64,000 nt of DNA. Origin: Asterochloris sp. CNOR1. Its lineage: Eukaryota > Chlorophyta > Trebouxiophyceae > Trebouxiales > Trebouxiaceae. Below, piece after piece: positions 1 through 64,000 of the stretch (its first letter is position 1; each line of letters begins with the position of its first letter). The notes below the pieces were generated by a model that was not told the origin of the DNA, searched no databases, and worked only from the letters and a program-made list of their open reading frames with translations. A program made the position numbers and the translations under genes. The DNA lies in the NCBI GenBank assembly GCA_963969365.1, contig OZ017759.1:62001-126000 (forward strand), read 5' to 3'.

Positions 1-504
1 AAAGGGCACGTAGCCGCCTCCAATCCCCAAACCCAATGTGATGCGATAGCAGCGCACAGGCAGCACCCAAAGGCTGTGCTGCATCGTGCTGGCCGCGCAC
101 CGACAGCAGCGAAGCGCTCGCGCATGCAGCTGTCTCCCAGACAGGCTCAAATGTGTTCCAGAGCACACCTGCCAGACTGCATTGCGCGCTGCTGAATCGG
201 TGCCAAAATCAGCACGGCATGTGGCTGTGGCATAGTGCAAGTGCACGCAGCCACGTCGTCATCTGGGCTCCCAAACCAGTGGGGCCCAACGTTTGTGCAA
301 CGTCTGGCTGGTGGCACAGCAAAGAACAGAACAGAGAAGAGAAGAGGTCACCGCTGACCCTGCGCTGAGTACCGCGCAGCATGTGGCTGCGGCACAGCAA
401 AAAACAGAAAAGGAGAACAGGGTGCATGCAGACAGGGGAAGAAGGCACACATGCACAGCGGAGCCTGAGAAAGCGACTCTACACTTTGGCAGTGTTGGGC
501 ATAC
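1..504. other. Left edge, no exon identified
   Basis: Nothing here could be tied to a gene. The minus-strand gene whose last visible exon ends at 505 has a donor there (exon end followed by GTATGC on the minus strand) and leaves two bases of an open codon. Its next exon must therefore lie in this stretch or beyond the window edge. The open frames seen here are short, lack splice-site support and resemble intron sequence. Confidence 0.5.
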
Positions 505-2373
505 CTGACGTCCACCCCCTGGGGGCTGATGATGCCTCGCCGCCCGCCTGTCGGGTTGAAGTAGATCCTGCAGACAGCGGCGTTTGAGGTTGAGAGACAG
601 CTGCTGGCTGCACCAGCCCCAGTGGTCAGCTCTATGTGTGCAGGCAAGAGCGCTGCTGGCTGCGGCATGACTGTGCAGCTGTGTGTGTGGCTGCCTTGAA
701 GTGTTGCCCGTTCCCACTTGAGCCGGGGCCACTCCGTGTGGCTGTGCCCACCCAAATGCAGTGCCCCATGAGGGGCACGGCAGCCCCTACTGCTTGCCAT
801 GCCATGTGTGCACAAGCAACTTGTTTTGCTAGGTGACCCGTGACCGTGCGAAGGGTCACGCAGGTCAGTGTAACAACATATTGCGTGTTTGCTAAAAAAA
901 AAAACACGGGATTGTAGACTAACCTTCGGTCAGCATAGGGTGCAACACATGGCTAGCAATGGCAAGTGCTAGGATAAGGGCAGGTAGCTGCAGCTGTGCT
1001 GAACTTGAGGCGGCATTGGCCCTACTAGGATTACCCTCCAAAGCTGCCCGCCTGTATGACTTCTTTTGGCGTCAGAGTCGGCCTGAATTCTGGCACATCC
1101 TCGAAGACGAGCCTGCACAGCACAATACCCGGCTCTCTGGCAGTTCAACAAGCAGCTCTGTTGCTTGGGCTGCAGTCTTGGCATTTCCTGAGAGAATCTG
1201 ATGCAATCTCAACTGCAGGCCACTGCTTAGTGCATGAGCCAGACTGGATGCCTCCTCTGCTAACCAGACTTTGCATTTAGTCCAGCTTGACAACTGCTGT
1301 GGAAGTCTAGCACAAAATAGCAACACATCTGACCAGTCACCCACCTGCCAAAATTGTCGCGCTCGCCTTCTGAGGGGTCCACAGCGCTCTCCACCACCTG
1401 CTCAGGGTCACTCACTGGCTTGTACTCGGCAGTCTCCTGCAGCAGCGCCACACATGATGAGTGCATGCATCTTGACTGCTGCAGACTGCCATTGGGCTGT
1501 CCAGCATCACACACAGGGCTCCACTCTGTCATCTCTCGCGGCAGGGTTTGTGGGCCAGTACCCCCTCCGTGTGTCCAGCCAGGCTGTCCACACAGGGTTG
1601 TACTCAATTGTGGAGGTCTCCAGCGAATGAATCACACAGCTGCCTTAGAGGACCCTAATGTGGAGGACACAGGCACTAGTTGCTGCAGATCCCTCTTGAC
1701 CTGTCTGCAGGGGCACCCACAAATTGTGCTCTGCATTCAGGAGGCAAGATGAACACCAAATTGCAGCTCGACGAGCCAGCACCCTGCTGCTGTTGCTGCT
1801 TCACACAAGGAGGCAGCCCTTGAGGAAGCAGCTGGGACGGTGAAGTGCTGAGCTGAAGGCATTCTCCAGGCAGTGGCTGCCATGGCAAATGCTGAGCAGG
1901 ACGCCTCTCGCCCCTCCAAAATCACATTACAGCGTGCTTACAGCTGCTTTACTGCAAAAGCCCACCTCCTGGTAGTGTTTGCCGGCAACGGCTTCAGCCT
2001 GGCTGCCGTGCTGCTCCTCAGTGTAATCTACATCACGCCGCTGGCGAGTGCTTCGCCTGCAGGCCTCTCAGCCTTTAGGGAGCCTGCAGGGTGGCAAGAT
2101 TGCAGCAGACAGCAGCTGCACACTTTTGTGGGCAAACCTGATGGGCTCCCGCAGTGGAGCAGGCCTCTTCTTTGAGTCGGCGGACGGCTTCTTGGGTGCT
2201 GCAAGGCACCCGCTTTGCTCAGCAAATAGCCTCAAGGATGTCCTGGAGCCAGCCACAGCAACCTCACCTCTCTGTTGGGGTGCTTGCTCCAGCTTGGGCA
2301 CATTGAGACCTTTCAACTTTTCCTGGTTCTTCCTTATGCGGTCCTGTCTCTGTTGCTCATACGCATTCACCAT
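505..2373 (-). CDS. Unrecognised nuclear protein, partial (N-terminal exons)
   Basis: Five exons link in perfect codon phase on the minus strand: 2373-2268, 2198-2138, 2056-1966, 1436-1345 and 567-505, giving about 137 residues before the gene leaves the window. The protein starts MVNAYEQQRQDRIRKNQEKL, a basic helical N-terminus of the kind found in plant CDCA7-like (4CXXC-R1) and B3-domain proteins. A Lys/Pro-rich linker and an RRSTRQRRDVDYTE segment follow, resembling the RRSSR...VNYSE motif of those families. Exon 4 is acidic (SEGERDNFGR) and exon 5 reads IYFNPTGGRRGIISPQGVDV. No zinc-finger or B3 core is visible, so the family is not settled. The basic clusters suggest a nuclear, nucleic-acid-bound protein, which is inference. 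An extra in-phase exon could hide in the 777 nt intron between exons 4 and 5. Its start codon lies 197 bp from that of the divergent L10a gene. Confidence 0.6.
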
Positions 2374-2570
2374 GTCAGAGAGTTTCCAGGTTGATGCATT
2401 GGATGGGCCCAGTTCAAGTCAACGGTTTATTTTCCCGTTCTCGGTCTTCGGATCGTCTGTTGTGGCAGCAAACACAGAAGCAGGCGTTCGGGGCGCGCTT
2501 GCTGGCTGTGAGTGAGCTCGTCGGGAACTGTGTCATCAAGTCTACTGCGCAGCAGACCTAGCCGGCAGCC
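2374..2570. promoter_or_regulatory. Divergent promoter region, gene at left and RPL10A
   Basis: The 197 bp between two head-to-head start codons must hold both core promoters and 5' UTRs unless there are distal 5' UTR introns. No TATA box is obvious by eye. The assignment rests only on gene arrangement. Confidence 0.4.
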
Positions 2571-5398
2571 ATGTCCAAGCTCAGTGGTGACACCATCAGG
2601 GACAGCATCCAGTGTGAGCCACAGACCCTCCAAATATGCAGACTCAACCTGCACAAGCTTTGGCTGCTTGAGTGACCTGCAACTTGAGATGTGCTGCCCT
2701 GCCTGCAGCCATTGTGGAGGCTTCCCAGGCCAAGCCCAGGAAGTTCACAGAGACCATCGAGCTCCAGATTGGGCTGAAGAACTATGACCCCCAGAAGGAC
2801 AAGCGTTTCAGCGGCACCGTCAAGCTGCCATACATGCCGCGCCCTCAGATGAAGGTGTGCTGCCTGTCAGCTGCTGTAACCCCCTGGGGCCAGGCTTCAG
2901 AGGTCTGGTCTGTCAGGCCATGCAAGCCTCCAGCCTGCCGGCCTGCCTCTGTAGGTGCCAGGCAGGCTTGTGCAGCACAGGACAGCAGTGGCTTGAGGCC
3001 GCCAGGCTAGTGCTGCACAGCTACATGCTGCCCCAGCTGGCAGATTGCAGGTTCAGGGGAGTCCTGGCAGTACAGGAGCAGTGAACCTGTTTGCGAAAGC
3101 CATCACGTCCTGCAGAGACCTCTGCTTGCCCTGCATCCCCTGGGGCGCTTGGCCAATCTGTTGGGTCTTGTCGTGTGCTGATCAGCAGGCTGCAGAGGCT
3201 GTGTACCTGATGCTGCAGGTGTTGTTGCCAGCTACAGGTCTTTGTGCTAGCCTGGCTGAGATGCGTCCTGCCTCCAGAGCTGTCCAGCGGGCTGCAGAGG
3301 CTTTGAGCCTGACACTGCAAGCGCAATTGCTGACTGCAGGTCTTTGTGCTGGGCCTGGGTGACCTGTGTGCTGCCAGACCTTGGTCCAGAGTCATCCAGC
3401 GGGTTGCAGAGGCTGTTGACATGACATTGCAAGGGCAATTGCCAGCTGCAGGTCTTTGTGCTGGGCTTGGCTAATGTGAGTGCTGCCACACCCTGGTCCA
3501 AAACCATTCAGCGGGCTGCAGAGCTGGTGACCCGACACTGCAGGTGCTGCTGCCAGCCGCAGGTCTTTTCGCTGGGTCTGGCTCACCTGTGTGCTACCAG
3601 GCCTTGGCGTGAGGCTGACTGCTGCCCCATGTGCATGCCGCCCGCCGAGAAAAAGCCTCAGTCTCTTGCCACACGTCCCCCAGAGCAGGGCAGAGAGGCT
3701 CCCCCACTGGTTCACCACTGCTCACCGTCACCCCTGCAGGTGTGCGTGCTGGGCGACCACAAGCATTGTGAGGAGGCCAAGGCGCTGGGCATCGACCAGA
3801 TGAGCGTGGAGGACCTGAAGAAGCTGAACAAGAACAAGAAGCTCGTCAAGAAGCTGGGTGAGCACCCGAACTGTTGCTCCAGGGGGGTGCAGCTTTGCCA
3901 CAGTCCCCTACCTTTTGCCATGGGGCTTCTTCATGGCCCCCCCTTGCAGTGATAAAGGAAACAGCCACAAGCTCAACCAGGAAGGGCACCCCAGCCGTCG
4001 TGCTTCCCTCCCACACGCTGCAAATGCTTGCTGCCCCTGCCGGCAGCGCTGCAGCCGAGACATCGGGCTTCCATTGCCCCTCTGCTGCTGGCCACCTGCA
4101 CCTTGTGGACACCTGCCGCCGTCCTGCCCAGATCAAGCATGCCCCACATCTGCCTGCAGCCAAGAAGTACGCAGCCTTTGTGGCATCTGAGACAGTGATC
4201 AAGCAGATCCCGCGTCTGCTGGGCCCGGGTCTGAACAAGGCAGGCAAGTTCCCGTCCCTGGTGTCCCACAGCGACGACCTGCAGACCAAGGTGGGTCGCC
4301 CGAGCACAGATCCTTCTGTGGCAGCGCATCTGAACAGGTGGCACACTGCAACCTCTAGTCGTCTGGCCCATAGTTGTAGTCTGCAGTCCAACACAGGACT
4401 GCAGGGCCTTTTTGGTGCCACACTGTCCCGCTTTCAGTCAGTCTTAAGGGTGTGCCATCCCAGCTGCTGAGCTTCCTGGATGGCTCATGTGTGTGGCTCT
4501 TGACAACTGCAGCTTGTGGCCTGCCGTCCACAGTGGTCTGCCCACATCAGGGCTGTGTCTAGGCATGCCCAGGCTGCAAAATTCAGATAGCAGCAACAGG
4601 GTTGCTCCAGGTCTTCAGGGCCGGCCACTTGCCTGCAGGTGAATGAGATCAAGTCCTCGGTCAAGTTCCAGCTGAAGAAGGTGCTGTGCATGGGTGTTGC
4701 CGTGGGCAATGTCTCCATGAATGACAAGGAGCTCTTCGTCAACACCCAGGTGAGGCTTCCCACAGCACTTGTCGCTGTTGCAAGCTGCCTTTGGGACTGC
4801 CCCACACTCACATTGGACCTGTGTGTCCGCTGACTGCTTAGTCCAGGTTTAGGTGTGGCGCAAGCACCACCATCAATGGTCGCAAAGTGACACATTGCCA
4901 CCCCTGCATCATTGGTGTTGCTGCCTTGTACAGCCAAGTCTGTTCAATGGAAACAGCTGTAGAAAGGCTGGAACCAGATCGTATCTGCCACCCACCCCGT
5001 TGGCTCCCTACCGGCTTCTGCCACCACCTTTTTTGTGGGTTGAGACAAGGCAGTGCAGCCGCTGAGTGCTTATCTGGCTATGCTCCTCACAGCTGTAGTG
5101 TGCTGAGCGGCTGGAGGCATGCGTGTAAACAGGTGCTGCCCGCATGACAGCAGCTCAGGGCTGGTCTTAACTTTCCCTTCTGGCTGTGCTGCAGATGAGC
5201 GTCAACTTCCTGGTCTCGCTGCTGAAGAAGAACTGGCAGAATGTGCGGTCCCTGCACTGCAAGACCACCATGGTGAGTCTGGCATCCCCCTTAGGTTGCT
5301 ACTTTGACCACGTGCAATTGGCCTGGTTGCCAGCGTCTTGGGGCAGGCTGAGTCTCCTGTTGCCTGTGCTGCAGGGCAAGCCTCAGCGCCTGTACTGA
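2571..5398 (+). CDS. RPL10A: 60S ribosomal protein L10a (uL1)
   Basis: Component of the L1 stalk of the cytosolic large ribosomal subunit, which helps move tRNA out of the E site. Seven exons join in phase: 2571-2613, 2709-2854, 3740-3857, 4160-4290, 4639-4749, 5195-5272 and 5375-5398, giving 216 residues, the usual family length. Diagnostic stretches include [53 protein letters not shown] and the C-terminus [15 protein letters not shown]...GKPQRLY. The start [11 protein letters not shown] agrees with the family N-terminus. The stop is TGA. Intron 2 (2855-3739) contains about four tandem units that copy the start of exon 3. A TGTAA element lies about 195 nt after the stop. The match is essentially unambiguous; only the exon 1/2 junction, where the family is variable, is slightly uncertain. 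Confidence 0.97.
3180..3600 (+). repeat. Tandem repeat in RPL10A intron 2 copying the exon 3 acceptor
   Basis: About four units, spaced about 102-112 nt apart, each contain a version of CAGGTCTTTGTGCTGGGC at roughly 3235, 3337, 3449 and 3560. The real exon 3 boundary at 3737 reads CAGGTGTGCGTGCTGGGC, so each unit looks like a diverged copy of the 3' splice site plus the first codons of exon 3. Flanking parts of the unit, such as CCAGCGGGCTGCAGAG, also repeat. Confidence 0.8.
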
Positions 5399-5592
5399 TT
5401 CATGACCACCACAGCAGCATGACTTGACCACCCCTTGCATCGCGCGGGCAAGCCAGACACCTCGCATGACCTGACCAAGTGTCAGCTGCTGCCTCGACAG
5501 CCCTGTTATTTGTTTCTGGGGTGCGGCAACTGGCTCATTGGGAGCCCCCCTTCATTGAGGAGCGCTTGTCCATGCGTTGCAATTCCTGGACT

Positions 5593-5597
5593 TGTAA
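5593..5597 (+). terminator. TGTAA poly(A) signal, RPL10A
   Basis: TGTAA is the usual green-algal polyadenylation signal. It occurs about 195 nt downstream of the L10a stop and before the opposing CID gene's stop. The role is inferred from position. Confidence 0.45.
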
Positions 5598-5885
5598 CAC
5601 ATTGATCCAGACTAGGCTGCTTGGACAGGGCCTGGCACGTATTGGGAATATTGCAACTCGCAGTTGGTCTGCTGCTTCACACTACAGAGATTCCAACGGC
5701 AACTTGACCAGCACAGAATGCGAATCGGCAAGCAGATGGATATTCAGTTGAGAGAGGGTCTCACTACTCTGGACCTGTCATGTTAGAGATCAGAAGAAGC
5801 ACCTGGCAGGTGCTGGCAGCTCCTATATTGATGCTCTATTTGGCTGAGGAGGCTGGCTGGCTGGCTGGCTGGGGAAGAAGGGGGG

Positions 5886-8800
5886 TCAGACCTGCCACTG
5901 ACTTGGATCATACTCCTCCAAATCCTCCTCCCCTGGAGTGTAAGGCTGATCTGCCAGTAGGTCAGGTGCCGTCAGACCCCCCGTGGGAAGCCCCGCCTGT
6001 GTAGGCAGCGGTGCTGAGACATCCACAGGCAGCTGCTCCAGGTTCCCCTTGAGCTGCTCCCGAAGCTCCTGCAGCCAGGCAGCGTGACTGTGAGATGCTA
6101 ACATTGCAGTCGCTGGCCTTGATGTACAGCATCTTGATTGGTGATCAGGGTTGGGGAGCCCTGGACACTGCTGGGCAGTGCAGCATTGGCAGCCACGCCA
6201 GCTTCCCCTGGAGCTGCTCCTTAGGCTATAGACATCACTCCCCAAAGCTACAGACAGCAGAATGCTCGAGTGGACCTAAACCTGCAGCTGCAGCCAGCAG
6301 TGGCAAATTGTCCCTCAGCAGCTGTTGACCACTTTGATTTGTCCACAATGACAGAGGTTGCCGAGAAAGATGACAACGCAGCTCAAAGCTCATGCCCTTC
6401 TGCAAGGGCCAGGCTTGTGAAGGTCAGGCCAAGGGGAGCTGTTCAGATGTTGGCAGCCTTCCTGCAGCGATGCCTCAGGCGACTGCATGCATTCCTGTAG
6501 CCCCGATTGTCCAAATTTTGGTGCTGGGAATGGGCAGACAGCTCTCAAGCTCACCAAGGGGCTACTGGAAACGGCAGGCCACAGCATCAGCTGGCATTGG
6601 CCCAGAGCATCACCCTGCGGGGCTGGCAACCTCAAATGCACAGGCCCATGTGGGACCCTTCAACATCAAGCCACCAACCATTTCCTGCTTCCGCCTCGCC
6701 AGCCACACCGATGCAAACGCTGTGCAGCAGCATGTCAGGCACTACCCACCGGCGGCATCTGATTGAGCATGATGCCCCAGTCCACCACCGGTTGCTGCTC
6801 TGACTGGCCGTTGCTGGCCGGCAACTGCAGCCCGTTGACACCCAGCAGCGTGCCCACGTTGGCCAGGAGGCTGCCAAGGTCGGCAGGGGGCGCCTCTGCC
6901 TGGGCAGCTGGCGGCGCTCCCGCCGCGTGATCTCCTGCAGCAGCAAGCAGCCGTCTCAAAGGTGGTTGCTGTGTCAGCATGGCTGCATGCCCATCTGCCT
7001 GCCGCATGCCCACCTGCCAGGAGGCTTCTGAGGTCTGCCACGGGCGCCTCGGCAGGGGCACCTGTTCCTGAATCTCACTCTCCAGGCATGAGTAGGCAGT
7101 GTGAGGGTCTCACAGGCTCTTGCAGCACTGCTGCTGCAGCATACAGTGATGTGCAAGAGAGCCCAGAGGTTGCCAACCTGCATTTTGCGGCCGCAGCGGG
7201 CAGAGGCAGCCCCTGCGGTGCATTTGCCTGTTGCAGCTGGTGAGGGCACCATCAGCCCTCCAAGTCTGCCTGCCAAGTGCTCAGTGGACTGGGAAAAGCA
7301 TCAGAGTATCCCGGTGCTCCTGAAGCAGTGAGCATCACGCTGCCAGAAAAGCCAGCCAGCAGCCCTGCCCACCCGCCCGCTGTGGCTGAGGCAGACACAT
7401 GCAGCCCCCACAGGCCGCCTGTTAGCTGTAGTCCGGGGCCTCAACAGAGCACCAGACAACCCCTGTGCCCCTGAAGCAATGAACCGTAGTCAGCTGATTC
7501 ACCCTGCCAGTCACCCCTCCCACCTGACTGTGCTGGTGCCGACTGTGCGGGGGCAGGGGAGCCTGCTGCAGCCGATGGAGGCGCGGGAGGAGCAGCGGAG
7601 GCGGCCCCAGGAGCTGCGCCTGAGCTGAGGACGCTGCCGGGGGGCTCAAAGTCCATGTCCATATCGTCGCTGCCCAGCATCGAGGGCGCTGGGGGGCTGT
7701 CTGGGGCCGCGGCCGCAGGGGCAGGCGCCAATGGCACTGCCGCAGGTATCTCCACTTGCCTGCAGCATCAGGGAACTCATGACAATATTTGATAGAGAAG
7801 GGCTAGGCAGGCACACAGCGGTGCGGCAGTCCCGAGGCTGGGAGAAGGCGGTACTGCTGGAAAGAGGCGCAGATGGCACTGCCACAAGGACCTGCACCTG
7901 CCTGCAGCACTTGTTTTGACCTTTCCATTAGAACAGGGCTGAGCGAGCCCAGACAGTGGTGCGGCCAGTCGCGAGATCACAAAGTGTGGCACTGCTGCAA
8001 GGAGGTGCACTGCCACAGGGACCTGCACCTGCCTGCAGCATCAGGAGACGAGGGCTCAGCATGAGCACAGTGGTGCGGCAGTTGCAGGATTGTAAGTGGG
8101 CTGGCAGTGCTGCGAGGCCCTGCGTACATACCATACACAGCACGAGTCAGGTGCCCACCTGGCTGCCAGCTGTGGGGCCTGGACAATGGCTTTCAGGGTT
8201 AGGTTTGCATGCAGCGGCCATGTCTGACTCGCTAAACAGTGACCTGCTGCTGCGTCCTGTGGTGCAAAAGACTGCGACACCTGTTCACCACAGCTCTGCA
8301 GGACCTGTGGATGCTGCAGCTGGTCTCGGTGCAGCACAATCTGTGCGCCGGGAGTGTCTGAGCTGCCGCTGGCTGTCCGGCTGCATTCTCGAGCAGCCAT
8401 GCACCGTACAAGACAGTGTCTCACCTGGCGGCCGGCAGTGGGGCCTGGTCGATGGCGCTCTGCAGGCCTGCCATCTGCTTCTGCACCACGTCCAGCTGCT
8501 CAGCTGCAGACCTCTTGGCCACCTCCTGCAGGCACAGCGCATCACTTCAGCAAGACCAGCAGAGTGGCACGCAGTGCAGCTGCTCAGGCACTATCCTATG
8601 GGAATCTCCTGCAGTGCAGCACAGAACAAATTACTGAGGCAGATGGGGACCAGTGGCCCCCGACGCAGCTGCAGACCTCTTGGCCACCTCCTGCAGGTGC
8701 AGCATGAGACAGTGACAAGACCAGCAGAGTGACTCCCAGTGCAGGTGCTCAGGCACTGACCTCGAGACCACCTCCTGCAAGAGCAGCACACCAAAAGTAA

Positions 8801-11429
8801 AAAAGCAGATGGGGACTGGCCAGTGGCCTCTCTGCCCGGCAGCTGCCGGCCTTTGGTGCGGCCAGCCCCCTTTTGAGCAGCAGGCATGCGCCTGCAGGGA
8901 AAAAGACTGAGGACCCTACTGTGCCGGGGAAGCATCTGGAAATTGGACCCTGCTGACTGATGCGGCTGGTTGGGCAGTTCTGCAGCTGATGTTGGCCACC
9001 TCCGAAGACGATAGCACAGGGAGCCAAAGGGGTGCCAGGGAATATGGGCAGGTCTGGACACAGGTTGTTCATCACGAAACCATGGAAAAACGGAAAGGTT
9101 AAGTTTGAACGAGCTCCTCCCCACTTCCAAAATTGACTTGCTACTTGTTGAAACTCACGTGCGTTGCCATGAAGCCCTGCAGGATGGCCAGCACCTGCTC
9201 CTGCTGCACCAGCTGGCGCTGCAGCACCTCCGCAAAGCTCTGCATGACAGCCGCGGCGTCCTGGAGGGCGTCGCGATCGGTGGAAGCCAGGATGTCCTGG
9301 AGTCAGCAGAGATAATGATACTGAGGGCTGGACCTAGATGATGATGATGATTAGGGCTTGACATGAAGATTCTCACTACAAGGAGGGCTATTGCTCGTGG
9401 ACCTTGTGGCTGTACAGGAGTCGCCAACACAAAGGAGGGCTATTGCTTGTGGTCCCTGTGGTCCTTGTGGCTGAAGTGTCTCATGGTGTCCACACAACAC
9501 TGCTCGTAGTCTTACATGACCGAGCCAGACCTGCCTCTGCTGCTCCTTATTGCCCTACCCCAAGAACAGCGTCACAGCTGCCTGCACAGCAGCCCACAAT
9601 ACAGACAGGATCCAGCATCGGCAAACCAGAGTCAACTCACATGACAGCAGGAGGGAGCTGTTTGAGAAAACTCACATCATCGAGCCTCTCCACCTCTGCC
9701 ACCACCCCCTGGTACAGCTTGTCTGCAGCGGCGGCTGCCGCCAGCGCTGAGGCCAGCGGCGCTACGGCCTCACTCCTGTGCCCTGCTTCCCCACGAGGAA
9801 AGGACCCCGACCCCTGCAGCGACCCTGAGCGTCGCGGCGTCTGCGCTTCCTGGATCAGCTCCTTGAGGGGGCGAGTGCTGCTCGAGCTGAACACCTGCAG
9901 GGTACACGAACAGAGAGTGATCAGATTTGGTGCGCCAGGGGATCTGTGCCCCCGACTCAGCTCATTGAGGGGGCGGCTTTTGCTCGAGCTCAACACGTGC
10001 AAGATGCACAGGAAGCTAGTAGTATCATTATGGCAGCTATTGCTGCGCTGCTGGGGGCTGGGCCGCCTGCACATGCTCACTGACCAGACACATGCTGCTG
10101 GAGCTGAACGCCTGCAGGGTGCACAAAGACTACTCAGCCATGCTGGGCCAAGGGAGAGCTGCACCGCTGCTCGCTACAGCTTGCAAATGGCCGAAACCCT
10201 GCTGTTTCTCTCCGCTGCCCATTCTGCGCTCCTCGATGTCATCCACAGGCCAGGGGAGATTGCCTTTGCAGGCAGCCTCGACACCATCCTATACAGCTTG
10301 CAACCCCTCCGCCTCGCAGTGGCCATGAACTGTCCAGCTGTAGTGCACCTGCTCCACAACCCCACCAGTTACACAGTGCTGCCTCGCTGCCAACTCTCCA
10401 GACAGGGTACGCCTGAGAATCACAGCAGGTCTGCATTTGTGTGGCTTGCGCTCCTCCCCGGATCCTCACCAGGCGGGGGACCGCCTCAACACAGCGCATG
10501 CAGTTTGTTTTGTCTTCTACTCCTGAAGGCCTCAAAACAGCAAAGGGGTGACCAGCTTCAAGGCACCTGCTCTGCAGCTCACTGCACACCCTGCAGTGCT
10601 TTGCCGCACACTACCAGATCAGGGCACGCCCAGATCACACAGCCATATCACTCATCCGTTTACCTTGCGCTCCTCCCAAATGTCCACCAGTCGTATGACT
10701 GCCTTCTTCATCTTCTCATCGCTGTTGCGCAGCAACTGCTTGAAGGCGGTGGGCAGCACTCCATGGAACTCATGCACAAACTCCATGCCCTTCTTGCGGC
10801 TGCAGGGCACAGGACAAGGGGCTGTTGGCTGCTTGCTCAAGCAGTGGCCCTGACGATTGGCAGGCACAGATGGAGCAAGGCACACTGCCATGCAGGTAAA
10901 ACCCCATACGGTCATGACTGTGGTTATGTTCGATCTGCCATTTCTGCTGCCTGTGGTACATGCAGTGCATCCAGTGGTGCTTCATGCGGCCAAATGTGGT
11001 CAAGGGCTGCCAATCCTTGCACAGCAGAATGCTACATGGCCAGGGCCTGTCAGTACCTACACAGCAGGGCTGACAGTGAGAGTTCTCATCTGTTACAGAT
11101 GAGATTTACAGGCACTCTTGACACTTTGGAGCTCGAGCAGGCAGATCATTGCCCCTGACAGTTCAAGCATGATGCATGCGGGGCATGACGTGCCACAGCA
11201 GCAGATGCTCTGCGCAGGCATACCTGTTTTGCAGAATGTCATTGGCCAGGTAGGCCATAGCCAGCTGCCTGTGGGGTGGAGCCCTTGGAAGCTCCTGCTC
11301 CCAGACATGGACAACCTTGCGGGCCTCCTTTCGGTAGAACTGGCACCAACTGGAGAGAGTTTCAATCTTCTGCTGAGTGACGTCCAGCTTAGCCAGCTTG
11401 TCGCTGAACACCTTCGGATCAAAAGGCAT
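5886..11429 (-). CDS. CID-domain pre-mRNA regulation protein (RPRD1/Rtt103-like)
   Basis: Binds the phosphorylated C-terminal domain of RNA polymerase II and acts in transcription termination or CTD dephosphorylation (family knowledge). Nine exons join in phase: 11429-11224, 10799-10664, 9894-9676, 9296-9159, 8525-8425, 7759-7524, 7067-7014, 6934-6750 and 6068-5886, giving 485 residues. Residues 1-114 form a CID: LSSWCQFYRKEARKVVHVWE, MAYLANDILQNSRKKGMEF and KKAVIRLVDIWEERK. A helical region follows (QSFAEVLQRQLVQQEQVLAI), like the RPRD coiled coil, then an Ala/Pro-rich linker and a C-terminus ending EEYDPSQWQV. Exon 7067-7014 is a 54 nt phase-symmetric near-copy of part of the next exon and may be a recent or optional exon. 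Nearly every intron carries decayed copies of neighbouring exon edges. The start lies only 80 bp from a divergent gene. Confidence 0.88.
6185..6228 (-). repeat. Decayed copy of the last-exon start in CID-gene intron
   Basis: On the minus strand this stretch encodes EQLQGKLAW in one frame, against EQLKGNLEQ at the start of the real last exon (6068 downward). It lies in the upstream intron in direct orientation. Confidence 0.6.
7725..8045 (-). repeat. Three copies of the exon 6 acceptor edge, CID gene
   Basis: The real exon 6 begins near 7759 (CTGCAG followed by codons for QVEIPAAV). Two diverged copies lie upstream on the minus strand, near 7900 (QVLVAVP) and 8030 (QVPVAVH), each with its own CTGCAG. 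Spacing is about 140 nt. Confidence 0.75.
8505..8780 (-). repeat. Copies of the exon 5 acceptor edge, CID gene
   Basis: The segment CAGACCTCTTGGCCACCTCC (plus strand), spanning the start of exon 5 near 8510-8527, recurs at about 8680-8700. A weaker form (GACCACCTCCTGCA) lies near 8766. Both copies are in the upstream intron and retain the acceptor. Confidence 0.75.
9338..9475. repeat. GAT microsatellite and short direct repeat in intron
   Basis: A short GATGATGATGATGAT run is followed by two near-copies of AAGGAGGGCTATTGCT plus GTGG...CCTTGTGGCTG, about 60 nt apart, inside intron 3 of the CID gene. No coding potential is seen. Confidence 0.6.
9870..10125 (-). repeat. Three copies of the exon 3 acceptor edge, CID gene
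   Basis: Exon 3 begins at 9894 with codons for VFSSSSTRPLKEL. Upstream intron copies near 10000 (SSSKSRPLNEL) and 10115 (AFSSSS) retain the acceptor-like CTGCAG or CTTGCA. They form direct repeats with about 105-115 nt spacing. Confidence 0.75.
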
Positions 11430-11509
11430 CCTGCTTCGAGCTGCCAGGTGCAGTTGGGCAAGAACCCACGTTCCACAGTGCCCACCCCACTTGGTCAGCA
11501 GAGGATTGC
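11430..11509. promoter_or_regulatory. 80 bp shared promoter, CID gene and zinc-finger gene
   Basis: Only 80 bp separate the two proposed start codons of head-to-head genes. If both starts are right, the core promoters overlap or the true 5' ends lie inside the opposing genes. No recognisable core element is seen. Confidence 0.35.
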
Positions 11510-14065
11510 ATGTCAGGCTTCAGTGCGCCCCTTGCTGTGCAAGCTGCAAGCCTGAAGAAATCGGTGCAGAATAGGGAGAGGCGCAGGAATGCCCGCCAGG
11601 CAGGCAGTGCATCTCACAGGATTGCCTTCGGCAGCACTGTTGTTGACAACATGTCTGCATTCATGCTGCAGGCGGGATCTGCCTGGGAGGCTGCAGATGT
11701 TGAGGCCAAGGCGCTTCTGAAGTCTGGCAGCTCTGGTGTCGCCCTGACTCCAGAGAGCGCAGGCTATGACTATGCGCCTCAGGTCTTCCACTGCAGTCTC
11801 TGCCAGGCAAGCGCAACACAGGCAGCCCTTTGTGAGGCCCTGCACTGACCACTGCAGCAGGCTGCTTCCTTCTCAGTTCAAAAGCATCAGCGGAAGGCCT
11901 TCAACCTAACACAGGCTCACACCAGCGCCAAGCACTGACCATAGTGCACTTGGCCAGCAGGCAGCGCAGCCCACTGCGAGCCGCAAGCGAACTTCAAGGG
12001 GCTGATCAGCATGCGGCACAACAATATTACTGTGCCTTGCCGCAGGGATCTGCCTACACCAGCAGCACACGGGTGACGCTGCCCCTGCAAGGCTGCAGGC
12101 AGAGACAGATGCCGCATGAAGGCTCTCAGATTGCAACTGCAGGCCGCCTTCCCCAGCTCTGGCCTGCCCCAGCAGTGTTGCCGCCCATCACAAGAGTGGA
12201 GGCAGAGACGCATGCTGGCTGACTGAGCCCCTGTGCAGCAGCGCATTCCTGAGAGTTCTGGCCTGGAGGCAGAAGACAATGGCCTAGTGGTCTGGTGGCA
12301 AAAGACAATGTGATCAAAAGGAAATTTGCCTGCAGGCCGCCTTCCCCAACACTGGCCTGCACCGGCAGCATCTGGACAGCGCCGCCCACAAGAAGGCGCT
12401 GGCCAAGCAGGAGCGCGACCGCGAGCAGGCGGAGCGCTTGAGTCGCGGCCGGGATGCGGCAGAGAATGCTGTGGTGAGGTGGGGGTTGCCTAAACAGGGC
12501 TGTATCTCTCTGGAGCTCACCCAAAAGAGATGTGGTCACCAGTAAAGAAGGTACCATAGGCACAACTCGCACATCTGGGTGACAGCTCAGGGCCGTTTCT
12601 TTGACGCTTTGTGGAAGCTTACAGAAAAACGGCTGTCAGATTCCCTATGCCCAGCTGGTCAGTCAGTGCTGTGGCTGCAGTGGACTGGCTGCAGTGGACT
12701 GCTCAGCTGCACAGGCAGTGCTGCTGAGAGTGCTGCTGGTGCTGAGCTTGCTGCTCTGAGACGGGCATGCCATGCACGGATAGCTGCCCGCACCCTAAGG
12801 CGCAAGCGTTTGCAGTCAGATGAAGCTGGTCATGTCCTCTTATTGTGTCCTGTTTGTGTTAGTGTGAAACTGATGGAAAACTCTAGCAGCCGCAGGCTCA
12901 CTATGATCTATACGCCTCACTGTGTGTGCAGGCAGCTGCACAGTGGGCCTCAGGCGGCTTCGCAGGCGCCCAGGCGGGACGTGCCAGGTGATCTGAATGC
13001 GTCGATGATAGTCCTTGGGGGGAGCGTTTTCGGGTCTTGTCTTGTACATGCCTGACAGGCCTGTCACACCACTGTCACAAAGCCTGCTTCAGCCTGTGGC
13101 CTTCTTTTTTGTGAGGCCTTGATGCCCCGGGACGCTGCATCTGAGGAATCTGGACCAGGGTGTTGGGCAGGTACCGACTGCTTGCGAGGGCAGCACAACT
13201 TCCACCTCAAGGCTCCGTGACGTGCACTTGGGGCCTGCACAGCTGCCGCCTTGTGGCTCCGTGACGTGCTGATGTGCCGATGCCAGGACGCCCCACCAGA
13301 GCCCTGCCATGCAGCCGGGACGAGGTGGCATGAGCGGTGGGTCCCACGCGCAGCAGCAGCCCGGGCGTGGCAGGGGCAGAGGCAGGGGGCGCTTTGGGGC
13401 TGAGCAGCCGGCACCCCCAGCGGCCCCCAAACAGAGCCATGCTGACGTGGTGGCCGCCCTCAAGCAGCAGCAGGAACCCCTCACGATTGGAGGTGAGAGA
13501 AGTACTCTTGTGTCCTCAGTTGCCGTCGCTGTCCCGGCCAGACCAGCGGCAAAGCTGCACCCAGTTGAAGCATTTGGCAGTTGAATTTTGTGGCAGCGGT
13601 GCAGTTCTACACATGTGGCTGTGCAGCAGGGTGACCTGCCCACCTGATGGCTCAGAGCCTGCCTAGGGCTGGACAAGTTGTCCAATATTGTTTCACGCAT
13701 CTGTCGCAGACAATCTCACTGCATGGGTTCAAATGCATGCAGGCTGGGCCCCTCCAACAATTCTGACGCCAGCTGCGCCTCATACAGCAGGACTGGGAGC
13801 GGGCTCAGCCCAACTGGCTGAAGCGGCCAGCATTGACGCTGTAGAAGATGCTGCAGAGCACAATGCTGTACCTGCTGGCACATCCAAGGAAGAGAATGGC
13901 GCTGCTGCCCAAGCGCAGCCTGAAGTGCCAGCTGAGGTGTCGCAGCAGGCAGAAGGGCTTGGTGGCCTCGCTGACTATGGCAGTGAAGACAGTGGCTCAG
14001 ATCAGGACAGTGGACAGGGCACTGAAGATGGAGATTCTTCAAGACCTCTTGGGCCCTTTTTCTGA
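11510..14065 (+). CDS. C2H2 zinc-finger nuclear protein, unrecognised
   Basis: A clear single C2H2 finger (C-x2-C-x12-H-x5-H) is split by an intron. FHCSLCQ ends the exon at 11806 with a GC donor (CAG|GCAAGC), and AAFPNTGLHRQHLDSAAHKK opens the exon 12336-12473 in phase. A Lys/Arg/Glu helix follows, as in U1-type fingers of RNA-processing factors. The N-terminal exon starts MSGFSAPLAVQAASLKKSVQ. Whether 11605-11673 is coding or a second GC-AG intron is undecided. Later exons near 12740-12860 and 12940-13000 are tentative. An RGG-like exon (QQQPGRGRGRGRGRFGAE) ending near 13491 joins in phase to 13709-14065, which ends in an acidic tail (LADYGSEDSGSDQDSGQG) and TGA. Two separate genes remain possible. 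A copy of the AAFPNTG acceptor edge lies in the intron near 12140. Confidence 0.55.
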
Positions 14066-14188
14066 TGACTGTTTCTCTGCTTTGCACATTAAAACGCTGT
14101 CATGCGTTCGAGACAGTCTTCGCAATATGATGGTGATGCCATCCCTAGCTATCCAACTGGGTTGACCAACAGTGAGCAGCAATTCACT

Positions 14189-17100
14189 TCAGATCCGTGT
14201 GCGCTTGTTGCTTGATGGAGAAAAGAATGAGCCAAGTGTCGCTTGCCTCTTGTGGGTTTTCAGCTGACGAGCGCACTCCACAGCTGCATCCCTCTGCCTA
14301 GCAATGGCCGCAAGCAGGCGCCTCTGCTCAGCAACATCGAGCTGCTCGACATCAATGATGACTTCGCGAAGCACAGGCGCCTGCGGCGGCTTCTGATCAG
14401 TGCAGCCCGCTACTGTGGCGTCAGAGGCGGGGCTGTCAGGCCCAGCAGTTGCTGTGTGCACAGCTGGAGGATCACAGCACTTGCATCCTCCAGCCCTGCA
14501 GGCCTCTTTGATGTCTGTGCTGCCCCACTCCTGTTTGTTGTCTGGGCTGACCCAATTCTCTTGGGTGTCTGGGCAGATGCCATCCCCAGCCTCCTCAGCT
14601 GCAGGGCCAATCTCCTTCTGCTGCCAGTCATCGCTGCAGAGGCCCCCTGGCCCCTGCTCAGCGTCTTTGCAAATCTCTGTGAGCTCTGCTGCTGGCGCTG
14701 ACTTGGCTTCTTGGCACATCTCTGTACAGAACTCTGCTGCTGGAGGCGACTTGGCGTCTGTGCAGATCTCTGTGCAGAGCTCTGCTGCTGGCGCCGACTT
14801 GGCTCTTCCAAAGTACATGTCCTGCAGCGTGCAAATGCCAAGGTGACATTTGAAGCTTTGGCTGATAGTGGCAGGGAGCGAGATGGACTAGATGCTTACC
14901 AGAAGCACTGCAGGCTGCACCTAGTAGACTGCAAGGCCTTGGTAAGGGATGCACAATGCATGCTTGATGCACAAGCAGCAGCAGCTGGCTCCAGTACTGC
15001 CACCAGCATGCCTGTCAAATCATGGCCTGAACAACTCACCAGCCTGGACTTGTCACCGCTGAGGTCCATCAGGTCAGCAAAGCGGTCAACGACCCTCCTG
15101 GCAGCCATGGGGTTGGGCGCATTGACTGTTGGGATGATCCTGCGCGGCCTCAGCAGCCTGACGCAGTCCCGCAGCTCGTTCCAGTTGCTGTGCTCGGAGT
15201 AGGGGATGCCTGCAGGAAGGTACATGCTCCTGTAATTGGCCATGTCGCATTGGTCACCGGTTTGGTGAACAGCCGTGATGAGGCCCCTGGAAAGTGCATC
15301 AGGGATGTCCCCCGCTAGCATAAGATTGAACAAGTGGACATACTCATCCAGCAGGGCTAGAGCTGCATCTTTAAGCAGGTCTGCAGACAAGGACATGTGT
15401 CAGGCGCACTACACTCTGAACACTATGTTGCTGGAAGTGTGACAGATCCGGTGGACACATCACACCACACCACAGTGCTAGTACTGTGACAGGCCAGTGA
15501 GCCCAAGGCTGCCTGATTTCAACAGTCGACAGTAGGGCACATGTGCCATCTGACAGCCGCCCCAATCTACAGGCTGCCCAGGGCGGTTCTCGCAGCTTGC
15601 CTGGCACTCAAGTATGGGTCTGGAGGCCTGCACCTTGCTACATCTGCTGCTCTTGCCGTGCTGCTGCTGCATGTGAGGCAACCACCATGCGCAAGTGCAG
15701 CATTGTGTTGCTGTGCCAGCAAGGCTTGTAACACACGGTGCAGCTTGAGGGCAGTTCCAAACTATTGGGCTGGCAGCGCCTCACCATAGATGGTGACGTT
15801 GCCCTCTCGGCGCGTCTGCAGGCCGCGCTTCTGGAAGCTCCACCCTGCACGGCAAACACAGTGGCTCAAGCTTCCTGTGGGCCTGGATGATTTCCTTTAA
15901 TCGAAACAAAACCTAAAGGGATTTGGTCTGTGGGCCGGAAGGCCACCAACTTGGTCTACGGGGTCTCCCCCCTCAACGCTTGTGCGACAGCATCATGCAT
16001 GCAGGTCTTGGGCATGTGTGAAATGCTTGCCTGTGGGCCTGAAGGCGACCACCTTGCTCCACCTGGTGCCGTCGATCCTCTGCTGCAAAGCCTCGGGCTG
16101 CAGACCTGCCCCCATGAAGACCACGTGGATCTGAGCAGCCTCAGGCTGGCTGACCAGACGAGCCATGTCCTCGGCAGCCCACTGACACCATTGCAACACC
16201 TGCGCACAGGCAGCTGCTCTAGGAAGGACTGCATTGCCAACAGGTGTGCTGTCCAGGCTGCAGCTGAGACGGCTGCAACATCAGACTGGACAATCAGCGG
16301 TACTCAGTGCTTGAGTGGAAGTGTTCTTGTGCTTTTGTGTCTGCAGCCCTAAACCCAGTCCGTTTCCACTGGCGCGACCTTGGTGGATGCTTGAGGTGTA
16401 GGCTGAGAGTGCATCATCCTCAGACACACCTCATGGGGCCTGTTTTGGTGCCTGGAGCCTAGAGCCTAGAAGAGATGCCCAAAGAAAAGGCTGGCAGTCT
16501 GCCCCTGTGATACAGGCCGCAGCATGCAGCGATCATGCCTTCTGAGGCAAAGTGCAGCTCCCCACCTTCTTCTTGCCGGGGTCACACCAGATGCGGAAGC
16601 CCAGCGCTTGTGCAGCGCTGAAGAAGGCGCGCTCCTTGCCAATGTGGTAGCTGCCAATCACAAAGAGGGTGCTGGGCTCGGCTGCATAGGCCTCCTTCAT
16701 GGCAGTCACGAGTTTGGCGATGGCATCCCTCTGCAGCAGAGATGTAGTATGTTGCAGAGCAACAGGGATGACTTGGGTGATGACATCACACAAGGACAGC
16801 AGGGTCAACGTAGGAGTGGCCTTTCTGTACTGGACACAATCAGCTGCACGATGTCCAGAACACAGCAAACTAGGCTACTGAGCAGCTAGGGCCGTCTCAA
16901 GACTGGACACCGGTTCCAAGTGACGAGGAGTACATGTACTACTGAAGAAAAAATCTATGGACACGTGAAGGTGGGTGCCCTACAGCAGTGCCTAATTGGA
17001 AAGTGAAAGCTGGCAGATGTAGCCGCTGGCCGGCACAACGAAGATGTGTACATGTTGGGCCCTGACAATCACAGCCGCGCTCACCTGGGAGGGGAAGGTG

Positions 17101-18430
17101 TGCTTGGGCAGGCAGTATGTGGTGTCCATGTAGAGCAGGTCCACCTGGCAGGAGGCCAGCGCGGGGTGCTGCTGCATCCAGGACTGCCACCGCATGTCCC
17201 CCGTGTGCAGGATGGTCTGCACAGGGCAGCAATCTTCACCATCAAGACATATGAGACACATGATACGGCTTCCTACTGCATGTCTGTCAGGCCATGCTGT
17301 GGTCTGCCACTGACCATCCTTAGATTTGTTGCAGAAGCAAGAGGCTTGGTGTGCTGGTCAGACCTGCAGAGCGCCTCAGCATCCCCAATGCAAAGAAGCT
17401 TCTGGAGTGTGCGCTCTGCGACATGTAGCATTAATTGTTTGGGCAGATTGGCGCTGATTTGCGTGACGGTGGTCCCAAGCACCCTGCCACGCACACTAGT
17501 ATGTGCGCCAGATGCAGTGTCTAGCCAGATCTGCGCCACAGGCTTTGAACCCTAGCTTCAGGAGCATGCCCTGTGCAGTGTTTGAACCCCACACGGACAC
17601 TGCCACCGCCTGGTGCAGCTACCAGAACAGCAGTGTGACTGTGCCAGGGCTGAGTGGGCCCCACTTGCGCCCTGCTGCTTCTGGGCAACAACTGGGCTAT
17701 GGTCCAGCAAGCATGTGAGCCCACCTGAACCTTGCTGCTGCCTGGCTGGGGCACTTGGAAAAGCATCATGACCGCGCCGGGGCAGTGGTTGGCACTCATC
17801 AGCGTGACTGTAACGCCATCAATGGTCACTGCCTCGTCCATGGGCAGAGGGTGAATTCGCTCTGGTGGCATGCGCATGTCGTACTTGAGCAGGTTGGCAG
17901 TCACGGCGCTGCAGTAGATGGTGCCAGCATCGAAGCTGCGATACAGGCCTGCACGAGGAAGACGGGGATTCAGACCTGAGATAGAGCCTGCAGGTGGTCA
18001 AGCCTGAGGTGCCCTGGAAGTGGGCCTGCAGGTAACACTCTGGCATGACTTAGGCTGTCCACCCGCAGTAAACACATTAGACAAACCAGGAAGCTGACTT
18101 GCATGCAGCAGTACAGCATGTGCAGCAGTGAGCTGGACTGCCAAGTCAGGGAAGAAGCTGCATGGACAGAGGCATATAAAGGCGCTCCCCTCACCTCTTG
18201 TGTAGCAGAAGCAGCTGCACACTTGGAAACAACAATCACACCTCTGCTACAATCTCCTCTGCAGTGTGAGCAGCAGCACTGGCAGACACAGCTCTCAGCT
18301 TGCCTGTCGTGTGGTCTGCATGGAAGTGGGTGAGGAAGTATTTGGTGCAGCGGGGATTCTGGAACCTGAAGCCGTCCACCATGAAGGTCGTCCCCTGGAT
18401 CCATTTCAGGTGCTCCAGCTGCTGTGCCAT
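14189..18430 (-). CDS. SNM1/DCLRE1-type DNA crosslink-repair nuclease
   Basis: Metallo-beta-lactamase/beta-CASP 5' exonuclease for interstrand-crosslink and end processing. Eight exons join in phase: 18430-18304, 17948-17725, 17216-17085, 16730-16566, 16199-16031, 15844-15785, 15209-15040 and 14821-14189, giving 559 residues. The metal ligands are visible: THFHADH (H35, H37, D39, H40), ANHCPGA (H97) and LHTGD (D124). Further family blocks are VDLLYMDTTYC, FVIGSYHIGKER, VAFRPTGW, IPYSEHSNW (H299) and RRIIPTVN. The C-terminal 210 residues are not part of the family core. They hold three 15-16 residue repeats (AKSAPAAELCTEICTD type) and end with a PIP-box, QATLGSFF (542-549), before a basic tail. 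No N-terminal UBZ finger is seen in this model. Introns 1 and 5 have GC donors (G|GCAAGC). The paralogue (SNM1A, B or Artemis type) is not assigned. Confidence 0.93.
14663..14803 (-). repeat. Three in-frame 45-48 nt repeats in SNM1 C-terminal exon
   Basis: Three successive units encode AKSAPAAELCTEICTD, AKSPPAAEFCTEMCQE and AKSAPAAELTEICKD. They remain in frame and are translated in the model. The function is unknown; Cys-containing acidic repeats are unusual in this family. Confidence 0.85.
15925..16060 (-). repeat. Copy of SNM1 exon 5 end with its donor in the following intron
   Basis: The plus-strand stretch TGTGGGCCTGAAGGCGACCA near 16032 covers the end of exon 5 (KVVAFRPTG). It recurs as TGTGGGCCGGAAGGCCACCA near 15932, downstream of the exon in gene orientation. 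The copy includes a donor-like position. Confidence 0.8.
17600..17755 (-). repeat. Copies of SNM1 exon 2 end in the following intron
   Basis: The exon 2 end (plus-strand GAGCCCACCTGAACCTTGCTGCTGCC near 17717-17743, donor within) is echoed near 17655-17690 as GGGCCCCACTTGCGCCCTGCTGCTTC, and more weakly near 17610. All lie on the intron side. Confidence 0.6.
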
Positions 18431-18964
18431 GGTGCTCTTCCGGGGTTAGCGCAGGGGCCTCAGCAGCACACTGCCTTGCAAGAGGCTTGACTGCCTGTGC
18501 TCAGGTGGGTAGGGCGTCTGACAGGCAGCAAGGCACTCAGCTGCCTGCGGGTCAGGCGGTTTGACAGTTCCCCACAGGGGCTCAGCAGCACGCAGCCTGG
18601 CTGCCTTCGCTCAGCTGGATGTGCTTCTAGGCGCTGCACAGGGGGCTGCTGCGGGAGCAAGCTGTGCTCCTGGGTGTGCTGCTGACAGGAGGTTCAGCAG
18701 CGAGCTGCTTGAAAAGCGGCTTCGCTGCCCTACGGCTCAGCTTCTGGCACAGGGGACCAGCTTGGTAAGGCCCTCTGTGGCAAGCTGCCTGTGGAGCGGC
18801 CTGATGAGGCTGTGTGCAGCTGAGTCTGCTTCTGGCTGCAGGGTTGCGGCAGCAAGGTGCCCAGGTGAGCGTCCGTGTCACAGCGAGGCCAGAGCAGCTG
18901 TCTCGTATCAGCCGCTGCTGAGTGTCGTCTCAGCTCAGGCGGGGTGCGGCCTGAGCAGTGGTGC
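18431..18964. other. Intergenic, diverged tandem repeats
   Basis: No exon is supported. The stretch has several diverged copies of a roughly 90-120 nt unit built on CTCAGCAGCA...GGCTGCCTTCGCTCAG and GGCTTGCTGC...CGGCTCAG. It separates the SNM1 start from the 3' end of the next minus-strand gene, so it probably holds the SNM1 promoter. Confidence 0.5.
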
Positions 18965-19797
18965 TCAAGCTAGCTCCTCTGACTCGCTGGCTGGCTGATT
19001 GCCCTCACTGCCCTCTTGGTCCTCCCCTTCTGAGCCTGCAGCAGTCAGCAGCGCATGGGTCCAGTTGTGAACGAGCATGTGCAATTGCAGCAGGTTTTCA
19101 GAATCAGCAAGAAGCTCGGCACCACAGCCAGCTTTGAAGGGTCTTGCGTAAGCCCTTTGGATCTTTGTCGCTACCAGCAGGGCGGTGCATCAGGTGTCTC
19201 AGGACCAGGCATATGCACAGGAGGACCTTTGAGTTGCAGCACAAGAGCAGACCACCATCACAGCCGTCCAGCCATGAGACTGCCGATGTCAGGCCATCAA
19301 GGCGCATCAAGCTGCAACCCCCCGCGTCATCGCACTGCACCTGGCAAGCAAGCGGACAGCAGCGTCCAGGCTGGGCAGCCTGGCCTGCCTCTGAGCGTTG
19401 CTGATACCACAGGCTGAGCTTGAGGTAGGCCAGTGCCTGAGCTCTCACATAAACGACTACACTACTGCACGCAACGAAGCACTGCACTGCTGTACCCTCG
19501 TCATCATCCTCATCGCTCTCATCTTCAGGTGCCACCTCTTCAACAGGGTTCTTTGGGGGCACACCAATAGGGGTGGAGTTCTTGTGCCAGTCCTCGATAG
19601 CTCGCCGCTGCAGGCAGGAGGACATGATGCACCGGACATGACAACTTGGGCTTGGGAGTTGGGGAGGTCTGCCCATGTGCCCTAAGCATGCACACCTCTG
19701 CCTTGATCTTCTCCTCAAGCTTCACAAGATCTGCCTCCTCGTCTGTCTCGGAAATGTGCACTGACTTGGGGGCCAGATCTGGCAGCAGCAGCAACAT
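18965..19797 (-). CDS. Small acidic protein, unrecognised (94 aa)
   Basis: Three exons join in phase (19797-19696, 19607-19496, 19035-18965) and end with TGA. The product is a 94-residue protein. It starts MLLLLPDLAPKSVHISETDE, continues with a charged helix (ADLVKLEEKIKAE...RRAIEDWHKNSTP) and a segment PIGVPPKNPVEEV, and ends in a strongly acidic tail (DESDEDDDEGSEGEDQEGSE). Phase agreement across both introns, and a short in-phase last exon with a stop, support a real gene. The start is uncertain: the exon could instead begin after CTGCCAG near 19783, with further exons upstream. No family is recognised. The acidic C-terminus suggests a histone- or protein-binding nuclear partner, which is inference. 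An alternative view, that these are 5' exons of SNM1, is disfavoured by the stop at 18965. Confidence 0.5.
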
Positions 19798-19829
19798 TGG
19801 CCTCCGGGCTGGGAGACCCCAGGAACACT

Positions 19830-21200
19830 GCTCAGCTGGTCATTGATGCTGTGCTCCAGAATCCCTTACTGCGTTCTTGCAGAAAGCGTCCTGGGACTTG
19901 ATGGAAGCTGCTCCCATTGCTGTCGTTCACCCATCAGTCTTCTCAGGTCGTACTTGGCTCGCAAAATGTGAACAGAGACGTTTGGGCTGTAAGCAAGGGG
20001 CATCACTGACAGGTGAGCAAAGAAAGCAGACTGCCTGCCCGCGCAGTGCAATGCATGAACACATTCCACTACCCAGGCTTCCTGCCACCTGTAAAGATGA
20101 GCGCTGGGACCTGTCTGAATGCAGGTCATCCATGCCTTCTGCTGCCGATGCTTCAGAGGTCCTGGCCTGGGAGGACCTTCCCCTCCCAGCCAGGGGCATG
20201 CATCGAACGTCAGAGTACACCCCTCCAGCGCGCCGCAGGTGGTGTTATACCCCGCCCCGCCCTCACCTGGGCAACACTGGGGCCGCCAAGGGCCTACGGG
20301 CCCGTACCAAGGGGGCCTGCTGCTACTGCACACCCTGCATGACGCGACCACGGTACCAGAGGGCCTGTGTTGCGCGGGAGGCTCGGGATGCCAACCAGAT
20401 GTATGCTGGATCTGTAGCACCCTTGGATGTTATCAGCTTCTGGGACAGCATGTCAGACGGCATGGAGGAAGACACCTACAGCAGTCATGATCCAGGGAGC
20501 CCAGGTTGGAGACTGCAGCAGCAGAGGCAAGCCCTGTCTGGCCTGCTCAGGTGCTCATTGATGCTGTGCTCCAGAGTTTCTTTCATTGCCAACGAAGAAT
20601 GCTTGCAAAAGCGTCCTGGACCTGATGGAAGCTGCTTGGATTGCTGTTGTTCATCCATCAGTCTCCTCAAGCCCAGAATGATTTGGAACATCTGGCAAAC
20701 AAGTTCAGGACCTGGGCGTTTTGCATCACTGACAGGCAAGCTCAAACTGGAGAATCTCCTGCACAGTGCAATGCCTAGACACATCCCACCACTCAGGCTT
20801 CCTGCCAACTGCAGCAGTTGAGCGCCGAACTGCAGCGCTTGATAACCCCTGTCTGAATGCAGCCCATCCATGGCTGCTTCTACTGATGGCTCAGAGGACC
20901 TGGCCTGGGAGGACCTCCCCGTCCCAGCCAAGGGCAGACGGCGAGCGTCACAGCGCACCCCTCCGTCGCGCCGCACGCGTGTTTTGTCCCCACCTCGCCG
21001 TCACCTGGGCAACACGGGGGCCGCCAAGGGCCTGCGGGCGCACACCAAAGGGGCCTGCTGTTACTGCACACCCTACATGACGCGACGGCGGTACCAGAGG
21101 GCCTTGGTTGCGCGCGAGGCTCGTGATGCACACCAGCTGTATGCTTTCTGTTCAGCACCCTTGGAGATTGCCAGCTTTTGGGACAGCACGCCAGACAGCA
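19830..21200 (+). repeat. Tandem duplication, unit about 0.7 kb
   Basis: Sequence from about 19830 to 20500 is repeated at about 20550-21200. Shared landmarks include GTCATTGATGCTGTGCTCCAGA versus GCTCATTGATGCTGTGCTCC, AAAGCGTCCTGG, GCATCACTGACAGG, CAGTGCAATGC and CAGGCTTCCTGCCA, followed by the coding block with GNTGAAKGLRA and TKGACCYCTP. Copies differ by many substitutions and small indels, so the duplication is old. It created the two genes at 20132 and 20870. Confidence 0.9.
20132..20821 (+). pseudogene. Upstream copy of duplicated gene, probably truncated
   Basis: The frame from the ATG at 20132 encodes a paralogue of the 20870 gene over about 115 residues: VLAWEDLPLP, HLGNTGAAKGLRARTKGACC, YQRACVAREARDANQMY and FWDSMSDGMEE. 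After about 20510 the frame runs into sequence homologous to the upstream flank of the second copy and stops (TGA) at 20821. It lacks the acidic Trp-containing tail of its partner. It may still make a shortened protein, so the pseudogene call is cautious. The same frame is open back to 19877, but homology supports the internal ATG. Confidence 0.55.
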
Positions 21201-21532
21201 TGGAGGCAGCCTCTTCTTTGGAGAGCAGCATGGAGGGCTCTGAGGCAGGGCATTTGGCTGCCTCGCACCAGGAGTGGCCTATTTCTGCAGAGTTGGGATC
21301 ATTAGCAACACATGCAGGTGGCATGGACAGTGTTGAGGCACAGCCAACATGGCCAGCTCAACCAGACATGGAGGCAGCAGATGTGACACGAGAGTGGGAG
21401 GGTCTGGCCTGCTGGGATCTAGAAGAGGCACAGAGCTCGTGGGAAGTTGTAGAGCTGGAGGAGTCGCTGTGCATGTTCAGCTTGGCATCAAGCTCTGAGG
21501 CTGATGTCCTTGATGACTGGACTGTGCTCTAA
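20870..21532 (+). CDS. Lineage-specific protein with LIR-like C-terminus (220 aa)
   Basis: An intronless frame of 220 codons ends in TAA. Residues 1-30 carry WEDLPVPAKG. Residues 30-90 are highly basic with Cys pairs (SRRTRVLSPPRRHLGNTGAA, KGACCYCTPYMTRRRYQRA). Residues 100-220 are acidic with spaced tryptophans. The C-terminus reads SSWEVVELEE...EADVLDDWTVL. The final DDWTVL fits the LC3/ATG8-interacting core [DE][DE]W-x-x-[LIV], and SSWEVV and REWEGL are weaker candidates. No family is recognised. The basic/acidic split and the absence of introns, in an intron-rich neighbourhood, suggest a young or rapidly evolving gene. An autophagy link is inference only. Confidence 0.65.
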   Translation: MAASTDGSEDLAWEDLPVPAKGRRRASQRTPPSRRTRVLSPPRRHLGNTGAAKGLRAHTKGACCYCTPYMTRRRYQRALVAREARDAHQLYAFCSAPLEIASFWDSTPDSMEAASSLESSMEGSEAGHLAASHQEWPISAELGSLATHAGGMDSVEAQPTWPAQPDMEAADVTREWEGLACWDLEEAQSSWEVVELEESLCMFSLASSSEADVLDDWTVL

Positions 21533-22090
21533 TGTCAACAACAGATGGACACAATCATTTGCATACTGAGCGCTGGCTCATAGGATGATATCGTGGTCTC
21601 AAGGAGCTACTCATTCAAGCCCAGTCCTAGAGATCGGACTGTCTGCCAGACTCTGCTGCTGCTGTGCTCCAGATCCACTTCAACTTCACCTTCTTCCCTT
21701 CACCTTCTTGTCAGCTCTCTGTTCACGCTTAGGGCCAGCACCAGGCCTATCAGGAAGTGATAATTCAAATTTGTCAGTCAGACATCTCCGTCACATCGGG
21801 TGAGTAGCATGCAATGCTTTGAATGTTATTAAAGCAGTGCTGAGGCTCTGATTGATCGCGGTGTCAGGCTCTGTGGCTTTCTCATATGAGAGGCGAATCG
21901 TGATCCCATTAGCCTGAAGTCATGCAGCAGATTGGTTGTTTAGCTCATTGCACCAAGGCCAGGCAGGCAGCCCCTGGCAGCCCACACAAAGCAAGTGCCT
22001 GTTGGTATTATACAAGGCTGCCCCTGCAACTTCTGCCAGGCGCTGTGCTCTGGGTGCAACAGTTGCCAGGCCAAAGCATGGACTCAGATT
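21533..22090. other. Intergenic, no gene seen
   Basis: Contains the 3' flank of the duplicated gene pair and the 5' side of the acyl-CoA synthetase gene. It has short pyrimidine-rich stretches (for example TCAACTTCACCTTCTTCCCT near 21680) but no supported exon, RNA gene or poly(A) TGTAA. Confidence 0.4.
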
Positions 22091-22240
22091 GCAGGTGCGC
22101 TGCAGGCAATGATGAAGCTGGTGGCCAGCAGGCTGTGCACTGCAGGCAATGATGGAGCTGCTGCCTGGCAGGCGGTGCATTGCTGCCCAGCAGGCTGTAC
22201 ACCGCAGGCAATGATTAAGCCGCTGCCGTGCAGGCTGAGA
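22091..22240 (+). repeat. Minisatellite upstream of LACS start
   Basis: Three to four units of roughly 40-60 nt share GCAGGCAATGATGAAGCTG, with variants GCAATGATGGAGCTGC and GCAATGATTAAGCCGC, and CAGCAGGCTGTGCACTG. It ends about 100 bp before the start codon, so it lies in the promoter or 5' UTR. Confidence 0.75.
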
Positions 22241-22341
22241 GGGACCACTGTAGGCACCACGGCTTTCACACGCATGAATCTGGCAGTGATCATACGCCCC
22301 TGCTGCGCTGCAGGCTGTGACCACAGCTGCTGCCAAACGCC

Positions 22342-25300
22342 ATGGTGCAGACTGTGGGTGATGCGACCATCGCAATGGACAAGGGGGTCCCTGAGCAGGG
22401 AGAGACCAAGGCGGTGGGCCCCACCTACCGCAACATTGCTGCCAAGGATGACTGGCCCACCCTCCCCGGGGCTACTACGCTGTTCGAGTCCTTTGAGCGC
22501 AGCGTGAAGAACAACCCAGATGCCAAGTGCCTGGGCTGGCGCCCCATCACCAACGGCAAGGCAGGGGACTTCAAATTCATGAACTACAAGCAGACCCACG
22601 GTGCGCTTTGCCTGCTGCGGAAACAGGCTTTCGGAGCAGGCTGCAGAAGCTTGCGATGGAGAGGGCTGGGGCAGAGACCGCTCATGAATGGGACAGGAGC
22701 AAGACTCTACAGACCAGACAGACCGCTGCGCTACACACCACCGTGTAGGAGGGGCAGCTGCAGCTCCCCTGCATGCGCCCCCGACAGCATGAGCACCAGC
22801 AGAACCACAAAAGGCGCTCATGGCAGCACTCTCAGGCACAGCCAGTGGGGGCCAAGGGTTGGGCTGCTGCCTGGCATGCATGCGAAGGTCTGCCAAAAAC
22901 GGCCTCCATGCTTGACGAACAACACAATGGATGCAAGAGGCCAGCTCCACAGCACGAATCTCAAGCATAAGCACACTGTCGGGCCATTTGCTGCTGATAA
23001 GGTCCTGGGGCAGCCACATGCAAACAGCCACAGAAACAGAGAGCGATGCTGCTTGATTGCTGACAGCTTAATTGAAAAGCAGACCCATGATGCGCCTGCA
23101 AGTTGTAGCCAATTTTGGCCTGCAAAGTACTTGCAGACTGCTGTTCAAGCAGCTGGCTGATGAGGCGTCCCTGTGCTGCAGAGAGGGTGAAGAATGTGGC
23201 GTCAGCCATGAAGGCTGTGGGGATCAGCAAGAGCGGTGCGTCCAGGACCTGTCACAAACTCACAGCCTTCAAAGGCTCTGCTCTGGCTCTGATGTGTCAG
23301 GCAAACAGCTGCGCAGCTCTGTGCTTGATGCATGCTCTGTTGAACTGCTGGCAGAAGCCTCCATCCATTGCAGTGACATTAGTTGCAACCGTGCCATGCC
23401 GGCGACATGGTGCCGCAAAATGCTCTGGCCGACCTGCTGCTCCTGTGCTGCTGCAGCCAAGGCTGGCGTGTATGCCATCAACTGCCCCGAGTGGATGCTG
23501 GTGCTGCAAGCCTGCAACAGGAGCTCTGTGTACTGTGGTGAGTCAGCCAGTACTTGGCAGCCGATTCAGCTGCTAAGGCCTGTGGCGCAGCAGTGAGGGC
23601 TCCGTACTTCAGACAGCTGCAGCACACCTGTGGGATGCGCAGACAAGCTGCGGCCTCTGCCGAGTCATGAGAGCAAGCAGCCTTAGAAGGAACCCAAAGG
23701 GTGTCAGGCCAGACTTAGTCTGGATGTGCTGCTGAGCAGTCTGCCATGCTTGCAGCTCTAAGTGCTAGGTAATGTGCTGCTTGGTGCTGTAGTGCTCCTT
23801 TATGGCTTCCAGTGGAAGCGCTCCTTGTGTTGGAGGCTGCAATGCCCCATGCCATGCACAGATGCCCCACCTGTGTGCTGCACTGCCCCTGTATGGCAGC
23901 CGGCAAGAGCTCTTTGCAGGGAACCAGCGCGCTATCCCTCTCGCCGGCATTGACAGTGCTGCGCCGACCTGCATTGTTCCTGGAGAAGAGTGTCGTGGCA
24001 ATGCAGCGGCCCAAGCATGCCCATGCCATGCATTGCAGACAGCTTTGATTTGCAGGGGCCCTACATGGCATCCTCAAGGGCAATTTGAATGGTTCTTGGG
24101 TGATGTCCATTGTATAGTACAAGTGCTGCTCCATGCTGCAAAGCTTCCGCATCTTTCCCTGGTCACAAGCTCTAGCAGATGCGCTGGCCATGTCTGCTGC
24201 CCAGGATGACACTGCTGCTCTGTTCTGCAGTGCTTGTGAAGATGGGCTGTGTGACAGCGCCACTGCGCCAGGCTCTGCATTAGGACTGCTTGTCTGTACT
24301 GCAGTACTCGTGAAGAAGGGCTGTGTGAGAACGCCACTGCGCCAGGCTCTGCATTGAGACTGCCTGTCTGTGCTGCAGTGCCCCTGTATGACTCCCTGGG
24401 CGAGAGCTCCGTGGAGTTCATCATCAACCATGCAGAGGCAGGCATTGTCTTCACCTCCACTGAGAAGCTGCCCCTGCTGGAGAAGGCAGTCGGCGCCATC
24501 AAGAAGAATGTGAAGCACATCGTGGTCTTTGGGGAGCCCACAGATGCCAGCACTAAGGCGTGGAAGGCCGCAGAGAATGCGGTGAGCTGCGAGGGAGTGC
24601 CCTGCTGAGCTCTAACAGCATTGTGGTCTTTTGAGTGTCAAGTCTTGCCAGCAAGTAGGGAAGCCACAGACTGCAGTGAGCAGCTCGGGGCGTGCTGGGC
24701 AGTGCTGAGGGGGACCACCCTGCTGCACTCTAGCATGGTGTCCTGAGCACTAAGGCGTGAAAGGCCGCAGCAAAGGCAGCCAGCTGCTGGGACAGCTCTG
24801 GGACAGGAGTGTACAGGAGCACGCCGCCAGCGCTTAGGCCTCCCCTCAACGACGCCAGTCGTGCTAACTATCCTGTTACTTCTAGCTGAGGTGCGACCTG
24901 CCTTGTGTAGACATGCAGCGGCTGCGCACTGCTGGGTTCTGGGGCACATTCCTGCCTCGTCTGCATGATGCATGCCCTAGAAAGCTCAGTGTCCCTCGCT
25001 CCTCTTTGCTGCAGGGTGTCAAGGTGCACGCTTTTGCTGACTTTGAGAAGCTGGGTGCCAGCAAGCCATCGGATGCCACGCCCCCCAAGCCTGAGGACCC
25101 TGCGTGCATCATGTACACCAGCGGGACCACAGGTGCGTCCGGGACTCTAAAGCTGAGTTGGGGCAGGCCTCAGCTGGGTCCTTGGGTGCTGCAACATGAC
25201 AGGCAGGGTCTGCACTGCTGAGGTGCTGCCGCGCATGCTCCAGGTGTCCTGGACGCTCCCTCTGCGTGACAAGCTGCCACCATGGTATCAAAAACGTGTT

Positions 25301-28300
25301 GGAATTTCACGTTGTGGTGCCAGTTGCATTTGTAAACGTGCTCCTGCCCTCAAGTCCACCCTGGTGTTGCAGCTGCCCTCCCCTTCCTGTCGCTACTGAT
25401 TGCGTGCCTTGCTTGTGCAGGCAACCCCAAGGGCGTCGTGCTGACCCACTACGGCTTGGTCACAGCTGTGGCGTCCCTGGGGGCCTTCTGTAAGGAAGCC
25501 AACATCCCCATCTCCCAGGACGACAACCACCTGTCCTACCTGACGCTGGCCCACATACTGGACAGAATCGTGGAGGAGTTTGCCCTCAGCGTGGGAGCCC
25601 ACATTGGGTACTGGCAGGTGAAGAGTTGCTGCATAAGACCAGGGTTGATCTTGATGTTGACTGCTGGCATTGCAGCTGTATGCTGTCCACTACTTTGAGC
25701 TCACAGTGGAGGCTCGCATCAGGAAGGTGGGCAGTGCTACAGCTGTGTTAATTGTCGCCACTGGCCTGCGGAGCACTCTGCCTTCAGTGTCGGGGCTCAA
25801 GGGCCCTGACTACAGATCAAGACAAGGTGGTGCCAGCTGCTGGGCTAACACATGGTGCATGGGCATCTCAACCCTCCCCCTCGTGATCACCCACGTACTC
25901 GTGCCGGTGCAGCTCCTTGTCCGCCACAGCATGGCTGCATCTGTCCAAGGTTCAGTTTGAGGTGCTCCAATGGCCAGGTGCAACTCCTAAATGACAGCTA
26001 CAGATCTGCTCAGACACACGTGTGGATGACGAAGGTTTTGTTTTGCTGGACCTGGAAATATTGGGACAGCTGGGCGAGTCTGAAGACAACGCCATCATTT
26101 TAAAGTTTGGTAAGCCTCAAGCATCAACTGTGCAGAGACTCTGTGGTCTCCATGGTGTCAGTGAAGCATTTCATGCTGTGCCCTTCAGGTTACGAGACAG
26201 GTTGGAGCAAGCATTCCCTCATCTCAGCGTGGCGGCAGCATCCAGCCTTGCAGCAGAAGAAGGTCTCCCATTGCCTGCAGGGTGATGTGAAGAAGCTGGT
26301 GGACGACGTCGGCGCCTTCAAGCCCAGCCTGTTTGTGGCTGTCCCCCGTGTGCTGGACCGTATGAAGAGCGGCATCGAGGCCAAGGTTGGGCGCTCAGGC
26401 CCCATCGCATCCACCATCTTCAAGCTGGCCGTCTGGTACAAGCGCATCTGGATCAAGCTGGGCTTCCTGCACAATGTGAGCTGGTCTAAGATGCGCTGCA
26501 GTCGCGCTACTGCCCTGTGCCGCTCGAGACTGCCTCTGGACTCTCAGTGGCACAAGTCTCTCTTGGTTCAAAGATGGCTCTCCTGGAGGGTCTGAACGGC
26601 GTGAGCTGCTTCTCTGGCATTGTGGCTGTGATTGCTCTGCTTCTGCTGTGCACCGTTGTTGTCTCCATGGCAACAGGTGCTTCTGACTCAGGTTGAGTTC
26701 CTCCCAACTGTGTGCTGCCTTGTGTGAGCATCTGGTGGTCAAGTTTGATGTGCTGGTGCTCAACATCATGGTCTTGATGCAGCAAGAACAAAGCTCTCAA
26801 ATGTGATACGTGAGCTGTTGTCCGTTGCTGAGATTGGGTGTGCAATGTCTGCTGCTTTGTCCTACCTAGACTTTCCTGGCTCAAAGATGGGATCTGAACA
26901 CCATCATGTATACTTTGGGCATCAGGGACAATGCCCACATGCTGGCTTTCTGCAGGCATCCCTTCGACAGAGTGCATTGCGTTCACCCCGTCCATGAACA
27001 ACAGGCAGGCTACAGCAGCATCACAATGCTGCCCCTCTGCAGGCATCCCCCCTGATGGACCGCGTCGTCTTCAAGAAGACCAAGGCGGCCTTTGGCGGGC
27101 GCGTCCGTTTCGTGGTGTCTGGCGGCGCTCCTCTGGGCCCCTCGGTGGAGGAGTTCCTCCACATCACGCTGTGCTGCCCAGTGCTCCAGGCAAGCAAGGC
27201 TTGTTTTAACAACCAAGGGGGGACTTTCTTCGATGCCATCACTGTGCAGTGCCTGTGCTGCGCTGCCTGGTGCGCTGTGAGGGTCAGGGTCTGGCGCGTG
27301 AGATGATGCCCAGCAGGAGGAGAGCTCATGAACAGCTGTGGGCGGTCGTGTGTTCGGCGGAGTAGGGTAATGCCCACAGCTGCTGCTTGACACATGGAGG
27401 GAGGTCCTCAGCTTCATGCCATGCTGCCCAGCGCTTCAGGTCCATTTGTTGCCAAGCATGGCTGCCTGATGGCCCTTGCACTCAAGGTGTCTGAGGTAGC
27501 TGGGGACTGGGTGGACAGCTGCTGCCTCAACAGCGGAGGAGGTCCTTGACGCCATGCTGTGCTGCCGAGTACTTAACTCGGGTGTTCTGCCAGAACTTGC
27601 CGTCTGATGGCCTTCACAGCCACAGAGCCTGAGGAGAAGGCTGGGCTGTGCACTGCTCCATGTGAGGCAGGGGGTCTACACATGGCCCTAAGACCCTAGC
27701 CCTGTGCCAAGCATGCATGCTGAGTCCTCAGTAGTGTGGGGTTCCACAGCCAGGTGTGCTGGCCTGGAGCCTCACAGGATTCTCCTCACAGGGTTCTTTG
27801 CAGGGCCTGGGATGCCTCCTTTGCCTTGACTGGCGTCCTGGAGTGTGCCTGCCATGGCCTACAGCTCTCATCGTTGGGAGCTACCCACACAAAGTGGAGC
27901 CTAGCACCACTTTGTATGAAGGTTCACTTCCGCTCAGCAACTTAGCCTGCTGCGGCAGGGCCTTCAGCAAGAGATAGTCCTTCACACGCAACTGGATGCT
28001 GAGCTCTGCTGACGCATCCCTGCACGTGCACCGAATGCTGAGCCCGGTGTTGCCTGCCCTAGGTACTGAGCCAGCTGGTGCAGCCCCTCGCACACACTTA
28101 CTGACTGCTGAGCATCTTGATGCAGGGCTACGGGCTGACAGAGACGTGCGCAGCCAGCTTCCTAGCACTGCCCCGCAAGGGGCACAGCGGGACTGTGGGC
28201 CCACCAGTTCCAGGGACGGAGTTCCGGCTGGAGGGCTCCTCAGAGCTGGGGTGAGTCCTTTGGGCTGTGCTTGCAGTCCTCTAGGCTGCGCTGCTAGGCC

Positions 28301-31300
28301 TGCTGCAAGAAAAGGAAACAGTTGCATCACCCTGTTCTGTACGAGCTGAAGCCTGGGCTGTACTGCCGGCCAGATGACCTTCTTGCCAGCACTGGTGTCC
28401 AGCTTCAACGACAATCAGCAATGTCCTCACTGGTTGTCTATCTTCAAGCTGTATGGAAGCTGTAGCTGGCATGTCCCTTCAGCTGGTGCATCTTTTGCAA
28501 CTACAGATGTCCAAGGCAGACTTCAAGGCACCAGCTTTTGCTCCTGCAGTTCGTCCCCAGCCTCAGGCTGCATGGCCTGCATTGCGTGATGCACACAGCA
28601 GCATGTCTTGCAAGCTCACCCTCCCTTACATGTGGTGCAATGTGCTGGCTAACAAGTTTCAGCCCCCTCTCAGGCCCAAGTGGTGTTGTGCCTCACATCT
28701 GCTGACATGCACGCAAATGCACCACCATGCAGGTACGACCCTCACGGCACGCCCCCGCGCGGCGAGATCTGCATTCGCGGTCCCCTTGTCTTCCAGGGCT
28801 ACTACAAGGACAAGGAGAAGACCAGCGAGAGCTTTGGTGAGCAGTCACTGTGTTGCATGCCTAGACCTGGTGTCACCACCGAGGTGATACCGGCAGCCTC
28901 AAGCAGCACATGCATGACAGAGCTCTGGCAGCACATGAGCAATCCCAAAGGCTTTGAGGTGATGTTGATTGAGGGCTGTGCTGACCAGCGACTGCAGCCT
29001 CTGCAGATGGTGTGCATGCACATTCTGATTTGGTGTGGGTCTTTTGCTGCAGGCTGCAGCACTTCTGGCGATCTGGCAATGCATTGGTTGCCTGCAGACT
29101 CAACGCACGGAATACATATATATATACACCCTCGATAAACCCTGAACAAAGGGACGGTCCTTTCCCACGAACTTTCACTGCAAGTACCTTAATTAGCTTG
29201 ATATACTGCAGGTATCCAGGTGCTTGCTAGCTCCCTCTCTGCTGTGAGCTGGTGGTGACAGGATGTCCAGGCGCCTGCAGACAGCACTGGTGCATCTGCA
29301 CAAGTTGCACTTTAGACAAAGACAGGCTCCCTTCACACAGCAACTCATTGTTAGCACAGAAGCGGCAAATGCAACACATCAAATGTTGTCACTGTTGGGG
29401 GACTGCCTGCAGACAAGGACGGATTCTTCCACACAGCCGCTGATCGTTGGCATGGAAGGGCAGATGCAACCACCACACATGCCGACATGTTCCTGACACT
29501 GCCTGCAGACAGGGACGGCTTCTTCCACACAGCCGCTGATTGTCGACATGAGAGGGCAGATGCAACTGGTATCTATGCCGACAAATTCTTGAAACTTGTC
29601 TGCAGACAAGGACGGCTTCTTCCACACTGGTGACGTGGGCGAGGTCACCCCTGAGGGCTGCCTCAAGGTCATCGACCGCCTGAAGAACATGTTCAAGCTG
29701 GCACAAGGTGGGCATGTCATCACTTTGCATGACGCATCGGCAAATGATTGGCAGAGGCAACGGGTGCCCAGCTTGACAGATGTGCTGAGGGCCTGGCTGA
29801 CACAACATCTCTAACAGTTGGCCAGCCCCTCAGCTTGCTTTGGGGACTGTCTGAGGTGATTGACTTCCTCAAGAACCTGTTGGGTTATGAGCAGGCACAA
29901 GGTGGACCTGCAGAAGCCGGCAGGGATCCTGTGGTCTGATTGGGCAGCAGTTAGACATCAAATGCTGGGTCCCCTCTACAGGCTGCTGAGAACTGTGCCA
30001 GCTCCACACATCAAGCTGCAGAGTCACTTGCAAGCACTTGCATGTCGAGCAATCTTGCGTCACTCACTCTCTAATGCTGTTACAGGCAGTTTCACAGTCG
30101 TGCAGTGTACCCCAAACTCGACATTTATATCTCTATATTGGCTGCAGGGGAATATGTGGCTGCTGAGAAGCTGGAGAACGACTTCGGCGACTGCAAGCTT
30201 GTAGAGCAAATCTGGGTGTACGGCAACAGCTACGAGGTGGGTTGTGGTGCCTTCTAGCATACACAGCCCACCAGGCACCTGGGATGGCATCATCTGCGTA
30301 TGTGTTGATTTAATCAAGTACTTTGCACATCTCTTCTGCAGACAAGCTACCTGGTGACTGCACTGAGCACCTGTAGAGCCCACCATGTTTCGTCAAGCAT
30401 TGAGAGGAAGCAGCTCCGGCTGCAGCCAAAGCAGTGCCCAATTTTGACATGTAATGTATTGTATGCAGAGCTACCTGGTGGCTGTGGTGGTGCCAGAGAA
30501 GCATGAGCTGGAGGCTGCAGCCAAGCAGCTGGGCGTCAGTGGCAGCTATGAGGAGATCTGCAAGGACAAAAAGGTGGGCAGTGCCCTGCCTGACAACTCA
30601 TAGACCTGCCTTTTGCAGTTAGGCTCCACAGGCAGCTGGCAAGACAGCATGGTGTGGGTTGTGTTCTGCCTCAAACGCATTCACTCTGTCGCCTTGTGGC
30701 GGCTGGTGGTGGCAGCTGCAAGAGTGTCTGCAGGTATGGCATGGTGTGCCCTTGCAGTTGATCTAGTCTTGTTCCTCTTGGCTAGGGCCTTGGCAGCTAG
30801 ATTGTAACAGCAGCTGCAAGAATATCTCAGAGGCAAAGCACGTTGGCCTGCGCCTTGCTGCACTAGCACTCAACTTGATTCCCTCAGTTGGAGCTCAGCG
30901 GCAGCTAAACGTGTGCAGCAGCTGCAAGGTCATCTGCAGGAGCAGCATGGTGTGGTGCACTCTGCATGACTGCTGTCTCTGCATCGAGCCTGGCTGGCTG
31001 CCTCTGTTGCCATCACACTGCACTCAGCACCATCTTGCCCACATTGTGCTATTTTGTTGTGCGTCATGATGCTCTGCTGCTGCTTTGGTTGGGCGAAACA
31101 GAGCTCAGCTGCGTCCAGGCAGCCTCTGATGAGTGAGCAAGCTGGGACAGCCTCTGTTGCTGCCTGTGTGCAGTTATCAATTCCGTTTGGAGTGAGTGCT
31201 CAGCATGAACAAGACAGCGACTGCCAACATCCTTGGCTCTTGCCTGCAGACCCTTGCGCTTGCATTTACGGCACTTCTATCTGAGCCTTTCCCTCCCACC

Positions 31301-31803
31301 AGCATGTGAGTACTGCCGAGTGCCTCCGACTATGCTGCTGAGGGGTCCATAAGCTGCCTGAAGGTTCGTGCTCATGTGGTGGAGAAGCTCACCGAGACGG
31401 GCAAGGGCAAGCGGTTGAAGGGCTTTGAGCTCATCAAGGCAGTCCACCTGGAGCCTGAGCCCTTTTCAGGTACGATGCGTACAGATGTCCTTACAGCCCT
31501 TGTTGCATGTCGCCTTTAGTACAGACAGGCATGCGCCTGGTTTTGCCTAAAGCCTTGTATAGTCTCAAGACGTCAGACTTCCGACGCGTCACTAGAACAC
31601 TCGAGTCTTTGCTGACATGCCGTTCCTCCCAATCGCAGCTCGCGTGGTGCCTCTGGGCGTACATGCGGTGTGCTCAATTCTCATGTTGTTGTGCTGCAGT
31701 TGACAATGACTGCATGACGCCGTCTTTCAAGCTCAAGAGGCCGCAACTGCAGCGCAAGTACAAAAAGGAGATTGACCAGATGTACAAGAGCGGCGGCAAG
31801 TGA
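22342..31803 (+). CDS. LACS: Long-chain acyl-CoA synthetase
   Basis: ATP-dependent activation of long-chain fatty acids to acyl-CoA (EC 6.2.1.3), feeding glycerolipid synthesis or beta-oxidation. Fifteen exons join in phase: 22342-22600, 23182-23235, 23457-23537, 24379-24581, 25015-25132, 25421-25617, 26281-26475, 27043-27189, 28126-28250, 28733-28836, 29606-29707, 30148-30236, 30469-30573, 31364-31469 and 31700-31803, giving 662 residues, normal for the family. Motifs seen are AMP-binding [19 protein letters not shown] (about 230-248), [18 protein letters not shown] (from 419), [26 protein letters not shown] and VIDRLKN. The C-terminus is SGGK, so there is no PTS1, and no PTS2 or N-terminal membrane segment is seen. 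Location is therefore open. Intron 8 is GC-AG (CAG|GCAAGC). Exon 14 uses an AAG acceptor and is the least certain. Introns contain many exon-edge copies. Confidence 0.95.
24215..24411 (+). repeat. Copies of LACS exon 4 acceptor edge in intron 3
   Basis: The real boundary, CTGCAGTGCCCCTGTATGAC near 24373, is preceded by copies near 24226 (CTGCAGTGCTTGTGAAGATGG) and 24299 (CTGCAGTACTCGTGAAGAAGG). Shared flanks include GCCACTGCGCCAGGCTCTGC and GACTGC(T/C)TGTCTGT. Spacing is about 73 nt. Weaker echoes lie near 23790-23890. Confidence 0.75.
29265..29625 (+). repeat. Copies of LACS exon 11 start in intron 10
   Basis: The real exon 11 begins GCAGACAAGGACGGCTTCTTC near 29603. Upstream copies at about 29410 (GCAGACAAGGACGGATTCTTC) and 29508 (GCAGACAGGGACGGCTTCTTC) encode the same DKDGFFH stretch, and an older copy lies near 29315 (AGACAAAGACAGGCTCCCTTC). 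The period is about 97-100 nt, and the linking sequence (CAGCCGCTGAT...GGGCAGATGCAAC) repeats too. Confidence 0.85.
29845..29915 (+). repeat. Copy of LACS exon 11 end in intron 11
   Basis: The exon 11 end encodes [13 protein letters not shown] followed by GTGGG. The downstream intron holds a diverged copy encoding [10 protein letters not shown]...QAQ followed by GTGG. Exon 11 thus has copies of its start upstream and of its end downstream. Confidence 0.75.
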
Positions 31804-32779
31804 TACTGCTCTTGGCCCCGTCAACACTTGGATCTGTTTTAATGAATGCTGTGCAAGTGATGTCCTCTTCTGAATCCCAATCTTTCATTGATAGCTCTGA
31901 GCGCTGCCAGGCTCTTCTTCATCGATGCCCCTGCAACACTCTTTGAACATCACCAACTATTGGTGGACAACAGGCAGTAGATGGAGGGTACCCTCCATCG
32001 GTTTGCAAGAGCAGCGCAGCACAGGTGCTGATCCTCCTTCTGTTGGCCACGCTTGATGCCCTCATCAGATTGTGGCCTTTGCAAGCATCACCTCTCCCTT
32101 GCTTCGGCCAGTTTGAGAAAGGCCCCTGTTCATCTATGATGTGAATGTGTGGCTTCAAGACTTGGGCGGGCCTTGAACCTGTGTGGTTCACAATCTTCCT
32201 GGCATGTTGTCCAGGAGACCAAACACAAGGTTCTGTGCAGAGCAGTGAATGAAAACCTCCTGCAGAAATGGATACTGTCATACCCAAGCTTAGGGCTCAT
32301 TGTGAGGGGGCCAGGGTCCCCGTCAACATCCAAATGCCATACTACCACTTAAGGCCTTCCCCTTAATCGACAAGGTGGCAAGAAGCAATCTATACCTTGA
32401 AGAAAGGGATGGCAGAGCACGCCTTGGAGGCACAGCAACGAGTGTCGAAGCAAAGGGTAATGGGGCCCAGCAGGCATGACAAACTGGCAAGACAACTGCA
32501 CACCGGTGGCAGCAGGGCATGTTTTTGACAGAAGGGATAATGGCGCAGCAGCAACAGCCCTGTGCTTGCAGAGGTGCAGCATGTTCAAGCCTCCTTGCGG
32601 CAGACACCTTGACAGACCTGACTCCTCAGCATGGTAATCACCTTCCCCAATCCCAAGTTCCAAATCCCGTCTGAGTTGATTACAAGTTGCCAGTATGAAT
32701 ACACACACAGATTGATTTGGAGCAGAAAGACCAGGGGGCCACGAGCCATGCATTTTGGCACTATTTGGCTTGTAAATTA
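31804..32779. other. Convergent intergenic region, LACS and CACTIN 3' ends
   Basis: Two genes end tail to tail across about 976 bp. No exon with splice support is seen, so it should be mostly 3' UTR and terminator. Open frames present lack splice sites and family resemblance. Confidence 0.5.
32680..32684 (-). terminator. TGTAA poly(A) signal, CACTIN
   Basis: TTACA on the plus strand reads TGTAA on the minus strand, about 96 nt after the CACTIN stop, a normal spacing for this signal in green algae. Confidence 0.5.
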
Positions 32780-35700
32780 TCAACGCCTGTAGCGGGCCCT
32801 CTTGAAGTTGAAATACAGATGCAGGATGCCACGCTCAAAGGTGCACTTGTATCCCTTCTTGTGGGAGTACTCCCAGTCTTTGGCAATTATTCTGAAAGCC
32901 ACATCCTCGTAGGGGGGCCCAGCATGGAACACCAGCAGGCAGGTGTTGCTCTGCTCATCAGCCTGGGGGTCCGGCTTGGTTGTGAAGGTGGGTGCCACCT
33001 CCTTGTCAATGAGGTCGGGGTAAAAGATGTTGAATTTGTAGCCTTGCACCACCTGCAGTGCAGTGTGATTGTATCGAGGAGCTGCCAGAAAGATGAGGGC
33101 ATGCAGCTCTGGTTGCCAGCAGGAAACCGCTCATGTCAGGCTTGTAGGGCTGCTGCTGAGACGGGACAAAGAAGCTAGTTTGCGGGACTGCCATGCAATT
33201 TGTGCCAGCTAACATCAGCATTGCAGCTTCCCATCAGCGTAAAGAAAGTGAGCTGCCTCCGCATGGGGTGCTGCTGCTCTCCTCATGCCACACAAGGGCT
33301 GGACGCCCAGAAGCTCACCTTGGGAGGTGGGTTATCGTGGTCGTAGTGGGACTGATTGTACTTATTCCACTCATAGCCTGTGTGCACGCGATTGAAGTAC
33401 TTGGGCCGCCGGGGGCGGTACTGCTCATGCCACCAGTACGCCTGCGCACAACAGCAACAGCATTCAGCTGAAAATGAAGGCCTTCAGGCTGTGTGGGTGT
33501 TCCGTGGTTACTCCTTTCACATACATTCCCTTCTGCCACCAATAAAGTACCAGATCGCAAGCTCTGCAGCACCAGGCACCAGCAGGTGTGTGACACTCTG
33601 GGCACAATGATTTAGGCCCAATCGAGTCCACCAGTCAGGCAACAGAGCAGAAGGCAAGGGGCGCAACCTGGGCCAGGACCACAGGTTGTACTTGTCCCCC
33701 AGCTGGCTTCCCGTGGCAGGCAATCTGGCAGCCAGTTCTGAGCACCAAACCAATATTCTCGGGTGTCCTCCAGCCTTTCTCCCATTGCAGGCAATTGGAG
33801 CAGCCACTCCCAAACATTGACCACACAAACAGAGGAAGTTCTTGGTCAACAGGTCCCAGCCCTAGAGCCTATGAGCAGCACTGCAGTCACCTGACGAGGT
33901 TAGGGTTCAGTGGCCAAAAGTGGCCACCCCACTTCGGCCAGAGCCATGACAGCAGGCACCAGGTGGCCTCACATTGGCGTCGGTGTCAGCTGACAAGTCC
34001 ACCTCTCCCCCGAAGGCGATGTCCCCCACTTCGGCGGCATCCCCCATCTGGCGCTCGGCAATGGCCTTGAAACGGCGCACATCTGGCTCCGCCTCGTCCA
34101 GCCTGCCCGAGCGCATGGTCGCCTCACCCCTCTGGGGAGCTGCATCCGCAAGGTACCTGCAACCCAGGGAACATCTGGCGCTCAGTAATGGCCTGGAGGC
34201 GGCGCACACCTGGTTCCGCTTTGCACCTCTGGGGCTGCTGCATCCGCAAGGTACCTGCATCCCGCAGAACACTTAAGCTGTTTTCTCACACATGAAGCAG
34301 CTGGCCAGCTAGACTGTTGCAAGTCAATTGACCAGAATCCAGTGCTTGGCTGCAGTGGATGTGAAGCACCAGCCAAGCAGGTCACTCCTGCCGCCTGCTG
34401 TCGAATGCTCCCAGATGCCTCATATGCATATGCATCTAGATGCTTGGGCCTTATAGCAAATCACTAATGCATCCACGACATCATGGGGGGCACACCCACC
34501 TCATCATGGGGTGCACTGAGGCATCATCGCTCATCATCTGCTGGTGGTAAGCCCTGTCTGCAGAGTTGGCACCGGCCACGCCCGCCTGGGCTGCTGCAGC
34601 CGCCTTGAACCTGGATGCCTCATGCTGCCGCACCTGCAGCCGCACTCAAGCCTGTTAGAGCACTGGGGGAGCTGACCACTCAGCAGTTGACCTGAACAGT
34701 AGCACCTGTGACCTTCCAGCTGGCCAGGCTTTTCTCATCAGCAGTGCAGACACTGAGGCCGCACCCATCTGCCAGCAGGCAAGAGCCGGCCATCCTGACA
34801 GTGCAGGGCCTGTGACCTTGTGCCACATGGACACCCTGCCGCCACCCTTGTCCTCATTTTAACGAGACATGTCTGCCAAAAGCATGCTCGAGCCCAGCAA
34901 TGCAGTCCACCCAGTCGTGCCCATGCAACAGCCAGAGAGGGTGAATGCAACATCGCACCTGCTTGCGCAGCAGGTTCAGCAGAGCCTCGTCCTCAGCCTC
35001 CGGAATCACATCTCTGCCAGCCACATGCTTGGGATCCAGCGGTGGCGGCGACCACTGCCCCACATTAGGCTCATCGTCCTCCGAGAACTCCTCCTCCTCC
35101 TCTTGGGGAGCCGCGGCCGCTGCAGCAGGCGCAGCGGCTGCTGCCTCCTCAGGATCAATGCCCACAGTGGCATCCTCTGCTGTGTCTGCTGCATTGCCAT
35201 CCGTTGCCTGCAGGTGATGCAATGATTATTCTGTTGTACTGCGCTGTGGAGGCCTACAGCAGCAAAAGTGGGAAATGCAGACACAACAGAGAATTGGACC
35301 TCATCAAGCGCATGGCGGGCTGCCACTGTGCAGGAAGCAGTGAATGATTTGGCCAAGCACTGAGGGGCCCAGCCCAGGTCAGGGCAGCCCTGCCTGCAAC
35401 AGAGCTGCCGCCCACTTTGGCAATACAACCTGTGTGAGGACAGTTCTGCAGCTTGATCCTCATCTCTGCAACAGCCCTCAAGGCCCGTTTTGTCAGCCTT
35501 AAGCAGCCTTGGCTAAGTGGTCGCTGAACCCCTGCACACCTCAGCCTACCCAGATAGAAAGTGAATTCCCTGTCCGCTTGTATAAGACCAACCTAGTTTG
35601 GTCAGACAGGGCATCAATTGTGTGCCTGCCTCGATGACTCAAGGTCCTGCCTTGGCTGCCTCCTTGGCTGCCTGCCACTTAGCTGCCAGCAGAGCCTCAA

Positions 35701-38700
35701 GACAATGCCATACGTGCAGCCTTACCTCAGCTTGCTGATCTCCTGATACCCCTTGCCGTCAGTGGCACTCCGACCGTAGCATACACATTTATCAACACAG
35801 TGCAGCATCTCGCATCTGCAGCAGCCTCCTGGAGCCTCTGCTCTGCAGCCCATCCCCATCTCAGGACGATGCAAACCGTCACAGCCATGTCTTGGCTGCC
35901 CAGCTGCGCTGCCGCTCACACCCGTGTCATCACATCCATCATAGCACGACAGATCGCCACTTATGAAGCAGTCTGGCCTAACCCCCATCAGTCCTCATCC
36001 ATTTGTTGCACCCCCGCCCCTACTACTGATATCTTGGCCTGTGATTGCACTACCCAGCACATCTCCTCACCTCTGCAGCAGCCTCATCAGCCCCCCAGCC
36101 CATCTCCCGCGCGACATCCACGCCCTCAGCAACATGCTCCACACGATCAATGTGCTTGCGGAGCAGGCTGACATGGATCTCACGAAGCCGTGCACGCGCC
36201 TGCAGACATGAGCATCAGAACTGCGTGAGAGGCAGCAGCACGGCAAGAAGGGCAGCGGTCTGTGGCTCTCTGCTGGTGCAGCAGCATGACATCTGACTTC
36301 ACAAAGCTGCTGCCTGTGCCTGCAGGGGTCAGCCAGCTACCAGAATCCAGTAGGGTCTCTACTTTCAGTGAGAGCACCACAACCAAGCACTGACGCTCCT
36401 CAACTGCTTCAGCGTCCAGTCACCTGTGCATGTGGCTGGGGCCGCCCTTGAGCAACAAATTTCGGACCCAAGCCATGCACAGACTGGCAGTCCGTGAGAC
36501 TTGGCGGGCCAGAAGTGACCATGCTGCAGCCCAGCACAGCATGCCCCAAACACTGACAGGCAGCGTCCTGATAGGATGCACAGCAGCATCAGCCCACCTT
36601 GTGGATGCGCAGGCGGCGCAGGACTGCTTCCCAGTACTCTGGGTCCGCCGCAGCGCCCTCTGCCAGCTGCTGCTCAATGCTGGCCTGAAGCGCCTGCAGC
36701 TCTGCATGCGTCTTGCCTGCAGAGAGGGGCAGTGGCAGCCTGTCAGCTGTCTGCCCAGTGACCAGTGACCTTTGCAACCTGCCTGAAGCACATGCATCCA
36801 GACCTCCAGGCAAGAGCCACCATCTGGCAGCCCACTACCCATGCGCTGCTCTCGATGCTTCCCACATTGTTACCTTGACACTGCTCAACACGGGTTTCAC
36901 AGCCAGCCTACAGGTGAGCCATGCTTGGAGCTCCTTAGGCAGTGTTGCTATGTCTGGCAGGCTCCATCTTGCAGGCCTCTTGCGCCCTGACACAACAGGC
37001 AGCAGGCACCCACCTGCCAGCACGCCCTGCACGTCTAGTCCAGCTGACTGTGCAGCCCCTGCTCGCGTTGCAGCTACTGCTCAAGCACAGCCTGCCCACC
37101 TGCCAGGATGGCTTGCACCAGGCCTTGTCAGAAATATCAAAAGTAAGCATGCAGCAGCTGCAAGCCACGCCCAGCCCAAATGCTCTCTTCTCACATTGAG
37201 CAGGGCACTGCACATCAAGGAGGTTCCCCTGTGTGCCCCACCCCAAGCAGGCACTCCTCGCATCTCCACAATCTGCGGCAGCTTGCCTGCAAGCATGCCC
37301 TGCTCGTCCTGGTCACATGTAGTGGCTGCATCCCACGCCCCACTGGTGTCTGAGCATTGTAGACTCTGCAGAATGGCAAGGACGTGCCACCTGTGTGCCC
37401 CACCCCAAGAGACAGGCAGCCCTCATGTCTTGTTTATTTGGCGGCTGCCCACCTGCCAGCATGCCCTGAACGTCCTGGTCCAGGTGGCTGTGCAGCCCCT
37501 GCTCGCGCTGCAGGTACTGCTCCGGCACCGGCTCCCCGCGCAGGCGAGCACGGTCAATGTGGTCCTGTTTGACAGCCTCCTGCAGCTCCCGCTCGCACAC
37601 GGTCATCAGGGCCTGCCAGAAGTCGCAGCGCTCAGCATCGTGCACATCCAGTTCCTGCACGGCACAGCCTTGATTGTGGGTTGGATGTGTGCAGCTGCAG
37701 CGGTGCTGACCGCCAGTCAGAGGTCAGCTGCGGTCTAAACCCCTCATGGAAACACAAGCTGCCGGCAGTGACAGCGGTAGACTAGCACCTCCAGCCTGCT
37801 CCAGCTCAACTGTCTGCCAGCTCTGCTGTGTGATGCAGTTGGGTGCCTAGAATTATCTGCCACACAATAGCATCAACCTGCCATTAAGGGCAGTCAGAGG
37901 GCTACAAGGCTGCAAAGCCACTCAGGGCGGAGTGCTAGCGTCACACAGAAGACTAGGCTGCTGCCACCCCGCACCCAGTGCAAACCCCAGAACCAGGCTT
38001 CAAGGTGGCTGCCTGCACAGCAGCTGAGAGCTGGGCAACAGTGTGATTGTGCTACACAGCGTCATCCTTCATAGCAGACATGCTGGGAGGCCACACATGA
38101 ACCGCCCAGTACAGACTTCAGACTAAGCCCTCATGTGGCTGTTTACACATCAGCTGAGAGCTGTACAAACAGGATCATCATGCTAACTCAGGACCAGTCT
38201 TTGCTAGCATGCCCACAACGTGCTGGTGCCCCATTCAAACATGCAGTGCAGGCCAAGCCCCCAAGCGGAAGCCAAGGGAGCTCCGGCAGAAGCTTGTGAT
38301 CACCCCACCTGAAATTCCAGGATGTCATGGTGAAACTCCTGCATGTCCTCCAGTGACAGGCCCTCAAACAGCTGGTAGGGGGGGTCCTGCTCCGGCTCAA
38401 ACTCTGCTGTGAGGTGCAGGCTGGTGGCCGCAATGTCGATGGGCTTGGCGCGCCCCTCCTTGATGCGCGTCTTGGCACGGAACAAAGCCTGATCCAAGTG
38501 GAACTGCAGGCAAGATATTTACAGGGCTGAACCGGTGGAAAGGGGGGCCTGTGACATGCCAGGCTGGCTGCGTGCGCAGGGGTTGAATAGCAGGGGCTGG
38601 ATAGCAGGTGGGCCTGCTTCCTAGACTGTGCAGCAGGGGAAGCTGGTGGACTGAGACTCGAGCAATGAAGGCAGACATTGGTTCCAAAACAGCCCTTGCT

Positions 38701-40228
38701 CCAGGTGCATTTGTGTGCAGAAGGAGACAGAAATGCAACTAAATGGCATCAGCCACAGTGCACAGCTCACTGCCTCCTCCTTGGCCTCCAGCTCCATGGC
38801 TTCCGCCATCCCCCGTTCCCGCTGCAGCAGCTGCTGCATCTCCTCCTGCTCCGCTCTCTCCCGCTCGCGTTGGGCACGTCGCTCCTGCACCTTCTCGATC
38901 TCCTCCTGCAGGATCAAGAGCAGAATCAGATCCTGCAGAGCAGGTCGCTTCTGGCTAGACAGGAGGTGTTGCAATACCCCGTAGCAGCGCGGGAGCTGTC
39001 GCGTTTCCCCTAAAAAGAGGTGCTGCACGCACTCTGTGCATGCCTGCATCTGCAGGGGCAAAGCTCAGCCTGCTGTGCCCACTGCTCCTGCACCTTCTCA
39101 GCCTCCTGCAGCAGGGTTTGCAACTGACTCCTGGAAGGCAACTTGGTCGGCATGGTGGGGCCTCTGCACCAATGGGGGCCTCTGGACCTCTTCCTGCTGC
39201 AGCAGGAGAGACCTCTGTTTGTGTAAGAGCTGAGTCGATGTGCACAATGCCGCTCCTCAACCGTTGTGGCGCCCTGCAGCAGTCAAGCGTGAGCGCTTCC
39301 CCAGAAGAGGCAGCTGCCGACCACACTGGATTACCATCCATCTCTGCAGTGTGTGTGAGGGCAACAACTTAATCTGCTTGCTGCCACTCGCACTGCTGGA
39401 CGGCGATCACAGGTGCTGTGCTGGGTGAGGGGCCTGCAGCAGCTGCCACGGCACATGGTGACATGCATTTTGCTGAGTGGAGAGGCAGCACTGCTGCTGC
39501 GGCCAGGGGGACTGTCAGCTTTGCCACAGCCTGAGGCATGCTCAGGGCTGACAGTGCAGACACAGGGCAGCCGTCCAATCACAGCTGCTGCAGCCAAGGT
39601 GACTGCCTCAGCTCTGTCAAGGTGTGAGGCATGCTCAGCAATGACAATGTAAACACATGTGGCAGCGGTCCGGCCTGGCCTGCGGTGTGGGCGGACGTGC
39701 AAGGGGACTTGACTTCTCTGCTGTCTGACCATGCCAGGGCTTGCTGACGGTCCACAAGATCTGGCAGCCCACACCAACATGGCTTCAGCAGCGCCCGGGC
39801 ACTGTGATGGGAGCAAAGTGCTGCAGGCAACACAAGGCAAGCCTCACAAGGCGGGCTTGCTGCCGCTGCTGCTCTGCACGAGCTGTCAGCTCCCTGATGT
39901 CCGTTCCAGCATGTATCTGCTTCTCAATCTTCTTATTCCAGACGAACTTTTGGTTGACATTGCTGTCGCCAAAGGGGTTGTCTGTGTCTGTGTACCCATG
40001 GCCAGCGCCGCTGTGCTTTTGCAGGTGCCTGGTGACCTTCTTTGCCTGCGCAGGGGGACATGGATTGACTGTCTGGTGACAAGGAACCTGGCTTGCTGCT
40101 TTTGAGACATGCTGACAGCTCTGCATGCAGCTTACCAACTTGGCTGCCCGATCCCTCTCCTCACTGCTGTCCCTCTCGCGCTTGCGGCTCTTCTTGCGCT
40201 CCTTCTTGTGGTTTTTGTCCTTAGCCAT
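32780..40228 (-). CDS. CACTIN: CACTIN, spliceosome-associated factor
   Basis: Conserved nuclear protein of the catalytic (C-complex) spliceosome, needed for accurate splicing and for embryogenesis in plants. Twelve exons join in phase: 40228-40136, 40045-39848, 38905-38771, 38503-38309, 37654-37453, 36716-36598, 36199-36071, 35207-34959, 34633-34500, 34156-33973, 33441-33319 and 33052-32780, giving 677 residues, close to plant orthologues. The N-terminus is Lys/Arg-rich (MAKDKNHKKERKKSRKRERD), then GYTDTDNPFGDSN, a helical Glu/Arg region (EEIEKVQERRAQRERERAEQ), the mid domain (FHLDQALFRAKTRIKEGRAK, ERCDFWQALMTVCERE), and a low-complexity Ala/Glu linker. The diagnostic C-terminus includes GYEWNKYNQSHYDHDNPPPK, VVQGYKFNIFYPDL, HAGPPYEDVAFRI, WEYSHKKGYKC and RARYRR. 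Exon-edge copies occur in at least three introns. Confidence 0.96.
34160..34265 (-). repeat. Copy of CACTIN exon 10 start in the upstream intron
   Basis: Plus-strand CATCTGGCGCTCAGTAATGG near 34169 and CATCCGCAAGGTACCTGC near 34240 mirror exon 10 and its acceptor (CATCTGGCGCTCGGCAATGG near 34047, CATCCGCAAGGTACCTGC near 34143). The copy is direct and lies upstream in gene orientation. Confidence 0.85.
37005..37540 (-). repeat. Copies of CACTIN exon 5 end in the downstream intron
   Basis: The exon 5 end on the plus strand (ACCTGCCAGCATGCCCTGAACG near 37451, then TGTGCAGCCCCTGCTCGCG) is copied at about 37013 (ACCTGCCAGCACGCCCTGCACG, then TGTGCAGCCCCTGCTCGCG), with further partial copies near 37090 and 37285 and a repeated TGTGTGCCCCACCCCAAG at 37232 and 37392. 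The copy at 37013 spans about 75 nt and is well conserved. Confidence 0.85.
39075..39118 (-). repeat. Copy of CACTIN exon 3 start in the upstream intron
   Basis: On the minus strand it reads CTGCAGGAGGCTGAGAAGGTG and encodes EAEKVQEQW, against EEIEKVQERR at the start of exon 3 (38905). The acceptor is retained. Confidence 0.75.
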
Positions 40229-40656
40229 CCTGCCTGGGCAGATTCCTGCCTCTTGCCCCGGTGCACCTTCTCACAGCATCTGACGCCAAGCCTTGCAGTC
40301 CTGTCGATTGCTCAAACAAATGATTGCAGATTGTCAGATGACTCAGACCTAGGGCCGGCTATTGCTTTCGCACCGGTCATATTGACTTTCGACTAGCAAT
40401 CTAACCATGCATCTCGGCCACACGGTCACACAAAGTGAGACCACGTGGTCCCTCAACTCAAATCATCCCTCTTGGACAGGATGAGCCGCGGCCATTGCTT
40501 TGATGCTCAAGGTTTGTAAGGTACTGTTGTAGGCACTCAGATCAGCTTGCAAAATCCTGAAATACTGCTGTACATGACATGTCATAATCCACCTTGACAT
40601 GCTTGGCAGATCAATGGCCATATGAGCTCCAGGCAGCATCCCTGACTGCAGCAGGC
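40229..40656. promoter_or_regulatory. Divergent promoter, CACTIN and unrecognised gene
   Basis: A 428 bp head-to-head gap. No TATA box, CCAAT pair or repeat is clearly seen. The assignment rests on gene orientation. Confidence 0.4.
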
Positions 40657-43600
40657 ATGGCACACGTGACTGGCCCCCCAGCAATGGGAGTGTTTCACTT
40701 CTATGTAAGCGCTGCTATTGAGCAGCAGGGCTGCAGGGGGCAGGTGCTGAGCTACAACCCACACAGCATGCCAGCCACGCCATTCCGCGTGCAGTGGGAG
40801 GAGGGGCGCCACCAGGACCTCACGGCTGCAGAGTGAGTCTGCATGACAGCTGGCAGCAGATGTGGCTTCCATGCACTAGAGTGTGAAGCTGCAGCTGACA
40901 CACGCACAAGTCTGGAACCTGCAAGGCACCTGTCAAAGGCCAGAGCAGCGCGAAGATGCACAGCAGCTCTGCTTGGGACTGTCATCCTTGCGTCAAGGCC
41001 TGAACAAGGTTATGTGGCTGTGCAGGGTGCGAGACATGCTGCTGGATCCAGGGCTGAAGGCAGTGTCCCCAGAAGATTTGCAGGTATGGATCACACATTG
41101 TGTGATACACAACTGGTCACTACTGCATGAGTAATGCAGCACAGGCATGTTTGACTTCATCAACCAGATCGCCCTGCACATCTGCTGCATAAGTGTGCAG
41201 GCTGCAGCAGGGCAGCTTGCATTGTGGACGTACATGCGCGGCAGGTATACGGACTTGGTCTTCGTCCTGTGCACTGCTCAATCGCTGTTGTGTTGGTGCA
41301 TGTAGTAGAGCCGACACATGGAGAGCTTGTGCACTCGGCCATGGCAGATCAGCTTGTGCGGCAGCCAGAGTGCTGCCAAATGCTCTTGTGTCAGTGCAGG
41401 GTGCTGAGCAGGGCAAGTGGGCAGCTTGCACTGTGTCTTGAGCACTGACCAGGCGCTCTTCTAACAGGGCGGACTGCTGAGCAGGGCAAGTGGGCAGTTT
41501 GCGCGCATCCAGAGTGCTGCCCAAACGCTCTTGTGTTGTGCAGGCTGCTGAGCAGGGCAAGTGGGCAGCTTGCACTGCGTGTTGAGCACTGACCTGGCGC
41601 TCTTCCATTGGTGCAGGCTGCTGAGCAGGGCAATAGGGCAGCTTGCGCGGCATCCAGAGTGCTGCCCAAACGCTGTTGTGTTGTGCAGGCTGCTGAGCAG
41701 GTCAAATGGGCAGCTTGCACTGTGTCTTGAGCATTGACCAGGCGCTCTTCTATCAGGGCGGACTGCTGAGCAGGGCAAGTGGGCAGTTTGCGCGCATCCA
41801 GAGTGCTGCCCAAACGTTCTTGTGTTGTGCAGGCTGCTGAGCAGGGCAAGTGGGCAGCTTGCACTGCGTGTTGAGCACTGACCTGGCGCTCTTCCATTGG
41901 TGCAGGCTGCTGAGCAGGGCAATAGGGCAGCTTGCGCGGCATCCAGAGTGCTGCCCAAACGCTGTTGTATTGTGCAGGCTAATGGGCAGGGCAAATGGGC
42001 AGCTTGCACTGCGTCTTGAGCACTGACCAGGCGCTCTTCTATCAGTGCAGGCTGCTCAGCAGGGCAAAAGGGCAGCTTGCACGGCACTCAAGAGTGCTGC
42101 CAAACGCTCTTGTGTTGTGCAGGCTGCTGAGCAGGGCAAGTGGGCAGCTTGCACTGCGTGTTGAGCACTCACCTGGCGCTCTTCCATTGGTGCAGGCTGC
42201 TGAGCAGGGCAATAGGGCAGCTTGCGCGGCATCCAGAGTGCTGCCCAAACGCTGTTGTATTGTGCAGGCTAATGGGCAGGGCAAATGGGCAGCTTGCACT
42301 GCGTGTTGAGCACTGACCTGGCGCTCTTCCATTGGTGCAGGCTGCTGAGCAGGGCAATAGGGCAGCTTGCGCGGCATCCAGAGTGCTGCCCAAACGCTGT
42401 TGTATTGTGCAGGCTGCTGAGCAGGGCAAGTGGGCAGCTTGCACTGTGTCATGGGCACTGACCAGGCGCTGTTCTGTCGGTGCAGGCTGCCAAGAAGGCG
42501 GCAGGTGGGGAGTTCTGCAGTGCGGCTTGAGCTCTGTTCAAGCCCTGCTCTGTTGGTGCAGGCTGCTGAGCAGGACATGTTCGCCGCACTGACCAACCTT
42601 GACAGCCTTGGAGCCACTCGTCATGATGGCAGCATGGAAGCGCCATGCTCGCCTGAGCCAGAGGTTTGCCAGGCTGCTGCTTGACCACCCTTTGTTGACT
42701 TGGGTGCACATGCATCTCTTGCAACTTGGGACGGTGTGCTTGCCTTGTGGCCTGACTTCGTGATGGTGTTGAGGCAATACTCTTCATACCACTTTCTGAA
42801 GCATGTCTTGAGCGCGGTGGCACCACCCTGTTTGCACATGAGCTGCGTTTGCAACAGAAGTCATGCAGCTCTTCTGACTAGACGTAGTATGATCAACTGC
42901 AGGCTCACAAAAACACATTCAAAAAAACATCTTGAGCTTGATCCCCTCCTGGTGTGCAGGTGCCAAAAGGGTCAACTAGCAAGAAGCGCAAGGCTGATGC
43001 CGACAGCCCAGGAGCGTCAGGCAGCCACCTTGTGAGCGGGCGGCGTGCTGGTGAGGCTGGCCCATACCTCCTGGTGCATAAGCTGCATCTCGTTGTCCCA
43101 GGCGCTGACCAGGCAGGCTCGGCCCCGCTGAGCGATGCTGCATGAGCACCTCTGCAACCTTGACAGGCGCTTGGTGTGTTCTGTGAGGCTGCTGCGGCTG
43201 CACCTCTCCATATGCTTCACGCAGCCCGCTGCTGCTCTTGTGGCGAGGTCATGTGCTCACAACAGCAGGTGCCACAAACACTGCGGTGCCATGTGGTCAG
43301 GCAGGTGGTCAAGGTGGCCCCTGCAACCCAGAAAGCTTTGGGTTCTTGAGAAAAACTTAAATAAACATGTGTGGTGTTGCATTGCAGACAAGAGGGAGAG
43401 GAAGACAAAGGGGCCCCCAGGAAGGTGAGCATCCTGCTTGTGCACCGAGCAGGCTTCCTTTCCCCCTGGTGCTCTGCCCCCTGCATGCTCTGCATCCTGC
43501 ACCTCACGCACTGGCCTGCAGTCCATGAGCTCCCCTGCAGGCTGCCCTTGCAGTCAGGTCGCCCTGCTCCCTCATCGACTGCATCTTGCTGTCAGCTCGT

Positions 43601-46600
43601 AGCCTGCTGAGCCCGCCATGCCTGCAGGCCCCCCAATCCTGGGTCCGAGGCCTGGAAGCGGCGGGAGCACGCAGGCTGGGTGAGTACGCTGATGTGTGTT
43701 TGACATCCCTGTGAGGGTTTGCAACAACCCAGACCTGTTCTCCCAAAGGCTTGCTGCCGACCAGACCATCCGCTAGTGTGAGTCTCATGCTGTTGACTTG
43801 CTATGCCTGGGTGAGTCATGCACGCATCACACACTTTTCATTCACAGCCAAAGCTCTGCCTGGGTGTCTTGCCGCCCTCTGAAAGACGCAGCCACCGCGC
43901 CAGGCCCTGGTGCTTGTGCCATGTTTTTGCATTCATGACTCGGACGACCAACAAATTTGGGCTGCGGTTTCCCTGGTCCTTGCTGCAAGATGGTGTAGCC
44001 AAAGGCTGTTGTCTTCATGGTGCACACAAAGGCACAGCTGAGGGCTGCTGCCCTTGCAGGTATACAATGGCAAGACTTGGGTCTGGGGTGGCAGCAAAGA
44101 GGGTGATGACACGCATCAGCCTGCAGAGCCTCCAGGTGAGAGTATAGTTTGCAGTGCTAGTACAGAGGTGTGGTTCATGGCGCGTCTGCCTGACCTTGCA
44201 GAGCCCTTCAGGTGGAGGGTGCAGGTCGCAGTGCAAATACAGCATGTGGTGCGTGGCGCACTTGCTTGACCTTCCAGCATCTTCAGGTGGAGGGTGCGGC
44301 TTGCAAGCTGAGTACAAAAACCTGTGGTGCGCTTGCCTCAGCTTAGAGAGCTGTCAAGTGGGGTGTGCAGGGTGCAGTGTCAGATACAGTACAGTCTGTC
44401 AAGTACGATACTGTTTCAGTGGTGCATCATATATGTTGCCCAGCGCACAGAGCCATGAAGCAGGACCTGCAGGCTGCAAACTTAGCAGCGCGGTGGCATC
44501 AGCGTATTTCCTCTTCGTGGGGTCTGCTGGTAAAAGTACAACAAGTTTGGTTTGGTTTGCTTGCTTCAGCCTGCGCAGGCCATCAAGTTGGGTCTGCAGG
44601 CTGCACGCTGCCTGCAAGTACATGAGAGCTGATAGTACCAAGTCTCCCACCACCATTGCAGTAGCGCCCAAGCCTTCAAGTCAAATAACTGATCCCTTTC
44701 ATTCCTGCTCCCCCATCTCCCCCTTGACTTGACTGGCTTGATTCTTGGCAAGAGGCCCTCTTTCGTTTTTGCTTTCAGGGGGTGCCTGGGCAGAACTGAC
44801 TGCCTGCATCCGTTCACCCCTCCATTTCCTTTCAAACTTAGGTTCAAGGGTCATGGCGATCACCCTGAGGCTCTGGCCTGCACCTGTGTGCAGGAGATGC
44901 AGACGCCAGAGGGCCCCTGGAGCCTGGCCTGAGTTCTGAGCAGCCCATGGGGGTACCAAAACCTAAAGTGGGGGCCACCTCGGCTTTCACAGCCTTTTCT
45001 GGCAGGAAGCAGAGCGACGACCACGCTGCAGCCATCCTGAGACTAAGGCAGTCCAGCTGGCAGCGGGGACAGGTGGGGGGTTGGGGTGTGGGGTTTCCTT
45101 ACGCTTTAGGTGCCTCAGCCTGCCATCTGCAGTTGGCCCCTGCTCCCCGCTGCTTGCTGAGCATGCCATGCTTGTTCTTGTGCTGTCTAGGGGGCTCGCA
45201 TGGCTTGCTGCCACCGGGTAAGGTCTGTTGAGCACACGCCAGGCTCACGACTGTGTTGGCTGTGCAGCAGTTTTGAACAGCAACGCCTCTGGAGAGAGTC
45301 AGCATGCAAACCTGCATAGGTGTTCACTGAGCATGCGCGCAGCTTTTGCGTGCGCCGGTTGCTGTTGAGCAATGTGTGATTTTGTGGAGCCTTCCTATGC
45401 AGGAGCTCCCAGCCCCGGTTGATGGAAAGATTGCCAGGTTGAAGACTGCACAGTCAGCTCCTGAAGCTGCTGTTGTAAGGATTCCCATGACACCAGCCGG
45501 GAGCCCTGATGTTGGCACCAGTGACATAGGTGGGGCAGGCTTTGACGGTCCCTAGACCATGATTGCTGGATCCAGTTGGCTTGAGTTGGCGTGGACGCTG
45601 CCTGGGCTGTGTATTGGACAGAGTACAAATGGAAGTTGGTCACACCTAGAAGTGCTGGGGTGGCTCACACCAGATCTGAATTGTGACACTGCAGCCTCTC
45701 CAGCCAGCTCAGTCAACCAGATCGTGGCCATGCTGAATAAGCACAACCAGGCAGACCAGCATGAGGCAGCTGCAAACGAGGTGCGACTGTACTCCACATC
45801 TGTGTTGCCTGTCAGGCGGCTTTGGCTGGAAATGCATTTGCATGCAGCCTGGGCTTCAAGCTTGCATGCAAGCAGCACAGGTCTGTCCGCACTGCTGCAT
45901 GAGGATCCCAATCAGTGCAGTCCTGCAGTCAACATGGCATTCTACATGTCAAGATGCTCTGCAGAGGCCTGCCCAAAGCAGGGTCCACAAGGCGACGTCC
46001 GCAGCAGCTGCCATTGCGGCGCCCCAAGATGGTGGGGCCTAGCTCCAGTCATGCGTGCCTGTTTGGGCCTGCTGTACTTGGTTGGCTGAACCACTCAGAT
46101 GCCAACAGTGCTGGCAGTCCCCGGCAAGGGTTCACTACACACATGCAATCGTGCAGTTCATGTGCTAGAGCAGGGAGGGATGGGCTGCCACTCTCACCTG
46201 TGGGTCATGCTGCTGCAGATGCTAACGCCAAAACGATTATTGCTGACTGGCTCATGGAAAAGGCGCTGCCTGTGCTGGCAGCGGTGGATGGAGGGCAGCT
46301 GGCGGTTGAGTACATGGGCTTCATTGAGCAGGCCTCGCTGTGGCAGCTGCAGCAGCACCAGAAGGCAGGCAAGTCCCTGAGGCTTGCTTGCAAGCTATCA
46401 TGCTGCAGCAGCAGGCCTTGTGTGGCAGCTACAACAGCGCCATGAGCCAGGCTAGTCCCCCTGCATCTACATTGCCAACTGCTATACATGGAGCTGCAGC
46501 AGCAGCCCTCGCTGTGGCAGCCTCAGCAGCACCAGCTGGTGGGTAAGTTGCAAACATCTGTGTACATTTGTGCCATGTCAGGTCTTAGCTGGCCGTACAA

Positions 46601-47424
46601 TTGCTGTGGCACCTGCAGCAGCACTTGGTGGCAGGTGAGTTGCTGATGATCTGCATGGGCCCCACATCGGCACCTGCTTGACGCAGATAGCAAGTGAATG
46701 CTGTAGGCGCCGCAGCAGCAGCAGCAAGCAGGCAGGCTTCAGAGTCTGTGCCGGCATCTAGGTCTGCTTCACATGTTTTGAAAGTGGGCGGCATTGCCGT
46801 AATATTACACCAGACATTGAACCGATGATCCGGCCTGCGCATAACACCTGCTTGTCAGGAGCGCCTGTCTCATTTGCCTGCTGCACTGTGCTGCTCCCAC
46901 GACAGTTCACCAAACCTGTGTACAGCTGCTTGTCTCTCTGGTGCTGCTCCCACGAGGGTACAAGACCTGTGTACAGCTACTTGTCTCTGTGGCGCTGTGC
47001 TTTCACGAGAGTACAAGACCTGTGCACAGCTGCTTCTCTCTTTAGCTTCTGCAGGCCTGCTCCCCAAGAGCCCACCAAGACCTGTGTTCAGCTACTTGTG
47101 TCTCCAGCGTCTGCAGGGCTGCTGCAAGGTCTCTGGTCCCTCAACTGAAAGTGTAGCAGGTTGCGCCAAAAGGCCTTTTATTGCACTGAATATGGTTGGC
47201 TGAGAGAGGTTTTGCAGGGGCAGGGCGGGATGTTGGGTGGTGTAGTGGTGGCGTTGCAGTCCGCACTACATGTCGGGCAACCTCTCAAACTTGCAAAGCT
47301 TTGCGCTGCCTGATATCTGTTGTGCTGCCCTGCAGCCAGCATCCTGGCACAGCACGGCGATTTGACAGGCTTCCTGATGGCAGCTTGCCGGACCATGCGA
47401 CTGGGGCACCGGGTGCCCAAATGA
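40657..47424 (+). CDS. Unrecognised nuclear protein with Tudor-like N-terminus (429 aa)
   Basis: Thirteen exons join in phase: 40657-40832, 41026-41083, 42562-42663, 42960-43050, 43388-43424, 43628-43679, 44060-44135, 44894-45072, 45403-45529, 45695-45780, 45965-46031, 46219-46368 and 47336-47424, giving 429 residues. Twelve consecutive phase matches make the chain convincing although no family is recognised. Near the N-terminus GQVLSYNPHS...FRVQWEEGRHQDL has the shape of a Tudor or Agenet barrel (G-V-x-Y ... V-x-W/Y-x-D/E-G). A basic segment with NLS-like KKRK and RRADKRERKTK follows, then HAGWVYNGKTWVWGGSKEGD. The last 60 residues are helical (IIADWLMEKALPVL, FIEQASLWQLQQHQKA). Intron 12 is GC-AG (CAG|GCAAGT). 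Intron 2 is a 1.5 kb satellite of acceptor copies. A chromatin role is inference. The true start could be upstream. Confidence 0.7.
41390..42561 (+). repeat. About 16-copy satellite of the exon 3 acceptor in one intron
   Basis: Units of about 72-73 nt, built on TGCAGGCTGCTGAGCAGGGC plus GGGCAGCTTGC, recur at roughly 41398, 41466, 41539, 41612, 41686, 41757, 41829, 41903, 41976, 42047, 42119, 42193, 42266, 42338, 42409 and 42482. The array ends at the true boundary near 42558, which reads TGCAGGCTGCTGAGCAGGAC and opens the exon (AAEQDMF). Alternating unit types give a higher-order period near 145 and 290 nt. Long minus-strand frames across the array are a by-product of repetition. Confidence 0.92.
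44118..44400 (+). repeat. Copies of exon 7 end and donor in the following intron
   Basis: The exon end GCAGAGCCTCCAGGTGAGAG near 44124 is echoed near 44197 (GCAGAGCCCTTCAGGTGGAG) and more weakly near 44273 (CCAGCATCTTCAGGTGGAG) and 44346 (AGAGAGCTGTCAAGTGGGG). Spacing is about 73 nt, and a shared GTGCGTGGCGC/GGCGCGT segment lies between them. Confidence 0.8.
46335..46655 (+). repeat. Copies of exon 12 end and donor in the following intron
   Basis: The exon 12 end TCGCTGTGGCAGCTGCAGCA...AAGGCAGGCAAG near 46335 is copied near 46508 (TCGCTGTGGCAGCCTCAGCA...GGTGGGTAAG) and near 46600 (TTGCTGTGGCACCTGCAGCA...GTGGCAGGTGAG). The copies carry GT donors while the real exon uses GC. Confidence 0.8.
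46895..47110 (+). repeat. Tandem repeat in intron 12
   Basis: About four units of roughly 58-65 nt share (C)ACGAG(G/A)GTACAAGACCTGTG and ACAGCT(G/A)CTTGTCTCT. They do not clearly resemble either flanking exon, unlike most intron repeats here. Confidence 0.75.
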
Positions 47425-47825
47425 ACTTGCAGCGGAACCCAGCAGATCATTGGAATACAAGCCAGGGCAGGCGCTTCAGCACCCAAAAGAAAGCGAGGCT
47501 GTTCAAGCTGCAGAATTGCTAGCTTATGTACTCTGTTGGAGGCCTGTCCCTAGATACTGCTGCTGTGCCGGCCAGTCATCACAAGTTTTGGCAGCCTGCT
47601 TATTCAAATTGGCCAGCAGCTCTTCTCAGCAAAGGCCTGTTCACTTCTCCCTTTGTACACTGATGCTGAGAGCTTTAGAACTCAGCAACAGCAAGTATCT
47701 TCAGTTGTGTGTGACAGCTACTGCCTTCCTGCCTGTGTTCACAGATGTGTCAGCAAGCTGTTATCCTAATGTTAGCAATGTTTTTGAGGCCGCCCCTCTC
47801 TCCAAACTGTGTCAACGCTTCCTGT

Positions 47826-47830
47826 TGTAA
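47826..47830 (+). terminator. TGTAA poly(A) signal, unrecognised gene at 40657
   Basis: TGTAA lies about 400 nt after the TGA stop at 47424, between two converging genes. Confidence 0.35.
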
Positions 47831-47856
47831 TCATGCTGAGCACTCCCAAACAGATG

Positions 47857-47861
47857 TTACA
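47857..47861 (-). terminator. TGTAA poly(A) signal, coiled-coil gene
   Basis: TTACA on the plus strand reads TGTAA for the minus-strand gene ending at 48002. It lies about 30 bp from the opposing signal, so the two transcripts probably overlap at their 3' ends. Confidence 0.45.
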
Positions 47862-48001
47862 CAACGCTTCATTGCTTTTTCTCTTTCTGACTTGTAGATG
47901 TGAATGCAAATTGAGCTTCAGATTGATAAATTCAGACAATGTGTTATGTCCTCTCAACGGACGTCAAGCCAAAGCTGAAAGCCTCCACATTGATGACAGT
48001 G

Positions 48002-50230
48002 TCAGGGAGTCTGCCGTGAGGAGGCCCGCACATGCTGCACCTCTGCAAGCACCTCCCGCCTGCTGGGCTGCAGCTGCTGCGCCACCTTCCTGCGTACAAG
48101 AGCCCTGCTCTGCTGCCTCTGCCCTGCAATCCCCGCTGTGCCAGACTCAGCTGCCTGCTGGTCCCCATTAGCCTGCGGCGCCCTGGCCTGTGCTGGGCCC
48201 TGAGGGGCTGCCCCCTTGGCCTGCTCTGCCTCCCTGCTGGCCTGCAGCAGCTCCGCTGCCCTGGCGGCCTTCAGCGCCTGCAGCTGCTGGCTCAGCCTCT
48301 GATTCTCACGGATCAGCAGCTGAGCGTGCTCCGCGTGGCACTGGCGCTGCTTGGCCACGATGGTGTTCTCTGCTAGCAGGCTCTCGTTCTCAGCAGACAG
48401 CGTCTCTGCCCTGTTCTTGACCCTCTCAAGCTCCTGTAGAGGGTCAGAGGCGTGGACCGTACTTCAGCAAGAATTGGTGCATGCAGGTGAGGCCAACTCT
48501 CAGCCGTCAAGGGCTCTGCCCTGGTTATGACACTCATAAGCTCCTGCAGTGGGCAACTGCATGGTGGGGCATGGTGGGGCAGTAGCACAGGTCCGTGCGC
48601 GCCAGAAGTGCTCCTGCAGAATGCAAAACCAGAAGAATGAGACGCATGGCATACGGATGAGGCTGCAGCAAAGACCCTGGCAGCCTGGAGGCATACCCTA
48701 GCAGCCTGAGGCAGACTGCAAGAGCAGGTACAGCAGCAGGTTTGACAAGCCAGCAATTCGGAAGCCCAACCTACAGGAGAAGCCTTCACCATCTCAGTGA
48801 CTTTGAAAACGAAGGAACCTGCAAGGAAATCATGTGAGTCCTGGCATCGCCTGCGCCTTGGGGCATGCCCTTACCCATAGCAGGGGCCATGGATGGCTTG
48901 GCGAGCCACTCCATTTGCTGCAGCCCAGCCTGACCTGTTTTACCAAACTAACGCCCTCCTGGGCCCTGACTTTTGCACCAAATGCACGATGGTCCTGATG
49001 CGGCCAGGTCCTGCATGCCACATGTGGTGAAACAGTGGTTCCCACACAAATCAACCTTTGACAACCGCGCCTCAGCATGACGCTGCCCCGCCTCTGGACG
49101 TCTTGACGCAGCGCCCTACATGCTCTGCCTGCGGCCCCATCCCCTATGTGCAGGCACCCCTATCCCTGCCTCTACCTGCAGGAACTGCTGCGCCTCGCCC
49201 TTCGACATATTGAGGGCGTGCATTGTGGTGTCCAGCTTGAGCGTGGCAGCCCGGCGGCTGTGCAGGCTGCTGTCAATGATGTCCCGCAGCTCCGCCAGCT
49301 GCTTGCGCAGCTCCGCCGTCTCCCCATCGTGGCTGGCTGCCTGCGCTGCCAGCCTCTCCTGCAGGCTGAACATTTCTGCCTCCAGGCCCTCCTGGGCTGC
49401 AGCTGCTGCTCTGCTGCAGGCCTGCAGGGCGCAAACAGATAAGTCAGCAAGCCCTTAGGGAGGGGCTTCCTGCAAACCTGCCTGGGCTGCCAGTTGTCCT
49501 CCCTCAAATTACGCTTTACATGGGGGCTGGGAGCCTGTCAGCAGGCACAATGACCATGTAGGCCCTCAGAGGCGGCAACAACCGCTGCAATGAGAGACTG
49601 CCCCTGCCGGCCAACAGGCAGCTTGAGCCAGCAAGCCCTCGTTCAGGACAGTTGAAAGGCCTGTCAGCAAAAACTCTGATCATGCAGGCCTCATGCGCTG
49701 CAGCAGCTGCCATCATGTGGTTCAGCTCTTGCCGGTAAGCAGGCAGCTTGACTCAGCCAGCCCTCATGCGCTGCAGGTCAGGCGAAGATCTCATGGCAAA
49801 ATAAGCTGGCAGTTTTGATTGCATCCTGTCAAGTATCAGCCAGCCTTGACAGTGCTTTGCAGAGATCAGACTTAGCCCTGCTCACCTGCAGCTCCTGTGT
49901 GCTGCTGGCCTGTGCCGCTTCGGCGGCCTCAGCTCGCAGCCTGGCCGCCTGCAGGGCTGCCCTCAGCGCCTGGCAGTCAGCTGCACTGACAGCATGCACC
50001 TCCTGCAGCTTTTGGAGAGCTGCTTGGCTGCCCTGGGTCTTCTCGAGAAGCTCTGCCACCTGCACCGTCCATGTGTGGCTTCACTGCAAAGTTTATCGCA
50101 ACACTGAAGACATGGACACACTCACCTGCGCCTGCAGCTTTGCAATTTTCTGGTCCTTCGTTGACAGTTGGTCATGAAAGGCCGCCCAGGGCCCTTTGGT
50201 CTTCACCTTTGCATTGATTGTCAGTGCCAT
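48002..50230 (-). CDS. Coiled-coil protein, unrecognised (318 aa)
   Basis: Four exons, all in phase 0: 50230-50126, 50059-49886, 49421-49176 and 48433-48002, giving 318 residues with a TGA stop. The start MALTINAKVKTKGPWAAFHD leads into an almost continuous coiled coil (DQLSTKDQKIAKLQAQVAEL, LQERLAAQAASHDGETAELR, RVKNRAETLSAENESLLAEN, LIRENQRLSQQLQALKAARA). The tail is basic and Gln-rich (GQRQQSRALVRRKVAQQLQP). The layout resembles basal-body or ciliary coiled-coil proteins, but coiled coils resemble one another and no specific family is claimed. A copy of the exon 4 acceptor edge lies in the upstream intron near 48505-48560. Confidence 0.75.
48500..48560 (-). repeat. Copy of coiled-coil gene exon 4 start in the upstream intron
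   Basis: Plus-strand TCTGCCCTGGTTATGACACTCATAAGCTCC near 48518 mirrors the exon 4 edge TCTGCCCTGTTCTTGACCCTCTCAAGCTCC near 48404. The acceptor position follows in both (CTGCAG in the copy, CTGTAG in the gene). Confidence 0.75.
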
Positions 50231-50334
50231 GGGCGGAGCTGGAAATAAATGCGTTGCATTGACCGGTCAAGATTTAACCTCTGCTGCCTAGTCATAGTCC
50301 TAAGCCCGTTCATTGAGGCTACAAACTCTAAATG

Positions 50335-50361
50335 TAATCATCATCATCATCATCATCATCA
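50335..50361 (+). repeat. TCA trinucleotide microsatellite
   Basis: About nine TCA units in the intergenic space upstream of the coiled-coil gene. Confidence 0.9.
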
Positions 50362-50384
50362 GCTGCACTAAAGTCACCTCATAG

Positions 50385-50492
50385 CAGCACAAAATCAACC
50401 TGCGCAGAAACTCCTCAAAGGTAAGCCCCGTCTCCAGTGCGCACAGGCTCACCTTTGAGGAGGTCCTGCGCAGGTCGACTTTGTGCTGCTGG
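50385..50492. repeat. Inverted repeat 1, arms about 45 nt
   Basis: Left arm 50383-50428 and right arm about 50445-50492 are reverse complements over AGCAGCACAAA(A/G)TC(A/G)ACCTGCGCAG followed by CTCCTCAAAGGT, at roughly 85-90% identity, with a loop of about 20 nt. The right arm on the plus strand encodes the MRE11-like words TFEEVL and AQVDFVLLGGG. Confidence 0.85.
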
Positions 50493-51299
50493 GAGGTGGG
50501 CTAGTCAACACGTCTTAAATTATGAAGCCCCTTTCCTGCTGTTAGGTGGGTTGAGCAGGTTGCACCATGTCCGTTCTGGGCAGTGCCCTCCCAGAAAGGC
50601 ATGACAGCGTGATGCGAGGCTCGTCTTGTTGGGTCCCATACCTGGCAGCATGTGCATTTGCATACAGCCTGACCTGTCAGACAGGGCCTCAATGCATCCC
50701 TCTGCACCAGGCTGGCTGTCCATCGTTGGGGTAATGCATGCCACATCAGAGCTGCCAACAGCCTTTGAATGCCATCACACCTCCTGCACCTAGTCATCCT
50801 TGCAAGCTGAGGGTGATCCTTGCGGGCCTTGTCCATGTGAACGACAGCTGTTTCCAACCCACAAACCTTGCGAGACCTCTCTGCACACCTCACTGCACTC
50901 CTGCCCTGCTGGCAGGGAGTCTGTTCCACAACAATGACCACACCCCGCACAGCTTTGGTCGAGCCCATGAACATCTTCAGACAGCAATCCTTCAGCACCA
51001 AGCCCATCCCCTTCCAGTTCCTCTACCAGCAGACCAACAACAATGAGAAGCGGCAGTCAAGCATGACTTCAACACCTGTTTGCGTTGCTGTGCTGGCATT
51101 GGACTGCTCACAACAGCTGGTTCTTGGGTGGTCAGCACAGCAAAGTGTCAGCCTGAGACCAGCAGAGCCTGGCACATTCCCAGGCTCATTTGTCCTGCCT
51201 CAAGCATAGCAGCAGCTGCCCTGCGCACAGACATGGTGCTGATTCTGGCCAGGGGGCGCCAAGGTGCAGCAGGCCTCTAGCTGTCTGAGTAGGCCTACC

Positions 51300-52060
51300 T
51301 AGATTGCCCACTACCAGGTTGCCAATGGGCCGTGGCTGCGTGGAGTGGTGTGGTGAGTGCAGATAGTTTTGCAATCAGTAGGGCTGTTGCTCTGTGCTTC
51401 ACCATGGGCTTGGTGCGCCCTCTGGGCCCAGGCAGCCTGCTGCACAGCACAACAGTTGTAAAGGCAGGCCACGCAACTCCAGCTGCTTGATAGATTGCCT
51501 GAAAGCTGCCTTTTGCCATGGTGCGTGTGCAAAACCTGTCCCGCCTAAACTGCAGCCTGCAACAGGAGTCCCCAACAATAGACCTCTACAGGTGTCTGAA
51601 GGCAGCGCTCTGCAGACAGAGAGGCCAGGACCCTGCTCCCTCCTCCCACTGCACTATGATTGGCCCGAGGCTCTGCACTGCAGGTGGCGTCCCGCAGAGT
51701 CTGAGGCTTTCTCCTAGGACAGCACCTCATGCCCTGGGTGCTTGTAGCAGCTCACCCCTCTGGGTGCTGTCAGTGCAGGCTGCGTCAGGCAGAGACAAGG
51801 CCCAATCACAGGACAGCAACCTCAACTACCGCAGTGGTGGTCACTGCGGCAGCTCACTCCCTGAGCATTGTCGCTGCAGGCAGGTCCCTAACAGGGAAGC
51901 ATGACAGCAGCTCAATACCCTTGTGCTGGTCCCTGCAGTAGCTCACCACCTGTTTGTTGGTGGCTTCAGGCAGCGCCCTACACAGCCAGAGGACTATTCC
52001 CCGGAGAAATGATTTCACCATCTGCATCCTGCACCAGGCTAACCAAGGGTCAAAAAGCAG
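51300..52060. other. No gene supported
   Basis: This stretch lies between the MRE11-like blocks. Several open frames exist, but none has paired splice sites or family resemblance. Repeated motifs such as GGTGTCTGAAGGCAGCGC/GCTTCAGGCAGCGC and CTGCAGG(T/C)... at about 75-100 nt spacing suggest more intron-type repeats. Confidence 0.4.
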
Positions 52061-52187
52061 CGCCTACCCCAGGTGAGGGGACCAGGGTTCCTTGACACAC
52101 TCGTGCTCGTGCCCCATTACCACCAGGTCCATGAAGGGCAGCAGGATAGTTCTCTGGGATGATATGATGCCATGGCCTGGCTGGTCA

Positions 52188-52286
52188 AGGTGTGCACCAA
52201 CACTGCCCAGGTACAGCTCAGTTGCACAGGCTGCACCTGAGCAACTGAGCTGGGCATGGGAAATTTTCGGTGCACACCTTGACAGC
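52188..52286. repeat. Inverted repeat 2, arms about 40 nt
   Basis: Left arm AAGGTGTGCACCAACACTGC...AGCTCAGTTGC (about 52188-52230) pairs with the reverse complement of the right arm (about 52244-52286), reading AAGGTGTGCACCGAAAATTT...AGCTCAGTTGC. Confidence 0.85.
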
Positions 52287-52317
52287 GCCTGATCTCCCCT
52301 GTGCCCCTGCCTGCAGC

Positions 52318-52562
52318 TGGACACCCAGCCCTTGGTGTCAAGCAGGTGGACTGCCAAGGGCCAGCCCGCACCATGCACCTCCTTTTGCTTGAGAAAGTCA
52401 TTGGTGTTGATCACCTGCGGTATCATTCCCTTCGTCAGTCCCTCACTGGACTTACGATGAGAACAATACGCAGGTGATCAGCATCTTCAGCTTCCTTGAG
52501 CAATATGAGATGCATGGTGCGGGCTGGCCCTTGGCAGTCCACCTGCATGATGTGCTGGACCA
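52318..52562. repeat. Inverted repeat 3, arms about 105 nt
   Basis: The plus strand from 52470 encodes QVISIFSFLEQYEMHGAGWP, and the minus strand from 52415 encodes QVINTNDFLKQKEVHGAGWP. The two arms share CATGGTGCGGGCTGGCCCTT and GGCAGTCCACCTGC. They are separated by only about 40 nt. The encoded words may be a relic exon; the family is unsure. Confidence 0.9.
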
Positions 52563-52699
52563 GACATGCTGGAGCAGAAAAGCTGGACTCACGATGGGGA
52601 CGATACTGCAGGTGATCAACATCCCCAACACCCTCGAGGAGTGCCCATCTTGTTGTGAGGCTGCCAGAGGCATCTGCTGACAGCCAGCCTGCATTTGCT

Positions 52700-54435
52700 G
52701 CAGGTTGTGTTCAATGATGGCTCCCTGCCGGCCAAGGAGCAGATTCGCCAGGAGAGAAGTGCCAGCAGGTGCACCTGCTGTGAAGTGTTGCCCTGACCCC
52801 TGTCGCAGCCTGCATGCAACTTGTTGCTGGCCGCAACAACCTAACTCCTCTTGACTGACAGGTGGAGCCAACTCCCTCAGCCTGTGCTGTGCCCTGAGTG
52901 GTTCGGCAGCACCTGTAATCGTCACAGGTGCAATGCTGCGGTAGCAGGCAACTGACCAACGAGCGGGCCTGGATGCAGCCAGACAACTGGTATGGTGACT
53001 GGCCTGTCCATGACAATCACTGCAACAGAAGGGCAGCAGGCGACGAAAGCCTCCTCCTACGGTCTGCAGCAGGGCAGGTGGAGGAACCAGCCCTGGTGGT
53101 ATGCCGTACGCTGAACTTTGCCTGTCACCTTTCCGCAGACAGCAGGGCACAGGCCAGGGGCGCCGCATGCAGCAGCCACTGGATGCTTGGCCAGACCAAG
53201 ACCATCATTGCTGCTGCCCTGCAGGCCAAGGGCCACAGAGAAGAGCAAGATGCTGCATGCCGCAAGACAAGGGCGCAGCCACAGCATCCAGTTAAAACGT
53301 GACCAGCCACTGCAAACATGGCTCATAAGCTGGACAGCGGCTGCGCATCGAGTTTGTCATGAGCCCCGTTGAGGCTAAGCTCAGGCTTAGGTCAGGCTGA
53401 GGTCAGCCTCGTGGGGCCCCACAACGAGCTGGATGCCCAGTTCGTGCGTCATGTCCACAGCGGGTGGTCATGCTTTAACGGGGTGCTATGGTTGCGTGCC
53501 TCGAGCTGTCCTGCAGCATGCAGCATCTTGGCCCTCTCTGCGCGGCGGCAAGGCGCATCGACTTTGATGTGGACCCCTACGAGGCTGACTCTTAGCTGGC
53601 CTTCCTGTCACTGGTGAGGCCCTCTGCAGCTGTGGCACCAGTCCCGATGTGGGCCTGTTGGCCCTGTCACTGGTCAGGCACTCCGCTGATGGCAGACCCT
53701 CCTCCCGTCGCAGGGTCTCTTCAGATGAGCCAAGCCTGGCGCTCCCAGCACCTGGCCATCTGTGCTTGCATGCTGCACAGGTCCCCAGGCACAGGTGCTG
53801 CCTGTCAGACAGGTCTGCTTCACCCAGGGGCTGAGCACCAGGGCAGCTGTAACACTGCTGGGTAGTCAGTACATCGCCTGCTCATCACTCAGTAGTGCAT
53901 CTGGCCTAGCTCTCTCTTGCGCTCTTCAGCTGGCAGGCCACCACCTGCTGACTGCCTAAGCCACAGCTGGACAGGTGGACTTTGCACGCACCCATAAGGC
54001 CTGCACTCAGGAGCCAGGCACACCAAGCTTTGCTCATCTCAACTCCCAGCTAGCCTGTCATTGGCTGCTGCCTGCCCCTGAAGCTATGTGGCCGAGCACG
54101 ACCCAATAGCAGCAGCATACACTGCATTTGTTCCAAGACACATCCTGCGTTATGACTTGGGAGGCATCTGCAGGTCGCCTACCACTGCAGCTGGACGAGA
54201 CTCAGGGCGGCCTAGCAAGCAGCCACAGGCAAGGCACTGGCCAGACGCACCCTGTACCACAGCCTGGCTCTCACCAAGTGGCTGCCTGTGCCTGCAGCTG
54301 GGCAAGGCCCTGGGCGGCCAAGCTGACGTGATAACTGAGGACAGCGACCTGGTGCCCTACGGCTGCCCCCTGATGCTGTTCAAATTGGATATCGACCAAC
54401 GTCGCTGCTGGGGCCAATTTGTGTTCAAACAGGTC
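52700..54435 (+). pseudogene. EXO1-like 5' exonuclease, degenerate
   Basis: EXO1 is the XPG/Rad2-family exonuclease of mismatch repair and end resection. Recognisable pieces in the family's order are VVFNDGSLPAKEQIRQERS (52704-52758, flanked by an acceptor and GT); QAKGHREEQDAACRK and, after an in-frame TGA, ATANMAHK (53220-53330); and LRIEFVMSPVEA (53340-53375, another frame). Next come RIDFDVDPYEADS then TAG then LAFLSL (53555-53613, GTGAG donor), and QADVITEDSDLVPYGCPLML (from 54298, after CTGCAG). The PYEAD and ITEDSDL motifs are diagnostic of the XPG I-region. The N-terminal block with the first catalytic Asp and the GCDYL helix-hairpin-helix part are not found. With two stops, frameshifts and a duplicated PYEAD exon, it is most likely a pseudogene. 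Confidence 0.6.
53220..53547. repeat. Inverted repeat 4, arms about 110 nt
   Basis: The plus strand at 53437-53545 (TCATGTCCACAGCGGGTGGTCATGCTTTAAC... CATGCAGCATCTTGGCCCTC) matches the reverse complement of 53221-53330 (CATGTTTGCAGTGGCTGGTCACGTTTTAAC... CATGCAGCATCTTGCTCTTC) at roughly 75% identity. The left arm is part of the EXO1-like relic, so an exon was copied in inverted orientation next to itself. Confidence 0.85.
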
Positions 54436-54492
54436 CTGCAAGTCCAGCACTGCTGTGCCGGCAGGAGCTATCTGAACACGAACTGGCCCCAG
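54412..54492. repeat. Inverted repeat 5, arms about 30 nt
   Basis: GGGGCCAATTTGTGTTCAAACAGGTCCTGC (54413-54442) pairs with the reverse complement of 54462-54491, which reads GGGGCCAGTTCGTGTTCAGATAGCTCCTGC. The short loop is about 20 nt. Confidence 0.85.
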
Positions 54493-57400
54493 CAGCGATG
54501 GCGGCTGCACAGGATGGGGAGGCGAGGAAGGGAAGAGGGGGTGGGAGCTAAGGCAAGCCTGCTTGATGCCGCGCGGCATTGCACCATTTAGAGGTGCCCC
54601 CTCTCAACAGCACCCTGTTCCAGAAGAGTCATCACTCTGAGGCATTGCAGGGCTCAACTTATAGAGGCAAGGGCTGTGCTGGTACAACCCCTCCTGCTCA
54701 AAAATTGCACAGCATCTATAAGACGCGGTGACAAATGAAGTGAGCCTGCCAAAAGGCTGATCAGCATCATGCATCACAAAGACAGTGCCTTGCACCTGCA
54801 GTGTTGGGCTTTGCAGCTGACACCACCACTTGGCCCCTGACAACAATCTGCCTGCTGCAATCCTGCAATCTACCTTTGTCCAGAGCCTACGTGTGCTGCT
54901 CTCTCACTCAGAGCTGGCCACTTCGTGCTGCAATGCTGAGCCTGCGGCAGACCATGGTCAGCGCCTGCTGAGGCCTCCGTGCAGGCTTTCCATCCCTGCT
55001 TGCACCTCCTGCTGGGCCATGTGGCTGCATAGATTTAGACAGGATTGGTATGATTGATCGACCACCTGCTCGCTTCTGCATGCGCCTCATGCTGCGCCTG
55101 TGCCCTTTTGCAGGAGGCTGCTGTTGTTTCTGAGGGGCAACAGGGACAGCACCCAGTTTGTCTTTGTCCACCCGGGCGTTGCAGACGCTGAGATGCTGCC
55201 AGTCGGGTGGTGCTGGAGATGCCTCCTCCAAATTTGTGCTGGTCAACCAGCGGCATGCTGCATGCGACATCACCAAAGGTGGGTTCAGGCAGCTTCGTGT
55301 ACACCGCAGGGCAAACACTGCTTAATTCAGGAGCAGTCAGTCTGGTTCCCTGCAGGGCAGGTGGTGCTGACTTCAGCAGCAGGCAGTTGATGGACCTGCC
55401 TTTTGCACTTTCTGATCACAAGCGGCTGCATGGGCGCCAGCTAGCCAGATGATGTTGCCTGATCCTGACTCCTGCGACCGCTGTCAGCCTGCCAACACCT
55501 GTCTCAGAGACCTGAGGAGCTGTCATGCCCCTGCAGCGGCTGGCGCCACCTTCCAAGGCACACATGCGGGACTGGGGCTTCAGCCAGTCTGCCCTGCTGG
55601 TTGACATTCTGAACGCGAGCGATGGCTGTCTCGTGGACAACACTGCAGTCCCAACAGTGAGCAACACTTTATTCTTTAGGGTGTGCACTGCAGCTGCTTT
55701 ACATGGACAGCAGCATTTTCCCATCTTGTGGGTGGCCTCCACATGCATGGCAGGCTTTTGAAAGGAGATGCTCAGCAGCCACCCTCCGCAGTAGGGACCA
55801 GTCTAGACAGCCGAGTTCTTGGCAGGCCGGGTGCTGGGCAGGACGGGTGCTTGGCAGGCTGCATCCAAGAAGGCTTGCTCAAGCAGTGCAGCTTGCAAAG
55901 CGGGCCATTCATGCAGAAGCCTACCCCTAAGAACCTGGCAGGCTCTACTTTGGCAGGGTTGCTCTGCATGTGCAGGTGGTAGTCAAGGCAGAGAGCGATG
56001 ACAATGCATGTTAGCAAGGAAGGGACTTTACTGAGTTGGCGACCAGGTGTACTCCGTCTCCAGATCAGCAGTCCGTCTTTGTGGGGGACCTGCTGACCAG
56101 GAGGAGGAGAAACTACTGGTCGCTAACCCAGGTGCCTGTGTGCTCCCTCAGCAGCCCTGTTTGCTGCCACTGGCTGCTCAGTCAGCAGCCGCTGCTGGCC
56201 ACATAAGGGTGAGTGTTCTCTGGCTCAGTGCCCCAGCTTGGCGCCCCAGGCTGCCACACCAGGAGGAACTGCTGGCCACTGTTCCAGGTGAGGCAAACAT
56301 GTCTTGGACTGGTCCACTCTGTCTGGCTGCCCTGGCATCTGTTTGGGCCCTGGGGTCAGGTGTCTGCCTGCACATCCACAGGCCTCCATGGCCTGTGTTG
56401 ACAGCCGCTCTGTGCTGCTCGCGGTGTCCCTGAGGGTGTGCAGGCTGCTGCACACCATTCTCCTCAGTAGTGAGGCCTTACTGTGCACGCTTCCTGCAGC
56501 TTTGTGGTTACTAGCTGGGTGCCATGCTTGGGCTGCAGCTTGGCTGTCAATCAATGGGTCTCAGCTGCACTGACAGCACTGCAGGTGTCCAGCGGCACAT
56601 GCTTGGGCTGGCAGCACAGCGGTGCCACGCTTCATCAGGCCTGCAAGCAGGCTGTTTTCCTGCTAACCTGCTGAGCTCACCAGGTGTGCCAGAGGTGGGG
56701 CAGTGCTTAGCCAGCAACGGCACCGGCAGGGGTATCCCAAAGTACCCTTGCAGGTGCGCTTGCAGCAAGCTCTGCCCCACCTTTCGCACACCTGGCAGCC
56801 GTGCCAGCAGACTGCACTGTGCTGTTTCAGAAAAGTTATCGACTCCATGGGCAGCCAGGTTCAGCAGCAGCAGGACAACAAGGGGTGCCTGGCCTACTGG
56901 CAGAGCCAAACACTGTCACCCTCCTGTACCTGGGCTAGCAGCAGACCATCAAGCCGGTAAGCGGCGGTTTCTAAACTACCGCCTCAGGACTTGGCCGACG
57001 CAGAGGTGGGGGGGGATGCGCCTTCCTGTGCATTGTGGCGCAATTTTGCCTTCTGATTTCAGGACTGGGCAAGGGCGAAGCTTACATGCCACGTCATTGC
57101 TGAAGGTTGCTGGTGCAGCTTATTGAACAGTGTGGGCCCTTAATTGTGTGGTGGCTGTGCAGCAATCGTACAGAAGGCAGAGGCTGGGGTGTTGACTGCG
57201 CTGCATGCAGGTGCTGTGTCCATTGTGCTCTATGCAAGTCTTGCTGTGCAACTCAGTCCTGCAGTGTCAGCTGAGTGGCTACTGCTGTGCATGAGGTGGG
57301 GTGCATTGTGCTCTGCCTGGTCTGCCCCTGTGCAAGTGCCTGCTGCACACAAGGCCACTCTCTGAGGAGGTGTAGTAACCTTTGGTTACCTGCCCTGCAG

Positions 57401-58270
57401 GACAAACAATGTCATTGTTGTGGCATCAGCAAGGCCTGATAGCCTTGCTGCTGGCTTGAAAAGCTGGGTCATGCTCATGAGACCCTACGACATTTCCTAT
57501 CAGATGACTCGCTCCCCAGGCAGGCGTGCTGCATGGTAGCTGTCAGTGCTCTCCCTCTGAGGTGACAACTTGTATGAACGCTGAGCTGCAAATGTATGTG
57601 GTGACCTGCAGGTGATCACCCGGACAGGCCAGCACCTGGCAGAATGTTTGTGAGGGAGTCTGGCTGGCGCTAATATGCTGCATGTCCACGACCTTGCTGC
57701 AATGTCTGTCATCTCCCTGTTGCGTGTCAGTCATGCGCCCATCTGCACTGGCAGAGGCTGCTCCCCTGGACTTGGCTGCCAGCCAGCACATAGACAGCTT
57801 GTTCTTCAAACTTTACACTGTCCAATGTCAAAGCGGCCAGGGTGCATGGCGGTGGCGTTGAACCAATTAACTTTGCTTGATTGAGTTGTTCAATCATGAT
57901 GCCAGGCCTTCACCTCACTGGCATACTGGGCCTGAGCACATAATATTGAGCCGATGTTATTGGCAGCAACATGAACAGGCTCAGTTCCTGTGCAGCGCAT
58001 CTGGTGGTCATCGATTTCATCTCAGGCAAGGCTCAGACATGCAAGTAAGGAATATGCTGGCAGCTCATGCCTGCTTGCTGCAAATAGCCAGAGGCCTGCA
58101 TTCTCTATGACAAGTTTAGCACATCTTGATGGGAGAGGGGCTTCTCACTTCTGAAGGTGACGCACATGTTGAGCAGAAAACCACTTAAGGCGGGAGTTAA
58201 GCCAGAGGGTCAGTGCCTAAGGACATCTGGGGCTGTGCAAGCGGGTACAGTTTGAGCTGTTGGAGGGCAC
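54493..58270. other. No intact gene; scattered open fragments
   Basis: Nearly 3.8 kb without a supportable exon chain. Exon-like fragments with a splice-type border but no recognised family include RLAPPSKAHMRDWGFSQS (about 55540-55620) and NNVIVVASARPDSLAAGLKS (about 57410-57480). The latter is followed by WVMLMRPYDISYQMTRSPG. Minor repeats occur at 55815-55860 (GGCAGGCCGGGTGCT units). It may hold the decayed C-terminal half of the EXO1-like relic plus a further dead gene. Confidence 0.4.
56672..56808. repeat. Inverted repeat 6, arms about 40 nt
   Basis: The reverse complement of 56673-56712 (TGCTGGCTAAGCACTGCCCCACCTCTGGCACACCTG) resembles 56763-56803 (TGCAGCAAGCTCTGCCCCACCTTTCGCACACCTGG). 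Identity is moderate, and the loop is about 50 nt. Confidence 0.75.
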
Positions 58271-59125
58271 TTAGGCAAGGGACCGCTGAAAGTAGGCAAG
58301 CTCATTGTCCAGCGATAAATCTGGCCCGTCCAGCTGCTGTGCAGCAGAGAAGTCTGCCAGCACGACTCGGTCAGTCTCGCGGCTGTGCAGGAAGTTGCGC
58401 AGATGCAGGTCGCCATGCCACACGCAGCACGCATGCACTGCCTGGACTGCCTCTGTCATGGCAAGGCGGAGCTCCTGCAAGGGCGGGCTGTCGTCTGACA
58501 CCTGCCTTCCTCTGTTTGGAAGAAGGCGCCCGGCGCTGCAAAGCTTCGCTCAGCAGCGCCTCCTCCAGCTGCAGACGCACGCTGTCCAAGTAGTCCTGAA
58601 CTTGCTGAGCAACTTTCAGCATTTTCACAACACGCTGAGCGCTCCGTGGCTGAGCTGGATGCATCTGAGATGTCTTTGTGGTCTTAGTGCTGCGCCACTC
58701 TGTGAGCGGCTGGGCAAGGGTATCCCACAGAGAGGTGGCCTCCACCCACTGCCGCGAGCGCACTGGGCCAGAGTCAGGGCGCAATGCAAGTGCTCAGTAA
58801 TCTCTCATCTTGGTGGCTGCAGGCAGGCCACACCAGACCTTCCAACAAGCTGCATCTGGATGCAGCGCAACCGGCAGAGGTCTTTCAGCAGTGACCAGTC
58901 ACCTGCTTCAGCCTGCTGCTTGCCCTGCTAAAAGGCCTGCTGCCTGCCCTGCTCAAGAGCCTGCTCAAAAGCCTGCTCAAAAGCCTGCTGCTTGCTCTGC
59001 TCAAAAGCCTGCTGCTTGCCCTGCTCAAAAGCCTGCTGCACCATCTGCTCAGCCTGCTGCATCCCCCATTCAATCGACTTTAAATTTGCATTCTTGCTGC
59101 ATGGCAAACTCAGAGGGCTGCGCAT
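58271..59125 (-). pseudogene. Kinase-like protein, interrupted reading frame
   Basis: The last frame (58501-58271, TAA stop) reads LRLAMTEAVQAVHACCVWHG, then DLHLRNFL and VVLADFSAAQQL. This fits the catalytic loop (HGDLHxRN) and metal-binding DFS/DFG region of protein-kinase-like folds. A second frame upstream (about 58784-58505) encodes a helical stretch (AQRVVKMLKVAQQVQDYLDS) but meets the kinase frame only through a one-base shift at the GGCAGGTGTCAG site. The first frame starts at 59125 and encodes 5-9 residue repeats of QQAFEQ(GK/SK), interrupted by a TAG where sister repeats have GAG. A small unrecognised intron could rescue the shift, but not the TAG. Head-to-head spacing with ITPA suggests it once was a normal gene. 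No activation-loop or N-lobe Lys motif is identified. Confidence 0.5.
58927..59060 (-). repeat. Short tandem repeat encoding QQAFEQ units
   Basis: A run of 12-24 nt units (minus strand AAGCAGCAGGCTTTTGAGCAG) encodes repeated QQAFEQGK/SK. It is Gln-rich and probably helical if translated. The last unit has TTTTAG in place of TTTGAG. Confidence 0.85.
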
Positions 59126-59358
59126 TCAGCTGAATGCATGCCCTGCAGAGGGTCACGTCCCCACTGCCTGTCGTTCTTACATTCAAGTTGGAAGTCAAAC
59201 AGATCCGGCCACAAATATACCAGTGCAGACAGATACTGGTAGCCACCTGCTCAGCAGCCCAGTCTGTTCTTGGTTCTGACCGCAGGCCAAGAGAGTGGGG
59301 CCAGTCTGTGCCCATCTCAGCAGTGGTGTACCGGGGCTCAAAAGGCAATCCCCTGGCA
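59126..59358. promoter_or_regulatory. Divergent promoter, kinase-like gene and ITPA
   Basis: A 233 bp gap between head-to-head starts. No specific element is recognised. Confidence 0.35.
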
Positions 59359-61370
59359 ATGCGTGAAATCTACTTTGCCACTGGCAATCAGAATAAGCTG
59401 AAGGAGGTGAGCAGGACAAAGATAGCGCCTGACACTCGGCATTGCTGGTGCTGAGAGGGATTTTCAGCTGCAGGTTGTGGCAATTTTGGAGGCTGGGGAG
59501 TCGTTGCCTTTCCAGCTGCGCCAGGCAGAGGTCGACCTCCCAGAGCTGCAGGTGTGCTGCCTGGTCACGCTGCTGCCTGTGCGGCTCTTCTGGAGGGCTG
59601 TGCTGTGCCCCTTTGCTGATGGAGCACGCTGCTGATTGCCCTGTTCTTGGCACCGCTGCTGTGCAGACTGGGTTGCACGTGCTTGCTCTGCTTCGGTGTT
59701 CAAGAAACATCACAGCTAGTATGAGAAGGGTGGCACAGAATAGGAGACGTCTCCTGCTCAGAATAAACACAGGCCTTTGCAAAGTGGCAACACGAGCTGT
59801 CGAGCCGCCTATGAAGGCTTTTGAAAGGGCTGGTCTTTATGCCTCTGGCCGGAGGCTGGCCTTCAAGCATACTCTCACTGCATGCTTTTGCAGGGTGAGG
59901 CTGAGGACATCGCATCCGATAAGTGCAGACTGGCAGCCAAGCAGGCAGGTGCTGCAGCATGCTTGGGCCCCCACAAGAGCATGGCAGCCACCTTGCAGCA
60001 CCTTTCCACAGCACCCCACCTGGCGGCTGTTCCAAGTGATGCAGACAAGCGCACTGCCAGCTGCCACCGTGGGCACGCATGCTGCAGGCCAGCCGCTGCG
60101 AGTGCAGGCTGCCACTCATGTATGCCCTTGCATTTTGCCGGTTGAGATTTGCAGGGTCCTCCTGCACCACGCATTGCAGGCAAGCAACACCTGTGGTTCA
60201 CTTATTGCTTAGACGTTATTTTGTTTTGTAAATCATTAAATAGGTGTTTGTCTGTGCAGGTGGGAGCAGCTGTCATCGTGGAGGATACCAGCCTCTGTTT
60301 CACAGCGCTTGGAGGCCTGCCAGGTGGGTGCACCCCACCCCTTGTCAGCAAAGAGCATGCAGCAATTTCGGGACTTCTTGCTGACAGCGTTGGGGCCAGG
60401 TGTGATGCACGCCCACCATTGTTGAGCAAGCATAAGCTTTGCAATGTGAGGCCTCTCTCTTACCTCAGCTCGTGCCGCCTTGCCATGCAGGGCCCTACTG
60501 CAAGTGGTTCCTCAAAAAGCTTGGTCCCGCCGGCCTGCACAAGATGCTAGGTGAGCACTGTTGGCAGCCGCCATGCACCTCTCTGCAGAGCCAGGTCTGA
60601 CTTGAAACATGCTGAAGGTTTTTGTACTTTGATGCAGCGGGTTTTGAGGACCACTCTGGCTGGGCACAGTGTATCTTCGCCTACTGTGAAGGTGAGCCCT
60701 GGTGCACAAAACCCGGTCTTACACGAAGCCCTCGTGGAAATGTGTCAGCAAGCTCAGCCCTGGCTGCCTTTGCCCAGGCTGCATGCACCATTGTGCATGT
60801 TCAGGTCACTCTGCTAGGCCTGTCACTCCAGTCCCTGTCAGCCCAGGCAACCCTGTGGATGTCCCTCCCACATAAGCTTCCGTTGTGCAGCGCCTTTCAG
60901 CCCGGGTGAACCCATTGGCGTCCCTGCTGCATCATCTTCCTTCACACAGTGCCTGTCAACCTTTGTATCATCATCAGGACTCCTGCCACATGCCCTGCCT
61001 TCATGCAGGTCCAGGAGCAGAGCCCAAATTGTTTGTGGGTCGCACAGAGGGCACCATTGTAGCGCCTCGGGTCAAGGAGGGCGCACCTGTGTTTGGCTGG
61101 GACCCCTGCTTCCAGCCTGAGAGCTTCAATGAAACGTTTGGCGAGATGGACAAAGCAGTCAAAAACACAATCTCCCACAGGTACGGTCAGGAGTCCAGGA
61201 AAACCATGGCCTCAGTCCAAGCAAATGCTCTGAGGTGCAATGACAATCATGCTGCCACGTGTGACTGATGGCGTGGTGCCTTGCCTTGCAGGTACAGAGC
61301 ACTAGACAAGCTCAGGACATTCCTGCTGGGGCAACCCAGCTCAACAGAATCTAAGGCTGCAGCCCCCTGA
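59359..61370 (+). CDS. ITPA: Inosine triphosphate pyrophosphatase
   Basis: HAM1-family house-cleaning enzyme that hydrolyses ITP, dITP and XTP to monophosphates, keeping deaminated purines out of DNA and RNA. Eight exons join in phase: 59359-59406, 59474-59551, 59894-59944, 60260-60323, 60491-60550, 60638-60691, 61009-61180 and 61292-61370, giving 201 residues, the usual size. Motifs seen are [13 protein letters not shown] at the N-terminus (substrate-binding loop), [62 protein letters not shown] and [16 protein letters not shown]. Intron 3 has a GC donor (CAG|GCAGGT), required by phase and by the family alignment KQ|VGAAV. The protein is predicted cytosolic; no targeting peptide is seen. Confidence 0.96.
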
Positions 61371-61825
61371 TCCCCTCCTCTCCCACTCCCCAGCAGCACC
61401 TTGAGACTGATTCCAACGATTGTTTGACTGAGATGCCTGGCACATTCATTTACTGCACAGTACTGTCTGCTTGACGCTTCTGACTCTGGTGTTCATGAAA
61501 GAAAGCTATGCTGAGCGAGCTCACTCAGCTCTCACACCAACCCTCGTTGGACATCGACCGGCAGCTTCTCCTGCAAAGGGCATGCATTGCAGAGGGGCCT
61601 GCGCAATTGCAGGGCTTGATCAGGGAACCACACAGTCACTCTTGGACAAGGGTGGGATGCCTCACAATGGGGGAGGGACTCTAGGGGCTGGTGGTGTTGT
61701 GGTGTACAACAGCACACACGGAGGTGTTACGTTGCAGTCCTCAGCTGGTCTGCTGGGCACCACAACAGATTGGCCTTGTGCTGCAGACATTGGCAATCGC
61801 GCCGCTGAGCAGTGCAGAGGCGTCC
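61371..61825. other. Convergent intergenic, ITPA and VTC gene
   Basis: 455 bp between the TGA of ITPA and the minus-strand TGA at 61826. No exon or TGTAA signal is seen. It presumably holds both 3' UTRs. Confidence 0.5.
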
Positions 61826-63543
61826 TCACAGGTGGGCACTGATGGCAGTAAGGATGATGGCTGAGATGGTGGCGGCCAGCAGGAGCACAACCAGCAGCAC
61901 AGGCCCAATCTGGTCATCAAAACGCACAGTCTGTCGCCTCAGAATCTGGATGGTACGCTTCTTGTACATCCACAGCGCGTACAACATGAACAGGACTGCG
62001 ATGGGCGCGATGATGATCCCGGCAAACTGCAAGCAGCACCAAGCAGGTTGAGCTGCCCTACCAATATCAGAGACAAGGCATTAAAGGCAAAGTAATGACT
62101 CCTACATGCTCTCAACAGAAATTTGGGTGGCATGTTGTCAACCCTGGACTGGCTCAGAGCCCACCTGGCCAGCCTGGCAGCCTTTGCCAATGCAGGCGGT
62201 GGCCCCACCGCCTCCGGCTGCGCTGGGGGCCACCGACGACCCCCCCAAGAGGCTGAGGCCAGTGAAGAGAATGAGCACGCTGATCTGGAGCCACTGCAGG
62301 AATGTGCGCTCGTTGGCGAAGAAGGTCTTGGGCTCCACACGGGTACGCACGAGGGAGCCTTTCCGGCGCTCTGCTTGAGGGGGAAGATTGTTGGCCACCT
62401 GCTGGCATCAAGCACTGAGGATCAGGTCAGGCAAGGGTATTTGTTACAGCTGTGCTCGGTGCAAATCTTGCCGGCGCGCAGCTTGGCAGCAGAGATTGAT
62501 GCCGCCCACAAGCCTTGGAACCCAGACGTTGCACCATGCAGGCAGCAAGTTGACACAGCGGAGCAACAGCAGACCTCTGGATCCTGGCTGCCTGCTGCTG
62601 GCTCCTTGTTGCCCTCTTCCGGCAGCAGGGGCTCTCTGCGATCTGCTTGAGTGTCTGCTGGACGAGCAGGCAGCTCTAGCGACTGTGTTGAGGGCTGTGC
62701 CTGCACAGTCGTCCCCGCAATCCCTGGCAAAAGCGTCCATGGCAGCATGGTCTCGCAGCCCCGCACTGAGAGTTCGGCCGCGCTGGGTGACTGCTCCTGG
62801 CCCCACGCCTCCCCCTGGGGAGGCTGCCGGCCTGTGCTGCCATCTGGCGCCATGTCGATGATGACATCACCCGTGTCAGGGTGGCTTTCGGCGTCTGCAG
62901 GCCTGCCAGCCACGCTTCCCCAACCAGCGAGGCCAGCACCCGGCCTGCTTCCTGCCACCAGACTGGCAGCAGGTTCAGCAGCACTGCCGGCCCCCATGCT
63001 GGAACCCACTACAGACTGCTGGCCGCAGGTGGCTCCACCGAAAGGAGCGGGGTCAGCTGCACTGGCAGCCCCACTGCTGGCAGCGTCTGAAGCCTGCTGG
63101 CCAGAGGTGGCTCCAGCCGCAACTGAGGAGCGCAGGGTGACCCCTGCAGGCTGCCAGCAGCAGGCGGCTCCACCAGCAGCCACGCCGCCGGCTGCGCCCG
63201 CATCTGGTGAGTGCACCAAAGGGTGCACAGGCAGTGCAGCAGGGTCTGACTTAATGCTGCTGGCGCTGCCATCCAGGTGAACATGCAGGCCTGGCAGCAT
63301 GCCGGCCCCTCCATCACCGGGCAGACCAGCCGCCTGCCCCTCTGGCCCCTTGCTGACTGGTGCCTGGCCCAGCATCTGCGGCTCGGCAGCCCCTGCTGCT
63401 GCTGCTGCCTGCTGCTGCTGCCTGACGGCAGTGATTCTGCCGGCCATCAGCCTCCTCAGCCGCTGGGTGAGCCCAGGCCCTGCTGACTGCTTGGGTGGCT
63501 CAGCCTCAGGCTCAGGGGAGGGAAACAGCCAGGAGGCAGCATC
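61826..63543 (-). CDS. VTC polyphosphate polymerase subunit, C-terminal part
   Basis: Vacuolar transporter chaperone proteins make and translocate polyphosphate into acidic vacuoles (acidocalcisomes in algae). Three exons join in phase: 63543-62575, 62398-62165 and 62026-61826, giving 467 visible residues; the gene continues past the right edge. The DUF202/VTC1 domain is clear: [20 protein letters not shown], then hydrophobic segments [34 protein letters not shown] and [20 protein letters not shown], with MYKKRT and FDDQIGP between them. The 323-residue first exon is low-complexity (Ala/Gly/Gln) after [16 protein letters not shown], and may link a VTC catalytic core to the membrane domain. 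Whether this is a VTC4-type polymerase cannot be told from here. The donor at 62575 (GTCTGC) is weak. Confidence 0.82.
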
Positions 63544-64000
63544 CTGCAGAGGGGCACCATCATGGTTGCAACCACCCATCAGAACACTATGGTGAGCCCT
63601 GCAATGCCCCAGAGGCAGATGGCCCACCCAGGGTCAGACCTGAGTGTGGCAGGCGCCCTCCATCTAGCTGGGGTCAGGCTTGATTCTTTAAAAAGAGAAG
63701 CTAGCATAGGAGGTTGTGCAGCCAATGTGTGGCAAGCCAAGGCTGCCCTCTGCTTGTGCTTGCATGGGAGCAGTGTCCCCACGTTCTGTCAACACGGCAG
63801 CACATGCTACTGCAACCCAATAAGCCTTCCTGCATTGTCACAATATGATTGGGGGATTCTCAGGCCAGCGATCGCAGGGCTTCCTGATGCAGCAACAGCA
63901 AAGGCACCATCTGGACCTTGCCAAGCAACCACAGAATGATGGCAGACTTGAAAGCCTTGACAGATGTCCAAGGTGACCACCTGCACCGTGTCACAGCGCA
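63544..64000. other. Right edge, intron or further VTC exons
   Basis: No exon could be confirmed. A minus-strand stretch near 63925-63980, with a GTGCAG acceptor and VVTLDICQGF in one frame, is a weak candidate for the next upstream exon of the VTC gene. Confidence 0.3.

Follow-up and report, generated by a model that had tools for sequence, protein, structure and literature searches.

Introns in the alga Asterochloris sp. CNOR1 often contain decayed duplicates of a few dozen nucleotides from the beginning or end of the adjoining exon, both within the window (the whole 64,000-nt stretch of contig OZ017759.1 analyzed here) and beyond it. A gene finder trained on the window together with 250 kb of sequence drawn from five further contigs yielded 465 introns. 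A scan for local repeats (lag of 15 to 600 nt, score of at least 18) returned 159 direct repeats in the window, compared with a shuffle mean of 0.3 and with 9 inverted repeats. The five other 50-kb blocks held 12, 27, 42, 29, and 26 direct repeats, against 0 to 0.3 after shuffling and 0 to 3 in inverted orientation.

These copies obey a positional rule. A sequence-only reading of the window had proposed that copies of exon starts sit in the upstream intron and copies of exon ends in the downstream intron, and the independent blocks outside the window bear this out. There, the first 40 nt of an exon were matched upstream in 18 of 225 tests and the last 40 nt downstream in 12 of 226, whereas the wrong-side pairings of 40-nt slices (start with downstream, end with upstream) gave 0/226 and 0/225 and mid-exon slices matched introns in 0/338 (Fisher P values for edges versus controls of 2.6e-6, 4.2e-4, and 3.8e-8). 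Slice tests covered genes scoring at least 20, exons of at least 60 nt with a coding score of at least 8, and introns of at least 80 nt. At p<=0.01, 38 of 533 exon edges had a direct copy in the adjacent intron, a rate that chance would put at no more than about 1%. Edges compared with the remaining introns of their gene, wrong-side neighbors included, matched at approximately the chance rate (22/3309), and inverted edge copies were likewise near chance (10/1066).

The data support a repeated unit composed of the host exon edge and its splice-site motif. Copies rarely reach more than 60 nt into the exon: on both sides, slices lying 0, 15, 30, 45, and 60 nt from the edge were matched at rates of 7.5, 4.1, 3.4, 0.6, and 0.8%, compared with 2.4 to 4.2% (about 3%) for intron slices, an edge/intron ratio of 2.45. 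Lags had a median of 124 nt (range, 23 to 683) and fell between 68 and 157 nt in 24 of 43 cases. Border profiles were compared for the 35 of these 43 that reach the border; 18 of the 23 start copies do so, and in these 18 similarity ended some 6 to 10 nt upstream of it. Homology on the intron side of the unit was found in 6 of 30 testable cases (lag of <=200) and was unrecognizable in 24; the fit of this quantity used 28 of the 30, each aligned over at least 20 nt.

Decay of the copies is almost neutral. Identity to the exon is 0.835, with 4.6 gaps per 100 mismatches, and mismatches are spread nearly evenly over the codon positions of the exon (65/424, 70/422, and 83/416), so the copies are free of coding constraint. 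This evenness also bears on whether the copies are retained as alternative splice sites or regulatory decoys. The splice motif is kept in many copies, as that explanation would have it, yet it is no better preserved than the exon part, and we regard such a function as improbable.

Chance low-complexity similarity, wrong gene models, or assembly error might mimic the pattern. Our gene models are ab initio, made without RNA data, and at least one predicted exon (3452-3526, inside an array) looks false, its coding score of 4.2 lying below our cutoff. However, mid-exon, wrong-side, nonadjacent, and inverted controls are near chance, as are shuffles, and the copied edges sit inside Pfam domains (AAA, DEAD, Helicase_C, HA2_N, p450, AMP-binding, and Cactin_mid). 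The sequence-only reading had itself named assembly artifact as a finding that would undo its claim; a divergence of about 16% between copy and exon is unlike that of assembly duplicates. An artifactual origin is thus very hard to credit.

Within the window, the copies are clear in LACS, the richest example (Table 1). Per-gene p values rank each 40-nt exon edge against the introns of other genes; Pfam supports the identities of LACS and CACTIN, and the remaining gene names are those of the sequence-only reading. Seven of the 28 LACS edges tested reached p<=0.015, 2 more reached p<=0.05, and 19 were not significant. A separate test also gave p<=0.01 for the start and end of exon 24379-24581, the start and end of exon 29606-29707, the start of exon 30469-30573, and the end of exon 27043-27180. 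The earlier description of LACS exon 11 (29606-29707) as copied in both directions holds. A 499-nt LACS query matched only itself and one exon paralogue on contig C2, 78% identical over 110 nt. In the 3.1 kb examined there, the exon had no significant copies and its flanks could not be aligned to the window introns, so this paralogue provides no date for the copies.

Table 1. Exon-edge copies and related repeats in the window (positions within the 64,000 nt)
Gene	Feature	Position	Strand	Details
RPL10A	Intron array	3171..3607	+	Units of 102-112 nt
Zinc-finger gene	Copy of border 12330-12368 in upstream intron	12137..12175	+	Lag 193; start of exon 12336-12473, p=0.0025
LACS	Gene, long-chain acyl-CoA synthetase-type	22343..31803	+	Model start 22342; Pfam AMP-binding, E=1.5e-78
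LACS	Two decayed copies of start of exon 24379-24581	23784..23920	+	Lags 586, 495
LACS	74-nt tandem array spanning acceptor of exon 24379	24211..24386	+	
LACS	Exon copied on both sides	24379..24581	+	Start-upstream p=0.005; end-downstream p=0.01
LACS	Downstream copy of end of exon 24379-24581	24746..24787	+	Source 24549-24590; lag 197
LACS	Two copies (27400-27440, 27535-27573) of end of exon 27043-27180	27400..27573	+	Lags 250, 388; end-downstream p=0.015
LACS	Two upstream copies (29404-29434, 29500-29530) of border 29597-29627	29404..29530	+	96-nt array
LACS	Exon copied outward at start and end	29606..29707	+	Start-upstream p=0.01; end-downstream p=0.015
LACS	Downstream copy of end of exon 29606-29707	29854..29881	+	Source 29666-29693; lag 188
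CACTIN	23-nt tandem duplication across end of exon 34500-34633	34470..34516	-	93% over 15 exon nt
CACTIN	Intron whose ends repeat each other (37441-37480, 37275-37314)	37287..37452	-	Lag 166 = intron length
40657 gene	Five spaced copies of an exon-end-like 48-mer	46327..46737	+	82-97 nt apart
Coiled-coil gene	Copy of start border 48388-48443 of exon 48002-48433	48498..48553	-	Lag 110
	78-nt tandem repeat across end of exon 63075-63543	62968..63115	-	

Support for the other genes in which exon-border copies had been described varies. It extends to the zinc-finger gene, to the starts of coiled-coil exons 48002-48433 (p=0.0025) and 49176-49421 (p=0.005), and to the ends of CACTIN exons 37453-37654 (p=0.0025), 36071-36199 (p=0.0075), and 34500-34633 (p=0.0075). 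In the 40657 gene, a locus without a gene-finder model, positions 46329-46368 matched 46375-46800 (p=0.001; control slice, p=0.75), and 4 of the 5 copies of the 48-mer finish in a donor-like AGT. RPL10A is weak: none of six 40-nt edges was significant (p of 0.38 to 0.89), but two units of its array align over 21 nt across the downstream acceptor with 3 mismatches, where 0.04 would be expected. For the CID gene, the gene finder produced no model of its own. SNM1 stands at chance level, its one edge at p=0.047 being no better than expected given the number of tests.

Tandem duplication of short genic stretches, followed by function-preserving splice choice and neutral decay, probably explains these copies. 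Units of about 60 to 130 nt would undergo tandem duplication at almost any point within introns, perhaps by slippage or break repair. Where a unit spans a splice junction, the gene would remain functional only when the outermost junction is used, which would leave the redundant exon edge, together with a decoy splice site, inside the intron, upstream for starts and downstream for ends. Selection may retain those duplications in which decoy and real site stay separated by about 45 nt of intron, enough to hold a branch point and polypyrimidine tract. Neutral decay of the copies would follow, and the constrained exon, a fossil that keeps the original, would make the exon-derived part recognizable after the intron-derived part has faded. 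Young plain tandem repeats do occur at borders, including exon 7864-8043 of block C3 (lag 50, 97% over 40 exon nt, intron side 0.91), the 23-nt duplication at window position 34500, and the 96-nt LACS array. The earlier conclusion that exon-edge copies imply repeated local duplication is supported.

We simulated this process for upstream introns, with tandem units of 60 to 130 nt, at least 45 nt of intron left, ages of 0.18 to 0.45 substitutions per site, and moderate indels; we settled on the unit range, the filter, and the age window after seeing the data. Simulated rates at 0, 15, 30, 45, and 60 nt from the edge were 6.9, 4.9, 2.4, 0.7, and 0.7%, close to those observed, and intron slices (3.2 to 4.0%), identity (0.84), and median lag (115.5 nt) were similar as well. 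Intron-side homology was 16/65 versus 6/30, and the edge/intron ratio of 1.89 was still below that observed. To reach this fit, recent events had to be left out of the age window and the indel rate set so that gaps numbered 7.5 per 100 mismatches; at a gap-matching rate (4.4), intron-side homology rose to 37/70. Other tandem schemes were rejected: a constant rate gave an edge/intron ratio of 0.61, identity of 0.89, and intron-side homology of 48/59; units equal to the observed lag, with no filter, placed copies too deep in the exon; and short units (30 to 80 nt) fit the exon fall-off but predicted median lags of 60 to 71 nt. Uniform placement with one filter accounts for the rule, for the way matches thin out into the exon, for the lags, and for most of the excess at edges, so the rule would be mainly a product of geometry and purifying selection.

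The sequence-only reading had instead placed the breakpoint at or near splice junctions. No such targeting is required, because only outward copies of border-spanning duplications become intronic, but the residual misfits leave room for it. A junction-linked process could repeatedly deposit the terminal 20 to 60 nt of exons plus 5 to 15 nt of splice motif in the adjacent intron, outward, direct, and some 70 to 150 nt away, by serial replication slippage, template switching anchored at splice-motif microhomology, or use of nascent RNA as template. The edge excess over intron slices and the sharp left boundary near -6 of start copies favor it, as does loss of the intron side, which low-indel tandem models (0.05 to 0.1 per substitution, the gap-fitting rate) keep in 60 to 79% of cases and a second run (0.1) in 45 to 73%. 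Exon 23430-23750 of block C6 (93% over 40 nt of exon, with nothing homologous on the intron side past 12 nt, p=0.27) and exon 44567-45385 of block C4 (p=0.52) both resemble spaced copies of an edge and splice motif. However, an old-age tandem model with an indel rate of 0.2 fits within error (8.7 expected versus 6, P=0.19), full-unit duplication being visible in some young cases and compatible with decay elsewhere only under the old age window. Outside the window, repeats crossed exon borders more often than expected at score 14 (16 versus 6.7, p=0.0005), in favor of junction-linked copying, but this excess weakened at score 24 (3 versus 1.4, p=0.14). As a general anchor, splice-motif microhomology fails: exon-internal TGCAG was copied in just 2/172 instances, and intronic TGCAG (24/514) did no better than random positions (41/932). 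With several young cases plain tandem, we consider a junction-linked process rather unlikely.

The closest known process is tandem genomic duplication, known for intron gain (Rogers 1989, Gao and Lynch 2009, and Hellsten 2011, as named in PMC3443670 and PMC4974935); in a potato case outlined in the latter, the 3' side of an intron and the 5' side of its exon were duplicated. In these accounts, as here, genic DNA with splice sites is duplicated locally and directly, exon sequence turns intronic, and splice-site choice keeps function. They describe a new intron, or an intron plus exon, whereas in our data, at about 7% of the exon edges tested, it is an intron already present that lengthens, with an apparently silent decoy. 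Classical intron gain, in which duplication of an AGGT-containing exon segment creates an intron with exon edges inside, predicts a lag equal to intron length with both borders repeated. The CACTIN intron has exactly this geometry, and exon 5414-5651 of block C6 comes near it (16-nt match, lag of 683 versus intron length of 665). In 41 of 43 cases, however, the lag is below intron length, and among 163 confident introns of the 465 (the CACTIN intron not among them) no pair in which each copy crosses a border scored 16 or more and one scored 14 to 15. As a general account, intron gain is highly improbable.

Other systems share fewer features. Introners and transposon-derived introns also carry repeated sequence with splice sites (PMC9860276) and are related across many unrelated introns; what repeats here is the edge of the host exon, and edges match no other intron of their gene above chance, in keeping with the earlier distinction from introners. 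Minisatellites share direct repeats and some multicopy arrays at borders (units of 74 to 112 nt), but many copies here are old and spaced, with the exon-derived part alone recognizable. Serial replication slippage and polymerase-theta templated insertion likewise make short local copies; polymerase-theta insertions are expected in both orientations, and here inverted copies are near chance. Among the open-licence papers listed in literature searches, none described exon-edge copies lengthening introns in its title or the opening of its abstract.

Transposons figure in many discussions of intron length and decoy splice sites. Here, about 1 in 14 tested exon edges has a detectable decayed self-copy in the neighboring intron. 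Should larger data sets bear the misfits out, they would suggest that introns here grow in a separate way, through junction-biased copying of an undescribed kind that generates decoy splice sites. With the exon as a fossil, the pattern offers a gauge of intron growth by local duplication and splicing filter in any annotated genome.

An independent sample of five 50-kb blocks, one from each of contigs C1, C2, C3, C4, and C6 of the same 56.4-Mb, 21-contig assembly, was analyzed alongside the window, which spans positions 62001-126000 of contig C14. A gene finder trained on these 314 kb, and seeded with exons of RPL10A and of a long-chain acyl-CoA synthetase-type gene (LACS) read by eye, converged on strict TGCAG/G acceptors and AG/GTGAG donors. 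It returned 34 genes, with 493 exons and 465 introns (median intron, 272 nt) in those scoring ≥20. The top hexamer of the window, CTGCAG (252 in 64 kb), contains this TGCAG acceptor consensus. Direct local repeats greatly outnumbered those in shuffled and inverted controls in the window and all five blocks; they were most abundant in the window, where one 145-nt array supplies part of the count.

The sequence-only reading had proposed that copies of an exon's start sit in the upstream intron and copies of its end in the downstream intron. We compared 40-nt exon edges with the adjacent introns, ranking each comparison against 100 intron pieces of equal length drawn from other genes. This rule holds outside the window: at p ≤ 0.01, exon starts matched the upstream intron in 18/225 cases and ends the downstream intron in 12/226, versus 0/226 (start, downstream) and 0/225 (end, upstream) for wrong-side pairings; mid-exon controls gave 0/172 and 0/166. 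Within the window, the own-side counts were 7/41 (starts) and 5/41 (ends), the wrong-side counts 0/41 (start, downstream) and 2/41 (end, upstream), and the mid-exon counts 0/24 and 1/24. In the combined data with 200 controls, own-side matches numbered 19/266 and 19/267, any other tested intron position of the gene gave 0 to 4 of 211 to 267, and inverted copies totaled 10/1,066. Because the test uses exon sequence only, splice motifs cannot generate this signal.

The 43 cases at p ≤ 0.01 (23 exon starts and 20 ends) lie in at least 16 genes, with a mean copy/exon identity of 0.835, a mean aligned length of 29 nt, and distances from copy to source (lags) of 23 to 683 nt (median, 124). Mismatches are nearly even across exon codon positions (65/424, 70/422, and 83/416), indicating that the copies are not coding. 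Pfam families were matched by five predicted protein sequences, whole or partial (AMP-binding, Cactin, AAA/M41, DEAH helicase with HA2, and p450). Copied edges fall in the AMP-binding domain of LACS (three), Cactin_mid (one), AAA (one), the helicase (three, in DEAD, Helicase_C, and HA2_N, VVMVDEAHERSL among these), and the P450 domain (at GFETTNTA), which, together with the decay pattern, shows that copying ran from exon to intron. The examined flanks of a LACS paralogue exon showed no alignment to window introns and no significant edge copies.

Coordinates of individual features
Feature	Location	Remarks
145-nt array	window 41350-42490	~8 units in 289-nt higher-order repeat; 93% matches; top-scoring tandem repeat in window
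Two 300-nt blocks	window 20110-20409, 20848-21147	identity 82%; spacing 738 nt
Array of AGCCTGCTGC...	window 58910-59062	12/24-nt; possibly coding
End of LACS exon 27043	window 27180-27195	GC donor CTCCAG/GCAAGC conceivable by eye; gene finder took GT
LACS paralogue exon	L002 1501-1610 (C2:498719-498828)	
Exon, C3 block	7864-8043	complete border-spanning tandem repeat
Exon, C6 block	23430-23750	similar identity, no complete tandem repeat

Copies rarely extend past the outermost 60 nt of the exon. Placed 0, 15, and 30 nt inside the border, 30-nt exon slices matched in 40, 22, and 18 of 533 cases, and at 45, 60, and 75 nt they matched at about chance level (3/527, 4/503, and 4/474); intron slices matched at 2.4 to 4.2%. 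When alignments were extended in 42 cases, 40 penetrated 15 to 60 nt into the exon, and the other two 74 and 141 nt. Among start cases, 18 reach the border; their similarity is 0.79 over the exon's first bases, drops to 0.56 to 0.72 in the six bases preceding the border, and is at background level farther out than about −10. For 17 end cases, similarity declines gradually across ~15 nt of intron. The intron-derived part of the presumed duplicated unit is recognizable beyond 12 nt from the border in only 6/30 testable cases. The youngest cases include complete border-spanning tandem repeats, and cases of similar identity without one also exist. In 163 confident introns, a joint-slide test showed an excess of border-crossing pairs outside the window at scores 14 (16 pairs versus 6.7 expected; p = 0.0005) and 18 (10 versus 4.2; p = 0.01); at 24, with few pairs, the figures were 3 versus 1.4 (p = 0.14).

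Tandem duplications were then simulated in shuffled introns joined to real exons and subjected to the same tests; some early simulations used real introns, and later ones, including the model detailed below, cover the upstream side only. Unfiltered units equal to the observed lags were rejected, as simulated copies extend too deep into exons, as was constant-rate duplication, which predicts abundant young copies and largely intact intron sides. A model with units of 60 to 130 nt, 0.2 indels per substitution, and ages of 0.18 to 0.45 substitutions per site, in which border-crossing events were retained only if ≥45 nt of intron was left, reproduced most statistics. It gave edge rates at 0, 15, 30, 45, and 60 nt of 6.9, 4.9, 2.4, 0.7, and 0.7% (observed, 7.5, 4.1, 3.4, 0.6, and 0.8%), intron-slice rates of 3.2 to 4.0% (2.4 to 4.2%), identity of 0.84 (0.835), a median lag of 115.5 (124), and intron-side homology in 16/65 (6/30). 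Gaps per 100 mismatches (7.5 versus 4.6 observed) and the edge/intron ratio (1.89 versus 2.45) fitted less well. Since the filter and the ranges allowed for age and unit length were picked with the data already in view, the simulation shows sufficiency, not proof.

The upstream/downstream rule requires no junction-seeking machinery: among duplications straddling a border, only outward copies can turn into silent intron. The exon keeps its half of the duplication evidence. A copying process biased toward junctions is possible, since at the best gap-fitting indel rate both the intron-side loss and the edge excess exceed the model. At 0.1 indels per substitution, the intron-side misfit is significant (P = 0.008 or less).

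Tandem genomic duplication is among the described ways in which introns are gained (PMC3443670). In a potato case, the 3′ part of an intron and the 5′ part of its exon were duplicated together (PMC4974935), and some Drosophila introns apparently derive from tandem duplication of coding sequence (PMC2891723). Among the open-licence papers listed in literature searches, none, judged by title and start of abstract, describes exon-edge copies lengthening existing introns. The geometry expected of intron gain by tandem genomic duplication is seen in one CACTIN intron; in contrast to such gain, the main outcome here is that existing introns are lengthened. The wider proposal of the sequence-only reading stands: introns here grow via direct copies of adjoining exon edges together with their splice sites.
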